Assembly: GCA_964017185.1 (NCBI GenBank)
Contig: OZ024879.1
Location: 30,262,383-30,326,382 of the forward strand
Length of the DNA stretch: 64,000 nucleotides
Source: Rugalucina vietnamica
Lineage: Eukaryota; Mollusca; Bivalvia; Lucinida; Lucinidae
Direction of reading: 5' to 3'
Below are positions 1 to 64,000 of the stretch, one piece after another. Each line of letters opens with the position of its first letter. Within the stretch, counting starts at the first letter, position 1. Made by a program: the position numbers and the translations under genes. The notes under the pieces were generated by a model. That model searched no databases, had not been told where the DNA came from, and worked only from the letters and a program-made list of their open reading frames with translations.

Positions 1-61
1 GAAGATGGCTCTAAAAGTACAATTTTTAGAACTCTGAATATTCTAACTGATCTCAAAGGAC

Positions 62-147
62 CTAAAGAAATAATATAATCTGCACTATGGATGATGTACG
101 GGGAGACTTTTTAGGGCCGCCACACGGCACAACACCAGCTGCAGTAA
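62..147 (+). repeat. Dispersed repeat fragment (GGGCCGCCACACGG family), interrupted
   Basis: This piece carries the string TTAGGGCCGCCACACGGCAC followed by a CAGCTGCAGTAAT end. The same text recurs at about 21400-21460, 24910-25080, 46615-46680 and, reversed, 63350-63400. The copy is cut at position 147 by the large inverted-repeat element that follows. Other copies read GCAGTAATAGC across this point, and GCAGTAA plus TAGC are indeed found on the two sides of the insertion. No coding function is seen. Confidence 0.8.
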
Positions 148-3100
148 TGGTCCATGAGCCAATACCGTAAATTTTGGGGGTCGGTACCATCTGGCCTGAA
201 CAAATCCCCTTATGATTTTCATGTAGGACTATGTTTGTAGACTTGTAAAACATCGGGGGGACTTGCATTGCTGGTAGCTTTAATGGTGAAACGAAACGTT
301 ATTTACGATACCCCATAATTTAAAAACACGTCATTTTAACACAAAAAACGGTAGGGAATAGTCTTCTAGCTATCCATATCCCCCTTTCCTTCCCAAGGGA
401 AATTTCTAAACTATTATTCTCTAAAAGTACATTGAAAAAGCTATCAAATCCTGTTCTCTGCCATCTGAAAATCGAGGCGTTTGCGTTTTACGCTATGTTT
501 TATTAAATTACTCTAAATATTCAATTTTTGCGTCAATAATGGGGGTACACATAGAAAATTGAAAATATCTCAATTTTTTTTTTATCTTAGACCATTGAAC
601 TTTGTCTCATTCTAAAGCTAAGACATATCCCTTTTATCCTATGATAAGTAATGGAAATTATCTCACTTGCATATTCATGAATTTTCATTAAAACATTAAA
701 ATGAAAAAGTTAAAAATCAATTATCCCATAAACACTTATTTCAGACCTAAACTATCATTGTGGCTCATTGTTATCACAATTATTCTATATGACAAATTTG
801 TTGATGCCATGGGCCTAAATGAAAATCATCTCATTTGCATTTTCATGAATATTAATGAAAATGACGAAAATCAGGATTTACAAAGGGAAAATAATTATAT
901 TGCCATTTGAAGGGTTTAGTTTGGGTTAATGGATGTAATTTGAACCCTTAGAACAAATGCTCAAGGGTGCCAGTTTGGTCAGAGGGTCACTTTAATGCCC
1001 ATTTGTGTCACCTAAAATCACAGAGTGTTCAACACCACCCCTAATAAGCGCAGATAGTAAGGTGGTACACCTATATTACCACATGTATCTTGGCTACTGA
1101 TAGACCTAGAAAGCAGAAATAGGTATAAAATGATTGCTTTTGCAATGCTATATAACTATGTAATAAGATATTATTACAAATGTATCAAACTGACTTCCTT
1201 GTGTTCGAATATTAATGAAAACTTTATGTATTCGTATTAGACTAAAATCACAGAAAATGGAGAATACCAGCACAGTTGTTTATATCTCAGCAACCAAAAG
1301 CTCTAAAGAGCTTGAATTGGTATCAAATGATTGTTATGACAATTCTCTATAACCATGCAATAAGATATATAAACAAGCTGGCTATTTTAATGCTCAAATA
1401 TTAAAAAGAACTTCAGATATTAGAGAAAAATAACAGATAAACGAAGGGGAAAAATCAACGAAATTCTGATTTCTCACCAACCAAAAACTGCAAAGACTTG
1501 AAATTTGTATTAAATTATTGTTATGATAATGTTCTATATTAATGTGAAAAAATACAGAATGATTTTGACCTTCTTGGTGTTCAAATATTGATGAGAACTT
1601 TCAACTTTAGAGACAAATCATACACCAATGTAGGGGGTATACCTACAGAAACGTTTATAGCTCAGCAGCCAAAAGCCATAGAGAGCTGAAGTTTGTAACA
1701 AATCATTGCTATGATAACATTCTAAAACCACATAATAAGATACATTAATAGTCAGACTTTTGTGCTGTTCAAATATTGAGGAAACTTTAAATATTAGAGA
1801 AAAATCACAGAAAATGGAGGGGGTATACGTATGGAAACGTGTATTTCTCAGGAACCAAAAGTCATAAAGGACAGAAATTGGTATCAAATGATTGCTATAA
1901 CAATATTCTATAGTTATACAATTAAATATATCAATAAGCTGACTCTCTTTTAGCGCAAATACTGAAGAGAACTTCAGATATAGGAGAAAAATCACTGGCA
2001 AACGAAGGGGGTATACAAATAAAACTGCTGATATCTCATTGACTAAAAGCTCTAGAGAGTTAAAATTAGAATCAAATAATTGTTAGAAATATGCTCTATA
2101 ATCATAAGATAAGAAACATAATTAACTTGACTTTCTCATTGTTGGAATATACATGTAGATGATAACTTTAAATATTAGATAAAAATCTAAGAAAAATATA
2201 GGGGGTATACCAAAGGAAACGTACATATCTCAGCAACCAAAAGTCCTAGATAGCTGAAATTGGCATCAAATGATTTCTATGACAATATTCTATAAACATA
2301 TAAAGGGAATATTAATAAAATGACTTTCTTGTTTCTCGAATATTTAAGAGAACTTAAGCTATAGAAGAAAAAAAACATTTGCAAACAAAGAGGGTATACC
2401 AATAAAACTGCTGATACATGTATATCAGTGACAAAAAGCTCTAGAGAGCTAAAATTGGTATCAAATAATTGCTAGAATACTGTTCTATAATCATAAGATA
2501 AAAACATGAATAATTTGACTTTCTCATTGTTGGAATATAGATGAAAACTTTAAATATTAGATAAAAATCTCAGAAAAATATAGGGGGTATACCAACGGAA
2601 TTGTATATTTCTCAACAACCAAAAGTCCTAGACATCTGAAATTGGTATCAAATGATTGCTATGACAATATTCTATAACCATGTAAAGGGTATATGAACAT
2701 AATATGTTTTTTGTTTCTCGAATATTTAAGAGAACTTAAGCTATAGGAGAAAAACATTGGCAAACGAAGGGGGTGTACCAAGAAAACTGCTAATATCTCA
2801 GGGACCAAAAGATCTAGAGAGCTTAAATTGGTATCAAATGATTGCTAGAATAACTTTCTTAAATCATGTGATAAAGCATAAATAATTTGACTTTCTCATT
2901 GATGAAATAGTGATGAGAACTTTGAATATAAGATAAAAGATCTCCGAAAAATATATGGGGTATACCAACGAAAACGTATATATCTCAATAACCAAAAGTT
3001 CTAGAGACTGAAAATGCTATAATATGACTGCTTTGACAATATTCTATAACCATGTAACAAGTATATAAACAAGCTGACTTTCTTGTTGCTCAAATATTTA

Positions 3101-4585
3101 AAAGAACTTAAGATATAAGAGAAAAATCACTGGCAAATGAAGGGGGTATACCAATAAAAATATCTCATCGACAAAAAGCCCTAGAAAGCTGAAATTGGTA
3201 TCAAATGATTGCTAAAATTGTGCTTTAAAACCACTTGGTAAGTCACTTAAACAATCTGACTTACTTTTTTGAATATTGATAAAAACTTTAAATATTAGAG
3301 AAAAATCACAGAAAAGTGGAGGGGGTATACCACCAAAAAACTTAATACGTCAGCAGTCAAAAGATGGCTTAAATTGGTATGAAATGATTGCAATGGTAAT
3401 GTTCTATAATCATAAGATAAGATTTATGAAAAATTAGACTTTCTTAGTGTTTGAATATTGATGAAAACTTAAAACATTAGATGAAAAATCACAGAAATGT
3501 ATAGGGGGTATACCAAAGGAAACATATATATCTTAACAACCAAAAGTCCTAGAGAGCTGAAATTGGTATCAAATAATTGATATGACAATATTCTATGACC
3601 ATGTAAAAGGTATATATAGCAAGCTGACGTTTTTGCTGCTCAAAGAAAACTTATGATATAGGAGAAAAATCACTGGCAAAGAAGGGGGTATATCAATAAA
3701 ACTGCTGATATCTCAGTTACCAAAGGCTATACAGAGCTGAAATTGTTATAAAATGATTGCTATGACAATATTCTATAACCATGCAACAAGTATATAAACA
3801 AGCTGACTTTCTTGTTTCTCAAATATTTAAAAGAACTTAAGATATAAGAGAAAAATCACTTGCAAATGAAGGGGGTATACCAATAAAACTGCTACTATCT
3901 CAATGACAGACAGTATAGAAAGCTGAAATTGGTATCAAATGATTGCTAAGATAATGTTCTAAAATCACGTGGTAAGACACACAAACAACCTGACTTACTT
4001 TTTTCGAATATTGATAAAAACTATAAATATTAGAGAAAAATCACAGAAAAAAAGTGGAGGGGGTATACCACAAAAAAATCTTTATAACTCGGCAACCAAA
4101 AGTTATAGAGAGCCGAAATTGGTATCAAATGATTGCTATGGTATTGCTATATAATCATAGGATAAGATTTATGAAAAACTAGGCGTTCTTAGTGTTGAAT
4201 ATTGATGAGAACTTAAAATATTAGATAAAAATGACAGAAAAATAGAGGGGGTATACCAACAGAAACGTTTATATCTCAGCAGCCAAAAGTCCTAGAGAGC
4301 TAAAATTGGTATCAAATGATTGATATGACAATAACTGATAGCCATGTTATATAATAAGACATATGAACAAGCTGACTATCTTGTTCATAAAATTGAAGAA
4401 AACTTAAGATATAAGAGAAAAAAAGGGGGTATATTAGAATAAACTCGAAGATTTTAACCATAAAGCTACCACCTAGAAAGGTCCCCCCGATTTTATCTAA
4501 TTCTATTCATGCCAAAATTGTCAAAAAGGGCGGGGGGATCTGTTCAGGTCAGGTGGTACCGACATCTTAAATAGCTCATGGACCA
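148..4585. mobile_element. 4.4-kb non-autonomous TIR transposon carrying a satellite array
   Basis: The ends are inverted: TGGTCCATGAGC at 148 and its complement GCTCATGGACCA ending at 4585. The similarity continues inward for about 150 bp, including TCGGTACCA and CTGAACA blocks and an ATCGGGGGGAC block. TAA flanks both sides (145-147 and 4586-4588), and removing the element restores GCAGTAATAGC, the text found in an uninterrupted copy of the host repeat near 21450. A 3-bp TAA duplication fits PIF/Harbinger-type transposition, but no transposase is present. Positions 300-1060 inside the element hold AT-rich unique sequence; the remainder is a tandem array. Superfamily assignment is inference. 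Confidence 0.75.
1060..4440. repeat. ~187-bp tandem satellite array, about 17 units
   Basis: The core GGGGTATAC recurs near 1632, 1817, 2006, 2201, 2391, 2582, 2768, 2955, 3143, 3319, 3504, 3684, 3873, 4058, 4246 and 4424, a spacing of 176-195 bp. Units also share a GAAATTGGTATCAAATGATT block and a GAGAAAAATCAC block. Two subtypes exist: one with a GGAAACGTATATATCTCAGC-like segment and one with AATAAAACTGCTGATATCTC. They alternate from about 1817 to 3143, forming a ~375-bp dimer. ORFs in this stretch lie entirely in repeat units and are not treated as genes. Confidence 0.9.
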
Positions 4586-4726
4586 TAATAGCTTGCAATG
4601 ATTATATAAATGGGCGATTATTATTTACACATTTCAACTTGCTTTGAAGTGTGTGTGTGAAGGTCAAATGCGAAATTCATAAGTAACTTATTTGCATTAT
4701 ATTATGTTGTTCTTCATATTTTTCAG

Positions 4727-4935
4727 ATATATACCCAAATACCCTTGGGCAAGGAGTGAAGAAAAATATATGCCGGTTCTGTCAGAAAGCATGCCCAACT
4801 CCATCAAAGTTGATTGTACATGAGCGAATTCATACAGGAGAGAAACCTTTCAGTTGTGAAATTTGTGGGAAATCTTTTGCCAGAAAGGAAAGTTTGACAT
4901 CTCACCAACTGGTTCACATGAACTTCAAGATTTGA
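4727..4935 (+). CDS. C2H2 zinc-finger 3'-terminal exon A (two fingers)
   Basis: The exon begins after the acceptor TTTTTCAG (AG at 4725-4726) with two bases before the first whole codon (intron phase 1). It encodes 68 residues and stops at TGA 4933-4935. Two C2H2 fingers follow in tandem, joined by the standard HTGEKP linker: CRFCQKACPTPSKLIVHERIH, in which the usual Phe after the cysteines is changed, then CEICGKSFARKESLTSHQLVH. There is no in-frame ATG, so it must be read as a spliced exon rather than an ORF. Sequence-specific DNA binding in the nucleus is the known role of this family. It is the leftmost of ten exons sharing acceptor phase and a private stop codon. The transcript's 5' exons are not in the window. 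Confidence 0.85.
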
Positions 4936-5007
4936 TATTCTTTTGCCATATTCACAGATTTGTGACAAACTACTATTGAACTTTCTAAATTAATTAACTT
5001 CCTGTCT

Positions 5008-5250
5008 TACTGCTATCAAATCTCATGTTATAAGATACTGTGAGACAGTGTATGAAACTTCAAATAAAAATTGGTTTTGGTCAATAAAAAATTCTGGTGA
5101 GGTGCTCAATAAATTGAAGTGTAGAGGGTTCCGTGCGACGAGCTTGTCCACATATGATTTTTCTACTCTGTATACAACTTTATCACATAATCTAATTAAA
5201 GAAAAACTTCTGGATTTGATAGAGTGGACCTTCAAAACTTTAGAGTAGTA
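5008..5250 (+). pseudogene. Penelope-like reverse transcriptase, 5' fragment
   Basis: Positions 5048-5248 encode a stretch ending in the RT motif-A block STYDFSTLYTTL, preceded by WFWSIKNSGEVLNKLK and, upstream in frame, SHVIRYCETVYETS. It reads in the same order as the RT segment that resumes at 6338, so the two are halves of one gene split by foreign DNA. A second, reversed fragment of the same protein region lies at 32474-32700. The class is judged Penelope-like from PKLHK and IPMGTNCAP motifs in the combined fragments; the family assignment is inference. Confidence 0.6.
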
Positions 5251-5375
5251 ATTAAATTGTTGCACTTTAATCCAATGTTTTAAAGGACGTCTTCGTTTTG
5301 ATTTTGTGTCCAACAATGACATGAAATAAAGACGGCACATAGAATAACACTGTTAATCCCCAAATTTATTTTTCT

Positions 5376-6165
5376 AATTATCCTAAATCAAAGAAAATGT
5401 CGGCTGGCAAAGAACATATAAAACATTTTGAATTTGCATGCATGTATATTTTAAGTTCTGAGACTGTGTTGATATGTCAATGTTATTCCAAAATGGATAT
5501 GCAAGTGCCGCCCGTTCCAAATCAGCCTAAGACTTTTCGTTTCCCACAACGTACATTCGGTGTGAAAAATCCCAGAAAAAAGAAGTTTCCAACCTTCTTG
5601 GTTTGACGAGTTGAAAGATCTCGCGTTTTGTCATTTTTGTATGTTGGCTTATAGGGACGGAAAGTTAAACAGCCTGAATCTAGACAAAGCTTACATCACA
5701 AATGGTTTTTCCAACTGGAAAGATGCGTGTGCTTCGTTCAGAAAACATGAGTCTTCGAATTGCCATAAAGAGTCAGTGCTTAAGGTAGAGACTTTGCCCA
5801 GAACCTGCGGGGACATTGGTGAAAAACTGTCAAAGCAACACGCTGATGAGAAAAGTGACAATCGCAACTGCCTGAGAAAGATTCTATCCAGTATTCGGTT
5901 TCTTGCGCGTCAGGGAATATCTTTACGTGGTGACGGTGATGAGAGTGATGGGAATTACATTCAGATTCTGAAGGTTCGCGGTGGAGATGATTCACATATT
6001 CTAGAGTGGTTAAAACGCAAGAACGATAAATACACTTGTGCTGACTCTCAAAATGAAATCACCGATGATAATTCTTCCTCTTTTAATTGCCTGATTTCGG
6101 TCGTTTTTGTCAACAAAAACGAACAAAATTTGGACCCACAAACGCATTCAGATCGCGTTTAAAAG
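5376..6165 (+). pseudogene. hAT-type transposase remnant (TTF-type zinc finger, DUF4371-like start)
   Basis: Positions 5611-6162 encode FCHFCMLAYRDGKLN, WKDACASFRKHESSNCHKE and a following KILSSIRFLARQGISLRGD block. This is the N-terminal zinc-finger plus start of the hAT transposase domain seen in ZMYM/ZNF862-like proteins. The segment just upstream (about 5510-5600) encodes PKTFRFPQRTFGV in another frame. The reading frame breaks near 5580-5605, and the catalytic part is missing after about 6160. It is therefore dead. GC-rich text at 6180-6310, with runs of C and G, looks like the terminal part of the same element. It separates the two halves of the RT gene. Confidence 0.7.
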
Positions 6166-6337
6166 CACCAATTTATCAAAATTTTCTCGGGGGAGACCCC
6201 CCGAAACCCCCTTACCAGAGGGGGGTATCCCCCTTCTCGTGCTCGCCCCCCGCTCGTGCCTTCGGCACTAGAACATGTCTTCCGCCGGACCACTTTTTAA
6301 ATCGTGGCGACGGCCCTTTTAAAGGGCATTAAAAAAC

Positions 6338-7336
6338 TATGGTTCACTTTATTTGGCATGTAATGACAGAAAGGCTTTTTTCACATCCTCTGACCAAAGT
6401 CGGTATACACTTTGGTCATGTCAGAATGTGTGCGACGCCTTATCCTATCTCCTGGATAATATTTATATTAGATTTGGGACCAGGTTATACAGACAAATTG
6501 TTGGAATTCCGATGGGTACAAATTGCGCACCTCTCGTAGCTGATTTATTTTTATACTGCTACGAAAGAGATTTCATGGATTCTCTTAACCATGATAATCA
6601 AGCTGATGTTATCGAGGCTTTTAATTCCACTTCTAGGTACCTCGATGACCTTTTGAACATTGACAACCCTTATTTTGAAGGTATGGTCAATCAAATTTAT
6701 CCATCTGAACTACAGTTGAACAAAGCCAATATCTCGGATACCGAAGCCCCCTTTTTAGATCTACATCTTTCTGTTGCAAATGGATTTGTTTCTTCTAAAA
6801 TTTATGATAAGCGCGATGACTTTGATTTTGATATTGTAAATTTTCCGTTTTTGGATGGTGACGTTCCTCGTCGTGCTTCTTATGGTGTTTACATTTCGCA
6901 ACTTATTAGGTTTGCTAGAGTCTGCAATCATGTTACAGACTTCAACGCTCGAAATAAATCTTTAACGGCCAAACTTCTCCAACAGGGCTATCGGTATCAT
7001 AAACTTCGAAAAACCTTTTCTAAATTTTATCGTAGACACTATGAATTGATTTCCAAATATAATGTTGGGTTAAAGACGCTTTTAAGTGAGGGTCTTTCGG
7101 AACCAGAATTTTATGGTGACTTGGTTTACAAATTTAAGAAACTTATAGGAAGTAAAGATTTTTCTTTTCAGTTTAGAAAAATCATAACACGTTACAGACG
7201 TATAGGTTATAACTTGAATGTTATGCGACAGTCTGCATGCTTAGTTTTTAACCCAATCACGGTTGATAACTATGCTGCCTTCTTTAATTGCACGCCGGTG
7301 GGTCGGGCGTCAGACTCTATGATGGCCCCGACTTAA
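6338..7336 (+). pseudogene. Penelope-like reverse transcriptase, central and C-terminal part
   Basis: The 327-residue frame contains the RT motifs QIVGIPMGTNCAPLVADLFL (motif B region), RYLDDLLNIDN (catalytic YLDD, motif C) and FLDLHLSV, then a long basic C-terminal region with GVYISQLIRFARVC and FYGDLVYKFKK. In-frame codons extend upstream to about 6338, the edge of the hAT remnant. No GIY-YIG endonuclease follows the RT. The RT fold would copy element RNA into DNA. It cannot be expressed whole because motif A is about 1.1 kb upstream beyond foreign DNA. Alternative: another non-LTR RT lineage; Penelope-like is my best fit. Confidence 0.65.
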
Positions 7337-8045
7337 AGCTATTCATTTTAGTTGGTTGGGGCCGGAGCTTCTTGTCTGTTGCTTGGCCCACCGGGGTCCA
7401 ACTGATGTTTTTCTTTAGCTCCGGAGTTAGTAAGTTATTTGGCGCCCAGGGATCTCCATCGTCGGGCAGCTTACTGAATCTGTGAGTCCTGGTTTTTGAT
7501 TCATCAGGATGTTTATCATGATTTATTTGTTTGTTCTTGATGATTCATTTACTAGTTAGAGATTCACCACGAGGACCGAAGAACTAACTAAATGTTATGA
7601 ACCACTGCAGAAGCTGAGGGTGAGGTTACGGCCGTGTAAAATCGATTTAAACCCGCCAGTAACTTTGTGTTACTGATCGTTCCAAGTCGATACTTCTGTG
7701 GTGGTTCTTTTTGTTTTATGTCTTGGTGTTTAAAATATTTTTGTGCTGTTGGCGCCTTATGTATGTTTGCATATTTTTAGTTAAGTTAAGGTAACTGAGT
7801 GGCCACCTATTGGGAAAATAGCTGCTCATTCGGCTTACGAAATGTTTTCATGGTATAAGTACCTGATTGTTAGTTTGGTTTTTTCCCACCTTGGTTTTTG
7901 GAGTGGGAGTCTTTTTCTGATTGCGCCTTTTCCTGATATTTGCCTACTTGTACTTTTTTTCCCATATGTTATTAGTTGGACTAGTGCACTTTCAGTTGTA
8001 GGGGAATCAGGGTTGATGTTTATCTTTTATTTTGCTGCTTAATGA
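7337..8045 (+). repeat. 3' tail of the Penelope-like element
   Basis: This stretch follows the RT stop and is shared, at the same spacing, with the copies at 24092-24836 (reversed), 44312-45010 (same strand) and, in part, 43555-43800 and 56185-56530 (reversed) and 61789-61885. It includes the block GGTTTTTTCCCACCTCGGTT-like near 7876 and a terminal CCTACTTGTAC. The shared, mostly 5'-truncated copies are what retrotransposition by target-primed reverse transcription leaves. Confidence 0.7.
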
Positions 8046-8159
8046 AATGCCTCTACGCAAAGAGAATAGGCTAGTATGGGACGCCACGTTCTGCAGCATC
8101 ACACCTTGGTTATACTGTTTGCCTGTGTCCAATAAATGCCACATGAGTCTGAATTCCTG

Positions 8160-8475
8160 AGTGGGCCCCCGCCCATTAGGGCCTAAAGAAATAGATGGGC
8201 TGCTTGTGTCTCCAGGCAAAGCTTCTTTTCTAACGACTGACCATCTGATTACTGGTTATCCGCTCAGGTCTGAGCTTTCCCAGGAAAAGTGGTTTCAAGT
8301 CAAACCTTCCATACCTATAAGCCTTTTTGGCTTGGTTGGATGGATATTTCAAGCACTTGTTGGATGCCATGGCGTCCTCATTTTGGGTAAAAGTCCATTA
8401 AAGTGGAGGCAACGTCCCGACATGATCGTGGCTGTTGACTGGGACGTAAAGCATTTATTCAAACAAACAAACAAA
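8160..8475 (+). repeat. Dispersed repeat plus SINE tail
   Basis: Positions 8185-8260 (GGGCTGCTTGTGTCTCCAGG, then ACTGACCATCTGATTACTG) recur at about 11190-11250 and 26288-26440. Positions 8400-8475 match the tail shared by the tRNA-derived SINEs of this window: CGTCCCGACATGA, GTTGACTGGGACGT and a run of CAAA units. No gene is supported between 8045 and 9070. Confidence 0.6.
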
Positions 8476-8892
8476 TTCCTGTGTGTATACGTTGAGAAAC
8501 ATGCATGACGTAGTAGTTCAGTCATATGCCTTGTTAACCGTGGTCATGAGATTTAGCCTTGACGACTTTAACATAATCTTCAAAATGACGCCACTTGAAT
8601 GTTATTGGTTTAGTGATATGTACTATACAGACACATACACCATTTTTATAGGATGGTCTTTGTCAGTGATTGGAACAGTACCGTATCATTGCTTACTTTT
8701 GACCGGATTTCGTATTGAGGTTAAAGTATAGAATCAATTTGGACCAACTTATTGTCATATATAATAAAAATCCACTATTTCTGTTATTGACAAACAAGCT
8801 AAATATGATTTTATTCCCATATAGCCAATTTTTATGATCATAAATATCCATTGCACAATGCAGTAGGTATATTAGAATGTTATAATATAATG

Positions 8893-8945
8893 ACAAGAAA
8901 ATGCATACTGGAGAGAAGCTTTGTATTCCGAATTATTTGCCAGAA
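8893..8945 (+). pseudogene. Decayed zinc-finger linker
   Basis: ATGCATACTGGAGAGAAGCT encodes MHTGEKL, the hallmark inter-finger linker, but no flanking finger can be read. It is the smallest of the zinc-finger remnants in the array. Confidence 0.4.
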
Positions 8946-9070
8946 AACAGTACTGTAAAAATAGAGTGATTATGATGAATGTGGTGTTTTTCGTTTTTGG
9001 AGGCAGAATTAGTTGTGTTCACCTACAGCTTGTTGTATTCAGAAGAATCTGATGCTATTGCGCATATAAT

Positions 9071-9305
9071 TGAGCCGCCACATGGGAAAACCAACAATCT
9101 GCATATGCGAAAACAAAGGCTCTGATCAGCTTCGCAGTAACTGCGAAGCTGATCAGCACCTTTGTTTTCGCTACACGGATAGTACATTTCCTCTTCTTTT
9201 TAAATCCGGAATTTCAAGCTTCCAGCCTGCTTCTGTGACTGCACAGCCTGATTTATGTCGGACCTGTTCGGAAACCTCATTGTTGGTTTTCTCACGAGAC
9301 GGCTA
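9071..9305. mobile_element. Palindromic MITE (GAGCCG...CGGCTC family), copy 1
   Basis: The ends are inverted (TGAGCCGCCACATGGGAAAAC and GTTTTCTCACGAGACGGCTA). Inside is a near-perfect hairpin, CTGATCAGCTTCGCAGTAAC against its complement, flanked by GCGAAAACAAAGG and CCTTTGTTTTCGC. At least ten further copies occur in the window. It has no coding capacity; the frame through it is a by-product. Confidence 0.85.
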
Positions 9306-9390
9306 AATTGTTAATAGATACATGAAGAGTAACTGTGGACAGTCTTTTTTCTGAACTTGCTTTCTGACTTAAATGCTTTTCTTAAAACAG

Positions 9391-9492
9391 AAGAGGAACT
9401 GGAGAGGAATCTCAATGAAAGAAATGTGATTGATGAGATAATAAATCTCAGGGTTGCTAAAATTCCAGATATCACACCTGGTTATGTTGAAA
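9391..9492 (+). CDS. Possible internal cassette exon upstream of zinc-finger exon B
   Basis: An acceptor-like CTTAAAACAG ends at 9390. The following 102 bases are open and encode an acidic, helix-prone segment beginning EELERNLNERNVIDEI. A GTAATC donor at 9493 leaves one base, so the exon is phase 1 at both ends and joins exon B (9552) in frame across a 59-bp intron. This is inference from splice signals and frame only; the segment has no recognised domain. Alternatively it is chance open sequence. Confidence 0.4.
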
Positions 9493-9551
9493 GTAATCAT
9501 TATACGTATGTATGTGTTTTATTTTTCTTCGAATTATCTTATTATTATTAG

Positions 9552-9880
9552 GCAACACTGAAGGATGCAAGAAAAGTTTATACAAATGTCGTGTCTGTCA
9601 GAAGATATTCTCAATACCATCATCCCTAACCAGACATGAGAGGATCCATACTGGAGAGAAACCTTACAAATGTTTGATCTGTGGGATGAAGTTCTGCGAT
9701 CCGTCGTCATGGAGACGTCACAAAGGAGTGCATACTGGAGAAAAACCTTACAAATGTGAAATTTGTAATAAAAGTTTTCGTCGAAAAAGTTGTGTACAGA
9801 GACACCTTAAACAGCATATTGATTACGAAAACTTGCCCATGCAATATCCTGTGATTTTTGTTTCAGCTAATAAAAAATAA
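9552..9880 (+). CDS. C2H2 zinc-finger 3'-terminal exon B (three fingers)
   Basis: The exon starts after the acceptor TTATTATTAG (AG 9550-9551), with two bases before the first codon (intron phase 1). It encodes 108 residues. Three canonical fingers are present: [42 protein letters not shown] and [21 protein letters not shown], with intact TGEKP linkers. The central finger shares DPSSWRRHK with exon C, marking the two as paralogues. The C-terminal tail after the last finger (about 19 residues, from [10 protein letters not shown] on) is encoded by the edge of an inserted palindromic repeat, so its end is transposon-derived. The role is inferred as sequence-specific DNA binding in the nucleus. 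Confidence 0.88.
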
Positions 9881-10103
9881 AAAAAAAATTCATTGGAAAA
9901 CAATTGATATTTTTAATATTTTTCTTCAAAACATTGATTGTGGGTACACTTTAGAACCGCCTCACCGAGGCAGTTCTAACGAGTGCCCACAATGTATGTT
10001 TTGGAGCAAAAATAAGAAAAATAGGTATACCCCTGTCAACCCCAGTTTTCTATATAAAAGTGGGTTTCAAGGGGGTATACTTTTCATCGACATGTTTGCC
10101 TGA
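9822..10103. mobile_element. Foldback repeat (GTGGGTACTCGTTAGAACCGCC family), copy 1
   Basis: Near 9940-9995, ATTGTGGGTACACTTTAGAACC faces its complement GGCAGTTCTAACGAGTGCCCAC around a GCCTCACCGAGGC core. Outer parts hold CCCATGCAATAT (left) and AAGGGGGTATAC (right). The same organisation occurs near 13370-13580, 17525-17790 and 59725-59985, and part of it near 14377-14600. The element overlaps the end of exon B. Confidence 0.75.
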
Positions 10104-10167
10104 TGTGTAGGACAAGAATCTGTTCGCTTGTAAAAACATGATATGTTAAAATACCGATGGTGATAGA

Positions 10168-10290
10168 GGGGTTAAATGTCGTCACTGTGGCAAATCTTTC
10201 CAAACTTCATAGAAAGTGAAAAGACACGAAACCTTACGCTTGTGAGGTCTGTGGGAAGAAGATCAGTGATCAAACATCATGTGATTTTCT
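10168..10290 (+). pseudogene. Decayed zinc-finger exon between B and C
   Basis: GTTAAATGTCGTCACTGTGG encodes VKCRHCG, followed by KSFQTS, a TAG stop, then KVKRHE. The linker is deleted, and the second finger (PYACEVCGKKISDQTS) resumes in a different frame. There is a stop and a frameshift, and no terminal histidine pair. It is a dead member of the array. Confidence 0.75.
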
Positions 10291-10389
10291 GTATAAATCT
10301 GAAAGGCCTAGGGAGTATAAGGCCTGATTGTGGTCTCAGAATTTGGTAATAAATAAATTTTGGAATTGTGATGAGAAAAGTCTTTCTAA

Positions 10390-10860
10390 AAGCACCCACA
10401 CGCCTCCTCGTTTAAAATCTCGAACAAATTCTTCATTCATCCTACAAGCGTTGCCATGGTTACACCCAGAAGAACCATAGGTATAGCACATTTTGCACTT
10501 TTTTTGCACTCATTATTGGCGATTTCTGAACACAAATTTTAATTTTTAACTACCGGCCCACGTGACAAACAAAATAAGATTTTGCATACAATATGTCTGG
10601 ATGATAATTCATAATTATTTCATATTAAGAAAGCTTTTGTCGCGTGGGCCAGTAGTTGAACATTTTGTTTAATACTGAAAAATAGACATAAAAAGCGGTA
10701 TTTCTGTGTTTTCGGAGTGTTGCCATGGCAACATTTACTAATTGAATGAAAAAGTTGTACTAGATTTTGAAAGCAAGGACACGTACCTGCTATTTGCAAT
10801 ATTTTTAGCAGCACAATTCAAAAATTCATTTTTTTTTTACCAAAACCTAAGGCCAAAATC
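10390..10860 (-). mobile_element. Repeat with an inner palindrome and RFX-like boxes, copy 1
   Basis: Read on the - strand, this matches 30405-30850: ATTGCAAATAGCAGGTA, the CTACTGGCCCACGCGACAAA arm, the opposing TTTGTCACGTGGGCCGGTAG arm, then GTGCAAAATGTGCT. It carries the perfect palindrome GTTGCCATGGCAAC at 10719-10732 and GTTGCCATGGTTAC at 10450-10463, which fit the known X-box bound by RFX factors. Coding potential is absent. Confidence 0.65.
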
Positions 10861-11039
10861 AGGCCTTTAATTCCCTAGGCCTTTGCCTGAAGTGTTTTTT
10901 TTTTTCAATTCCCTAGGCCTTTGCCTGAAGCGTGTTCTTCAATATGGTGCTCTTCAGATACTCCTTAGAATGCATAAGCATAACCGAAAATCTACTTCTC
11001 GTGTAAATTTTTCGAAATTACAGTACAAAAGTCTGGCTT

Positions 11040-11170
11040 TTGTTGCCGGATTTTAAAGGGCTACTGATGAGGGTTCATTACCCGAAATTGCGCAATATAG
11101 TCCATACTTTCTCCCTTTGAATGTTTTTACTGCTTCCAAAGGATCAAACTTTTATATTTTATTTACTGAA
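11040..11170 (-). repeat. Dispersed repeat (GATCCTTTGGAAGCAGT family)
   Basis: In reverse it reads GATCCTTTGGAAGCAGTAAA, CATTCAAAGGGAG, then a CAATTTCGGGTAATGAACC block ending in CAGTAGCCCTTT. The family recurs at about 19085-19185, 46180-46275, 46695-46800 and 62905-63010. The rest of 10870-12700 holds a copy of the GTGCCTCCAGGCAAAGC repeat at 11190-11250 and otherwise AT-rich intronic sequence with no supported gene. Confidence 0.7.
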
Positions 11171-12704
11171 GTTTTTTTAAGAAATACATGGGTTGTGCCT
11201 CCAGGCAAAGCTTATTAACTACAAATTGAGCATCTGATTACTGTTGAACCTCTTAACACCATAGTAGAGAACAGCCTTAATAATTTCAATAAATTGTATA
11301 AGTTGGAAATAAAGATAAAACTTCATATTGGCATTTTAGCTCTCCTGTCCATTCAGATTATCAAAAAGAGATTGTAGTAAAATAAACATGCCATTATTTT
11401 ATCTACACCCGCTTGAACAATATAAACACATTTCACGTGAAAAAGGAAGAAAATGTTTGTCTTTGCCGTTGAGCTATCTATATTTCTTAATGTTCTCGCT
11501 AATTAAGACTTACAATAAGTTCAAGGTTAACTCATTTAAGCCATGTGTCCCTTTTATGGGACATAGGCAAACAGAGTAGCCCCAGATGGGACGCCGCGTT
11601 CTGAGGCTATTCTGTTTGCTTAGAGAATTTTCATCGAAAAATTGATTGAAATTTAAAAAAATCACTCCTTCCGCCCCTTAAAATGAAAGTGGACTCGTCC
11701 AATTGATAATAATGATGGGAGAATCCACACGTCAAATATGGGTTAAACCAGCAACACAAGAGTAACCCTGTTGCTGGTGTTGGTGGCAGGACTGGTGCAT
11801 ACTATTGCTCTGTTACCCACACCCAATTGTGCAAACACAATAAGGATGTTTAACGAGAAACTGCGAGAGCACATTAGACAGAGCTGCCAGCTTCTACTAT
11901 AAACCTTCACGGAATGCGATTTTTCAAGATTTCTATCTGATTGGATGATTTGAAGAAGGGACAAAAGCAAATCTCAACTCTCTCAGGGATCATTTCTGTC
12001 AGATTTATTATTCTTAGGGTGTTTGATTTCCTTGAAAATAAACCTTTACTTCACTGCAGAGAATCAGATAAGCATCATTTTATATTGTATGTTTTTAAAG
12101 AGCTTGGATTAATGTGATTAATATGTAAATAAATGTGTCAATTTTGCTTTATTTATAGAAATATTGACACATGAATAAATGTGAATTCAGTTACATGATG
12201 AAAAGTTCATATTCAATACTAGTATACAATTCAAGTTTTACCTAGGGCAGTGATCCAGATAATGTGGATAATTATAAAAGTTCTGTTTGGAATATTGTGT
12301 GGACGCCTGTATCTCATGTGCATTACTTTTGTTCTAGCATATTTCTTTTCACAACAGTAAAAAATTGTCAATTCTTTCATTGATTTGAAAGGTATTCTTA
12401 GACATCCAAAATAAAAAATCACTGCTTGTTTACCACTTGTTTTACTCTGCTAGGTGTAATACATCCAGCTGATTTGTAGTAATAATTTAATGAGTCTAGA
12501 ATGCCAGTCTGACCACAATGTTTAGATAAAGCCTCAATTGCCTTGCAGAAAATCAACCAATCAGAGCAATTTCTTGTAAAACAGCATGCCGAATACCTCA
12601 TAGTTCTGTCTCATAAGCTACTTGGGAACTGTTATAGTTATACCAACTTCTTTCACAAAATATAAACTTCTTTTCTTCTAATTAAGATTTGTATTTATTT
12701 GTAG

Positions 12705-12973
12705 GAAGACTCAAAAGAGGTTTTTACATGTGCCGCTTCTGTCAAAAAATAGTCCCATCTCCATCAGTGCTTGCTAAGCATGAGAGGATTCATACAGGAG
12801 AGAAACCTTACAGTTGTGAGATCTGTGGGAAAAGATTCAGTGATCCGTCGTCATGGAGACGTCACAAAAGAGTGCATACTGGGGAGACACCTTATAAATG
12901 TGAAATTTGCTTAAAAGGGTTTAAACGAACTAGGGATTTGCAGAACCACATCAGACAACATACTTCTTATTAA
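12705..12973 (+). CDS. C2H2 zinc-finger 3'-terminal exon C (three fingers)
   Basis: The acceptor is TTTATTTGTAG (AG 12703-12704), again with two bases before the first codon (phase 1). The exon encodes 88 residues ending TAA. Fingers: CRFCQKIVPSPSVLAKHERIH (Val replaces the core Phe, as a changed core residue also does in exon A), [21 protein letters not shown] and CEICLKGFKRTRDLQNHIRQH. The second linker is TGETP rather than TGEKP. It is the closest relative of exon B, sharing a near-identical middle finger with different recognition residues in fingers 1 and 3. The role is inferred as DNA-binding specificity for a longer protein made by splicing. Confidence 0.88.
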
Positions 12974-12984
12974 AGAAATGTGAA

Positions 12985-13080
12985 TGTGACTTAATGTGAA
13001 CAATATTCACAAGGAAAGATAGTTTGCAACGACACATGATGACGCATATTAGCACAATGGATAGCATTACTCAATGATGT
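12985..13080 (+). pseudogene. Decayed zinc-finger half after exon C
   Basis: TTCACAAGGAAAGATAGTTT encodes FTRKDSL and continues QRHMMTH, the second half of a C2H2 finger, followed by ISTMDSITQ and a stop. The upstream cysteine half is only recognisable as TGTGAATGTGACT and is out of frame. It probably reflects an older duplicated exon. Confidence 0.65.
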
Positions 13081-13365
13081 GAAATATTAATCAACATATT
13101 TACTTTGCCATGAATACCTCTGTCTTAGAGATTTCAAACGGATCAGACACAAACTTAACTATACAACCGCAAAAAAGAAGAGAAAAAAAAAAGACATTCT
13201 GACATAACAAGTCTTTATGACATATATTCGAACGCATTATTTAATGTTTTAATGTCACTAAAACCAACTACTTACAAAACATTTGATGTGGTGATATAAC
13301 GAATAAAGTGTAGGACGAATTGTGATACTTGTAACACAAGGATACAATGATGTCGTCATTACGAG

Positions 13366-13580
13366 AACACACCCATGCAATATTTTGAAATTTTAGAATT
13401 GTAAAAAATTAAAATTGCAGTGGAAAATGTTAAATATTTTTCATATACTAGCACAAAACATAAATTGTGGGTACACGTTAGGACAGCATCGCCGAGGCCA
13501 CTCTAACGAGTACCACAGTCTATGTTTAGGTGCGAAATTAGAAAAAAGGTATGCACCCGTAAACCACATTTTTCCATTAA
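13366..13580. mobile_element. Foldback repeat (GTGGGTAC... family), copy 2
   Basis: ACAAAACATAAATTGTGGGT at about 13450 and the reversed arm CTAACGAGTACCACAGTCTA near 13503 enclose a GCATCGCCGAGGC core. CCCATGCAATAT marks the left end, as in the copy overlapping exon B. Confidence 0.7.
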
Positions 13581-13823
13581 AACACTTGTGAAAATTTGAA
13601 ATAGATCGGATGTCAACTTAAAGGATCTCAGTTTTAATATTTATTTATAAGCCAGTAAGAATGTCAACAAATTTTTACCCAGCCTTCATACAATGCTTTA
13701 TCCCCGTGTCTGTTAAAGATTTAGTTCTTTAAATCACCATGTACATTTGATTTTGACTTTCTTTGACCACCGGGTTCAATGTACTCTTTCATTCCAGCTG
13801 ATATTGTTTCTGCTTTCTTACAG

Positions 13824-14038
13824 GCCAACGAATATCTGATAACCATTGCTGTAACGTTTGCGGAATGATGTTTTCAAACCTATCAAGACTAAAGAGACAC
13901 GATATTATACATACTGGAGAGAAACCCTACAGTTGTGTGACTTGTTCTAGAATATTCAATAGGAAGGAAAATTTGCGACGACATCAGTTAATTCATGTGG
14001 ACAAAGCGTGTTTGATTCCCAGTAACGATTCCCAGTAA
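13824..14038 (+). CDS. C2H2 zinc-finger 3'-terminal exon D (two fingers)
   Basis: The acceptor is GCTTTCTTACAG (AG 13822-13823); two bases precede the first codon (phase 1). The exon encodes 70 residues. Fingers are CNVCGMMFSNLSRLKRHDIIH and CVTCSRIFNRKENLRRHQLIH, joined by TGEKP. The tail runs into a 13-bp direct repeat and stops at TAA 14036-14038 inside its second unit. There is no in-frame ATG, so a search for ATG-started ORFs misses it. It is intact and follows the same rules as its neighbours. Confidence 0.85.
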
Positions 14039-14064
14039 CGATTCCCAGTAACGATTCCCAGTTA
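14015..14064 (+). repeat. 13-bp tandem repeat containing the exon D stop
   Basis: GATTCCCAGTAAC is repeated about four times. In the exon D frame the second unit reads through to CAG TAA, which ends the protein. Confidence 0.85.
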
Positions 14065-14376
14065 TGTTAGTATTACTTGCAAAACCTCAGTGATGTGATT
14101 TGGGTCAAATGTCTAAGGTGTCGCGAAAAAAAAACAATATCACCATTCCTCTGTAGTTTGAAGTTTATAGCATTTGAAGTTTTTTGTTACCCAGGGACAC
14201 CCACCAATTTATATACATTTTTGCAAGTCCATTTTTATTTGAGGGAGCTTGGAAATAAACAAAAAGTCAAGTTGGTTTCAATCACTGATATTGAACAAAA
14301 AGTTTCAATAGAATTTTTATGATCATGAGTATAAATTTGCCCTTTAAATACATAAACTGTATAAACGCAGATAGGA

Positions 14377-14452
14377 AACATGCATTACGAAAACTTGACC
14401 ATGCATATTAAGAGAATTTTAAACAGAAAAAAAAACATTTTCATTGAAATAA

Positions 14453-14510
<58 letters not shown>

Positions 14511-14600
14511 AAAAATAGATAATTCAATATTTATGTTCAAATCATTGATTGTATATCCCAGTTTGTTGTATAAAAGTAGGGTATAAGGGTTAGACATGAC
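14377..14600. repeat. Foldback repeat remnant with a poly-A tract
   Basis: CATTACGAAAACTTGACCAT at 14382 matches the left end of the foldback family, and CAGTTTGTTGTATAAAAGTAG at about 14560 matches its right part. The centre is replaced by a run of about 52 A (14452-14503). Apparent proteins here are low-complexity artefacts. Confidence 0.65.
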
Positions 14601-14814
14601 TCGGACGTGTTTTCTGAATGCATCATTTGAAAACGTAATAAGGGGTACAATATTTAAAATGGCAAAGAAAGCAATGTTTGTTTTTTTTTTATATTGTTTT
14701 ATTTGTAATCGAAGTGTTCTGCCTCTTCTTAACTTTAAATGTTCAGTCATAGATATTAAATGCCCGCAATAAGTAAAGGTCATGAATTGCATTTACTTAT
14801 ATTCCAATATAATA

Positions 14815-14975
14815 TGAGCCGCAACGCAAGAAAACCGGTCTTCAAGGTTTCCGACCCTGTCCGACACAAATCGGTCTGTGCAGTCACAGAAGGTGGCTAG
14901 AAGCTTGAAATATTGGATTGAAGAAGAGAAATTGTACTATTCGTGTAGCGAAAACAAAGGCAAGAGTCAAGTGGC
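14815..14975. mobile_element. Palindromic MITE (GAGCCG family), half copy 2
   Basis: TGAGCCGCAACGCAAGAAAACCGG starts a copy that runs through the GTCCGACACAAA and GTCACAGAAG blocks to GCGAAAACAAAGGC and then stops before the hairpin. Confidence 0.7.
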
Positions 14976-15312
14976 CAAGCTCGTTTAAAACAATTATTAA
15001 TGTATATTTTTGTAAATTCGTTTGAAAGTTATTTTGATCTGGATCATCTACAGATCCGTTATGGCTGCAACCAGTGTATAATATGTATATATTTTTATTT
15101 CAACTTACTGTGAGGCCTACAATATGAGCTTGTAGTATACCCAGGCCCCGTTGTTTGTTCAAAAACAATGTCGCGACTGCATGCGGTAGTAGTAAAGTGC
15201 AGGCTTTTAACGTCATCCTGGGCCGAGCGGACATAATCCATATCTCCACCTCAAGGACGTGCGACTGCATGCATAAAATAGCAGTCTATTTTGTAGTACA
15301 TAGTGACAGTAA

Positions 15313-15530
15313 TGAGCCCAGTCGCGAGAAAACCGGTATTCGGGGTTTCTGATCAGGTCCGACGTAAACCAGCCTGTACAGTCACAGAAACAGACTAAAA
15401 GCTTTAAATTTCGGATTTAAGAAGAAGAGAAATTGCACTATCCTTGTAGCGAAAACAAAGGCGCTGATCAGCTTCGCAGTTTGCGCCTTTGTTTTCGCAT
15501 ATGCAAAATCCGGTTTTCTCACGATGCGCT
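15313..15530. mobile_element. Palindromic MITE (GAGCCG family), copy 3
   Basis: The element runs from TGAGCCCAGTCGCGAGAAAAC to TTTTCTCACGATGCGCT, with the CTGATCAGCTTCGCAG centre. The duplicated region upstream of exon G (about 19370-19380) lacks it: there GTACATAGTG runs straight into TAATTG, so the insertion post-dates the duplication that produced exons E and G. Confidence 0.85.
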
Positions 15531-15564
15531 GTGTAATTGCTAACGTAGCCTTTCTCTATTTCAG

Positions 15565-15851
15565 AGTCTGTAGTGACCAAGGTGGGTGGAGTAACGTGTG
15601 AAATGTTCCAATGTCTAAAATGTATGAAGAAATTCGACAACCGGTATAAGATAAAGAGGCACGTGTCAATACATGCTAAAGATTTCATCCGCTGGCCATG
15701 TTTCCGATGTGGAAAGACATACAGCACAGATAGGGGGTTGACAGATCATAAATGTGAAGGAAAAAGTAATGAAAAAAAAATACATAAGAATCCCCCAATA
15801 ATTGATGTTATATATTATGATAATCATTGGCATGGCACGGTCCCTACATGA
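15565..15851 (+). CDS. Zinc-finger 3'-terminal exon E, shortened relative to exon G
   Basis: The acceptor CTCTATTTCAG ends at 15564; two bases precede the first codon (phase 1). The exon encodes 94 residues. Finger 1 is CLKCMKKFDNRYKIKRHVSIH. A second, short CxxC...HxC unit follows (CFRCGKTYSTDRGLTDHKC). The exon matches exon G until the GKSNEKK region, then keeps an open but altered tail ending TGA at 15849-15851, and it lacks the third short finger and the WCxxC module of exon G. Introns upstream of E and G also match, so they are recent duplicates. Probably expressed-competent, but possibly decaying. Confidence 0.75.
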
Positions 15852-15929
15852 TTGATAAATTGCTGATTCCTTTGGGTCGTTAAACTTTGTTAGTTTTGAT
15901 TTTGGCGGATGATCTTTATAATGTACATA

Positions 15930-16937
15930 CGAGGGTTGTCCCAAAAGTTCCATTACACTCACTGTTTTGCCACAATAGCATTAAGTCAGAGCTTACAACA
16001 CTTATGATCACCAAGTACTATATCTAAGGACTTTGGGGGCAAATTTTCGTACTGCTACGTGCATTTGTTAAAATGCAGTGGAGGTTTGATCCCTTGTTCT
16101 CCTACTTCAACGGAGCAGGTCTAATGACGTTGTCGTTAATTTTGATTTTTCCCTGCCGTTTGGATAAATACACTACAAACAAACAAATCTATTTCAAAAT
16201 TAGATTTATATTTAGCTAAACGATACTGTAGTATATATTTGGAAATCTGAGTAAAATATTTATAACCAAATCGTCAAAATAATGTAATAAAGATCATACA
16301 TGCAAAATAAGAATAATTAACCAAATGCTATCCACTGTTAACTACTGCCCATGTTTCATTAGGTCAAGTAATATTACTGTTAGCTGATATATCGTTTTAA
16401 AAGTAGGTGCTGTGTTATAGTATTGAAGCCACCAACTAATATCAAGCTGAACATTTGCTTGGTTTCCATTAAAGAACTTATTTTAAATGTTTAAATATAA
16501 CGACCCTGTTTGTTAGCTCCGCATGTTTTTGCCGACGTTGTATTTTTGTCGTCGAATTTTTATAGGTAAGATTCTTTATTTGTCTCCCAAACTATCAAAA
16601 ATTCCTCAAATTTCATAAAATTATCACTAAATGATGATCATAGAATAGTAGTTAGGCTGGTATATTTTCTAAGTTATCATATAATACCAATGTTGATTTA
16701 GCAGACTGCGAAAAATAGAAATATAGAAAATATTTTGCATTATTTGACTTGCTCCGGTCATGCCTACTTATGGTAACCAAGGTAACTGTAGCAGTGAGGT
16801 CATTGAAGTGAGTATCATTTTGTACAGTAAAATAAGTTCCAATATGGCCAATTATTCTGCATGAGTTACTATTGTTGGTTCCTGCTATGCGTTCAGAGTA
16901 AAATGTATTTGTAACGGGACTTTTGGGACAAGCCACG
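15930..16937. mobile_element. Non-autonomous mariner-type element, 1.0 kb
   Basis: Left end CGAGGGTTGTCCCAAAAGTT and right end ACTTTTGGGACAAGCCACG are inverted repeats of about 28 bp, and each is flanked by TA (15928-15929 and 16938-16939). The terminal text resembles mariner ITRs, and TA is the known target of the superfamily. No transposase ORF is present; the inside is AT-rich, and frames seen in it are short. It sits in the intron between exons E and F. Confidence 0.75.
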
Positions 16938-17093
16938 TAAAACTAACAAAAAACAATGTGTGAATGTAATGAAAACTAATAAGTATGACACTTCTATATG
17001 TACATTTTGCAAGAACTTACGATTATTGCCTTTGAATACACTTAAATATGCTAGCGATCTACCGCTATTCTAACAAACACCTATCTGTTCTAG

Positions 17094-17362
17094 GATCAAG
17101 GGTTACCGGTGTTTATAGATGTAATTTCTGTGGGAAAATGTTTCCCGACCTTTTTCAAGTTAAGAGACACGAGAGAACACATACTGGAGAGAAACCGTAC
17201 AGCTGTGACTGTGGGGCGAAGTTTAGTGATCGATCATCAGCCAGGAGACACGTGGCTACACATACTGTGGGACTGTCACTAGAGTGTAAACTGTGTTTGA
17301 CATTGTGTGAAACTAATTATAATCTACAAAATCATCTTATAGGACATATGAATGGTTTGTAA
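17094..17362 (+). CDS. C2H2 zinc-finger 3'-terminal exon F (three fingers, one with CxC)
   Basis: The acceptor is CTGTTCTAG (AG 17092-17093) with two bases before the first codon (phase 1). The exon encodes 88 residues ending TAA. Finger 1 is [21 protein letters not shown]. Finger 2 reads [22 protein letters not shown]: a single residue separates the two zinc cysteines instead of two, as if one codon were lost. Finger 3 is [21 protein letters not shown], preceded by a non-standard linker (TVGLSLE). Folding of finger 2 is doubtful. Otherwise the exon is intact, and it shares SDxSSxRRH with exons B and C. Confidence 0.85.
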
Positions 17363-17524
17363 TTAATTGCGTGGGTGTTATTTAAGTGCGCATATAGTTC
17401 AATGTGATTTTTATTAGATCACTACATGACAAATACGTGTAGAGTTTGTGAACGTATTTAGATGGTTCAGATCAAAGTATAGTTTGAGTGTATATAATGT
17501 GTGAATCACTGATGATCCGTCACG

Positions 17525-17790
17525 CTAATACCCCCATGCAATGTATACCCCTTTATACGTCACTTTTATAGAGAAAAAACTGGGGTTAACACGGGTATAC
17601 CTATTTTCCATATTTTGGATGCAAAACATAGATTGTGCGTACTCGTTAGAATTCCATATTCAATAACATTTTTTAAATATTTTTCTAACGAGTACCCACA
17701 ATCTATGTTTTGAATCAAAATAAAATAGGTATACCAGTTTTTCTAAATTAAGGCAGTGTTTGAGGGAGTATACATTTCACAGACATGTTG
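17525..17790. mobile_element. Foldback repeat (GTGGGTAC... family), copy 3
   Basis: ACATAGATTGTGCGTACTCG near 17627 faces TAACGAGTACCCACAATCTA near 17690. ACGGGTATACC and GGGAGTATACATTTCACAGA flank it. The central GC core is replaced by AT-rich sequence. Confidence 0.75.
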
Positions 17791-17817
17791 TCCTGATGAA
17801 AAGAAATTTGATCGCTC

Positions 17818-18006
17818 ATGGATGTCACGGAAAGCAAGGAAAATGAATTGTTCGAGAATTGGTGTTACAAATTACGTTATTGGTGCAGCCAATGCTCAAG
17901 AGGTATAAACAGATTTTCTGAGCCGAATCCAATAGTTTATGTTTGTGGGCGGCCAGTAGCGCTGAAGAATGACTTGTCAAAGTTTGAAAATCAGGGGAAG
18001 AAATGA
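17818..18006 (+). pseudogene. Remnant of an exon G-like C-terminal module
   Basis: The open frame contains YWCSQCSRGINRFS and, later, PVALKND. This lines up with YWCEYCSKGVIGIS and PVSLKKT at the end of exon G, but the second CxxC is reduced to a single Cys, and all the finger-coding sequence is absent upstream, where a foldback repeat lies. It is best read as the 3' end of a lost exon. It could be translated only if a new splice site is used. Confidence 0.55.
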
Positions 18007-18439
18007 TGCAAAATTGTGTTTAATGTTTGTGGTTAGTTGGATTGTAAAACATATGTAGACAGTGTCAATATATGAATCAACACGAAAAGTAAAACTTTGA
18101 CGTTCATTTAGAGATTTCATTAAGCATGTGTATGAAAGTTTATAAGCATCTGTTAATTACTTGTTTTGACAGTTTTGTGTCTAGTGGCATGTAACATTAA
18201 AAATTGTTGGTTGACGCCTTTGTGTGTTAGCTTATTAGCAAGATATACTATTATAAATGAAAACTGTACGCACTCTTTTAAGTTTCATTCTGTTTACGTT
18301 AGATATTTTAGCATTAACACATCGTACTATAAACACTGTTCACAATCTTCAGTATATAGACTAGCGTTTGACCTTTAAAACTTTTACTTGTAAGTGAATA
18401 TAATGATTTATCACATACTTAGACCTGTATTTCCAGCGA

Positions 18440-18865
18440 TAACCTCAAGTTTGTATACATGTATGTGATAATGTGTTTCCCACCCTCTGGTTATCAACAC
18501 AGGCGGGCGGGCTGATAACCGGAAATCATGCATTTTGAATGGAGAGAGGTTATCATGCCCGAATGCTACGTTGTCGCGCGACGAAATATGTGACGTCAAG
18601 TGAAATGACGTTACACTATTTTATTGGCGCCATTTTCTTTTTCTACACAGAAATCGAAAGTTTTTCGCATTTCTAGATTAAAAAGTCATTGAATAGACGA
18701 TTTTGAAGATGTGATAAACAGATTAAAACATGGGCATTTTGGTCATCGCCCTTAGTACCAACCCTCGACCATTACAAGCCCTCGAGCTAAAGCTCTCGGG
18801 CTTCATAATGGAGCCTCGGGATGATACTGCGGGCGATAACCAAACTGTCCACTGATGTGATAATC
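18440..18865. other. CpG-bearing segment with GGTTATC motifs, CRE and E2F-like sites
   Basis: GGTTATCA and TGATAACC flank GGCGGGCGG near 18490, and GGGCGATAACC closes the segment near 18835. Inside are TGTCGCGCGACGA, TGACGTCA (about 18593) and TTGGCGCCATTTTC (about 18625). The ends look roughly inverted, so it may be a MITE; alternatively a promoter-like region. No coding frame is supported. Confidence 0.4.
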
Positions 18866-19401
18866 TCTAAGTATAAATGTAATTTTAGTCCGTCGTGGAT
18901 ATGAACATCCAGAATGTACTTAATTTCAAATTCATATCTTTCATAGTCTCTCATAGCTCTCTAGTAGCGCCTCTTGTATATAGTTTGTTATCTTTTAGTG
19001 TTCCGATGATGTTTTATGCATATTGTATTGTACGTTTTACTTTCTGTTGAGGTGAGACTTAATAAGATATGTATTAAATAAAATATACAAGTTTGATCCT
19101 TTGGAAGCAGTGAGAACGTTCAAAGGGACGTACTATGGGCCATATTGCGCACTTTCCGGTACTGATCCCTCATCAGTGACCCTTTATGAAACCAGCAACG
19201 ATAGCCAATTACGTGGAAAATATGTATTATATTTTTATCTAAACTTAGCTGTGAGGCCTACAATATGAGCTCGTAGTATACCCAAGCCCCGTTGTTTGTT
19301 CAACAACAATTTCGCGACTGCATGCATAAAATAGCTGTCTATTTTATAGTCTATTTTATAGTACATAGTGTAATTGTTAACGTAATATTTCTCTTTTTCA
19401 G

Positions 19402-19895
19402 AGTCTGTAGTGTCCAAGGTTGGTGGAGTAACGTGTGAAATGTTCCAATGTCTAAAATGTATGAAGCAATTCGACAACCGGTATAAGATAAAGAGACACG
19501 TGTCAATACATGCTAAAGTTTTCATCCGCTGGCCATGTTTCCGTTGTGGCAAGGTATACAGCACAGAGAGGGGGTTGACAGCTCATAAATGCGATGGAAA
19601 AAGTAAATGGTCATGTGTCCACTGTGGAAAGACATACAATACAAAGAAGGGTTTGGCAGCTCATAAGTGCGATGGAAAAAGTAAAGAAAAAAGCAAAGAT
19701 TATCCAAGACTTGATGCTACACATTATGAGAAGACGTATCCTTACTGGTGCGAATATTGCTCAAAGGGTGTCATTGGAATTTCGGACTCGAGAAACGTTG
19801 AAGTAAAATGTAATAATTGTTATCAGCCCGTATCTCTAAAGAAAACAATGCCAAAGCCAAAGCGAGGAAAACAGAAAAAGACACAAAAAGATTAA
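19402..19895 (+). CDS. Zinc-finger 3'-terminal exon G with a C-terminal CxxC-CxxC module
   Basis: The acceptor is CTCTTTTTCAG (AG 19400-19401); two bases precede the first codon (phase 1). The exon encodes 163 residues, the longest of the array. Order: one C2H2 finger (CLKCMKQFDNRYKIKRHVSIH); two short CxxC-X12-HxC units (CFRCGKVYSTERGLTAHKC and CVHCGKTYNTKKGLAAHKC) that are tandem duplicates ending KCDGKSK; then YWCEYCSKGVIGIS with KCNNCYQPVSLKK, a possible CxxC/CxxC zinc ribbon; then a lysine-rich tail that could act as a nuclear localisation signal. Exon E is a truncated sister. Zinc binding by the last module is inference. Confidence 0.85.
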
Positions 19896-19899
19896 AAAA

Positions 19900-22280
19900 T
19901 GATTGTTTCGAAGGTTCTGTGTACCACAATATTGCTGAAGAGAAATAGATAATGTAAACAATATACATGCATTTTGTATGTGTGAACGTGAAAGGCAATT
20001 GAGGAGTTTTGTGTAACTAGAACGTCTTTCTTAACTATTCAAAGCAAACGTTTGGGTGTGTTGAAATTCTTCTTGGGTTATTTGAAAATACTGTGTGAGT
20101 AAATGACCGAAAAGTGACATCAGCAGTGTACAATTGCGATGAAAACTTGAAATGTGAATAATAAGTATCTCTGGAAAGATTATGCAAATGCATATAAGGC
20201 AGAAAATAGACGTTAGGTCAACTCAATGACCATTTAATGGTGAAGTTTTATGAGGAGAAAACAGTTGATGTACGTAGATACGCCTTCAGATAAGAATATA
20301 TGATAGTGCGTTACTAATGAGTAATCGGGATATGTATAATTTAAAGATGTAATATTTGCAAGTGTGATTTCTTTGAATAGTCTTATTAAATCAGACTAAA
20401 GCATTAAGCTTTCTGTCAAGTAAAAAAAAACTATGTCCTTCAAGAGGTAGACTGAAATGGTACAACTGTGTATTCGTGTTATAGTTATGGCCCCTGTAGG
20501 CGCACTATGGTCGAAAGATCTAAGAACTGTCATAATGAGGTTATTATCTCATCTTTGCAGGGGGTAATAAAGAGGTACTTAAAGAACACTACCTGTGGAA
20601 CCACTGTTTATTGATTTTATGGTCCATGATTATCTGTGCAGTGAATGGAAAAATAAAACTGAGATCCTTTAAGAACTTTATATCCCTCTGCAATCAAAAT
20701 AATTGTTTTCTTTTTTCCTATCTATAGTCAGAGTCATTATCATGTCACAAGGGTTTCTAGTAGCCTGTCCCTTATCAGTGTTTAGCTAATGATTTTCAAT
20801 AGACAGGAATACAGGTCTTTTTGAAAAGACGGCAAAAATTGTAATTTTGGTCCAAGCTTTTTAAGACGCTAATACTTGTAATAAGCAGTCTTTCCTTCTT
20901 TTATCGCATGCAACTTTGTCAGAGAAGATTCAAACTAAATTTAGTGGCTCTGAAAATGGAAATCGAGATGAGTAAAATCGTTCGTACTAGCAAACACAAT
21001 GATAATGGTTGAATTCATATGCATTTCATAATTTATTGATAATAATTCATACCGGGGATAACACTTATTGGAGGGAAGTAAAGGATAATTAAAATAAAAC
21101 TGAGATCCTTTAATAGCAGCGAACATATTCATGAGAAAAGGGATGGGCCATACCGCTGTTTCGGCTACTCAAGCCTTTTCAGTGACCCTTCGTATTTGGC
21201 AAAATGGAGCCAAAGAGAACTACTGTAATTTTGCATCTTTCAAGAGGGTAGTCGATAAAAAGTCTAATATAATCCAAATGGGGCCAAATATATTAAACTT
21301 TGGTCAGAATATGAATCTAAACCGATAATAATTTTCTGATTTCTCAGAACTCCCTCACTGATCTCAAAGGACCAAAAGGAAAATATAATCTGCACTATGG
21401 ATGGTGTACGGGGAGACTTTTTAGGGCCGCCACACGGCACAACACCAGCTGCAGTAATAGCAAATAAAAATAAAACTGGGAGTAGCATTTCTTTCATAAA
21501 TACAACAAAATATAGAAATTTGGGAGGTAAGAAGCGTTTCCTTATTTTCCGTATATTTATTCAGCAAAGGCATGGTAAAGGAATACAATCTGCTTTGAAA
21601 TAACCAGATACAAAGCACTCCATTAAAATTGCAGACATTGCTTCTTTAAAACTAGTGATTTACTTAAACTAAACTGTGCACATTTAAGAAAAATATTGTT
21701 TTTACCTTTTAATTAAGTTTGAACATTTTGAGCGAATCATGCACATATGAGGACGAACATGGCACTTGGAGATTATGATAATGTCGTGTAGGTACATTTT
21801 CATCCGGATCCAGTTATTTTCAAATGATAAAAAAAACCAAGAACCTTAAACTGTTATATGAATACAGTGTCGTATTCTTAGACGAACTGTTTTAAGTGCA
21901 CTTGGTTACAGCACAGTAAAGTCAGTCTGTACACATTAAACAATTATGCTTTGGGACAGTTCTGGTTTAATTATATACATACATGTATAAGTCTGCAACC
22001 TACTGCAGCTTGTTCATACCCGATGTTCTTAGCTACCTATTTACATAATTAATATTAATAATAAGATACTGATATAACAAAAACATAATGTAAAGGTGAG
22101 CAGCTATTTATTCTATAGGTGTTCACACAATTTACCTGAATGTATGTAGCAGACCGATGGATAAAATGATAAAAAGCAAAAGCAATTGTAATGTTATCAT
22201 GTTGATGTTGTTTAGTTTGTAAACAATGAAACCCACTTACCCTGATTTTCTCTTGACAAAAACTCTATTTTTATCTTACA
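19900..22280. other. Intron-like stretch between exons G and H
   Basis: Most is AT-rich unique sequence. Positions 21090-21480 hold the dispersed repeat with AAAATAAAACTGAGATCC, CAGTGACCCTT and TTAGGGCCGCCACACGGCAC. Positions 21020-21060 (ATTGATAATAATTCATACC, then AACACTTATTGGAGGGA) match the flanks of the inverted-repeat element at 60080-60522 without the element. No zinc-finger remnant or other gene was found. Confidence 0.6.
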
Positions 22281-22281
22281 G

Positions 22282-22490
22282 GAACCATGGATTTACAACA
22301 AGGCTCGATGAAGCGTACGGTATACAGCTGCCTTTACTGTGGCAAGATATTTGAGCGGCAAGATCACATGGTCAGACACGTGAGAATTCATACTGGAGAA
22401 AAACCGTGGTCATGTGACTCATGTGGGCGGAGATTTAATACGAAAGATGGATTGAAAAGTCACCAGTTAACGCATCTCAAAATGAGATAA
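22282..22490 (+). CDS. C2H2 zinc-finger 3'-terminal exon H (two fingers)
   Basis: The acceptor TTATCTTACAG ends at 22281, followed by two bases and then an in-frame ACC ATG (phase 1). It encodes 68 residues ending TAA. Fingers are [21 protein letters not shown] and [21 protein letters not shown] with a TGEKP linker. The ATG at 22287 is inside the exon and need not be the start. Three decayed copies of its second-finger end follow within 360 bp. Confidence 0.87.
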
Positions 22491-22514
22491 CATTATTGGA
22501 AAAATGGACAGTGA

Positions 22515-22850
22515 TAAATTGGGGTGGGATGTAACGCAAAAGATGGACTGAAAATTCACCAATTAACTCATCTAAAATTTAAGGAACAATAGTGATACGT
22601 CTGTGGAAAAATATTTATATTGGTGTGAAAACGACTGTTTTTGATGGAGTATTGTGTTGTATTTTGGGTCATGTGATACATACTGGAGAAGACTTCAGAA
22701 AAGATGGATTGATAAGTCACCAATAAACGCATCTATAAAGGTGATTTAGAACAAAAAAACTTTCGTCACGTGATACATGTTGGCGATGATGGAACACGAA
22801 TGACGGATACCAACTCGCCAATTAACGCATATTAAAATGTGGCGAACACT
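22515..22850 (+). pseudogene. Three decayed copies of the exon H finger end
   Basis: TAACGCAAAAGATGGACTGA (about 22533), AGAAAAGATGGATTGATAAG (about 22694) and GACGGATACCAACTCGCCAAT (about 22803) each echo the exon H text for [13 protein letters not shown], and each is followed by a version of ACGCATCT. The two later copies are preceded by GATACAT and TGG, relics of the linker. All are broken by frameshifts. They show local tandem duplication inside an exon. Confidence 0.7.
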
Positions 22851-22859
22851 TCTGGTAAT

Positions 22860-23530
22860 CTGTGGAATAATACGCAATCATATTACTATGAAATGACACA
22901 CATTTGATTAAATAATGTGTTGTGTCTGTTGAGAACATTTAATTCTAAACCATTGGGTATAGTAATTTCTTACTGTTTTCTAATCGCAAGCTTGACTTCG
23001 TGTACCCTAAACACTTTTAGTTCAAAAAAGGTACAAATACGGACAAAGCTGACACACACGCATTTGTTAAAAGTTTGTCATATCCGCACACTAGTCAACT
23101 TACGCCACCTGTTAATAAAATATACACTGACCTATAACTTTGACTAAATTGCTACTGTCGTGCAATCTCTCGTTCTTGATATGGAACGTGCTATTACGAA
23201 TCGTGTGTGAAATTTTGTAGGACGGTTTTAGCAGAACACAGTTGTTCTGTAAATATCAACGTGTATACCTATAGTTTTGACCATTTTGAAACAATTTATA
23301 CAATTAGGTAGCATTTTAGTGTAAATCTATAGCTAATTAATTCGCAATTAGCTATCACGTGAATAAAACACTATTTTGTTATATTTTCCTTATTTTTAAA
23401 CCAATGGCTTATCCTGTCAGACACTGAGTCTGAATGAAACCTGGTCGAAACGATATTTGTGCCATGCATTCAAATATTAAAGTATGAACAATAAAATCTT
23501 TCATTTCACTAATCGCCTTTTTTATTTTCT
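22860..23530. other. Intron-like stretch, nothing recognised
   Basis: AT-rich sequence without a zinc-finger remnant, known repeat or supported frame. The short inverted text AGCTAATTAATTCGCAATTAGCT near 23331 is a simple hairpin. Confidence 0.5.
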
Positions 23531-23537
23531 CTCCTAG

Positions 23538-23841
23538 GTCTTTAGATGTTAGTACAGAATGCAATATCATCAAAAGACGATGGCTGTATGCCCAGCTCTT
23601 CTCGACAGATGGCAGACAATGAAGGATCCACAGAGGATTTCACCGCCAGGCAAAACATAAGACATGTACAGCACTTTACATGCCCAATATGTTCCAGAAG
23701 GTTTAAATACAACTGGTTGTTAACATGACATATGTATTTACAGACCGGGGCAAAACCTCATAAATGTTTGCATTGTTATTATTCCTCCAGCAGAAAAGAT
23801 GAAATAAAACGGCATATTGTCGTACGCCACATGAACTAGGA
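23538..23841 (+). pseudogene. Decayed zinc-finger exon I (lola-like finger pair)
   Basis: An acceptor TCTCTCCTAG ends at 23537 in the phase used by the other exons, but a TAG follows one codon later. A later AG at 23551-23552 would restore the phase. The frame then reads HFTCPICSRRFKYNWLL and hits TGA at 23729-23731 in the middle of finger 1. Beyond that stop it continues as CLHCYYSSSRKDEIKRHIVVRH, a finger of the CxxCxY...LxxHI...H kind that typifies lola-type exons. Two stops argue for a dead exon; one substitution would explain the TGA. Confidence 0.7.
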
Positions 23842-24091
23842 AAATAATGATTGCATGGCATGTGAACTAAAAAGATATGTTTATTTGTGGTATATGAACA
23901 AGGAAGGTACATGAATATGTAGCATGAAATAAAAAAAGGTAAATGTTTATGTAGCACACAAGAATAGCCATTACAAAGGCATAGGTGAAAAACAACAATT
24001 TTGTACGACATAGAAGTCAGCTCAGAAGTCTTTGAGGGACAAAGCTCTGCTCTGCTGTACCTCTGTTAATTTTGTTTTAAGTCTTAATTTT

Positions 24092-24836
24092 AAAAAGGTA
24101 CAAGTAGGCAAAGATCAGGAAAAGGCGCAATCAGAAAAAGATTCCCACTCCAAAAACCGAGGTGGGAAAAAACCAAACTAACAGTCAGGTACTTATACCA
24201 TGAAACATAATCGTAAGCCGAATGAGCAGCTATTTTCCCAATAGGTGGCCACTCAGTTACCTTAACTTAACTAAAAATATGAAAACATACATAAGGCGCC
24301 AACAGCACAAAAAATGTTATACACCAAGACATAAAACAAAAAGAACCACCACAGAAGTATCGACTTGGAACGATCAGTAACACAAAGTTACTGGCGGGCT
24401 TAAACCGGTTTTACATGGCCATAACCTCACCCTCAGCTTCTGCAGTGGTTCATAACATTTAGTTAGTTATTTGGTCCTCGTGGTGAATCTCTAACTAGTC
24501 AATGAATCATCAAGAACAAACAAATAAATCATGATAAACATCCTGATGAATCAAAAACCAGGACTCACAGACTGAGTAAGCTGCCCGACGATGGAGATCC
24601 CTGGGCGCCGAATAACCTACTAACTCCGGAGCAAAAGAAAAACACCAGTTGGACCCCGGTGGGCCAAGCAACAGACAAGAAGCTCCGGCCCCAACGAACT
24701 AAAATGAATAGCTTTATGTCGGGGCCATCATAGAGTCTGACGCCCGACCCACCGGCGTGCAATTAAAGAAGGCAGCATAGTTATCAACCATGATTGGGTT
24801 AAAAACTAAGCATGCAGACTGTCGCATAACATTTAA
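24092..24836 (-). mobile_element. Penelope-like element, 5'-truncated copy
   Basis: On the - strand it begins in the RT C-terminus (NLNVMRQSACLVFNP, then FFNCTPVGRASDSMMAPT) and continues through the same 3' tail as 7337-8045. 5' truncation is usual for such retrotransposons. No intact RT is present. Confidence 0.75.
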
Positions 24837-24840
24837 GTTA

Positions 24841-25180
24841 GTTAGAGATAGGAAAATACAAACTGATTGCAAGCAATCCCTGAGGATTGGAAAAATAAGA
24901 GCATTAAATGGATGTACGGGGAGACTTTTTAGGGCCGCCACACGGCACAACCACAAGAACTCTGATAGTTAGAGATAGGAAAATACAAACTGATTGCAAG
25001 CAATCCCTGAGGATTGGAAAAATAAGAGCATTAAATGGATGTACGGGGAGACTTTTTAGGGCCGCCACACGGCACAACCACAAGAACTCTGATAGTTAGA
25101 GATAGGAAAATACAAACTGATTGCAAGCAATCCCTGAGGATTGGAAAAATAAGAGCATTAAATGGATGTACGGGGACTAA
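24841..25180 (+). repeat. 127-bp tandem repeat, 2.6 units
   Basis: GTTAGAGATAGGAAAATACA recurs at 24841, 24968 and 25095, exactly 127 bp apart. Each full unit ends in the TTAGGGCCGCCACACGGCAC repeat text; the third is cut at GTACGGGG. The units look almost identical, so the amplification is recent. Overlapping open frames in it are by-products. Confidence 0.9.
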
Positions 25181-25189
25181 GACTATTTC

Positions 25190-26270
25190 TTACAATGTAT
25201 TGGTGTTCTGTATCTACGACAAAACTCTAGTGAATTTACCACTATTTGTTGACTAGGGCCAAGAATTACAATGCTTCCTCAAAGGATAGGTACACCTTTG
25301 TTAAGGTGTTGACGTATCTTGACTTATTTTACCGTTATTTTTTTAAAACCCCTTTTACAAAAAAAGGTTCAGGGGTTAAAAATAAAATGTCATTTACATA
25401 CTAGAGCTGATAACGTTTGTTTTCTGTATGTTTAGATGCACGCTAAAAATCGTCACTTTAACTTAAGTCTTCCTTAACTTAAATGAGTGATTGTGTCCTT
25501 AAACTGATCCAATAAACTTTATGGATGGATTCAATGTGGGCTCATTTTAAGTTCAAGCTTTCTCTACATATTTTAATATTAGGTTTTGTAATGCGTATTA
25601 TATTGTTAGCATTTTTTTTTCTTTTTTTTTTGTCTCTTTCTCAATTTGTGCTGTTATATTTCTGGGTTTTTTTTTATCAAGCTCTCCTTTCTGTTTCGAC
25701 ATGTGTATAGGTTAAGATTTTTTTAAAGATTAATATATGGTCAAACTTCATTCCTTTTTTACTCCTTATAACATGAACTTCATGTGCGCTTTCTTTCTTT
25801 TATAGTCCGTTCCAAACACACAATTTATCGAATACCGTTGTTCCCTTCGCATTTTAGGCATACGCACTAAACAATATGGCCGCTTTACGCCCAAATGACG
25901 TCACACACTTATATGACGTCATGTGCTCACCGCAAACATATTGAACTTGGCTCATACAAAGTTTGGTGAAAACATCACGGTAAACTATCAAATGCAACGT
26001 CATCATTAAACATCGACTTTTGCAAAAATGAACAAGAAAGTGGGCCGGTTATCGTGATGTACGGTTTCCATAGCAACCACTGTTAAGATTGTATTCATGC
26101 CAGAGCAGCAAAATTTTCTGTATAAGTACAGATCATGTTTGTCTATATAACTGTAATAGTTTAATTCAGCTGATTTACAAAATAAGAATATGATGACACT
26201 TTTCCGCGAACTTTTTGAACGCCCTTCGTACTAATAAGCTAATTAAGATGGAAATATATTGGCCTCGCTC
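25190..26270. other. Non-coding stretch with paired CRE sites
   Basis: No gene or zinc-finger remnant is seen. Two perfect TGACGTCA sites lie at 25896-25903 and 25914-25921, 18 bp apart, close to an ATGGCCGC motif. The rest is AT-rich, with T-runs near 25610-25680. Confidence 0.5.
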
Positions 26271-26544
26271 ATTTGGAAAAGGAAAAGTAGATGGGCTGCT
26301 TGTGCCTCAAGACAAACCTTAAAACCTACTGACGGACCATCCTGATTGCAGGTTAACCTGTCGAATGTCTTATTAGCCCGCCCATGCGGGTCGATCAAAA
26401 TATGCAAAGTATATAAACTACTGACTGACCATCTGATTACACATCTGTGTACACCAGCAATTCAAGACCCAGTAATCAACGTTGACAAACTAACCGACAT
26501 TTGCAAACGACAATACAAACAACGCTATGTCAAGGGACTGTCCC

Positions 26545-26710
26545 ATTGTTGACATGTGGCTCCTGTGGAAAAGATTTAGATTCCAATCATTGCTAAGAGA
26601 GACATGAAAGAGTTTTACACGGGATATAAACCGTTCTCTTGTAATAAATGCTCAGTCTTTTACACAGAAGGAAAGTCTAAATTACCACAAGATGACGCAT
26701 ATAAACAAAT
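26545..26710 (+). pseudogene. Decayed zinc-finger exon J
   Basis: TGTGGCTCCTGTGGAAAAGA encodes CGSCGKD, then a TAA interrupts before ERHERV. The linker GYKPFSC resumes in another frame, followed by NKCSVFYTEGKSKL and a broken histidine pair. No clear acceptor is present in front. Confidence 0.65.
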
Positions 26711-26902
26711 AAGCCCCATTAGGGTGAAATTAACCTGTCATGATTCCTTATCCTTGATTCGATTCGACAACGTACATGTACATAACAAACATAAGTAATA
26801 AACCTTAGACATGTTTTCTGTTCATTAAGACTTCACAAATAGTCAAAATCCTCACAAACCTTCCATTGGCGGTCCAATAATCATGATACTATCATGATAC
26901 AA

Positions 26903-27010
26903 CCCAGCGGGCACATGACGTCACAATGACGTCATATCAACGTCGATGCGACGTCATGAAGTAGCATCGACGTCGATCTGACGTCATTCTGACGTCATGT
27001 GCCTGCTGGG
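26903..27010. mobile_element. Palindromic 108-bp MITE with four CRE sites
   Basis: The ends are inverted (CCCAGCGGGCACATGACGTCA and TGACGTCATGTGCCTGCTGGG). Inside, TGACGTCA occurs at 26916-26923, 26927-26934, 26979-26986 and 26990-26997, with GACGTCG-like sites between. TGACGTCA is the known full CREB/ATF site. It has no coding capacity. Confidence 0.8.
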
Positions 27011-27200
27011 ATATAATCATGATTCTAGGCCAACCTTGACCCATAAAACATGACATACAAGTTTCGACACATTATACCATCATGTTTAAAAAGATATCAT
27101 CTTTGGACTTGTCAGTACATTGACTATACCGCCACCAAATTAATGCGACGTTTTTTGGCATATATCACACATGTAAAAAGCTGCGAATGGCACTTGTGTG

Positions 27201-29160
27201 TTTTTAGCTCACCTGAGCCATTAGGCTCACAAGGTGAGCTTATAGGATGCCCATGATCCGGCGTCCGTTCGTCCGTCGTCGTCGTCCACCATTTTCAAAG
27301 ATCTTCTTCTCTGAAACGGCTTGGCCAATCAAAGCCAAATTTTATATGAAGCATCTATAGGAAGGGGGAACCAATGTATATATAAATAATCCAGGTCACA
27401 TGACCAAGATGGCCGCCATACCCATATATGGTAAAAACCTTTAAAATCTTCTTCTCCAGAAACCAAAGGCCTAAGATCTTGAAACTTGGCATGTAGCATA
27501 AGTGACTCAAGGTCCACAATGTGTATATAAATAATGACCTTAGGATGACCTTGACCTATTTTACGGCAAGGTCAACATAGGTTGCCAATGCATTTGGATG
27601 GGGAAAACTTTTAAAATGTCATTTTAAGTGAAAGTGTAACAGGAAATGGGCAGTAGGACTTAATATTAATGATTCTGAAAAAAATTGGACCCCAGGGGCT
27701 CATTTGCCCCAGCCCCGGGGCATTATACATGTATATCTCCATAATATTCAAACATCTTCTCCTCTGAAACGGCATGGCCAATCAAAGCCCAATTTTTTAT
27801 GAAGCATCTATAGGAAGGGGGAACCAATGTATATATAAATAATCCAGGTCACATGACCAAGGTGGCCGCCATGCCCATATATGGTAAAAACCTTTAAAAT
27901 TCTTCTTCTCCAGAACCCAAAGGCCTAGGATCTTGAAACTTGGCATGTAGCATAAGTGACTCAAGGTCCACAATGTATATATAAATAATGACCTTAGGAT
28001 GACCTTGACCTATTTTACGGCAAGGTCAACATAGGTTGCCAATGCATTTGAATGGGGAAAACTTTTAAAATGTCATTTAAAGTGAAAGTCTAACAGGAAA
28101 TGGGCAGTAGGACTGAATATTTATGATTCTGAAAATATGGGACCCCAGGGGCTCATATGCCCCCGACCCGGGGCAATATACATGTATATCTCCATAATAT
28201 TCAAACATCTTCTCCTCTGAAACGGCTTGGCCAATCAAAGCCAAATTTAATATGAAGCATCTATAGGAAGGGGGAACCAATGTATATATAAATAATCCAG
28301 GTCACATGACCAAGATGGCCGCCATACCCATATATGGTAAAAACCTTTAAAAATCTTCTTCTCCAGAAACCAAAGGCCTAGGATCTTGAAACTTGGCATG
28401 TAGCATAAGTGACTCAAGGTCCATAACGTATATATAACAAATGACCTTAGGATGACCTTGACCTATTTTACGGCAAGGTCAACATAGGTTGCCAATGCAT
28501 TTGAATGGGGAAAACTTTTGAAATGTCATTTAAAGTGAAAGTCTTGCAGGAAATGCACAGTAGGACTGAATATTAATGATTCTAAAAAAGATTGGTCCCC
28601 TGGAGCTCATATGCCCCCACCCTGGGGCAGTATACATGTATATTTCCATAATATTCAAACATCTTCTCCTCTGAAACCACTTGGCCAATCAAAGCCAAAT
28701 TTTATGTGAAGCAACTATAGGATGGGGTAACCAATGTATATGTAAATAATCCAGGTCACATGACCAAGATGGTCGCCATGCCCATATATGGTAAAAACCC
28801 TTCAAAAATCTTCTTCTACGGAACCGGTGGACCGATTTCAAAGAAACTTGGCATGAAGCATTGATGGCTAAATTACTACAATGTATATATAAATCATGAC
28901 CCTGTGGTGACCTTGACCTATTTGACGACAAGGTCAACATAGGTTGCCAATGTATTTGAATGGGGAAAACTGTTAAAATGTCATTTGAAGGGAATAAATT
29001 AAATAGAAATTGGCAAATGGACAGAATATTGATTATTCTGAAAACAAATGGCCCAAGGGCTTCATCTACCCACTGGGCTAAATACCATAATATTCAAACA
29101 TGTTTATTGGCATATGTAGCAGATCTCAGGTGAGCGTTTACAGGACCATTGGTCCTCTGG
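27201..29160 (+). mobile_element. Element with AGCTCACCTGAGCC end and four 453-bp units
   Basis: It opens with TTTTTAGCTCACCTGAGCC and a GTCGTCGTCGTC run, and closes with CAGGTGAGCGTTTACAGGACC and the hairpin AGGACCATTGGTCCT. In between, GAAGGGGGAACCAATGT starts at 27361, 27814, 28267 and (varied) 28721, giving a 453-454-bp period. Each unit holds CAAGATGGCCGCCA-like and TGACCTTGACCTATTT blocks. A reversed, more diverged copy lies at 58396-59630. The 3' hairpin followed by CTGG would fit a Helitron-like end, but this is uncertain. No gene is encoded. Confidence 0.75.
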
Positions 29161-29389
29161 TTTATAAATGTAATTTACTCGGGTATATAAGTTTGAAGCC
29201 AAGTCATAAAGTTCTATGATTTATACATCGAAACCGAGACATTGTATCATATGTTTCTCATAAGTAAAGATCATGTTTGTTACGCAATCTGAATTTTCTG
29301 TACTTTGCTTTACATCCCCAATGGCTGCATCTCACATATGATAGTATTTCAGCTGCACTATTCTAATTGCTAGCTCTCTGTCGTTTCAG

Positions 29390-29619
29390 GTAAAGGGCGG
29401 ACATCGGTGCAGACATGTCTTGCCACAAAAGACACAGCTTCGTCTAGTCGAGTAAATGCCTGTAGATACTGCGAGAAGTCGTTCGTGTGGAAGTCACACT
29501 TAGTGATGCATGAGAGAATACATACTGGAGTTAGACCTTATTCATGTGAAATATGTGCTAAATCTTTTACACAAAAATCCCATCTAAGAACTCATATGAT
29601 GAGACACATACTAAGCTAA
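29390..29619 (+). CDS. C2H2 zinc-finger 3'-terminal exon K (two fingers)
   Basis: The acceptor GTCGTTTCAG ends at 29389; two bases precede the first codon (phase 1). The exon encodes 75 residues: a Ser/Thr-rich lead, then [21 protein letters not shown] and [21 protein letters not shown], joined by the variant linker HTGVRP. It stops at TAA 29617-29619. It is the sister of exon L (shared [20 protein letters not shown]). Intact by all criteria. Confidence 0.88.
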
Positions 29620-29709
29620 CTTAAAACACTGATTAATGAAAGATGATGTATAAGTGGGTGATCAAATGATACTTCAGTTAAAGGAAGGACAATATCAATT
29701 TTAGCATTC

Positions 29710-29949
29710 AGGGGCCAGTTGTTCAAATCTTTATGAGCTTAACGTCATGGTTAAGACCTTAACTCGTTAAGTAAATGCCGACTACATAAGCAAATACATT
29801 GTTATTTGTTGTTGATAATATGTGAGAATCCTTTGCATTGCTAAGATTTCTCATATTTTATCAACAAGAAATAACAGTGTCATATTCATGTTTGAAATTT
29901 TTACGAATCTTTGACTAACAACATCGTTAATTTTGAACAACTGGGTCCT
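29710..29949. mobile_element. MITE with CCAGTTGTTCAAA ends
   Basis: GGGGCCAGTTGTTCAAA at about 29711 is inverted as TTTGAACAACTGGGTCC near 29932. TTAACGTCATGGTTAAG and AACAACATCGTTAATTTT lie just inside, and AATATGTGAGAAT faces ATTTCTCATATT in the centre. It is non-coding and lies immediately after exon K. Confidence 0.7.
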
Positions 29950-30404
29950 ATGTTTCTATTAGAATTGCGTGTTTGTGTTTCTGTGGAACTCCAAAATCCC
30001 TTGAGAAACAAGTTTCATGTAAAGCGGGGCAACTATCAGCTGAATCATTCCTTGCCACAGTGATGTAAAGGAGGGACTGAAATGTATTATTAGTCGTAGG
30101 TCTAAGCACCTTATCTGATATTCACTCATTATAATATACATGTACTGACAGACTTTAATAACTCAAGCATTCAATCAATATAGTATCGTAAATCTTTACA
30201 CCATACACAATATTTATTCATAGAAAAATGTTCGCTGAATTCTTTGCTAAAGCTGCTCACTTCAACGTAACTAAGACGTAACATTTCTGAAGAAAACGAG
30301 GGATTTTGCAAAAGCGAACTCGCCGGTGATAGCAAACAACGCAAAGCACAAGGAAAACCAAAATAAACATTGTTACTTTCTTTCAGTGTCGTTTAAATTT
30401 TGAA

Positions 30405-30850
30405 ATTTGAGGAGAAAAGTATTGCAAATAGCAGGTATAGGTCCCTGCTTAAAATTTCTAGCACATCTATCATATTCAAATTAAACGTGTTGTAATGGTA
30501 ACGCTCCGACAAGCATCGAAATACCACTTTTTGCAATTTTGGGTCTATTTTTCACTATTTAACATCGTTTTCAACTACCGGCCCACGCGACGAACAATTT
30601 CTTATTATGAAATAATTATGAAGTATCACCCAGATATATTGTATGCAAAGTATCATTTTGTTCGTCGTGCGGGCTGGCACTTAAAAATAAAACAAGTGTT
30701 CAGAAATGGTCAAAAATAAACCAAAAAGTGCAAAATGTGCTCTATCTATGTATCTTCTGTGCGTTGCCATGTCAATGCTTGTAGGATAAATGAAGTACTT
30801 GTTCTTGTTTTTAAAAGAGGAGACATATGGCTGTTTTAGGAATAGTTAAA
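30405..30850 (+). mobile_element. Repeat with an inner palindrome and RFX-like boxes, copy 2
   Basis: Same order as the - strand copy at 10390-10860: ATTGCAAATAGCAGGTA, CTACCGGCCCACGCGACGAA, the opposing TTCGTCGTGCGGGCTGG, then GTGCAAAATGTGCT and GTTGCCATGTCAAT. X-box-like text is more degraded here than in copy 1. Frames in it are by-products. Confidence 0.65.
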
Positions 30851-31290
30851 CACCCTAGGGCTTTTGAATTTATTTCAATTTCACACGCAAAAATAAGCTT
30901 TCTTGATCAACGTTAAACTGACGTAATTACCACGCTTTTATGCAAATGAAAGTCAATCAACAGCATTGGTTTTGGTGTTCCTTTCCTTAATTCATGTTGG
31001 ACATGGAGAAATTATTTCGTCTCCATTGACCTTTTATGCAATTTATTTTTGTAGGGGTTTGGATAACGCTTGAAATCATACTGAATGGCGTCAATCAACA
31101 ACACTGTTATTTCGTTTTTGGTATTGAAGTTAAGCAGACTGATTGTACTTTTCAGTTCAACAAATATTTTTCGGAAAAATCTTGTATTCTGAGAGGAAGA
31201 ATTGATAATCCAAGTGTTGCGTTTTTTTATGTCCTTGAGTATACTTCAGTCGCATTGTGACATTACCGTAGTGTCATTATCTCGTTTCAG

Positions 31291-31550
31291 ATAAAAGTCA
31301 AGCACCAGCGTTTGTAATTAACCAGGACAAGCCATCTTCAAACACGGGAGGAACTGTTTTAGATCCATCTTCGTCCAATCGATATGCGTGTAATTATTGC
31401 GAGAAATCTTTCAAGTTCAAGTCTCACCTCCAAATGCATGAGAGAATTCACACTGGAGTGAAGCCTTTTACGTGTGAAATTTGTGGGAAGTCTTTTACAC
31501 AGAAATCCGGTATGAAAATTCATATGGCGACTCATCTACATATAGAGTGA
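31291..31550 (+). CDS. C2H2 zinc-finger 3'-terminal exon L (two fingers)
   Basis: The acceptor ATCTCGTTTCAG ends at 31290; two bases precede the first codon (phase 1). The exon encodes 85 residues ending TGA at 31548-31550. A lead of about 30 residues precedes CNYCEKSFKFKSHLQMHERIH and CEICGKSFTQKSGMKIHMATH, with linker HTGVKP. There is no suitable ATG, so it appears only as a spliced exon. It is the last intact member of the array on the right. Confidence 0.88.
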
Positions 31551-31569
31551 CACAAAGTGACAAGTTAAA

Positions 31570-31672
31570 GAAGAAATGCATGAAAGGATACATACTGGAA
31601 TTAAACCTTTTTCGTGTGAATTCTGTTGGAAATTATTTACACAGAAAGGAAGACATGTTAAAGAAGACAAGT
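31570..31672 (+). pseudogene. Decayed finger duplicate after exon L
   Basis: ATGCATGAAAGGATACATACT encodes MHERIHT, continuing [17 protein letters not shown], then GRHVKEDK and a stop. The leading finger and the final histidine pair are missing. It appears to be a partial copy of K/L. Confidence 0.7.
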
Positions 31673-31907
31673 GAGCCTGTGCATGAGAAAACCAATACTT
31701 TGGGTTCCGACCAGGTGCGACACAAACCGGGCTGTACAGTCACAGAAGATGGTTAGGGTCTGCAAATTTTGGATTTAAAAAAGTAGAGGAATCTTTCTAT
31801 CCGTGTAGCGAAAACAAAGGCGCTGATCAGCTTCGCAGTTACTGCGAAGCTGATCTGCGCCTTTGTTTCGCCTATGCAGATTGTTGGTATTCCCATGGGG
31901 CGGCTCA
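31672..31907. mobile_element. Palindromic MITE (GAGCCG family), copy 4
   Basis: TGAGCCTGTGCATGAGAAAAC opens the copy and CCCATGGGGCGGCTCA closes it. The central CTGATCAGCTTCGCAG arms are nearly perfect. Confidence 0.85.
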
Positions 31908-32473
31908 ACTACTATACCACGAGAGGATTTTGATTGTGTTAGTTTTATTTCTTACAATATTCGAGGAGCATTTATAGAAAACACAACAGAATTCATTAAT
32001 GAAGCACACTTGCATTACATCGTAATGTGTGACTATTCTGAGTGTTCTTTGCTACCTGATTGTGCATTGTGTTAGATGTTTGTATAGACTACAGAATAAC
32101 AATATTATAACTGAAATGTTGTGAAATGTTTCTAATATATATGAATGGCCTGTGTATCAGTGTTCTGTGTAGCCAAACAAATGTAAGATAAAATAGTAAC
32201 TGTTATCTGATAATTCAAATGGAATACTGCTAGTGGACTTACAGACCAGGGAAGTCATTACATGGAAATCGTAAAAATTTAAATATGTGGTTAATAAGTA
32301 GTTCTGAATTGAAAATTTACTACCGCAGTTTAGGTGACATTTATATTGAATATGTATAGGAAGATTAACTAGTTATAAATGAACTCAGTTGGTAAATGTT
32401 CGCATTTTATTATTATGCAGTGCTTAAGAAAGGGGGCCACACATTCAATTAATCAAAACTAATGGCAATGTGA

Positions 32474-32700
32474 TGTACAGAGTAGAAAAATCGTATGTGG
32501 ACAAGCTCGTCGCACGGAACCCTCTACACTTCAATTTAATGAGCACCTCGCCAGAATTTTTTATTGACCATACCAATTTTAATTTGAAGTTTCATACACC
32601 GTCAATAAATCTAGCTTTGTTCGGTCTTTTGTGAAGTTTAGGTAACCAATACATCGTAGGAAGTTTGTCTGGGCCTTCATTGACAGAAACAGAAAACTTA
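32474..32700 (-). pseudogene. Penelope-like RT fragment (N-terminal region)
   Basis: On the - strand the frame reads LPTMYWLPKLHKRPNKARF, the conserved PKLHKxP block that precedes RT motifs in Penelope-like elements, then jumps to VYETSN and, in another frame, the text matching 5048-5200 (KCRGFRATSL region). A segment between KARF and YETS is deleted. The fragment is a dead remnant. Confidence 0.6.
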
Positions 32701-32756
32701 ATTGAAGCCAATTTGTGGGAGATTGTGTGCACATGTAGGTAACATGAGGCCACATA

Positions 32757-32979
32757 TGAGCCACCTCGTGGGAAAACCAACAATGTGGTTTCCGAACAGG
32801 TCCGACACAAACCGACCTGTACAAGCACAGAAAAGAGCTAGAAGCTTGAAATTTCGGATTTAAGTAGAGGAGGAATTGTCCTATCCGATTAGCAGAAACA
32901 AAGGCGCTGACGTAACCGCGAAGCTGATCTGCGTCTTTGTTTTCGCCTATGCAGATTGTTGGTTTTCCCATGAGGCCAC
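32757..32979. mobile_element. Palindromic MITE (GAGCCG family), copy 5
   Basis: TGAGCCACCTCGTGGGAAAAC and TTTTCCCATGAGGCCACATA are the ends; the central hairpin is shortened (GACGTAACCGCGAAGCTGAT). It lies next to the RT fragment. Confidence 0.8.
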
Positions 32980-33220
32980 ATATGTATGTGCAGCGTAAGG
33001 CACAAGTGTGATAAGCTTAATTTTGGACACTGCTAAGGAAAAAGCGGTGTAAATTTGTTGAAATACTCGTAATACTGCTATTCGAACAAGTGAGGATTTT
33101 TTTCATGTAACCGAAGTGTAACTGAAAATTTGCGGCATTTCGTTCTGATTTTACTTCCACGTGCTGCTTCATGGAATCGCCTGACTCGTCAAAATCGAGC
33201 TATATTATGTCAGAGGCATT

Positions 33221-33457
33221 TGAGCCGTCTCGTGGGAAAACCAACAATGTGGTTGCCGAACAGGTCTGACACAAACCGGCCTGTACAGCTACAGAAGCAG
33301 GCTAGAGGCTTGAAATTTTGTAGTTAAGTAGAGGAGGAATTGTACTATCCGAGTAGCGAAAACAAAGGCGCTGATCAGCTTCGCCGTTACCGCTAAGCTG
33401 ACTCTGCGCCTTTGTTTTCGCCTATGCAGATTGTTGGTTTTCCCACGAGGCGGCTCA
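33221..33457. mobile_element. Palindromic MITE (GAGCCG family), copy 6
   Basis: This copy has the clearest ends: TGAGCCGTCTCGTGGGAAAAC inverted as GTTTTCCCACGAGGCGGCTCA. CTGATCAGCTTCGCCG forms one arm of the centre. Confidence 0.87.
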
Positions 33458-33721
33458 TTTTTAAAGCGGCAGGGATAAAAACAATGATACACCATGCCAA
33501 TAAGAGATATCAGATATCCATACACGTAGTTTACCACCAGTGAGGTGTGAACTCCCGATGTCGCTCCAGAGATCCAGATGCGGACCAACTAGGTCACCGT
33601 ACTCTCCTTGAACAAGTATAGAGATCAGCAGACCCTTGAATGAGATTTTATGGCAGTCCCTGGACAGTGTCTGTGTTTACCAAGCTCTGTTCTGATAACT
33701 GAATCAATATTTGAGTTGTCT

Positions 33722-33935
33722 GGAAAGCGCGATGGCCTAGTGGTAAAGCGTCCGACTCCTATTTGGGAGCCAGTCATCACGGGGTTTGAACCCCCGCTGT
33801 GGCACCGTGTTGTGTCCTTGAGCGAGATACATGTACATAAACTCCCCACAGTACTAGATAGTACACAGGAAATGGAAGCTCCGTTCGGGCATTACTGAAC
33901 AGTTGTTGACTGGGACGTTTTACCATATAACAAAA
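33722..33935 (+). repeat. tRNA-derived SINE
   Basis: GATGGCCTAGTGGTAAAGCG matches a pol III A box, and GGGGTTTGAACCC a B box 37 bp later. GCACCGTGTTGTGTCCTTGAG follows, then the tail GTTGACTGGGACGTTT. The same body is at 35566-35765. No cloverleaf can be closed at the acceptor stem, so it is not a working tRNA gene. Confidence 0.75.
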
Positions 33936-33989
33936 CAATATTGGGACTGTTACCCAGTGTTACGATTTGTCAGGTACCAAGTTCATATT

Positions 33990-34220
33990 TGAGCCACTGC
34001 ATAAGAAAACAAACAAAATGCTTGGGCGAAAACAAAGGTGCAGATCAACTTTACTGTAACCATAGGCTGACGAGCGCCTTTGTTTTCGCTGCATAGATAA
34101 TACAATCCTTCTTCTTCTAAAATCCCAAATTTCAAGCTTCTAGCTTGCTTCTCAGACTGTATAGGCTTGTTTGTGTCAGACCCGGTCAGAACCCAAATTG
34201 TTTTCTCACGTACAAGCTCA
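33990..34220. mobile_element. Palindromic MITE (GAGCCG family), copy 7
   Basis: TGAGCCACTGCATAAGAAAAC starts the copy and TTTTCTCACGTACAAGCTCA ends it. The hairpin lies near its left end (GCGAAAACAAAGG at about 34025), the orientation opposite to copy 6. Confidence 0.8.
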
Positions 34221-34274
34221 TTTTCATTCAATTATTCTTACTACGTTATAACAATAATAACCCCCTCGAGGATT

Positions 34275-34489
34275 ATAAGGACGCAAGAAAATCGGTCTTC
34301 GGGGTTTCCGATCAGGTTTAACACAAACCGACCTGTACAGTCACAGAAGCAGGCTAGAAACTTGAAATTTCGAAATTAAGGTGAAGAGAAATTGTACTGT
34401 CTATTTAGTGAAAACAAAGTCTTTGCGAAGCTGATCTGCGCCTTTGTTTTCGCACAGGCAATAATCCGGTTTTCTCACGATGCGGTTCA
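34275..34489. mobile_element. Palindromic MITE (GAGCCG family), copy 8
   Basis: AAGGACGCAAGAAAATCGG to TTTTCTCACGATGCGGTTCA. The central hairpin has lost one arm; GCGAAGCTGATCTGCGCC remains. Confidence 0.75.
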
Positions 34490-34792
34490 ATTATTTCTGT
34501 AAACTTTCTGTTGAGCTACATGGGATTTTTGAGACTAAAATATGCACAAAAATTATGTAGATGCAACAGATAGAGACTTTACAAAAGACAACTGTTTCAA
34601 AATTTTAATAATTCAACCACCATCCACCAACCGAAAGCATAATGAAAACAGATGATTAAACAAACAACACACAAATTTAATTTCTTTGCTTCCCTAACGA
34701 CAAATACGGTAAATGCATTGTTGCAACTCTAAAATTTCGTTCAAATATACGGGCTGCGGACCGGACCATACACTAAATAGTATTTTAACTAT

Positions 34793-35013
34793 GGGCCACC
34801 GCATCAGAAAACCAACAATCTGCCTATGCGAAAACAAAGACGCAGATCAGCTGTGCAGTAACCACACAGCTGACAGTGCCTTTGTTTTCGCTACAATTCT
34901 CTTCTACTTATATTCAACATTTCAAGCTTCTAGCCTGCTTCTGCGACTGTACAGGCCATTTTGTGTCGGATCTGGTCGGAGTCAGAATGGTTGGTTTTCT
35001 CATGCAAAGTCTC
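34793..35013. mobile_element. Palindromic MITE (GAGCCG family), copy 9
   Basis: GGGCCACCGCATCAGAAAACC to GTTTTCTCATGCAAAGTCTCC, with the hairpin CAGATCAGCTGTGCAGTAAC near the left end. Confidence 0.75.
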
Positions 35014-35054
35014 CTATGCAAGCTGATTTATCAAACGACCAATTAAACGACAAA

Positions 35055-35372
35055 CAAAAATAAAACTGAAATCCTTTAAGAGCAGTGAACATATTTTCGA
35101 GAAAGGTGACGGTCCATACCGCGGTTTCGACTATTCAAGCCTCGTCAGTGACCCTTTAGATTTGGCAACATGGAGCCAAAGAGAGTTACAGTAAATTTTC
35201 AACTTTCAGCAGGCTAGTCGATACAAAGACTAACGTAGTATAATCAAAATGGGGCCAAATATATTGAACGTTGGTTAGAATATATGAATCTAAACCGATA
35301 ATAATGTTCTGATTTCTCAAAATATCCTCTCTGATCTCAAAGGACCAAAAGGAAAATATAATCTGCACTATG
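35055..35372 (+). repeat. Dispersed repeat, diverged copy
   Basis: AAAATAAAACTGAAATCCTT, GGTCCATACCGCGGTTTCGA, CAGTGACCCTTTAGATTTGG and TATAATCTGCACTATGGA appear in the same order as at 21090-21400. The GGGCCGCC end is missing. Confidence 0.75.
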
Positions 35373-35565
35373 GACCACAAGATCACATCTCGGTGTCAAC
35401 AAAGCTATTTTACCGTAAAATAGTATTATTTGTTTTGTAGATTTACAATATTTCATTCAACAATAATTCAGTCATATCGGACGGAGCCATCGCTTCGTGT
35501 GTGATGGGGTGATAACCAGAACTATGAGAACTTTTAAAATGTGTCTTACTCAAAGAGTGTTCAGG

Positions 35566-35765
35566 GAGCGCGGTGGCGCAGTGGTAGAGCGTTGGACTCC
35601 GATTGGAGAGGTCCTGGGTTCGATACCCACAGGCGTCACCGTGTTGTGTCCTTGAGCAAGACATATTAACTCCCTAAAATACTGGTTAAACCCAGGAATC
35701 GTTGGCTCCGTTCAGACATGACTAAAATTGTTGACTGGGACGTTTAGCCTCAATTCAAACAAATC
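35566..35765 (+). repeat. tRNA-derived SINE
   Basis: GGTGGCGCAGTGGTAGAGCG is an A box, and GGGTTCGATACCCAC a B-box stem-loop. CACCGTGTTGTGTCCTTGAG, a middle body and GTTGACTGGGACGTTTAGCC follow. The anticodon-like stem TTGGACTCCGATT is tRNA-like, but the flanks do not pair as an acceptor stem, and the SINE body continues downstream. Confidence 0.8.
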
Positions 35766-36007
35766 AAAGAGATTTCGGTGCTATCGACAGACAGCCTCGC
35801 AGTCTCCTAACGGCAACTTTTTCCCTTTCGCACGAATGCCGAGAGTTTTTTTTTGATATTACTGTCGTGTGAATGTTACGAAATAAACATTCACTGAGCA
35901 TGTGTAAACCGATGTTTCACGGGCACACAAATCATATTGCGTCACTTCAGTATGAACACTTAGGTGTTTCTTGATCAGATTGTCTTATGTAACACGAGTG
36001 TCCGACA

Positions 36008-36823
36008 TCACGTGTTTCTTAATGCTGGAATCTGCAAAATCTTACATCGATAAGGTTTATCTCCTGTATGAATACACATATGCCTCTTGAGAGTACTGGA
36101 CTGGGCGAATCCTCTGCCACATATTTCACATTTATACGGTTTCTCTCCATTATGTAAACGCATATGTGCTTTAAGATTGCAAGACTGTGTAAACCGTCTT
36201 TTACAAATAACACACTCGTGTGATTTCTGAGGGTGAGAAAGATCTCCAGAATGTGAGAGCATATGGCCCAGCAGGAGATAGTTTCGGGTAAATGTTTTCT
36301 GACAAATTCCACACGAAAATCGAGCAACACCAGAATGAGTTTGCAAATGTCTTTGGAGAGAGTTAGCACGTGTATACATTTTCCCACATACATGACACGT
36401 ATGTTGAATCTCGCTAATATGTATTGTCATAAGTAACTTGAGGCTGCTAAATGTGGTAAATACTCTGTTACACAGGTCGCAAGTGCAAATATACGGCTTA
36501 TTTGGGATACCAGAATGCTTCCTAGACATGTGAACTTTCATATGACCGAGCTGCGTAAATTGAGAATAACAAATTTCACAACTATGTCTCTTCTCTCCAG
36601 AATGGCTAGACATATGTTTCTTAAGGCCAGATGCAAAAGGAAATTTCTTCTCACAGATAAGGCAAGCATGTCGTCTTTCAGCGTGGAGTTTTAAATGCAT
36701 TCTCATACTGCCAGCATTGGCCAACACTTTACTACATATCTGACACACGTCTGGCTTCGGCGGTGTCTTTCTTCTATATTTCTTTTGGGTATTATCAGTC
36801 TGAGAATTCAACGGTTTTACCAT
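36008..36823 (-). CDS. Eight-finger C2H2 zinc-finger protein
   Basis: An uninterrupted 271-residue frame starts at an ATG in a strong context (GACCGCCATGG). After a basic lead come C2H2 fingers at roughly residues 28-48 (CQICSKVL), 54-74, 82-103, 114-134, 142-162, 170-190, 203-223 and 231-251. Finger 4 (CDLCNRVFTTF, then LKLLMTIH) has lost its first zinc histidine. The ninth starts as YRCKI and shifts into ILQIPALRNT; one extra T in ATTTTGC would explain this, although the other frame also stops within a few residues. Unlike the + strand array it has its own start codon and no required splicing. Likely a nuclear DNA-binding protein. Confidence 0.85.
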   Translation of the reverse strand: MVKPLNSQTDNTQKKYRRKTPPKPDVCQICSKVLANAGSMRMHLKLHAERRHACLICEKKFPFASGLKKHMSSHSGEKRHSCEICYSQFTQLGHMKVHMSRKHSGIPNKPYICTCDLCNRVFTTFSSLKLLMTIHISEIQHTCHVCGKMYTRANSLQRHLQTHSGVARFSCGICQKTFTRNYLLLGHMLSHSGDLSHPQKSHECVICKRRFTQSCNLKAHMRLHNGEKPYKCEICGRGFAQSSTLKRHMCIHTGDKPYRCKILQIPALRNT

Positions 36824-36898
36824 GGCGGTCGACCTCGTATAACAAACTTGCTTTGCAAATGATCAAACAAATCTGCTGGAATATTTTATTTTCATTAT

Positions 36899-37060
36899 TC
36901 ACTGTGTATAACCGTACAGTGAGCCAAAACGGAAGTGACACATACTGTACGCAAATACATCATTAGTGCCCTTAGGATTTCTTTAGGTAAGTGATCATTT
37001 ATATCGATGTAAATTAAAATTCAGGAAACAAATCTAAACGCGGTTTTCGGTGTTGGAAAG
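36899..37060. promoter_or_regulatory. Upstream region of the eight-finger gene, possibly bidirectional
   Basis: About 80-230 bp upstream of the ATG. Read on the gene's strand it holds GTCACTTCCGTTTTGGCTCA, whose CACTTCCG fits the known ETS site, and CACTGTACGGTTATACACAGTG, an inverted repeat. On the + strand a strong splice donor CTTTAG|GTAAGT lies at 36986/36987. Both the motif and the donor recur, inverted, at 53040-53210, which argues for function. Promoter activity is inference. Confidence 0.5.
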
Positions 37061-37179
37061 AGAATTTAAAACTTAATAAGCGTATATGTTGCTTATTGTG
37101 ATTTTGTTTACGCTTTCCAGGGTATCTTGCGTCAAATCTGTGTTTTGAAGTCCATTATGAGTAACTGAGTTCACATATT

Positions 37180-37443
37180 TTGATCAAACCAGTGATGGAC
37201 GATAAGAAAATCATTTGTGTTGAAGCCCTACACCATGGTATTCCCCAAGACATTAAACTCACCCGGGTATTCACCGAGGAATTGCACGCCTCCCTTCCGA
37301 TCGCCTGTACGACTAGTGACAAGCGTACAGTATCACTAGTTAAAACGTATCAAGAAAAAACTGTACGACTTGTGTCATCATTGAATTTTATTTTTAGCGG
37401 ATTTCGCCCATTTTTGTGCGTATTTATATATAATATGTTTTGA
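37180..37443 (+). other. Open frame of unknown nature
   Basis: An 87-residue frame starting MIKPVMDDKK and ending in a hydrophobic C-terminus. It has no recognised domain, no clear splice links and no copy elsewhere in the window. It could be part of a transcript from the donor at 36986, but may be chance. Confidence 0.15.
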
Positions 37444-37839
37444 ATATTCCGTTATCTCATATGCAGATTACATAGATATACTTTTGGGGCCAACATGGAT
37501 CGTATATAGCCACATACCAAACGTCACAGTGTGGCAGCATAAATGTTCAATTTCTGCTTTGCCTGCACCTACACGTATCTATCAGTCCATAGAGTAAACG
37601 CTATAGTAGAATACTCGAAAATCTAAACTCAACATCGGCCTCAATTACAATGGTTGTCACCGACCATTTATCGGTTTGTATGTAGACAATACCACGTGAT
37701 TCTCAGTAGTGAAATAGTTGACTATTTTATGCTTGTATATATCCAAAACCATCGCTTCAACTTAATCGATAGCAAGGACAAGGTTTTATCCCCAAGAGAG
37801 CGATTTTAAACCACTGTCACACTATCGTGTATCGACTCA

Positions 37840-38320
37840 CGTATCTACGGCGTATCAAGATACGAAAGGTACGTCACGCGTACGTCGTACATACGTGAGC
37901 ATACGTAGCTCATACTCCTCGATACGTAGCTCATACTCCTCATACGCCGAGGTGCTACGTTTTTTATGTGTGCACTTAAAAATTTGTAGCACGTACGTGG
38001 CAGGTCCGATACGCCGTACATACGTCACACATACGTGGTACATACGAAAGCAACAAGCGAGTACGCCGTAGATACGTAGCGCATACTCCTGATACGCCAC
38101 ACGTACGTCGCGGTTAATATGCCATGTAACCGTGACGTATGTACAGCGTACCTTTCGTATCTGTTACGTATGTGTGACGCATGTGTGGCGTATCCTCGAC
38201 TCTCGTTTCGTATCTATGGCGTATCAGCGACGTACGTGTGGCGTATCTCACGTATCAATGGCGTATGTACTACGTACGTTTCGCTACTGTGGAGTATGTG
38301 TGACGTATTAGGAGTATAAG
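37840..38320. repeat. TACGT-word foldback sequence
   Basis: The stretch is made of short words such as ATACGTCACACATACGT, GATACGCCACACGTACGTCG and CATACTCCT. It folds about a centre at 38104-38139: TACGTCGCGGTTA, a 10-base loop, then TAACCGTGACGTA (one mismatch). Words of the left half recur as complements in the right half (for example ATACGAAAGGTACG). Frames in it are by-products. A shorter piece of the same kind lies at 38725-38890. Confidence 0.75.
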
Positions 38321-38504
38321 GAATATTTTGTGGCGTTCCAAGAGACTCTTAATGCTTCTATTTAAATGTTTTCGTTTTTCCGAAGTCATGAATCAGATGT
38401 TTCTCATGGTTCGGGGTGCCGTGCAGGGTACTTTTAGGGCTACGCTTGGTGTAGCCTCTGCCTTTGTTCAAGTCGTCTTACGACCAGTATGGGGAGCTTG
38501 GAGA

Positions 38505-38535
38505 TGCCCCCCCCCCCCCCACACACACACACACC
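38505..38535 (+). repeat. C-run and (CA)n microsatellite
   Basis: A run of 14 C is followed by CACACACACACACAC. The nearby 38340-38570 stretch has an open frame with no recognised domain. Confidence 0.9.
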
Positions 38536-38724
38536 TCGGGTTTTTTCTTCGGTGTTAATAAAGATTATCTAGATTTCTCTGGTGGTATCTTCGACCTCTG
38601 ATAATTTATAACTATTCATGTAATGTGCAAATTGCATGAGCTAAGTGAACATAGCCATTTGTTCTCATATGTATTAAAAAGCATGGTACAGAACTGATAC
38701 ACCACAGATAAGAATGGAACGTAA

Positions 38725-38887
38725 TAAATACGCCGTAGATACGTCACGCGTACACTTCATACGCCTTACATACGTCACACGTACGTAGCACATACGCCTT
38801 GGTACGCCGTACATACGGAAGTGAAATTCCATATGAATACAGATCTATACGTCACTGATACGCCACGGGAACGTAGTAGGAACGTCA

Positions 38888-38890
<3 letters not shown>
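38725..38890. repeat. TACGT-word sequence, short third copy
   Basis: ATACGCCGTAGATACGTCAC, ACATACGTCACACGTACGTA and GGTACGCCGTACATACGG repeat words of the 37840-38320 foldback. Confidence 0.7.
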
Positions 38891-38892
<2 letters not shown>

Positions 38893-38923
<31 letters not shown>

Positions 38924-38983
38924 ATAATGCTAGTGCCACCATTACTTCAACTTAATCGATAGCAATGGCAAGGTATTATCACC

Positions 38984-39054
<71 letters not shown>
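38893..39054 (+). repeat. (GA)n microsatellites
   Basis: Two GA tracts (38893-38921 and about 38985-39054) enclose TTCAACTTAATCGATAGCAA and GGTATTATCACC. That enclosed text is found inverted at 40075-40116 beside the gypsy LTR and, diverged, at 37758-37795. Confidence 0.9.
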
Positions 39055-39056
<2 letters not shown>

Positions 39057-40074
39057 TGTCGTTAAAAGCACTGTTCATGTTGAAACATTTTATTTTATTA
39101 ATTAAAAATTATAAACATACAGTTGAGAGCCCGGCTTAACATTGGAGCAAGCTTCCATCCACAATCTTCACAACATCGTTTTGACGTCATGGTAACCCAA
39201 TTAAGAAGTTCAGCTGTGTAGAAAATTGAGGCCACGTCCCGACATGACCATAGCTGTTCACTGGGACGCAAGCCATCAATTCAAACAGAAATAAAGTTAA
39301 CATTGTCACCGCCAGGTAGCGCCCTAGGTCTTCAGTCTACTGACAAGCGGCATTTGACCGATGCTTGCTAGAATGCAAAACGAACGGTTGGACTATAATT
39401 ACATGAAAGATACCAAGTGGCCATGGCAATATATTCTGGAAAATATTTATTTTATATGCATTTGAGGTCACCAAATTTAATTTCTTACATGGACAGAGAC
39501 CTATAATTATAGTTCCCATAGAGTCCCATTGTAATTGCGCCCAAACAAGACTCATTCATATGCTTCACAGCTCATAGTAGACCCCAACACATTCAGCAGG
39601 CGAGAGATTGCCCTTCAACACAAGTGCAGCAAAAGATAGGGTGTCAGTCAGCATCTTAGAATCAGTGTAGGAGATGGTTAAACATGTATATTTTTTCGGA
39701 ACTATTCGTACAGACACGGAATGTGTTAAAGTAACTACTCGTACAGTTGTTGGCAACAGGGCGGCTGTTTTCAAAAGCCAATTATTTTTACATGTTAGAG
39801 TTTCTGTGCCCAAATCGAGTAAAGGGTTTTTGTGATAATAGATTATATGTCTGTTCTAGCAGCAAAACTTTCCAAATTGTATATCAGAACAAACCTTTCT
39901 AGAGGAAAATCTATCGTGCTTACGGGCGAAAAATAATAAATCTTAGTGATTTTGTGCATTATATGTTGATTTGCAGACAGATACATCGTGTGCGGGTGTT
40001 TTGAAAATCATGTATGAAAACTATTTTCATATTTTCATATTTTCATTTTCATATTTTCATACTAACTCTCTCTC
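39055..40074. other. Non-coding stretch with a SINE tail
   Basis: Positions 39228-39290 hold the SINE tail (CACGTCCCGACATGACC and TTCACTGGGACGC). ATTTTCATATTTTCAT repeats near 40022-40060. No gene is supported. Confidence 0.5.
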
Positions 40075-40116
40075 TTTTGGTGATAATACCTTGCCATTGC
40101 TATCGATTAAGTTGAA

Positions 40117-41230
40117 TGTAACGTTTTGGTAATGCTCCGAGCGGTCCTATCCACAAATTCAACAATTAAAAAGACACTATATAAATTTTCCACAGGACTG
40201 ATTGTCAAATGATTGGTTATGCATATAACTACTGTACAACAAAAACTAGACTACTTTGTCTACAATCTTGATTAGGATTTCATTGAGCAATAAAAGAATC
40301 ACAGAATAATCACCAGAAAACATATATACGAGTTCAAGCTGTTCTCAACTGAGATGGTCTGAAACCTTCCAGACCACTTGCTGCTCAAAAACTACCCAAC
40401 TCTCAAACCTTTTCACAACTCTATAGTTTGCAACTCTTAGTTGCAAGGCTACCCTATAGCCTCAACGTCTATATGGCTATCTCTCTATAGCCAATATGTC
40501 TCTGGAGCTTCCCAAGAGTTTGTCTGAGACCAGCTGGTTCAAGTACCGCAATGGTCCTTTAAACCGTATAGGCCTCAGGTGTGCTCAGCACTATGATGAA
40601 CTTAAGCAATGCTTTGGTCTCCAGGTATCGCAATGATCCCTTAGAAACCTAACACTGCCTTCAGTTCGTGCCACGAAGCTTTCTCCAGTTGACAATCACT
40701 ACTGCCTTCTGCTAATTCGATCTGCACCGTCTGAATAACTGGACAGCAAGACGGCAATTCTCAATTTTCGCTCGCTTTTATACCCAAATTTGGGCTGTAC
40801 CATTAGCCATCTAGGGGAATAGGTTGAACTCATAAATCTGATAAGTATGATAATTGGAGGTTTCTTTACCTTAAATCTACAAGAAAGTAAATGATTCGTA
40901 TTCATACATGATATTCTGCTAAATGCTTCTTGCATTTTCATATTTCAAAGAATTAAATCTTTGGAAAACTTGTCTTGTTTTCCTCATATAAAATGGTTCC
41001 GTCCATTATCAATTCATTGAGTGAGGCGTTTGATAGCAAGCGTTTATCGATCTGATTGAAACATGGCGGCCCCCATGAAAGTTGTGAATTTCAATACGAA
41101 AACAGTGCATATATAGACATTACAAGCAATTTCTGAATAAGAATACAATAAAATACAGAGGGCTTCATTCGGGAGACTGGGTGTGACCATCATAGACGGT
41201 AGGCTTGCATGCAGTTCTCATTTCGTCACA
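40117..41230 (-). mobile_element. Gypsy element, 3' LTR
   Basis: The LTR is 1,114 bp and bounded by TGTAACG (left) and CGTCACA (right), so it begins TG and ends CA on either strand. It differs from the right LTR by about three substitutions and a missing 14-bp segment near its 41205 end. The open frame inside (40699-40941) is identical in both LTRs but is LTR sequence, not a gene. Confidence 0.9.
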
Positions 41231-41383
41231 CTACCCACGCCTCCGATTTCATGCGTCCCCGCATGCACAACAACAAAAGATTTTTTTTATCTATTTTTCT
41301 TCTGCATTCTGTATATTGCCTTCTTTGGCATAATCAATTATCTACACATGATTACTCTGTCCTTATTCATAAATGTTCTGTCT

Positions 41384-42646
41384 CTAGAACTCAGAAATAT
41401 AATCTCTCATCCATCGAGGTTTCCTGACAACACGCTTGTGTCTTGTCTCAACAAAAGGTTCTTCGTCATCTGAGGTTTCAGCTCTATCCATCTGCTCATC
41501 TGGAGAATCATACCTGCCCGATTCTTGGTCAACCGGTTCAGGCACTCCTCTTTCTTCTGATTCTCCTATCAATGTTTGTTTTCTTGCCTTTCGAACTCTG
41601 TTGACGTGAATAACTTGTAAGGTTCCATTTCTGCCACAATTGATGTTCAACAAAACATCTGAAAGCTTTTCAACAACCTGAAATGGACCTTTCCAAAATT
41701 GTTTGAATTTGACTGTCTCTCCTGGTTTCTTGACAGGAAACAGTACATACACCCTGTCATCAGTATTAAAGTTTTCCATAGATACTCTTTTGTCATGTGT
41801 CTTCTTCTGTCTCAGAATCGCCATTCCAGTGTTCTCTCTGACAAAAGCGTGGACAGATTCTAGTCTATCCTGAAGATCCCAGACCCATTCATTGGCTGGT
41901 ACTGGCTTTACATTTGTAGGCATTTGATAAATGAGATCCAGAGGGGTTCTTGTGTTGTGACCAAGCATAATCATGTTAGGACTGGTCCCTGTGCTTTCAT
42001 GCTCTGTAGCCCTATATGCCATTGTCACATATGGTAGGAGCAGATCCCAATTTGAGTGGTTCTCATTTATGTAAGCCCGAAGCATTGAACACAAGGTTTT
42101 ATTAAACCTTTCAACCATGCCATCGGACTGGGGGTGATAGGGAGTTGTGCGTGTCTTGTCAATTTGCAACAAGTCACACATCTCTGCAAATAATTTGCTT
42201 TCGAACTGGCGCCCCTGGTCCGAATGTAATTGGTCTGGTACTCCAAATCTTGTGAATAGTTGTTCAACCAACAATCTTGCTACCGTAGACGCCTCCATAT
42301 TGCTCATGGGGTAACACTCTGTCCACTTACTGAAATAATCTGACACCACGAGGACGTATTTGTTTCCACGCTCCGTTACTGGAAGTTCACCCAATATGTC
42401 TACTGCTATCCTTTCCATAGGATATCCACTTCTGGCAACTTTCATGGGTGCCCTTTTTGTTGGAATAGGGTCCTTCCCTTTTTGGCAAATTTCACACCCT
42501 GTTACATATATCTTTACATCTTGTTCTAGTCCCGGCCAGTAGTAATTCTGTCTAACTTTGCTCAAAGTTTTCTTGATGCCGAGGTGCCCTGACGAAGGAA
42601 CGTCATGTGACAATCGAAGCACAAGTCTTTTCTGTGACTGTGGCAC
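41384..42646 (-). CDS. Gypsy integrase region, severed from the rest of pol
   Basis: The frame of 420 codons starts in the zinc-binding HHCC domain (SHDVPSSGHLG, then CEICQKGK). The catalytic core follows, with AVDILGELPV, DYFSKWTECYP and DQGRQFESKLF, and the third acidic residue lies in the region after MVERFNKTL. It ends in a basic tail (RKPRWMRDY). It would join element cDNA to host DNA. It no longer has its own upstream pol sequence because a 5.4-kb element sits at its N-terminal edge; the first Met is not a natural start. No chromodomain is visible. Confidence 0.85.
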   Translation of the reverse strand: MPQSQKRLVLRLSHDVPSSGHLGIKKTLSKVRQNYYWPGLEQDVKIYVTGCEICQKGKDPIPTKRAPMKVARSGYPMERIAVDILGELPVTERGNKYVLVVSDYFSKWTECYPMSNMEASTVARLLVEQLFTRFGVPDQLHSDQGRQFESKLFAEMCDLLQIDKTRTTPYHPQSDGMVERFNKTLCSMLRAYINENHSNWDLLLPYVTMAYRATEHESTGTSPNMIMLGHNTRTPLDLIYQMPTNVKPVPANEWVWDLQDRLESVHAFVRENTGMAILRQKKTHDKRVSMENFNTDDRVYVLFPVKKPGETVKFKQFWKGPFQVVEKLSDVLLNINCGRNGTLQVIHVNRVRKARKQTLIGESEERGVPEPVDQESGRYDSPDEQMDRAETSDDEEPFVETRHKRVVRKPRWMRDYISEF

Positions 42647-43554
42647 TATTGCCTGCTACTCCAGTCCCTGAGGGGTCATTCGTGTGCACGAGAGGTCCAG
42701 AGAAAATTTTTCCATAAATGGTTAGAGACATATCTGAGGTGCAAGAAAATCGAGGGTGATTGGCTGAAATCATGGTGCGGTCCGAGAAATCCAAGATGGC
42801 CGCGAAGATGGCGGCCGATTTTCTTGAAAATGACTATACACATAAAATTAGCTACCACAACATGCTTTCATTTCATTTTTGGAATCAAAATGATTATATT
42901 AGAAAAGAATAGATACAAATAGAATGTTTCATGCCATTTTGTAATGGTTAAACGTCAAAAATATTTTTCAGGGGCCTGAAAACCATAGAAAATTGGTCAA
43001 ATTTTGATGAAAATATGAGGACGGGGTGGCAACTGTTTCCTTCACTGTCATTCTTATTGATATAATGCTTAGAAAACACTATTTAAACTTTAATTAGTCG
43101 TTAGGCTAAATCACTAAGTTCTTTTAAAGGCTTTATTCTGACCCTGATGTCTGATAAAAGTGCCTCAAAAGTGGGTGGGGTAAACAGACCCTTTCGACAA
43201 AAATAACCATTAAGCTTGATTAAGTTGTCACAACTTGCTTCTAATTAGTTATTCTGACATAAAATATTTAGAATATATAAAAAGTGATTCAAATACATGC
43301 GTTCATCAATTTTACCCGAACTTAACGCCAAACATCTAAGACCAGGATCAGAATAATGTCCAAAATTTGTCACATTTTAATGAAAATATGACAATGTGTG
43401 CAACATTTTCCTTTAATTTCATCTTTTGCTTGATCATAGCTTTCTCAAAATAAAATGGTAAAGATGCCTTAATAATTAAGGTCTTTGAATGCATTTATTC
43501 TGGTTTTGCTTTGCCTTAAAGTGGGTGGGGTAAGCACACCTTTTTACAAAAAGG

Positions 43555-43800
43555 TACAAGTAGGCAAAGATCAGGAAAAGGCACAATCAGAAAAAGATTC
43601 CCACTCCAAAAACCGAGATGGGAAAAAACTAAATTAACAATCAGGTACTTATACCATGAAAACATATCGTAAGCCGAATGAGCAGCTATTTCCCAATAGG
43701 TTACCTAAACTTAATTAAAATATGAAAACATACATAAGGAGCCAACAGCTCAAAAATTTTAAACACCAAGGCGTAAAACAAAAAGAACCACCACAGAAAT
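43555..43800 (-). mobile_element. Penelope-like 3' tail, reversed fragment
   Basis: GGTACAAGTAGGCAAAGATC and AACCACCACAGAAATATGAC match the complement of 7690-7960. It lies inside the foldback element. Confidence 0.75.
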
Positions 43801-44290
43801 ATGACTATTTTTAAAATGACTTTTAACCACCACAGAACACTGACTTATAAATCTCAGCTAGCTATTACAACTTGCGTCTGCTTAGTATTTTGGATGCTAT
43901 ATTCTTAGTAGTAAGGAAGAGATAAAAATACATGGCTAAGTACAATTTTTGCCTGATGTAACACCAGTGGGATAAATGCATGCTATGTCATCTTTGCCTG
44001 GCATAACACCAAACTATGATACAGGCCAGAACAATGTCAGGAAACTGTCAAATTGTGATTACATTATACAAAACAATGAGCAGGGCCTTTTACTTTACTG
44101 TCACCCACTATTCTAGATCAGCTGGCTAACCTGCATTTCGATACATTTGTGACCTCGCTCCACTTCCGTGTGAAGAGGTCTAACAGAGCACCGATGGACA
44201 TGGAAATATTCCGTCTACCACTATTCATGTATTACTAAGACCAGAGGAGGCTCACCTGATCTTGACAGTTTTCAGTTGAAAAAAAAATCA
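43800..44290. other. Interior of the foldback element, nothing recognised
   Basis: AT-rich sequence, with ATCTTTGCCTGGCATAACAC and a similar upstream block as the only internal repetition. No frame is supported. Confidence 0.4.
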
Positions 44291-44311
44291 TTACATGTTA
44301 CACACGTAAAG

Positions 44312-45010
44312 GTTATAACTTAAATGTTATGTGACAGTCTGCATGCTAAGCTTTTAACCCAATCATGGTTTGATAACTATGCTGCCTTCTTTATTTTCAC
44401 GCAGGTGGGTCAGGCGTCAGATTCTGATGACTAATGACGGCCCCGATATAAAGCTATTCATTTTAGTTGGTTAGGGCCAGAGCTTCTTGTCTGTTGCTTG
44501 GTCCACAGGGGTTTAACTGTTTTTTTTTTCTTTTGCTCCAGATTTCAGTAAGTTAAATGGCGACTAGGTATCTCCATCTTCTGACAGCTTACTGAATATA
44601 TGAGTCCTCGTTTTTAATTCATCACGGTGGTTATCATGATTTATTTGTTTGTCCTTGATGACTCATTTACTAGTTACAGATTCATCATGAGGGCCGAACA
44701 ACTAACTAAATGTTGTGAACTACTGCAGAATATGAGGGTGAGGTTAGAGCTCTGTAAACCCCCCCCCCACCCCCCTCCCAGTAATTTTATATATCTGATC
44801 TTTCCAAGGCGATACTTCTGTTGTGGTCATATTTGTTTTGGGTTTTGGAGTCGAATTTCTGTGCTGTTTGAACCTTACGTACGTTTTCATAGTTTTAGTT
44901 AAGTTCGGTTAACTGTGTGGCCGCGTATTGGGAAATAGCTGCTCACTCAGTTAAGGATATGTTCTCTATGTATTCGTACCTTATTGTCAGTTTAGATTTT
45001 TTAGATTTTT
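44312..45010 (+). mobile_element. Penelope-like element, 5'-truncated copy
   Basis: It starts GGTTATAACTTAAATGTTAT, the RT C-terminal coding end, which is frameshifted here. It continues through AGCTATTCATTTTAGTTGG and the 3' tail as far as TTTTTCCCGCCTCGG. It faces the reversed fragment at 43555-43800. Confidence 0.75.
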
Positions 45011-46010
45011 CCCGCCTCGGTATTGTTGCTACACACAATATACAAGCTCTAAGGCTCATGGTTTTAGAAGAAGCTTTTTGTATACTTTATCTGTTGTAGG
45101 AATATGGGAACTATTGTCCCCTCGGGGTGCGGGGTGGGGCCATTTTCAACCCCAGTGGCAACATTTGCTGGATCTATGTATCGTAAAGCACAATACAAGA
45201 TCATTGCATACTTTGAGCCTTGCAGTTCTAGAGAAGAAGATTTGTTCCTATAATAAGCATATGAATGACAGATAATGAGGCCCCTGTGGCATAGTCTGAA
45301 TGGACTGCATGATTCTTTAACATTGCCTCACACAATATATAAAAGCTCTAAGCGTCCTGGTTTCTGAGAAGGTTTTTGTGTGTTTTACCATTGTAAGAAT
45401 ATGGGAGTATATATAACCTCAGGATGGGGCTATATTTGACCCCGTGGGCTGGATTGTCTCTCATTTTTGCTGCATACTTGATATCCCTGCTTTGGGTATT
45501 GTGGTTTCAGAGAAGATTTTTTCATGTTTTTTTCTTATCATAAGCCTATTGCAGACCAAAGTGACATGGTTGGCAATATTTATAAAGGGAACTACTATCC
45601 ACCGCTATACACAAAATATAAAAGCCCGGGACTTTGTGATTTCAGAGAGAAAACATTTAATGGCTTTCCTATTGTAAGTCTATGGGGGCTAATGACCCTC
45701 AGTGCTTAGTCAGTTTGGACCCAGGGGCATGATTGGCAAGATTTATGTAGGGTACCACTAAACATTGTAACATACTGAATATACAAGCTCTAGCTTCAGT
45801 GGTTTTAGAGAAGACTTTTGCCATTATAAGCCTACATGGCAGCTATTTATTTGTTTGGACTACCACACATAGCTACATACACTATAAAGAAGCTCTGGGT
45901 CTTGTGTTTTCCCAGTGTAAGTCTATGATAGACGACGATGGATAGTCTTGCTATCTAATAAGCTCACTTGATAAGCCTTTGGCTCAGGTAAGCTATAAAG
46001 GCTTTATAGT
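45010..46010. repeat. Degenerate tandem repeat, ~180-bp units
   Basis: The block ATACAAGCTCTAAGGCTCAT followed by GGTTTTAGAAGAAG recurs in altered form near 45185-45245, 45340-45375, 45490-45520, 45600-45665, 45780-45815 and 45890-45920. It ends with CTCACTTGATAAGCCTTTGG and GGCTCAGGTAAGCTATAAAG, like the end of the 453-bp-unit elements in reverse. Open frames in it are not treated as genes. Confidence 0.55.
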
Positions 46011-46149
46011 TTTGAAGAGGAGCATGATAAACAAATGATTTTTTTTTTCTTTTTTTATTTTGATTTCAATTCAACTGTCTTACATGGGTGGGGTAAATAA
46101 ACACCATAAATGGAAAATAGCCATATTTCTTTTACTAAGGTGGTCATTA

Positions 46150-46810
46150 CTTGTAAAAATAAATAAGATATAAAAGTTTGATCCTTTGGAAGCAATGAAA
46201 ACGTTCAAAGGGAGGAAGTGTGGGCCATATTGCGAAATTTCGGGTACTGAACCGTCATCAGTGACCCTTTCTAAAACCGGTGACGATATAAGACTTGTAA
46301 AGCACTTATATTAATCCTACTTCCGATTTAACTTTAAGAATAACATAGAATGATTAGATCCTTTAGAAGAAGTAAACCATTTAAACGGTTAAGTACAATG
46401 TTTGGTAATGAAACCTCATCAATTCATCTTTGACCCTCAAAAAACTGGCAACGAAAGCCAGGATTTCAAGATGTTTACATCATCAAAGACTCATATTCCC
46501 AAAGGGGCCAGATTATATAAATAGTGTTAAGAAGATGTAACTTAACATATCTGTTTGAAATAATTCAAATACTCTTATCGATCCCAAATGATCTAAAGAA
46601 AAATATAATCTGCACTATAGATGAAATACGGGGCGACTTTTAGAGGCACCACATGGCACGACACCAGTTGCAGTAATACCAAAGAAAATGCAATTATTTG
46701 ATCTTTTGGAAGCAGTAAAAACATTTAAAGGGTGAAGGTGGGCATGGGCCAAATTGTACAATTTGGGGTAACAAACCTTCATATGACCCTTTACAAGCAT
46801 TCTTCAAGCA
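46150..46810 (+). repeat. Dispersed repeats inside the foldback element
   Basis: GATCCTTTGGAAGCAATGAA at 46180 and GATCTTTTGGAAGCAGTAAA at 46700 start two copies of the family, separated by TAATCTGCACTATAGATGAA and a diverged GGCACCACATGGCACGACACC end. Confidence 0.75.
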
Positions 46811-48078
46811 AAATATCAAATTGAATACTGAGTGAAATTTACATTAAATAGGACAAATCACATACGTTTTTCTGATACAAATTTAAGATATTTAGTGTCA
46901 AGGATGGGTAAAGTGGCTTGAAAGCATGCATTTATAATACATTTTATCCATTTTAAATATTTCGCGTAAAAATTGCTAAGTAGAAGCAAGTTGTGATAGC
47001 TTAATTAAGTTCAAAATTTATTTTTGATGAAAGGGTTTGTTTACCCCACCCACTATTAAGGCACTTTTATCTGAATTCAAGATCAGAATAAACCCATTCA
47101 AAGAAATTAATCAAATAGGCTAAGTACTGTCTAATCAAAGTTTAAAAGGTGTTTTCTAAGCATAATAAAGCATTATATCATTAATGAGTGATAGTGAAGG
47201 TAACAGTTGTACAACGTCTTCATATTTTCATCAAAATTTGACAAATGTTGTGTACCGGTAGTGTTCAGGCCCCTGAGAATATTTTTGATGTTTAGCCATG
47301 ATAAAATGAATGAAACATTTTGTTTGTATCACTTCTCTTCTTATATAATTATTTTAAGTCCAAAAACCAAGTAAAATCATGTTGTGGTTGCTAATTTGAT
47401 GTATACAGCCATTTTCAAGAAAATCGGCCACGATCTTGGTGGCCATCTTGGATTTTTCTCACCAAAATTGTGTTAAATTGTGTTAAATTGCTTAGAGCAT
47501 GTATTTGTATCATTTTTTACCTATTATAAACATTTTATGTCAAAATAACTAATTAGAAGCAAGTTGTGACAACTTAATTTAGTTAAATGGATTTTTTGTC
47601 GAAAGGGTCTGTTTACCCCACCCACATTTGAGGCACTTTTATCAGACATCAGGGTCAGAATAAAGCCTTTTAAAGAACTTAGTCATTTAGCCTAATGACA
47701 AATTTATGTTTAAATGGTGTTTTCTAAGCATTTTATCAATAATGAGTGACAGTGAAGGAAACAGTTGTACCCCATCCTCATATTTTCATCAAAATTTGAC
47801 CAATTTTGTATGGTTTTCAGGCCCCTGAAAAATATTTTTGATATTTAGCGATTATAAAATGACATGAAACATTCTATTTGTATCCATTCTCTTCTAATAT
47901 AATCATTTTGAGTCGAAAAAACAAGTAAAAGCATGTTGTGGTAGCTAATTTTATGTATACAGTCATTATCAAGAAAATCGGCCGCCATCTTGGCAGCCAT
48001 CTTGGATTTCTCGGACCGCACCATGATTTCAGCCGATCACCCTCGATTTTCTTGCACCTCAGATATGTCTGTAACCAT

Positions 48079-50550
48079 TTATGGAAAAATTTTCTCTGGA
48101 CCTCTCGTGCACACGAATGACCCCTCAGGGACTGTATTATGCCAATTTATTATGCCTGTGTCCTGAACCTCATATTTTCGTACCACCAACTCATTGTGTA
48201 TCTCAAGTCTTTCCCACTGACCTACTAATGTTTTCACGACATAGCTTTCCCGCGCTATGTCTGCTGGGCCTGGTTTTTCTCCTCTCTCTAACCAGCCTTT
48301 GATTAAACAAATATCTCTATCTCCTTCCTGCAACGACTTCAAGTCAGGCCTGTCCTGTTCAGAAGTTCCAACAACGTTTAAGGCATGTCCACTTACTTTG
48401 TCACTCTTACTACATTGATGGCACGGGATCCTACTGACCCCATCAGCGTTATTATGTAACCTTCCGGGTCTATGTTCAACCTTCATATCATAGGAGGAAA
48501 GCGTCTCTATCCAGCGAGCAATTTGTCCCTCTGGATTTTTGAAATTCATCAGCCATTTCAAAGAGCTGTGATCTGTTCTCACAAGGAATTTTTTACCATA
48601 CAAGTAATGCTTGAAATGTTTGACGAACGTTACCAGTGCCAGCAACTCCTTCCTGGTAACACAATATCGACGTTCTGTCTTTGAAAGTGTTCTACTTGCA
48701 TAAGCAATAGCATGTTCCTCTCCATCAATCTTCTGCGAGATCACGGCCCCTATGCTCTGGTCGCAAGCATCTACGTCCAGAATAAAGCTCTTACTGAAGT
48801 CAGGGTGAGCCAAGATGGGAGCACTTATCAATTTATTCTTCAGCTGAAAAAATGCGTCTTGGCATTCCTCTGTCCATTTAAATCTTGACTCCTTTTCTGT
48901 TAATTTGTGGAGGGGTTTGGCTATCTCGGAGAACCGAAAAATGAACCGACGATAATAGCTACAGAACCCTAGAAAAGATCTCACTTCTTTCACATTCGTT
49001 GGCACTGGCCAGTTACGAACACATTCCGTCTTCTTTGGGTCTGTGCTGATACCTTCTTCTGAGATTACATGTCCGAGAAATTCTACCCTTTTGGCAAACA
49101 GCTGACACTTCCTGGCTTTTAATTTTAATCCAGCTTCTTGTAACCTTGCCAGAACATCATCAAGATCATTTACCATGTCATCGAACGTCTTCCCACAGAC
49201 TATGATGTCGTCAAGGTACACTAAGCATGTTTCCCAATGCAGTCCAGCTAGCACTATTTCAACCAGCCTCTCGAATGTCGCTGGCGCATTACAGAGCCCG
49301 AATGGCAAAACTTTGAACTCGAACAAACCTTTTCTACTGATGAATGCTGTTTTCTTTCTGTCTTCTTGGTCAAGCTCCACTTGCCAATATCCGGAATTCA
49401 TGTCCAAACAAGAAAACCAACATGATCCTGCTAGCTGATCTAAGGATTCGTCTATTCTGGGCAGTGGGTAAGCATCCTTTATCGTGACATCATTCAATCT
49501 GCGACAATCGACACAAAAGCGTTTGCTTCCATCCTTTTTCTTTACTAGTACAATGCCACTGGCCCATGGACTCTTTGAGGGTGTGATGACATCCTTCTGC
49601 AACATATTGTCGATTTGCTCGTCCATCTCTTTCTGCATATGGTATGGAACCCTTCTAAGTGGCTGTTTGATGGGCTGTGCATCACCTGTTGGTATTCGAT
49701 GCTTCAAAACCCCAGTTCGTCCAATATCATCATCAGTTTCAGAAAACACTGATGAGTACTTGTTTAGCAGGTGAGCAACTCGTTTCTGTTGGCTACTACT
49801 CATGCCTTCAACCGTTCTCTGGTATAAATCAGCTAGATGTTCTGGAACTGCTTTTCCAACTGGTGTAGCCTTGTTCTTTACTTTTTGTACCTCGGTGACA
49901 GAACATGCATTGGCTATGTTAGTCCCAGGGTATATGCTGCATGTTTCATCAGAAACGTTCATAAGCCGTACTGGTACTGTGTTCTGGCTGTATGTCAAGG
50001 TTTTAGCAACCATTGCTTTTCCCTTCTTGAGGAAATTATCTGATGGCTCAATCATGCATAATCTGCCATTTTCAAGGGTGGACTCAACCATCTTCCCTTG
50101 GATTATTTTCTCTGACCGAGGTGGTATTTGGATCATTTCTCTGGCAATGATTCTACTGCATCCAATATAGCCGAGGCTGTCCAATTTTACTGAACGGTCT
50201 TGTATGTCCAGAGTTTCCTTTGCAACATCTATTTTACAATTCATCTTCTTCAAGAAATCAAGACCCAATATCAGCTCATTGTCTATATTTGCTATCACCA
50301 CATCCAGATAGCACAAGTAATCCGCTACTTTAAGTTGAACCCTTGTTCTTCCTGTCACTTCTATTGGACTCCCCGATGCGGTAGAAATGTTTTGATCAAA
50401 TGCGATCAGAGTAAGTTTTGAACGGTCCAATGTTTCCCAGACCTTTGTAGATATTATGGTCAAGGTAGCTCCAGTATCTAGTAGGCAGTTAATTGGCTGG
50501 CCGTTCACAAGCGCTGAAACAAACAACCCAGAGTTGTGTATGCCAGACAC
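48079..50550 (-). CDS. Gypsy pol: protease, reverse transcriptase and RNase H
   Basis: The frame of 823 codons has, in order, an aspartic protease (LLDTGATLTIIS, near residue 25), RT with VDCRRLND, LPFGLCNAPATFERLV and VYLDDIIV (catalytic YLDD), and RNase H with DVDACDQSIGAVIS and TDHSSLKWLM. A linker then reaches the edge of the inserted foldback element, and the last dozen or so residues are encoded by the insert. The frame is open upstream of 50550 and holds a zinc knuckle CFTCGSEDHLARDC at about 50620-50660, in frame with gag. The natural product would be part of a gag-pol polyprotein; the insertion removes the integrase. Confidence 0.9.
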   Translation of the reverse strand: MSGIHNSGLFVSALVNGQPINCLLDTGATLTIISTKVWETLDRSKLTLIAFDQNISTASGSPIEVTGRTRVQLKVADYLCYLDVVIANIDNELILGLDFLKKMNCKIDVAKETLDIQDRSVKLDSLGYIGCSRIIAREMIQIPPRSEKIIQGKMVESTLENGRLCMIEPSDNFLKKGKAMVAKTLTYSQNTVPVRLMNVSDETCSIYPGTNIANACSVTEVQKVKNKATPVGKAVPEHLADLYQRTVEGMSSSQQKRVAHLLNKYSSVFSETDDDIGRTGVLKHRIPTGDAQPIKQPLRRVPYHMQKEMDEQIDNMLQKDVITPSKSPWASGIVLVKKKDGSKRFCVDCRRLNDVTIKDAYPLPRIDESLDQLAGSCWFSCLDMNSGYWQVELDQEDRKKTAFISRKGLFEFKVLPFGLCNAPATFERLVEIVLAGLHWETCLVYLDDIIVCGKTFDDMVNDLDDVLARLQEAGLKLKARKCQLFAKRVEFLGHVISEEGISTDPKKTECVRNWPVPTNVKEVRSFLGFCSYYRRFIFRFSEIAKPLHKLTEKESRFKWTEECQDAFFQLKNKLISAPILAHPDFSKSFILDVDACDQSIGAVISQKIDGEEHAIAYASRTLSKTERRYCVTRKELLALVTFVKHFKHYLYGKKFLVRTDHSSLKWLMNFKNPEGQIARWIETLSSYDMKVEHRPGRLHNNADGVSRIPCHQCSKSDKVSGHALNVVGTSEQDRPDLKSLQEGDRDICLIKGWLERGEKPGPADIARESYVVKTLVGQWERLEIHNELVVRKYEVQDTGIINWHNTVPEGSFVCTRGPEKIFP

Positions 50551-50772
50551 CTTGGCACTCTTCCCAGAACCTTTGTCCTTGTCCTGCTGCTGATTTCCCG
50601 ATTTTGCTTGGTTCTGCTCACAGTCTCTTGCTAAATGATCTTCTGAGCCACATGTGAAACATCTTCGTTTCCAGGTCTGTCTCTCAGACGAGTTTTGTGT
50701 GCGTGGGTATGGTATGGGTCTCTGATAAGGCCTCCGATCACCCTGTGATCTACCATCCCTGTATTCTGATTT

Positions 50773-51792
50773 CTAAGCCTTCAGTGATTTCAGCTCCTTC
50801 TGAATCAGCTGAAGTGTATTTGTCAAAGCTTCGAACTTATCACTTTGACTGTCCGACTTTGAATCGGTGCTCGTCTTCTGCTCCATGGCATTGGTTGAGC
50901 GCAAATACCCTTCACCCTCAGTTTTTCGTTTCTCAGCCCTATTGTAAGCCTCGAGTTCGACAGCATGGCGAACTGCATCATTTAAATCGCTTGGCCTGGC
51001 TTGTTTCACTCGTAATCGCATGTCAGAACTATGCAGAGCGTCAATAAATTGCTCCTTGGCCAGGGTGTCCCGTACATCAATTGGTGCAGTCGGGTATGCC
51101 AAGTTTGCCAATCTTCTTATGTCCTGGCCTAATGCTGACAACGTTTCTGATGCAGTCTGTCTTCTTTCTCTTAACTGTACTCTATACAGTTCGGTCTGGT
51201 TTGGTGGAGCAAATCGCTGCTCCAACGCTTGTACCAGCTTATCATAGTCTTTGGACTGTGTTGAGAGGTTCCCGAACACGCCCTGGGCTTGTCCTCTCAA
51301 TGAAACAGCCAAGTATAAGCCTTTCTCTGTCTGACTCCATCTATTTATTTCAGCCACTGCATCAAAATGAGCCCGGTAGTCTAGCCAAGAGCCTGTGCCG
51401 TCAAACGTAGCTGGTTTCACTTTTACGCTTCCACTTGATTGTGAGCTTGGCTGAGCTACATTTGGAGTCGAGGTGATGGGCATATGTCCTGCCTCCTGCA
51501 CATTTGCAGTCCCTGGTTGTGGTCTTGGCAATGGGGTATAAGTGCCCCCTATGCTACTGTCATCATACAGCTGGGGTGGTTCCTCAGTGCCTATGTGAGC
51601 TCTTCTACCTCTGGGTATTTCTGGCAGAACCCTTCTCGGCCTTTGCTCACTAGTCTGTTCTCGCATCTCTGCATCCTCATGTTGCAGCTCGAGCTGACGC
51701 AGCTCACTTTCCAAAGAGAAAATTTCGTTCTGAAGCAGGCTGGCCTCACTCTTTTTCCTCATAACTTCCAGCCGCTTTTCAATCATCATCAC
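50773..51792 (-). CDS. Gypsy gag (N-terminal and capsid part)
   Basis: The 339 codons start MMMIEKRLEVMRKK, with a charged coiled-coil-like N-terminus and a Pro-rich middle. The capsid-like region contains FDGTGSWLDYRAHFDAVAEI and ALEQRFAPPNQ, typical of gypsy gag. It ends at a single TAG at 50775-50773. Codons continue open in the same frame beyond it, through the zinc knuckle into pol. So either the stop is read through to set the gag:pol ratio, or it is a point mutation. Capsid formation is the known role. Confidence 0.85.
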   Translation of the reverse strand: MMMIEKRLEVMRKKSEASLLQNEIFSLESELRQLELQHEDAEMREQTSEQRPRRVLPEIPRGRRAHIGTEEPPQLYDDSSIGGTYTPLPRPQPGTANVQEAGHMPITSTPNVAQPSSQSSGSVKVKPATFDGTGSWLDYRAHFDAVAEINRWSQTEKGLYLAVSLRGQAQGVFGNLSTQSKDYDKLVQALEQRFAPPNQTELYRVQLRERRQTASETLSALGQDIRRLANLAYPTAPIDVRDTLAKEQFIDALHSSDMRLRVKQARPSDLNDAVRHAVELEAYNRAEKRKTEGEGYLRSTNAMEQKTSTDSKSDSQSDKFEALTNTLQLIQKELKSLKA

Positions 51793-51902
51793 AGAGGCTT
51801 GAAGCCTTCATGGACTATCCTGATCGTCCATATTTCTTAGATTTAAGCTTGGATTCGTGATAATGTTAGTTTATCAAATATCCCACCGTTAGCTGCCACC
51901 AC

Positions 51903-53030
51903 TGTAACGTTTTGGTAATGCTCCGAGCGGTCCTATCCACAAATTCAACAGTTAAAAAGACACTATATAAATTTTCCACAGGACTGATTGTCAAATGATT
52001 GGTTATGCATATAACTACTGTACAACAAAAACTAGACTACTTTGTCTACAATCTTGATTAGGATTTCATTGAGCAATAAAAGAATCACAGAATAATCACC
52101 AGAAAACATATATACGAGTTCAAGCTGTTCTCAACTAAGATGGTCTGAAACCTTCCAGACCACTTGCTGCTCAAAAACTACCCAACTCTCAAACCTTTTC
52201 ACAACTCTATAGTTTGCAACTCTTAGTTGCAAGGCTACCCTATAGCCTCAACGTCTATATGGCTATCTCTCTATAGCCAATATGTCTCTGGAGCTTCCCA
52301 AGAGTTTGTCTGAGACCAGCTGGTTCAAGTACCGCAATGGTCCTTTAAACCGTATAGGCCTCAGGTGTGCTCAGCACTATGATGAACTTAAGCAATGCTT
52401 TGGTCTCCAGGTATCGCAATGATCCCTTAGAAACCTAACACTGCCTTCAGTTCGTGCCACGAAGCTTTCTCCAGTTGACAATCACTACTGCCTTCTGCTA
52501 ATTCGATCTGCACCGTCTGAATAACTGGACAGCAAGACGGCAATTCTCAATTTTCGCTCGCTTTTATACCCAAATTTGGGCTGTACCATTAGCCATCTAG
52601 GGGAATAGGTTGAACTCATAAATCTGATAAGTATGATAATTGGAGGTTTCTTTACCTTAAATCTACAAGAAAGTAAATGATTCGTATTCATACATGATAT
52701 TCTGCTAAATGCTTCTTGCATTTTCATATTTCAAAGAATTAAATCTTTGGAAAACATGTCTTGTTTTCCTCATATAAAATGGTTCCGTCCATTATCAATT
52801 CATTGAGTGAGGCGTTTGATAGCAAGCGTTTATCGATCTGATTGAAACATGGCGGCCCCCATGAAAGTTGTGAATTTCAATACGAAAACAGTGCATATAT
52901 AGACATTACAAGCAATTTCTGAATAAGAATACAATAAAATACAGAGGGCTTCATTCGGGAGACTGGGTGTGACCATCATAGACGGTAAGTTTGCCTAGTT
53001 TGGCTTGCATGCAGTTCTCATTTCGTCACA
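51903..53030 (-). mobile_element. Gypsy element, 5' LTR
   Basis: The LTR is 1,128 bp, also TGTAACG...CGTCACA. It carries an extra 14 bp (AGTTTGCCTAGTTT at about 52988) that the other LTR lacks. The gag leader with the primer-binding-site candidate lies immediately left of 51903. Confidence 0.9.
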
Positions 53031-53262
53031 CTTAGTTCGCTATTCAAAACCGAAAACCGCTTTTAAAAGTGTCGCGCGAAAGTGAACTTACCTCGATATG
53101 AAAAACGTGAGCGTCTTTGTTTATCGCTAGGAACTAGTGATTATTTGCGTATAGTTGGTGTCACTTCCGTTTTGGCTCACTGTACGGTTATACACAGTGT
53201 ATTGTATCTTGTATGTTGTTCGTGTTGCTGTATTGAATCTGAAAGAAAGGGAAAGCAACTAT
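53031..53262. other. Inverted, diverged copy of the eight-finger gene upstream region
   Basis: GTGTCACTTCCGTTTTGGCT and CACTGTACGGTTATACACAGTG at 53158-53205 match the complement of 36899-36946. ACCGAAAACCGC near 53049 and the donor complement ACTTACCT near 53087 match 37045-37060 and 36985-36993. The eight-finger coding sequence itself is not present downstream; a MITE follows. Confidence 0.75.
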
Positions 53263-53265
53263 TAT

Positions 53266-53499
53266 AGAGCCGCGACGCGAGAAAAACGGTCTTCGGGTAT
53301 TCCGACCAGTCTGACACAAACCGACCTGTACAGTCACAGAAGCAGGCTAGAAGCTTGAAATTTCTGTTTTAAGAAGAAGAGAAATTGTACTATCCCTGTC
53401 GAAAACAAAGGCGCTGGTCAGCTTCGCAGTTACTGCGAATTTGATCTGCGCATTTGTTTTCGCATAGGCGAAAATCCGGTTTTCTGACGATGCGATTCA
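53266..53499. mobile_element. Palindromic MITE (GAGCCG family), copy 10
   Basis: GAGCCGCGACGCGAGAAAAACGG to GGTTTTCTGACGATGCG, with the centre CTGGTCAGCTTCGCAGTTAC. It abuts the duplicated upstream region. Confidence 0.85.
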
Positions 53500-55904
53500 T
53501 TATTTCAATATAAGTGTGCAAAATCAACTTGCTTGTGGTAGAACACAGTAGACCTTCAGGAGCCAATAGACCCTGGTGCACCATGCGGGGGATTTTTGAA
53601 GGGTATAATTTTCCGAAAGCCCACCCAATTCCCTTCAAAATGACACTTGTTTGCACTCTGACTGATGGGGCGTTTGGACGTAGCGGCCTTTTGAATGTGT
53701 TACGTACGTGACATGTTGCAAATTTCATGAGAATTACCATAAAATCGACATTTGGTATGTTTTTTATGAAGTTTAGTGAAAAAGCAAACACACAAATTAG
53801 CAAATAGGAAAAAAATACTAAAACATATGCTTTTGTATGAGCATAATTCATTGTACCACGTATGGTAACGTATGTAACAAAATATGCAGTAGACGTTCCA
53901 TATGAACAAACAGTACATCGAATTTCTAACGCAAATAAACAAACTGATTGTGTGGACATATTTTTGATTAAAGTCCGTTGTCCGAATTAGTTCACCCAAA
54001 AGCATGTGCTTTGTTTGCAGCTGCATGTCACATATGGGAATTTGTGTCGTCCCCACTTGCCAGTATACATATATTTATGTTTAGAACTAAATCATATTTA
54101 GTCATTCTCAAAGGGACACTAGTAAATAGTACAATTCAGCGAAACATTCAAATTAAAACTTGGCATTGTCTAAATGGTAAACTTATCATAAACCAATGAC
54201 ATCTTATTAATTGTTACCAAGTGCTTTGTCATTGGTAACGTAGATAATAACAAAATACCGTAAGAACATTCCCTTCATACAGAGGGCTGAGGTGGAATGA
54301 GTTGTGAGGATTTACTTTCGAAATAATGAATTTAGTGTTTGCAAATAAGTCTGTTGTCCAAATTATTTAACCAACAATGTTTTGACTTTGTTTCAACTGT
54401 ATCCCGTTGAGTGAAACTTGTGCCATTGTTGCTTGCCCACATACATGTATTTGACATAGACGTATTTGAAAATACATAATTTACTTTCTTGAAGTGTCAT
54501 TGGGGGGAAACACTGAGTTCAATGACGCATTTTCCGTTTAAAATTGCCATTGTTTTAATGGTTACAAGCTTAATACAAACACAACCTTAATGCATGTCGC
54601 CTAGTGTCTTGTTATATGGTAACGTAGATAACGGTAAGTGTCGTAAAGTCATTTCCACTCATACAAAAAGGACTGAGATTCCTAAAAGCTTATGAATCTA
54701 AACAAAAATAAAACGCCTCTTAAATTTCAGAATTTGGCTCTAAAATAGTTTCAGTGTTTTTTGATCATCATTATAATATTATAATCAGTCTTTCAATCAA
54801 TCAATCAATCATGAAATTCACTAGATATAATTACAATAGAACAATCAATCTTTGTCATATTTATGCAAGCAAAATGTGAAGGTGGATTGATCAACTTTAG
54901 CCATAGTTATGTGAGATAGCCTTAAAGCGGGTGTGTAACAAGGCACTATAGGGCTAAACTTGTAGAAGCTACATAAAAATGAGCAATGCAGATATGTCTA
55001 TTGACGTCAAGATTGGTGTCATCAAGGCTTTTAAGTGAGTGTGCTATATCATCATTAGTAACCTAATCATGTTGGGTTTCTTTCACTAACCATCCAATGC
55101 ATGTTAAGTGTATAACCAATCAAAAGGAACACAGCCTCAAGGAGTCGCGCTTAATGTTGTTCCCAATGAAGAAAAACGCTCACAGTGGTGGAAGTACAGT
55201 GTCGAGCCCAGGAGTGAGAACTTGGTTGTTCGAAACTTTCTTTACTGTGAATTTTCTACAAGTATACGGACAAAAACAAAAATGGCAACAAAGGAACTAT
55301 AATATATCTACTCCATCTAACACCAAGTAAGAATTTAATCCAAACCATCACTTTAAAACAATCTGTAGCAAGCAACAATGGTGTTATGGGACAGAAAACA
55401 CTTAAAAGCTAGCTGCTCTCTTTATCACGAAAATTCATCATTTTTGCGCATTAACTGTCTGTGATACCACAAGCTACATGTATTTTATTTAGACGGATAT
55501 AGTTCTGCAGTTTACATGCATAAGGAAGAGCCAGATCAGAACAGAACTCCCGTTCCCATGACAATGTATATAATTAATGGGTGAAAATACTATGGTCACT
55601 CTAGCGGTTATATCTTTGATCGCATCTCCTTTCAACTACGGCATAAGCTGCCCTTGACAAAAAGACAAAATATGTTACACCTAAGATGGTGAATTTGTAA
55701 GTATGGCCATTCTATAGCACCTTCAATATCTTATTTAAACTTCTGTAAGAAGTACATGTTCATATGTAAGTCAGGAATGAAAATTCCCATTCCTGGCGTG
55801 TCTGGAAATATTTTTTATGTAGGGTGGGCTGGGGCAAGACCCTTCGACGTGTCTTGCTCAGTCCTCTGCGGTTTATATGACAGTTTTCTTTTGCTCCAAA
55901 GTTT

Positions 55905-55985
55905 CTTTGTTTGTTTGAATTGATGCTTAGCGTCCCAGTCAACAGCTATTGTCATGTCGGGAAGTTGCCTTCATTTTATGGAACT
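55905..55985 (-). repeat. SINE tail, reversed
   Basis: TTTGTTTGAATTGATGCTTA, GCGTCCCAGTCAACAGCTAT and TCATGTCGGGAAGTTGCC are the complement of the SINE tail seen at 8400-8475. Confidence 0.75.
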
Positions 55986-56184
55986 TATACCCAAAATTAG
56001 GACGTCATGACATCCAAAAATTGCTTCAAATATAACCACCCAACTAAACCATTGAGACATACAGTATGTATGAATGGCTTGTCTTAACCACATTTTCTTT
56101 AGAGGCTCATACCTGAGCGGTTAACTAGTAATCAGATGATCATTCAGTCAGTAATTTCAGTTGTGTTACATGTGACCCTAAAAA

Positions 56185-56530
56185 GTACAAGTAGGCAATG
56201 GTCAGGAAAAGGCGCAGTCAGACAGAAATTCACACTCACAAAAACCGAGGTGTGGAAAAACTAAATTGACAATTAGGCACTTAAACTAAGAAAACATATA
56301 GCAGGCTGTATCTATAGTGTAGTTTTCGTGTGTTTTTTTTTTTGTGAAAGAATAGATACATGTAATAAGCAAATCCACACGAATACACAACTTTCATTGC
56401 TTCAAAATGTCCTAGGGTCGTATTTCTTTTGTGGTCCTACGGTTTTGGTGTCGATTTCTGAAGACACACGGAAGTAATTAAGTTCAGGTAGTTGTATGTC
56501 CACCTTTAGTGAAATAGCTGCTCACTCAGC
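56185..56530 (-). mobile_element. Penelope-like 3' tail, diverged reversed fragment
   Basis: AAGTACAAGTAGGCAATGGTC, GGAAAAGGCGCAGTCAG and AAAAACCGAGGTGTGG match the complement of the element's tail. CATATAGCAGGCTG at 56300 shows the usual end with changes. Confidence 0.65.
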
Positions 56531-57914
56531 TAACATAATGTTCTTTAGAGCCTTCACTTTATGATCCATTTGATGCGTATGATATATCGATCGTAGTAGA
56601 CTGACGTCACAGATTTGCCATGAACATTATGAAGGAAGTGAATGTATTTGACCAATCGCAACACTGGAGTCATTCAGTTTTTATAAGGGTAAATCTGTGA
56701 ATTGAGTCTACGATCATAATAGAATTACACAATAATGTGAATACGCAAATAAGCTTAAATAAATTTGTATTTTAGCAGAATAGAACCCCAATTAATATTC
56801 CATTCCATTCCTGTTACTGATTTAATCCTTTTCAGACCTTATTGTTATCAGGTGAGCGATTGTTGCCCTGTTGGCGCTCATTTATTTCATTTTAGGACAT
56901 ATATTCAGAAAATTTGATTTTCTTATTGAAATAGTTATGGGAGAAAAATGATAATCTGCTATAAATTATAAGTATTTGATTCAATAGAGAAAATACAAAA
57001 TTGTTACGTACGTTACCATGTCATTACGTAAAGTATGTGATCGTTATCATGAAGCATGTTCTATAGTTGATTTTTGTGTGCTTTTAATACCTTTCAGGAC
57101 AGATATTCAATAAATTTAATTTCCTAATTGAAATAACTGTGAGAGAAAAATGATAATCTGCAATTAATCATAAGTATATGATTTTATAGTGAAAATACAA
57201 AATTGTTACATGCGTTAGCATGACATTACATAAAACATGTTACCATTATCATGAAGCATGATCTGTAGTTGATTTTTTGTGTGCTTTTGACACCAATAGA
57301 AGTTTTATTTCGAAAACTGGGATGTTGTTCAGGAAAGGAAGTTTCTTTGTTCTGTTTCTGCTGGGATTTGTTTATTAAAAGGCATATCATTTGAATGGGG
57401 GTAGGGGAAGACAATCAGCATCTGTGGAGTGATGGAAGGTCACAGAGATCTCTACTATATGTCATAATAAAGGGCAAGGACTGTAGATAACTATGATATA
57501 AATTATATTTTGGTATTTTGTCTAAGCTATGTTTTATAAGAAACAAAACACGGTAGATATGCCAAAATACATGGGTTATTTACGTTACTTCTGTTGTACC
57601 AGTAGTCATGAAATCTAAATATTATTGAATTTGGTCCTGTTAGATTAGGTAACATCTCTGCTACATATTTAAAGGTAAAGTTCTTGTCAAATATTTGCTT
57701 TTTGTCATAAATTTTGGTGATCCCCTTAGCAGCTTGAATTTAAAAATCACACGTTGGTAACGTACGTAACACGCTCTTGCACGATAAAGCCCCAGCAGTC
57801 AGAGTGCTAACAAGCGGCATTTAGTAGCTTAGGGTACTGGCTTTCAAAACATATATGTCTACAAAAATCCCCGGCATGGTGCACCTCTGCCATATACTAT
57901 GTGATAGCCTACAG

Positions 57915-58110
57915 GCCCTGAGTTCGATCTCCACACAGGATACCGTGTTGTTCCTGTAACAAGACACATTAACTCCACAAAGTATTGGTTAATAATCGGG
58001 AAGGGTTGGTTCCGTCATTGAAAAAAATGACCTCAATACAATCAATCAAACAAACAAACAAACAAACAAACAAACAAAAACAAACAAAAACAAACAAACA
58101 AAAACAACAT
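57915..58110 (+). repeat. SINE 3' part with (CAAA)n tail
   Basis: GAGTTCGATCTCCAC retains a B-box-like text. ACCGTGTTGTTCCTGTAACAAG, TTAACTCCACAAAGTATTGG and a run of CAAA units at 58045-58108 follow. The 5' part with the A box is missing. Confidence 0.7.
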
Positions 58111-58395
58111 GCAGGAGATGTGGTACGAGCATTAAGGCGGGAAAGGTCATAAATCCTGCAAGCCGGAATTCGCTGAGCCTGAATACTCGCAAAAAAGACA
58201 TTTTCGTTTAGTTCTGTTAATGTTAATTTACATCTATCTTAAAGATGCAAGGTACGCCATTTTGACCCCATTTATCTATACAAAATTCTAAACAGACCAT
58301 AGCATTAAGTTTCCCTGCCAAGACAAAAACTTTTTTTTCGAGCATCATAAAGAATAGATGACAGATTATTGTTAATTTTAGGCTAAGATTTTAAA

Positions 58396-59630
58396 AACTA
58401 TAAGGATCAATGGTCCTGTAAACGCTCACCTGAGATCTGAGATAATAATACAAATAAACTGAATAATACAAATAAATTTGTTTGACTATAATAGTCACAT
58501 GTATTTATATAGCCCCAGGACAGGGTCAGAATAATCCATGGGGTCAGTTTATTTTTCAAATTCATAAATATTCTGTCAATTTGCCCAATTCCTTAAGTTT
58601 TCTCCCTTAAATGACGTTTTAACAGTTTTCTGTATATAAGACCTATGTTGACATCGCCCTAAAATCTTCCAAGGTCATCACGGGGTCATGATTGGTCACA
58701 TGTCAAGTTTTGTTGGAACAGTTTCCGTGAAGATATTTGAAGGGGTTTGCTATATATGGACATGGTGGTCAAGTGACCTGGTTTATTTATAAAGACATTG
58801 GCTTCCCCTTCATACAGATGCGTCCTATAAAATTTGACCTTGAATGGCCAAGCCATTCTAGTGAAGAAAATCTTTCAATATTATGGGGTGGGGCAGACCA
58901 GTCCTTGGCGTTCAAATATTTTCAGAATCATAAACTATAAACTTCTGTCCCATTGTCCATTTCCATCAAGTTTTTCCCCTTCAAATGACATTTTGACAAT
59001 TTTCCCCATACAAATGCATGGGTGGCCTATGTTAGCCTTGCCGTAAAATAGGTCAAGGTCATCACAGGGTCATGATTTATATGAACTTTGTAGAGCTCCT
59101 CTCCCTAATGCTTCATGTCAAGTTTAAAAATCATTGGCCCTCTGGTTCTGGAGAAGAAGATTTTTTAAAAGTTTTTGCTATTGATAGCCATGGCGGCCAT
59201 CTTGGTCACGTGACCTGGACCATTTATATTAACTTTCGTTCCCCCTTCCTAAGGATGTTCCACTTGAAGTTTGGCTTCCATTGGTGAAGTGGTTTCAGAG
59301 AAGATAATCTTTAAATATTATGGTAATATACATGCATATTGCCCCGGGGCGGGGGTAGACCAGCCCCTAGGGTCCTTTTTTTCAGAATCATAAATCTTTA
59401 GTCAATTTGCCCATTTCCTATTTGTTTTTCCCTTCAAATCACATTTGGACAATTTTATCCATATAAATGCATTTTACCTATGCCGACCTTGCCTTGAAAT
59501 ATCTCCACATGAAGTTTGGCTGTGATTGGCCAAGCGGTTTCAGAGAAGATTTTTTAAATTGTGGGCGACGACGGAAGGACGACCTATAAGCTCACCTTGA
59601 GAGCCTTCGGCTCAGGTGAGCTAAAAAGGA
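58396..59630 (-). mobile_element. Reversed copy of the 453-bp-unit element
   Basis: In reverse it opens TTTTTAGCTCACCTGAGCC (complement at about 59606-59628) and ends TCAGGTGAGCGTTTACAGGACC (complement near 58410-58435). GGCGGCCATCTTGGTCACGTG near 59192 and TGACCTTGAATGGCCAAGCC near 58837 mark units. It has fewer and more diverged units than the copy at 27.2 kb. Confidence 0.75.
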
Positions 59631-59724
59631 TTATACTTGTATTAATTAGCAGATTCCTTCATTATTGCATGTAACGGTCTAAGAAGATTCAGACTAAACA
59701 TCAGGAAAACATCTCCGTGCAATG

Positions 59725-59985
59725 AATACCCCCTAAACTCCAATTTTATATAGTGAAACTGGGGTATGCAGGGGTATACCTATTTTTCTTATTTTTGCTC
59801 CAAAACATAGATTGTGGGTACTCGTTAGAACCGCCTCAGCCGAGGCGGTTCTAACGTGTACCCACAATCTATGTTTTGAGCAAAAATAAGAAAAATATCA
59901 ATTTTTTTCCAGTGAAAATGTTCATTTTTACAACAATTTTTTTCCTATATATTGCATGGGCGCGTTTTCGTAATGATTTGGTGGC
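59725..59985. mobile_element. Foldback repeat (GTGGGTAC... family), best copy
   Basis: AAAACATAGATTGTGGGTAC, TCGTTAGAACCGCCTC and GCC form one arm; GAGGCGGTTCTAACGTGTAC, CCACAATCTATGTTTT the other. The stem is nearly perfect over about 38 bp (59803-59879). GCAGGGGTATACC on the left and TATTGCATGGGCGCGTTTTCG on the right match the other copies. Confidence 0.85.
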
Positions 59986-60079
59986 TTTTAAAATGAAAAG
60001 TGAATGACAAAAACAAGGGTAATGTTTGAATTTGTATATGCCTTTTATGCCTTATTGATAATAATTCATACCAAGGTTA

Positions 60080-60522
60080 ATGTACCAGTCATTCGTATCC
60101 ACGGCCCTCTGGGTCCGGGGAATAACGGTTCGTTTAAATTTTCAGTTTTATTGAAGCCCTGCCAAAAGCACTGCGGGGTCAGATTTGTGGTAAAATCCCT
60201 GCTAAAAGCCCCGGCTCCCCGGAGGCTGACAATAATGTGGAACAACAGCTGGGAGGTGTTGTAATGAAACAATATAAGAGAGGGACTTCAATTTCTGCTT
60301 GTAAATGTACATGCATAATTACAAATTAAATAAGGACCATAAAAGTAATTAAATCTTACAAATACAACTAATATCTAATTTGAATTAATGAGACCGTGTA
60401 TTGGCGGGAAATTAACCTCCCCAGCACATGCTCGGCACTGCCGGGACTCATCAGAGGTTAAATCCCGGCACTTTAGCCCCGCTGTGCCCCCACTATCCCC
60501 GGCCCTATGACTGGTGCATAAC
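60080..60522. mobile_element. MITE with ATGTACCAGTCAT ends, copy 1
   Basis: ATGTACCAGTCATTCGTATCC faces ATGACTGGTGCAT. The interior is GC-rich (CCCCGGCTCCCCGGAG, CTGCCGGGACTCATCAG). The flanks TTGATAATAATTCATACC and AACACTTATTG are contiguous near 21030-21070, which therefore shows the site without the element. A second copy is at 62390-62713. Confidence 0.75.
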
Positions 60523-60902
60523 ACTTATTGTAGGGATGTAAATCATGGATTAATGCTACAAGATAGAATTACGACAGATAAGGAGCTTTCCTCATTTTTA
60601 TTCAGCACAGCCTTGGTAAAGAAATACAATCAATTATGAAATAATCAAAATGCAAAATCAAAATCTGTCAAAAATGCAGACATTGTATCTAATGTTTTAC
60701 CGGCTTATTAGTGTTTTACAATTTGAGTCAACAACTTTTCAGTCATGTAGTCATGTCGAGACAGGACAGCCCGTTTCCTGGATATTAACAAGCACTATGG
60801 TGAATTAAATAATGTGTCGTGACACAACACGGAGCTAGTAGGGTATAGAACATCGTGATCCCGAGTCTGCTCACCTGACCACTAGGACACTGCGCATGCG
60901 AC

Positions 60903-61411
60903 TGTAACGAACGACCGAGCCAAGCCACAGAAACCCCGTCGGTGGAAAAGCATGCTCATCCACCAAGGGTGGTTTACTGCGCTATATACCTAACACTTAC
61001 TCTAATCACAAAGTTTCGAGTTTCTAATTTGCATATTACTACCCGCTAATATGCCGCTAATACGTTGCACCAACGTATTCTACAAGGGAGACTACCCCGT
61101 TACATTACTTCCCCCTCCGAGAAGACTCGCCCCGAGTCTTGGCCTGGGAACTACATGGGTAAGGCAACTCCGTTCTGGCAGTTGTCATCATCCCACCGCT
61201 GCCACCAAATGTAACGAACGACCGAGCCAAGCCACAGAAACCCCGTCGGTGGAAAAGCATGCTCATCCACCAAGGGTGGTTTACTGCGCTATATACCTAA
61301 CACTTACTCTAATCACAAAGTTTCGAGTTTCTAATTTGCATATTACTACCCGCTAATATGCCGCTAATACGTTGCACCAACGTATTCTACAAGGGAGACT
61401 ACCCCGTTACA
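60903..61411 (-). mobile_element. TRIM: miniature LTR retrotransposon, 509 bp
   Basis: Two 202-bp direct repeats (60903-61104 and 61210-61411) start TGTAACG and end GTTACA, and I read them as identical. CGAC flanks both sides (60899-60902 and 61412-61415). The 105-bp interior on the - strand begins TTTGGTGGCAGCGGTGGG, a primer-binding-site candidate, and ends GGAGGGGGAAGTAA, a polypurine tract. There is no coding capacity, so it relies on a helper element. The frames across it are not genes. Confidence 0.9.
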
Positions 61412-61670
61412 CGACCTTATATATAGTAGATTTCGATCCCCCTCCAAATCACAATCATCCGTTCTGTTGTTCGAGTACCACAAAGCCACCACACTTTCCG
61501 GATTACTGTGCATCTCAGTTCCTTTCCCCGGTGGTAGGAAGAGGTTTGGGCGAACCGGCAAATGGTCCTTCCGCGATACTGCCCTTGTGGCATCTCATTA
61601 GCAAACTTTATTCTTGTTCTTGCTTAGGTGACTATTTCAAAATGACCTCGCTGTTTATTTGGACATAAAA

Positions 61671-61986
61671 TGAGACGCGGCATGGAAAAACCATCAATCT
61701 GCATAGGCGAAAACAAAGGTGCAGATCAGCTTCGCAGTAACTGTTTTCGCTACACGGCTAGTACATTTCCTCTACTTTCTCTACTTTATTGTTAGTTTGG
61801 TTTTTTCCCACCTCGGTTTTTGGAGTGGGAATCTCTTTCTGATAGCGCCTTTTCCTGATCTTTGCCTACTTGTACCTTTTTCTAAATCCAAAATTTCCAG
61901 CCTCTAACCATCTTCTGTGACTGTAGAGCCCGGTTTGTGTCGGACCAGGTCAAACACAAATTGTTGGTTTTCTCACGCACAGGCTC
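61671..61986. mobile_element. Palindromic MITE (GAGCCG family), copy 11, with a nested Penelope-like tail
   Basis: TGAGACGCGGCATGGAAAAACC to TTTTCTCACGCACAGGCTCA. Between 61789 and 61885 the MITE is interrupted by the last ~97 bp of the Penelope-like element (CACCTCGGTTTTTGGAGTGG, ACTTGTACC), a very short 5'-truncated insertion. Confidence 0.8.
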
Positions 61987-62239
61987 AAATCGAACACATT
62001 TATACTGTAGCAAACAAAGAAACACTTCTTACCTTGCCAGTTTGCCTCGTTAGGTTAAAATAGGAAATAACAGGAGTTGCACGTGCTCCGTACTCGTATC
62101 TAGGCTACAACAGCAACTGCAATGCGACGTGTAGATTTACCAATGCTGGAATATTTCAGCTCACGAGACGAGCCTATCAGTAGGTAGGGCGACAACGGGA
62201 ACACTCCGAGAAAAAAACTGGAACGCCCGCAAGCAGGAT

Positions 62240-62345
62240 TTGGCTTGTCTCAAATGTGCCCAGCGCGGAGCTCGAACCCACACCGGACAGTCACACAGCG
62301 TTGAGATGATCGAATGATCTTAACCGCTTGGTTACCGGGACTGCC
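62240..62345 (-). repeat. tRNA-like SINE head
   Basis: On the - strand, CCGGTAACCAAGCGGTTAAG fits an A box and GTGGGTTCGAGCTCCGCG a B box, about 60 bp apart, as in long-variable-arm tRNAs (Ser or Leu type). The ends do not form a clean acceptor stem, so it is taken as SINE-derived. Confidence 0.5.
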
Positions 62346-62389
62346 AAACATTATTTGCTATAGAACGATTCATTAATTTATAAACTATT

Positions 62390-62713
62390 AATGCACCAGT
62401 TATTTGTAACCACGGCTTCCCAAACTCAAGGGAAGTGCGGGGAATATGACTTTTCAGTTTTCAATGCCCTGCTATGTATAGATCCTACCCACAGGAGACA
62501 AACTTGAGGTCAATATGTGCTCTTTGTCCTGCGCCTCTTAGTAAAATATCTCCCTGGGGTAAGGATCTGAACATCAAAACCCTGTCATTTCCCCTGCACT
62601 GCCGGGACAATAAAAAGTAATTGCCCCACAATTTAGCCTGGCGATCCCCAATCTTCCCCGTAGGTGGAGGGAGAGCGCAGGGCGGGCTCGGTTATAATAG
62701 ATGACTGGTGCAT
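62390..62713. mobile_element. MITE with ATGCACCAGTTAT ends, copy 2
   Basis: ATGCACCAGTTATTTGTAACC faces GATGACTGGTGCAT. GTGCGGGGAATATG and CACTGCCGGGACAATAAAA recall the interior of copy 1. Confidence 0.7.
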
Positions 62714-62889
62714 AAATCGTTCTATATAGAAGCCAACTTAGATATTGCATGCATGGATGACATGGGCGTGCAGAGTGTATAAAATATAAAACAGGATTTT
62801 GACTTGGACATAAATAACTCCCAAATAAAGCCTACGAATGGTAAAACGTGTGTATAACAAATGTAAATTCTTGAAATTGTAGCTAAAAT

Positions 62890-63104
62890 ATCTGGCTTTC
62901 GCTGCCAGTTTTGTAAAGGGTCACTGATGAAGGTTCATAACCCGAAATTGTACAATATGGCCCATCTTCTCGCTTTGAATGTTTTACTGCTTCCAAAGGA
63001 TCTAACAATTATTTTTATCTACTAAGTAGCTCGACTGACCTGACAGAGTGCTCGCACGGTTCGAGCCACGGTCGGATCATCACATATAAAATCACTGGCG
63101 CCAA

Positions 63105-63160
<56 letters not shown>

Positions 63161-63490
63161 TAATAAACCCCTCTCCCGGCAATAAATCTCAGGGGAAGGG
63201 AAGGCAGTAACTGTATAAGTGAGTATGGAGATGTGCCGCTGGTTAGGATATACTTCAGCTCTGGGATAATACGATAATGTGTGCTTCATCCCCTTTTTCA
63301 TTAATGTGTTCACTGCTCTTAAAGGATCTCGGTTTTAATTTTTATTTGCTATTGCTGCAGCTGGTGTTGTGCCGTGTGGCGGCCCTAAAAAGTCTCCCCG
63401 TACAGCATCCATAGTGCAGGTTATATTTTCTTTTTGGTCCTTTGAGATCAGCGAGGATATTCTGAGAATTCAGAAATTTATTATCGGTTA
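62890..63490 (-). repeat. Dispersed repeats, reversed, with poly-A
   Basis: GTAAAGGGTCACTGATGAAG to TTGGAAGCAG (complement) at 62912-63005 is one copy. A run of about 50 A lies at 63108-63158. GGATCTCGGTTTTAATTTTTATTTG and TGTGCCGTGTGGCGGCCCTA at 63320-63390 are the other family end. Confidence 0.75.
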
Positions 63491-63514
63491 AGAATCATTT
63501 TCTAAAGCTACAGT

Positions 63515-63985
63515 CACAGTCACGTTTCGAGGCCTACGTTGTACTACGTTTCTGAAATGTAGCAATACGGCAATAAACGCAGTAAAACGTATTACAACGT
63601 AGTGGAACGTATTACATACGGCTATATACCTGGCCCATGCCACGTTCGAACTAAAAAAACAGTTCGAACGTGGCACTCTGATTTACGTAGCTTATACCTA
63701 GTAAAACGTAGTAAAACATAGCAAAGCGTAGTCGAATCGTAGTAAAACGTAGTACATACGTAACAAATACGTACTAAAACGTAAATTACAACCCGGTGGA
63801 ACTCTACGTATCAATACGCAGGGACTACGTTTCAATACGTTTTACTACGACTTGCTACGTGTTACCCTACGTTTTGATAGGTTTCAGTAAGTTTCAGCAG
63901 GTATTACTAGGTATCACTTCGTATTGACACGCTCTACTACGATTTAACTAAGTATTACTACGTTTGGTTACGCATACGGGCCTTC
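63515..63985. repeat. TACGT-word foldback sequence with a perfect 15-bp stem
   Basis: It is made of words such as ACGTAGTAAAACGTAGT and ATACGTAACAAATACGT. At 63638-63675, TGCCACGTTCGAACT faces AGTTCGAACGTGGCA around an 8-base loop. The organisation parallels 37840-38320, with other words. Confidence 0.75.
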
Positions 63986-64000
63986 ATGATTGTGTGTCAA

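Follow-up and report, generated by a model that had tools for sequence, protein, structure and literature searches.

The window analysed here (the whole 64,000-nucleotide stretch, C11:30,262,383–30,326,382 of the plus strand) contains the tail end of a long array of zinc-finger exons, and analysis of this window together with an additional 200 kb to its left suggests that the array probably belongs to one gene, in which a new kind of constant region is combined with about 60 alternative zinc-finger ends. In the gene model proposed from the sequence, a 691-codon exon would supply the start codon, end after one base (G) of a codon, and be spliced to one of about 61 terminal exons distributed over the next 18–201 kb, each of which contributes a stop codon and 62–163 residues that include one to four C2H2 fingers. 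Since every terminal exon carries its own fingers and stop, any given mRNA would encode a single transcription factor, in which a shared N-terminal region is followed by a DNA-binding end particular to that mRNA. The choice among the ends would be made in cis, by splicing or by selection of the 3' end, and the products are predicted to bind DNA.

The array extends over C11:30,110,294–30,293,932 on the plus strand (184 kb). A scan of 264 kb for plus-strand frames carrying the strict finger pattern returned 68 frames, 66 of them with a candidate acceptor, while the two without any AG look like chance. When the best acceptor of each frame was chosen by score only, blind to phase, it lay in phase 1 (two bases ahead of the first codon) in 61 of the 66 frames. 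Against a background AG phase frequency of 0.43 the binomial value is 4.6e-17, which measures uniformity and not independent events, because the phase is inherited among duplicates and the exons are not independent. By our own reading of the translations of the five remaining frames, two are 5'-truncated copies, another is a copy with a broken first finger, another is half of the decayed exon at 23546–23830 in the window, and the last has a phase-1 site as its second-best acceptor. The array exons are spaced at a median of 2.2 kb and most of them (44) contain two fingers. Across the array span, 155 finger matches were found on the plus strand versus 1 on the minus strand, overlapping matches included. 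An ATG is present in the open frame ahead of the first finger in 33 of the 61 exons and absent in the other 28, which therefore need an upstream coding exon. In the 45 bases ahead of the array exons, the acceptor consensus is the only conspicuous motif.

The ten exons at the end of the array had been described in a sequence-only reading of the window as intact same-strand exons with an acceptor AG and their own stop, arranged like the alternative 3' exons of Drosophila lola. All ten were recovered on the plus strand where that reading had placed them, each open to its own stop, and in all ten exactly two bases separate the best AG with a pyrimidine tract from the first whole codon, as it had held (Table 1). 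Several exons were said to lack an in-frame ATG, and indeed six of the ten have none between the acceptor and the first finger and four have none anywhere in the open frame upstream of that finger. The range of one to three fingers per exon needs widening to four across the array, and two of the ten window exons have divergent fingers, with just one matching the strict pattern. A Pfam scan assigned C2H2 families to all ten (the match at 15567–15848 lies below the curated cut-off) and returned no FLYWCH in them. The lola-like layout, in which numerous alternative 3' zinc-finger exons share a phase, extends to the 61 of 66 frames above, and the earlier figure of ten was an understatement, as about 61 exons are present. 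A domain scan of the 5' stretch of the window covered two of the three plus-strand frames over positions 1–14,995. Among 50 candidate public proteins scored, none contains the exon at 19402–19895.

Table 1. Array exons and related copies in the window (positions counted from the first base of the window)
Feature	Position	Strand	Description
Alternative terminal exon	4727..4935	+	2 C2H2 fingers; acceptor TTTTTCAG; phase 1; no in-frame ATG upstream of finger 1
Alternative terminal exon	9552..9880	+	3 fingers; phase 1
Alternative terminal exon	12705..12973	+	3 fingers; phase 1; a second AG (exon start 12687) has a near-equal score and is also phase 1
Alternative terminal exon	13824..14038	+	2 fingers; phase 1; single AG available
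Alternative terminal exon	15565..15851	+	divergent fingers below Pfam cut-off; phase 1; near-duplicate of 19402–19895
Alternative terminal exon	17094..17362	+	phase 1; weak acceptor, 1.2 bits
Possible remnant	17812..18006	+	like the C-terminal Cys-pair stretch of 19402–19895; similarity by eye
Alternative terminal exon	19402..19895	+	phase 1; 163 aa, longest of the 61; extra Cys-pair stretch near the C terminus
Alternative terminal exon	22282..22490	+	2 fingers; phase 1
Decayed copy	23546..23830	+	one incomplete finger, then a frame break, then one finger
Alternative terminal exon	29390..29619	+	2 fingers; phase 1
Last alternative terminal exon of the array	31291..31550	+	2 fingers; phase 1

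Comparison of the array exons with one another indicated that they arose through tandem duplication. Within the window, the exons at 15565–15851 and 19402–19895 are 84% identical over 73 residues, and across the array the closest relative of an exon lies a median of 2 places away, versus 18 when the order is shuffled (minimum 10 in 1000 shuffles). The common phase was thus inherited and kept, and the earlier estimate that ten exons would agree by chance far less than once in ten thousand falls away, as tandem duplicates are not independent trials. The 18 chosen close pairs gave a pooled dN/dS of 0.29 (0.12 to 0.61 for single pairs; some exons were used in two or more pairs, and one pair is saturated), showing purifying selection on the chosen pairs. 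Because frames and acceptors have been kept despite a dS of at least 0.9 in 9 of the 18 pairs, the array exons appear to be functional. In the last finger, the contact positions −1, 2, 3, and 6 have a mean entropy of 2.80 bits, compared with 1.97 bits at the other variable positions; in the first finger, the variation at positions −2 and −1 equals that at position 3. Distinct recognition signatures were found in 58 of the 61 exons (strict C2H2 fingers counted; eight exons have one). This pattern fits DNA binding that diversified while the scaffold remained constrained.

Analysis of the exon ends gave no sign that the array exons continue into a further exon, since donor counts fall below expectation at all thresholds. 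In the last 60 bases, none of the 61 exons has a donor of at least 3.5 bits, versus 2.9 expected from random stretches; at 1, 2, 3, 3.5, 3.8, and 4 bits, the exons with a donor number 8, 5, 2, 0, 0, and 0, and the expected numbers are 10.7, 6.5, 3.6, 2.9, 2.7, and 2.1. A role of the array exons as cassette (internal) exons accordingly found no support. In 49 exons the stop codon lies no more than six residues after the last finger. The polyadenylation-type hexamer AATAAA occurs within 100 bases after the stop in 10 of the 61 exons (6.4 ± 2.5 in random sequence) and within 200 bases in 14 (12.0 ± 3.2), and counts with so little or no enrichment give no clear support to nearby 3' ends.

Candidates for the constant exon were sought in the 48 kb preceding the array, among plus-strand frames of 75 aa or longer. 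Eight of these reach 200 aa, of which five were judged retroelement-like, and the remaining three, at 30,064,002 (299 aa), 30,090,349 (736 aa), and 30,093,190 (231 aa), have no Pfam match over cut-off; the 231-aa frame has one weak match below it (E 0.058). In the 736-aa frame, an ATG is flanked by G at −3 and +4; an acceptor-like site lies just upstream of the frame (by eye), and the three best donors, of 5.3, 3.9, and 3.8 bits, are each in phase 1. The candidate constant exon (C11:30,090,421–30,092,494, plus strand) consists of 691 codons, starts with MDENQAV, and sits 18 kb before the array, with retroelement frames filling part of this interval. Its donor at 30,092,494 (AAAG/GTAAAT), which leaves G, is weak at 3.8 bits and was chosen because of homologues: conserved coding sequence continues past the 3.9-bit donor and past the 5.3-bit donor at 30,091,993. 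The 691-codon exon, with which alone homologues were searched, matches the public proteins P0001 (96%), P0002 (39% over 99%), and P0003 (50% over 27%). The alignment of P0002 and P0003 to P0001 runs as far as KGK, at the donor, and does not extend into their tails, which have 4 and 12 residues; P0001 is so close, being similar beyond the donor too, that the conservation boundary rests on these two tails. A profile search with the constant-region alignment returned P0001 only, and a Pfam scan of the candidate exon at E 0.1 gave no match. In the source genome (1.09 Gb, 47 contigs) no other copy of the exon was found, and the result was the same with P0003 as the query at E up to 10. The AlphaFold2 model of P0001 is uninformative, with a mean pLDDT of 34.5 and a best stretch (residues 641–690) of 55–72.

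The G left by the donor forms no stop codon with the first two bases of any of the 61 array exons, whereas T in its place would create stops in 30. The same freedom from stops holds for A or C, so that compatibility with G is a weak test of joining. The junction residues formed with G are Gly (37), Glu (9), Ala (8), Asp (6), and Val (1). Downstream of the candidate exon, the 231-aa frame has a phase-1 acceptor at its start and a phase-1 donor leaving T, and includes an exon from 30,093,230 with 217 residues and its own stop, followed 35 bases later by AATAAA; this exon, too, is single copy. It was rejected as a second constant exon, because its T would create a stop with 30 of the 61 array exons, so that it cannot be spliced in ahead of those 30. 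Given its own stop and the AATAAA behind it, the best reading of this exon is that of an alternative end without fingers, which in the proposed gene would come first among the alternative ends. On the other side, 26 kb before the constant exon, the 299-aa plus-strand frame at C11:30,064,002 contains a basic DPVLREIERRKDRERRALARQ region, has no Pfam match, and may belong to the same gene or to a neighbouring one.

The earlier reading had placed the shared exons to the left of the window, perhaps encoding a BTB domain, and had proposed an upstream search for a BTB exon ending in phase 1. The location and phase agree with the 691-codon candidate, while the BTB part was not borne out. The genome contains 149 BTB matches among the 150 of 213 candidates that were scored, and the list has none in the interval from 19.10 to 31.53 Mb of C11; at this coverage a weak or split domain near the array could be missed. 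As the candidate exon also lacks a Pfam match, BTB was rejected as the shared region.

According to excerpts of PMC11426971, Drosophila lola combines constant 5' exons with alternative 3' exons to give 20 isoforms, 17 of them with fingers, and mod(mdg4) has at least 30 isoforms, mostly FLYWCH; both carry TTK-type BTB domains, which the title of that paper calls Arthropoda-specific. The present locus resembles lola in its many alternative C2H2 3' exons with a stop each and a single splice phase. It differs from lola in the constant region, where no BTB was found, in a number of finger exons over three times as high, and in that its exons are mostly finger pairs joined by HTGEKPY-like linkers. 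It differs from mod(mdg4) in that the ten window exons have no FLYWCH and in the lack of a BTB match near the array. Judged by its layout, the locus probably works like lola, and it is not classed as a lola-type member because no BTB domain was found. Tandem C2H2 gene clusters, of the KRAB type and others, consist of genes that each have their own N-terminal exons. The array shares with such clusters the tandem duplication, the purifying selection on the scaffold, and the variation of contact residues; it would differ from them in that one constant exon serves the whole run. In the open-licence literature, at the level of titles and abstract openings, no such arrays were found outside insects.

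A genome search with a 65-aa array exon gave 160 matches; among the 150 listed, 131 lie on C11, 16 on C4, and 3 elsewhere. The same query gives 36 matches, some sharing an exon, for the 61 exons of the array, so totals elsewhere are lower bounds. The listed C11 matches form 11 strand-uniform blocks, including the present array and one block of a single match, and the strand switches 9 times among them, versus 58.5 when shuffled (minimum 42). The C4 matches form one minus-strand block at 40.69–40.76 Mb, with at least 16 matches listed. Further blocks, with mostly short zinc-finger frames, were seen at C11:30.35–32.0, 37.4–37.6, 49.1–49.4, and 50.4–50.5 Mb, as well as at this C4 position. A BTB-bearing 698-aa frame at C11:31,530,610 lies inside a block of array-like exons at 31.44–31.99 Mb.

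These blocks bear on how the ends are joined. If single units or groups had their own promoters, their acceptor RNAs could be trans-spliced to the constant exon, a reading that overlaps with the one-gene model save for cis; we consider it unlikely, although it stands foremost among the alternatives. All mod(mdg4) mRNAs are made this way, with alternative exons on both strands (excerpts of PMC12692577). Relatives of array exons likewise occur on both strands of C11: two minus-strand relatives of the exon at 19402–19895, at C11:30.371 Mb, were read, and both have TTTCAG acceptors in phase 1, which makes trans-splicing possible, and genome searches found no second constant exon. On the other hand, the 61 array exons share their strand with the constant exon, so that cis splicing suffices, and the other blocks may use unrelated constant exons invisible to these searches. 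It is improbable that the single-copy constant exon serves all blocks, with well over 100 terminal exons on both strands of C11 and on C4, partly by trans-splicing; if it did, a DNA-binding repertoire would be drawn from one N terminus.

Animals commonly have zinc-finger genes in tandem clusters, and the array could likewise consist of separate genes with their own short first exons, the phase of the last exon being merely inherited. Kinship by duplication would account for the phase without any sharing, and 33 exons have an ATG before the first finger. However, 28 have none, no first exon was seen to recur with the units, and the constant and finger-less exons are unique in the 264 kb. Similarity upstream of the units at a matching acceptor distance is patchy (82 of 1270 hits, without a control, many of them transposon-like), and no recurrent upstream element is convincing. 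We rate this reading as unlikely, behind trans-splicing. A further alternative, ranked next and doubtful as well, keeps the array as described and assigns the constant exon elsewhere, to a shorter frame or to one beyond 200 kb upstream. Here it counts that the donor was picked by comparison, that the frames considered were those of at least 75 aa on the plus strand in 48 kb, and that homologues were sought with the 691-codon exon only; against it, five of the eight long frames look like retroelements, and of the other three, one lacks donors exceeding 4 bits and another leaves T. The presence of a few truncated or frame-broken copies might suggest an array of mostly dead copies, which the 61 open frames with acceptors kept, the low pooled dN/dS (0.29), and the high dS in half of the pairs make very improbable.

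If the preferred model of one gene with a constant exon and about 60 ends is right, a BTB constant region is no prerequisite for alternative 3' zinc-finger exons: the design can emerge on an unrelated constant region and expand to about 60 variants, over three times the number of finger exons in lola. The locus would then be a system to study how one among dozens of terminal exons is chosen, and whether some expansions of zinc-finger genes are really exon expansions. The graded divergence of the tandem exons would make the evolution of finger specificity readable inside one gene.

Several other features were observed in the window. Its first array exon is directly preceded by a 187-base tandem unit in about 16 copies (1277–4333), and a 337-aa frame (6323–7336), which we take to be reverse-transcriptase-like and of a retroelement, lies between that exon and the next. 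At 24839–25176, a 127-base unit is repeated 2.7 times with a 100% match, indicating a very recent origin or an assembly effect. On the minus strand, a 284-aa frame at 36008–36862 has seven strict C2H2 fingers unlike those of the array exons and is probably a separate zinc-finger gene or exon, while the long frames at 41384–42655 and 48079–51807 (423, 897, and 344 aa) presumably resemble parts of a Gypsy-like LTR retroelement. Near the end of the window (63684–63965), 10-base repeats of TAGTAAAACG are followed by the roughly reverse-complementary ACTACGTTTT, forming a possible inverted repeat.
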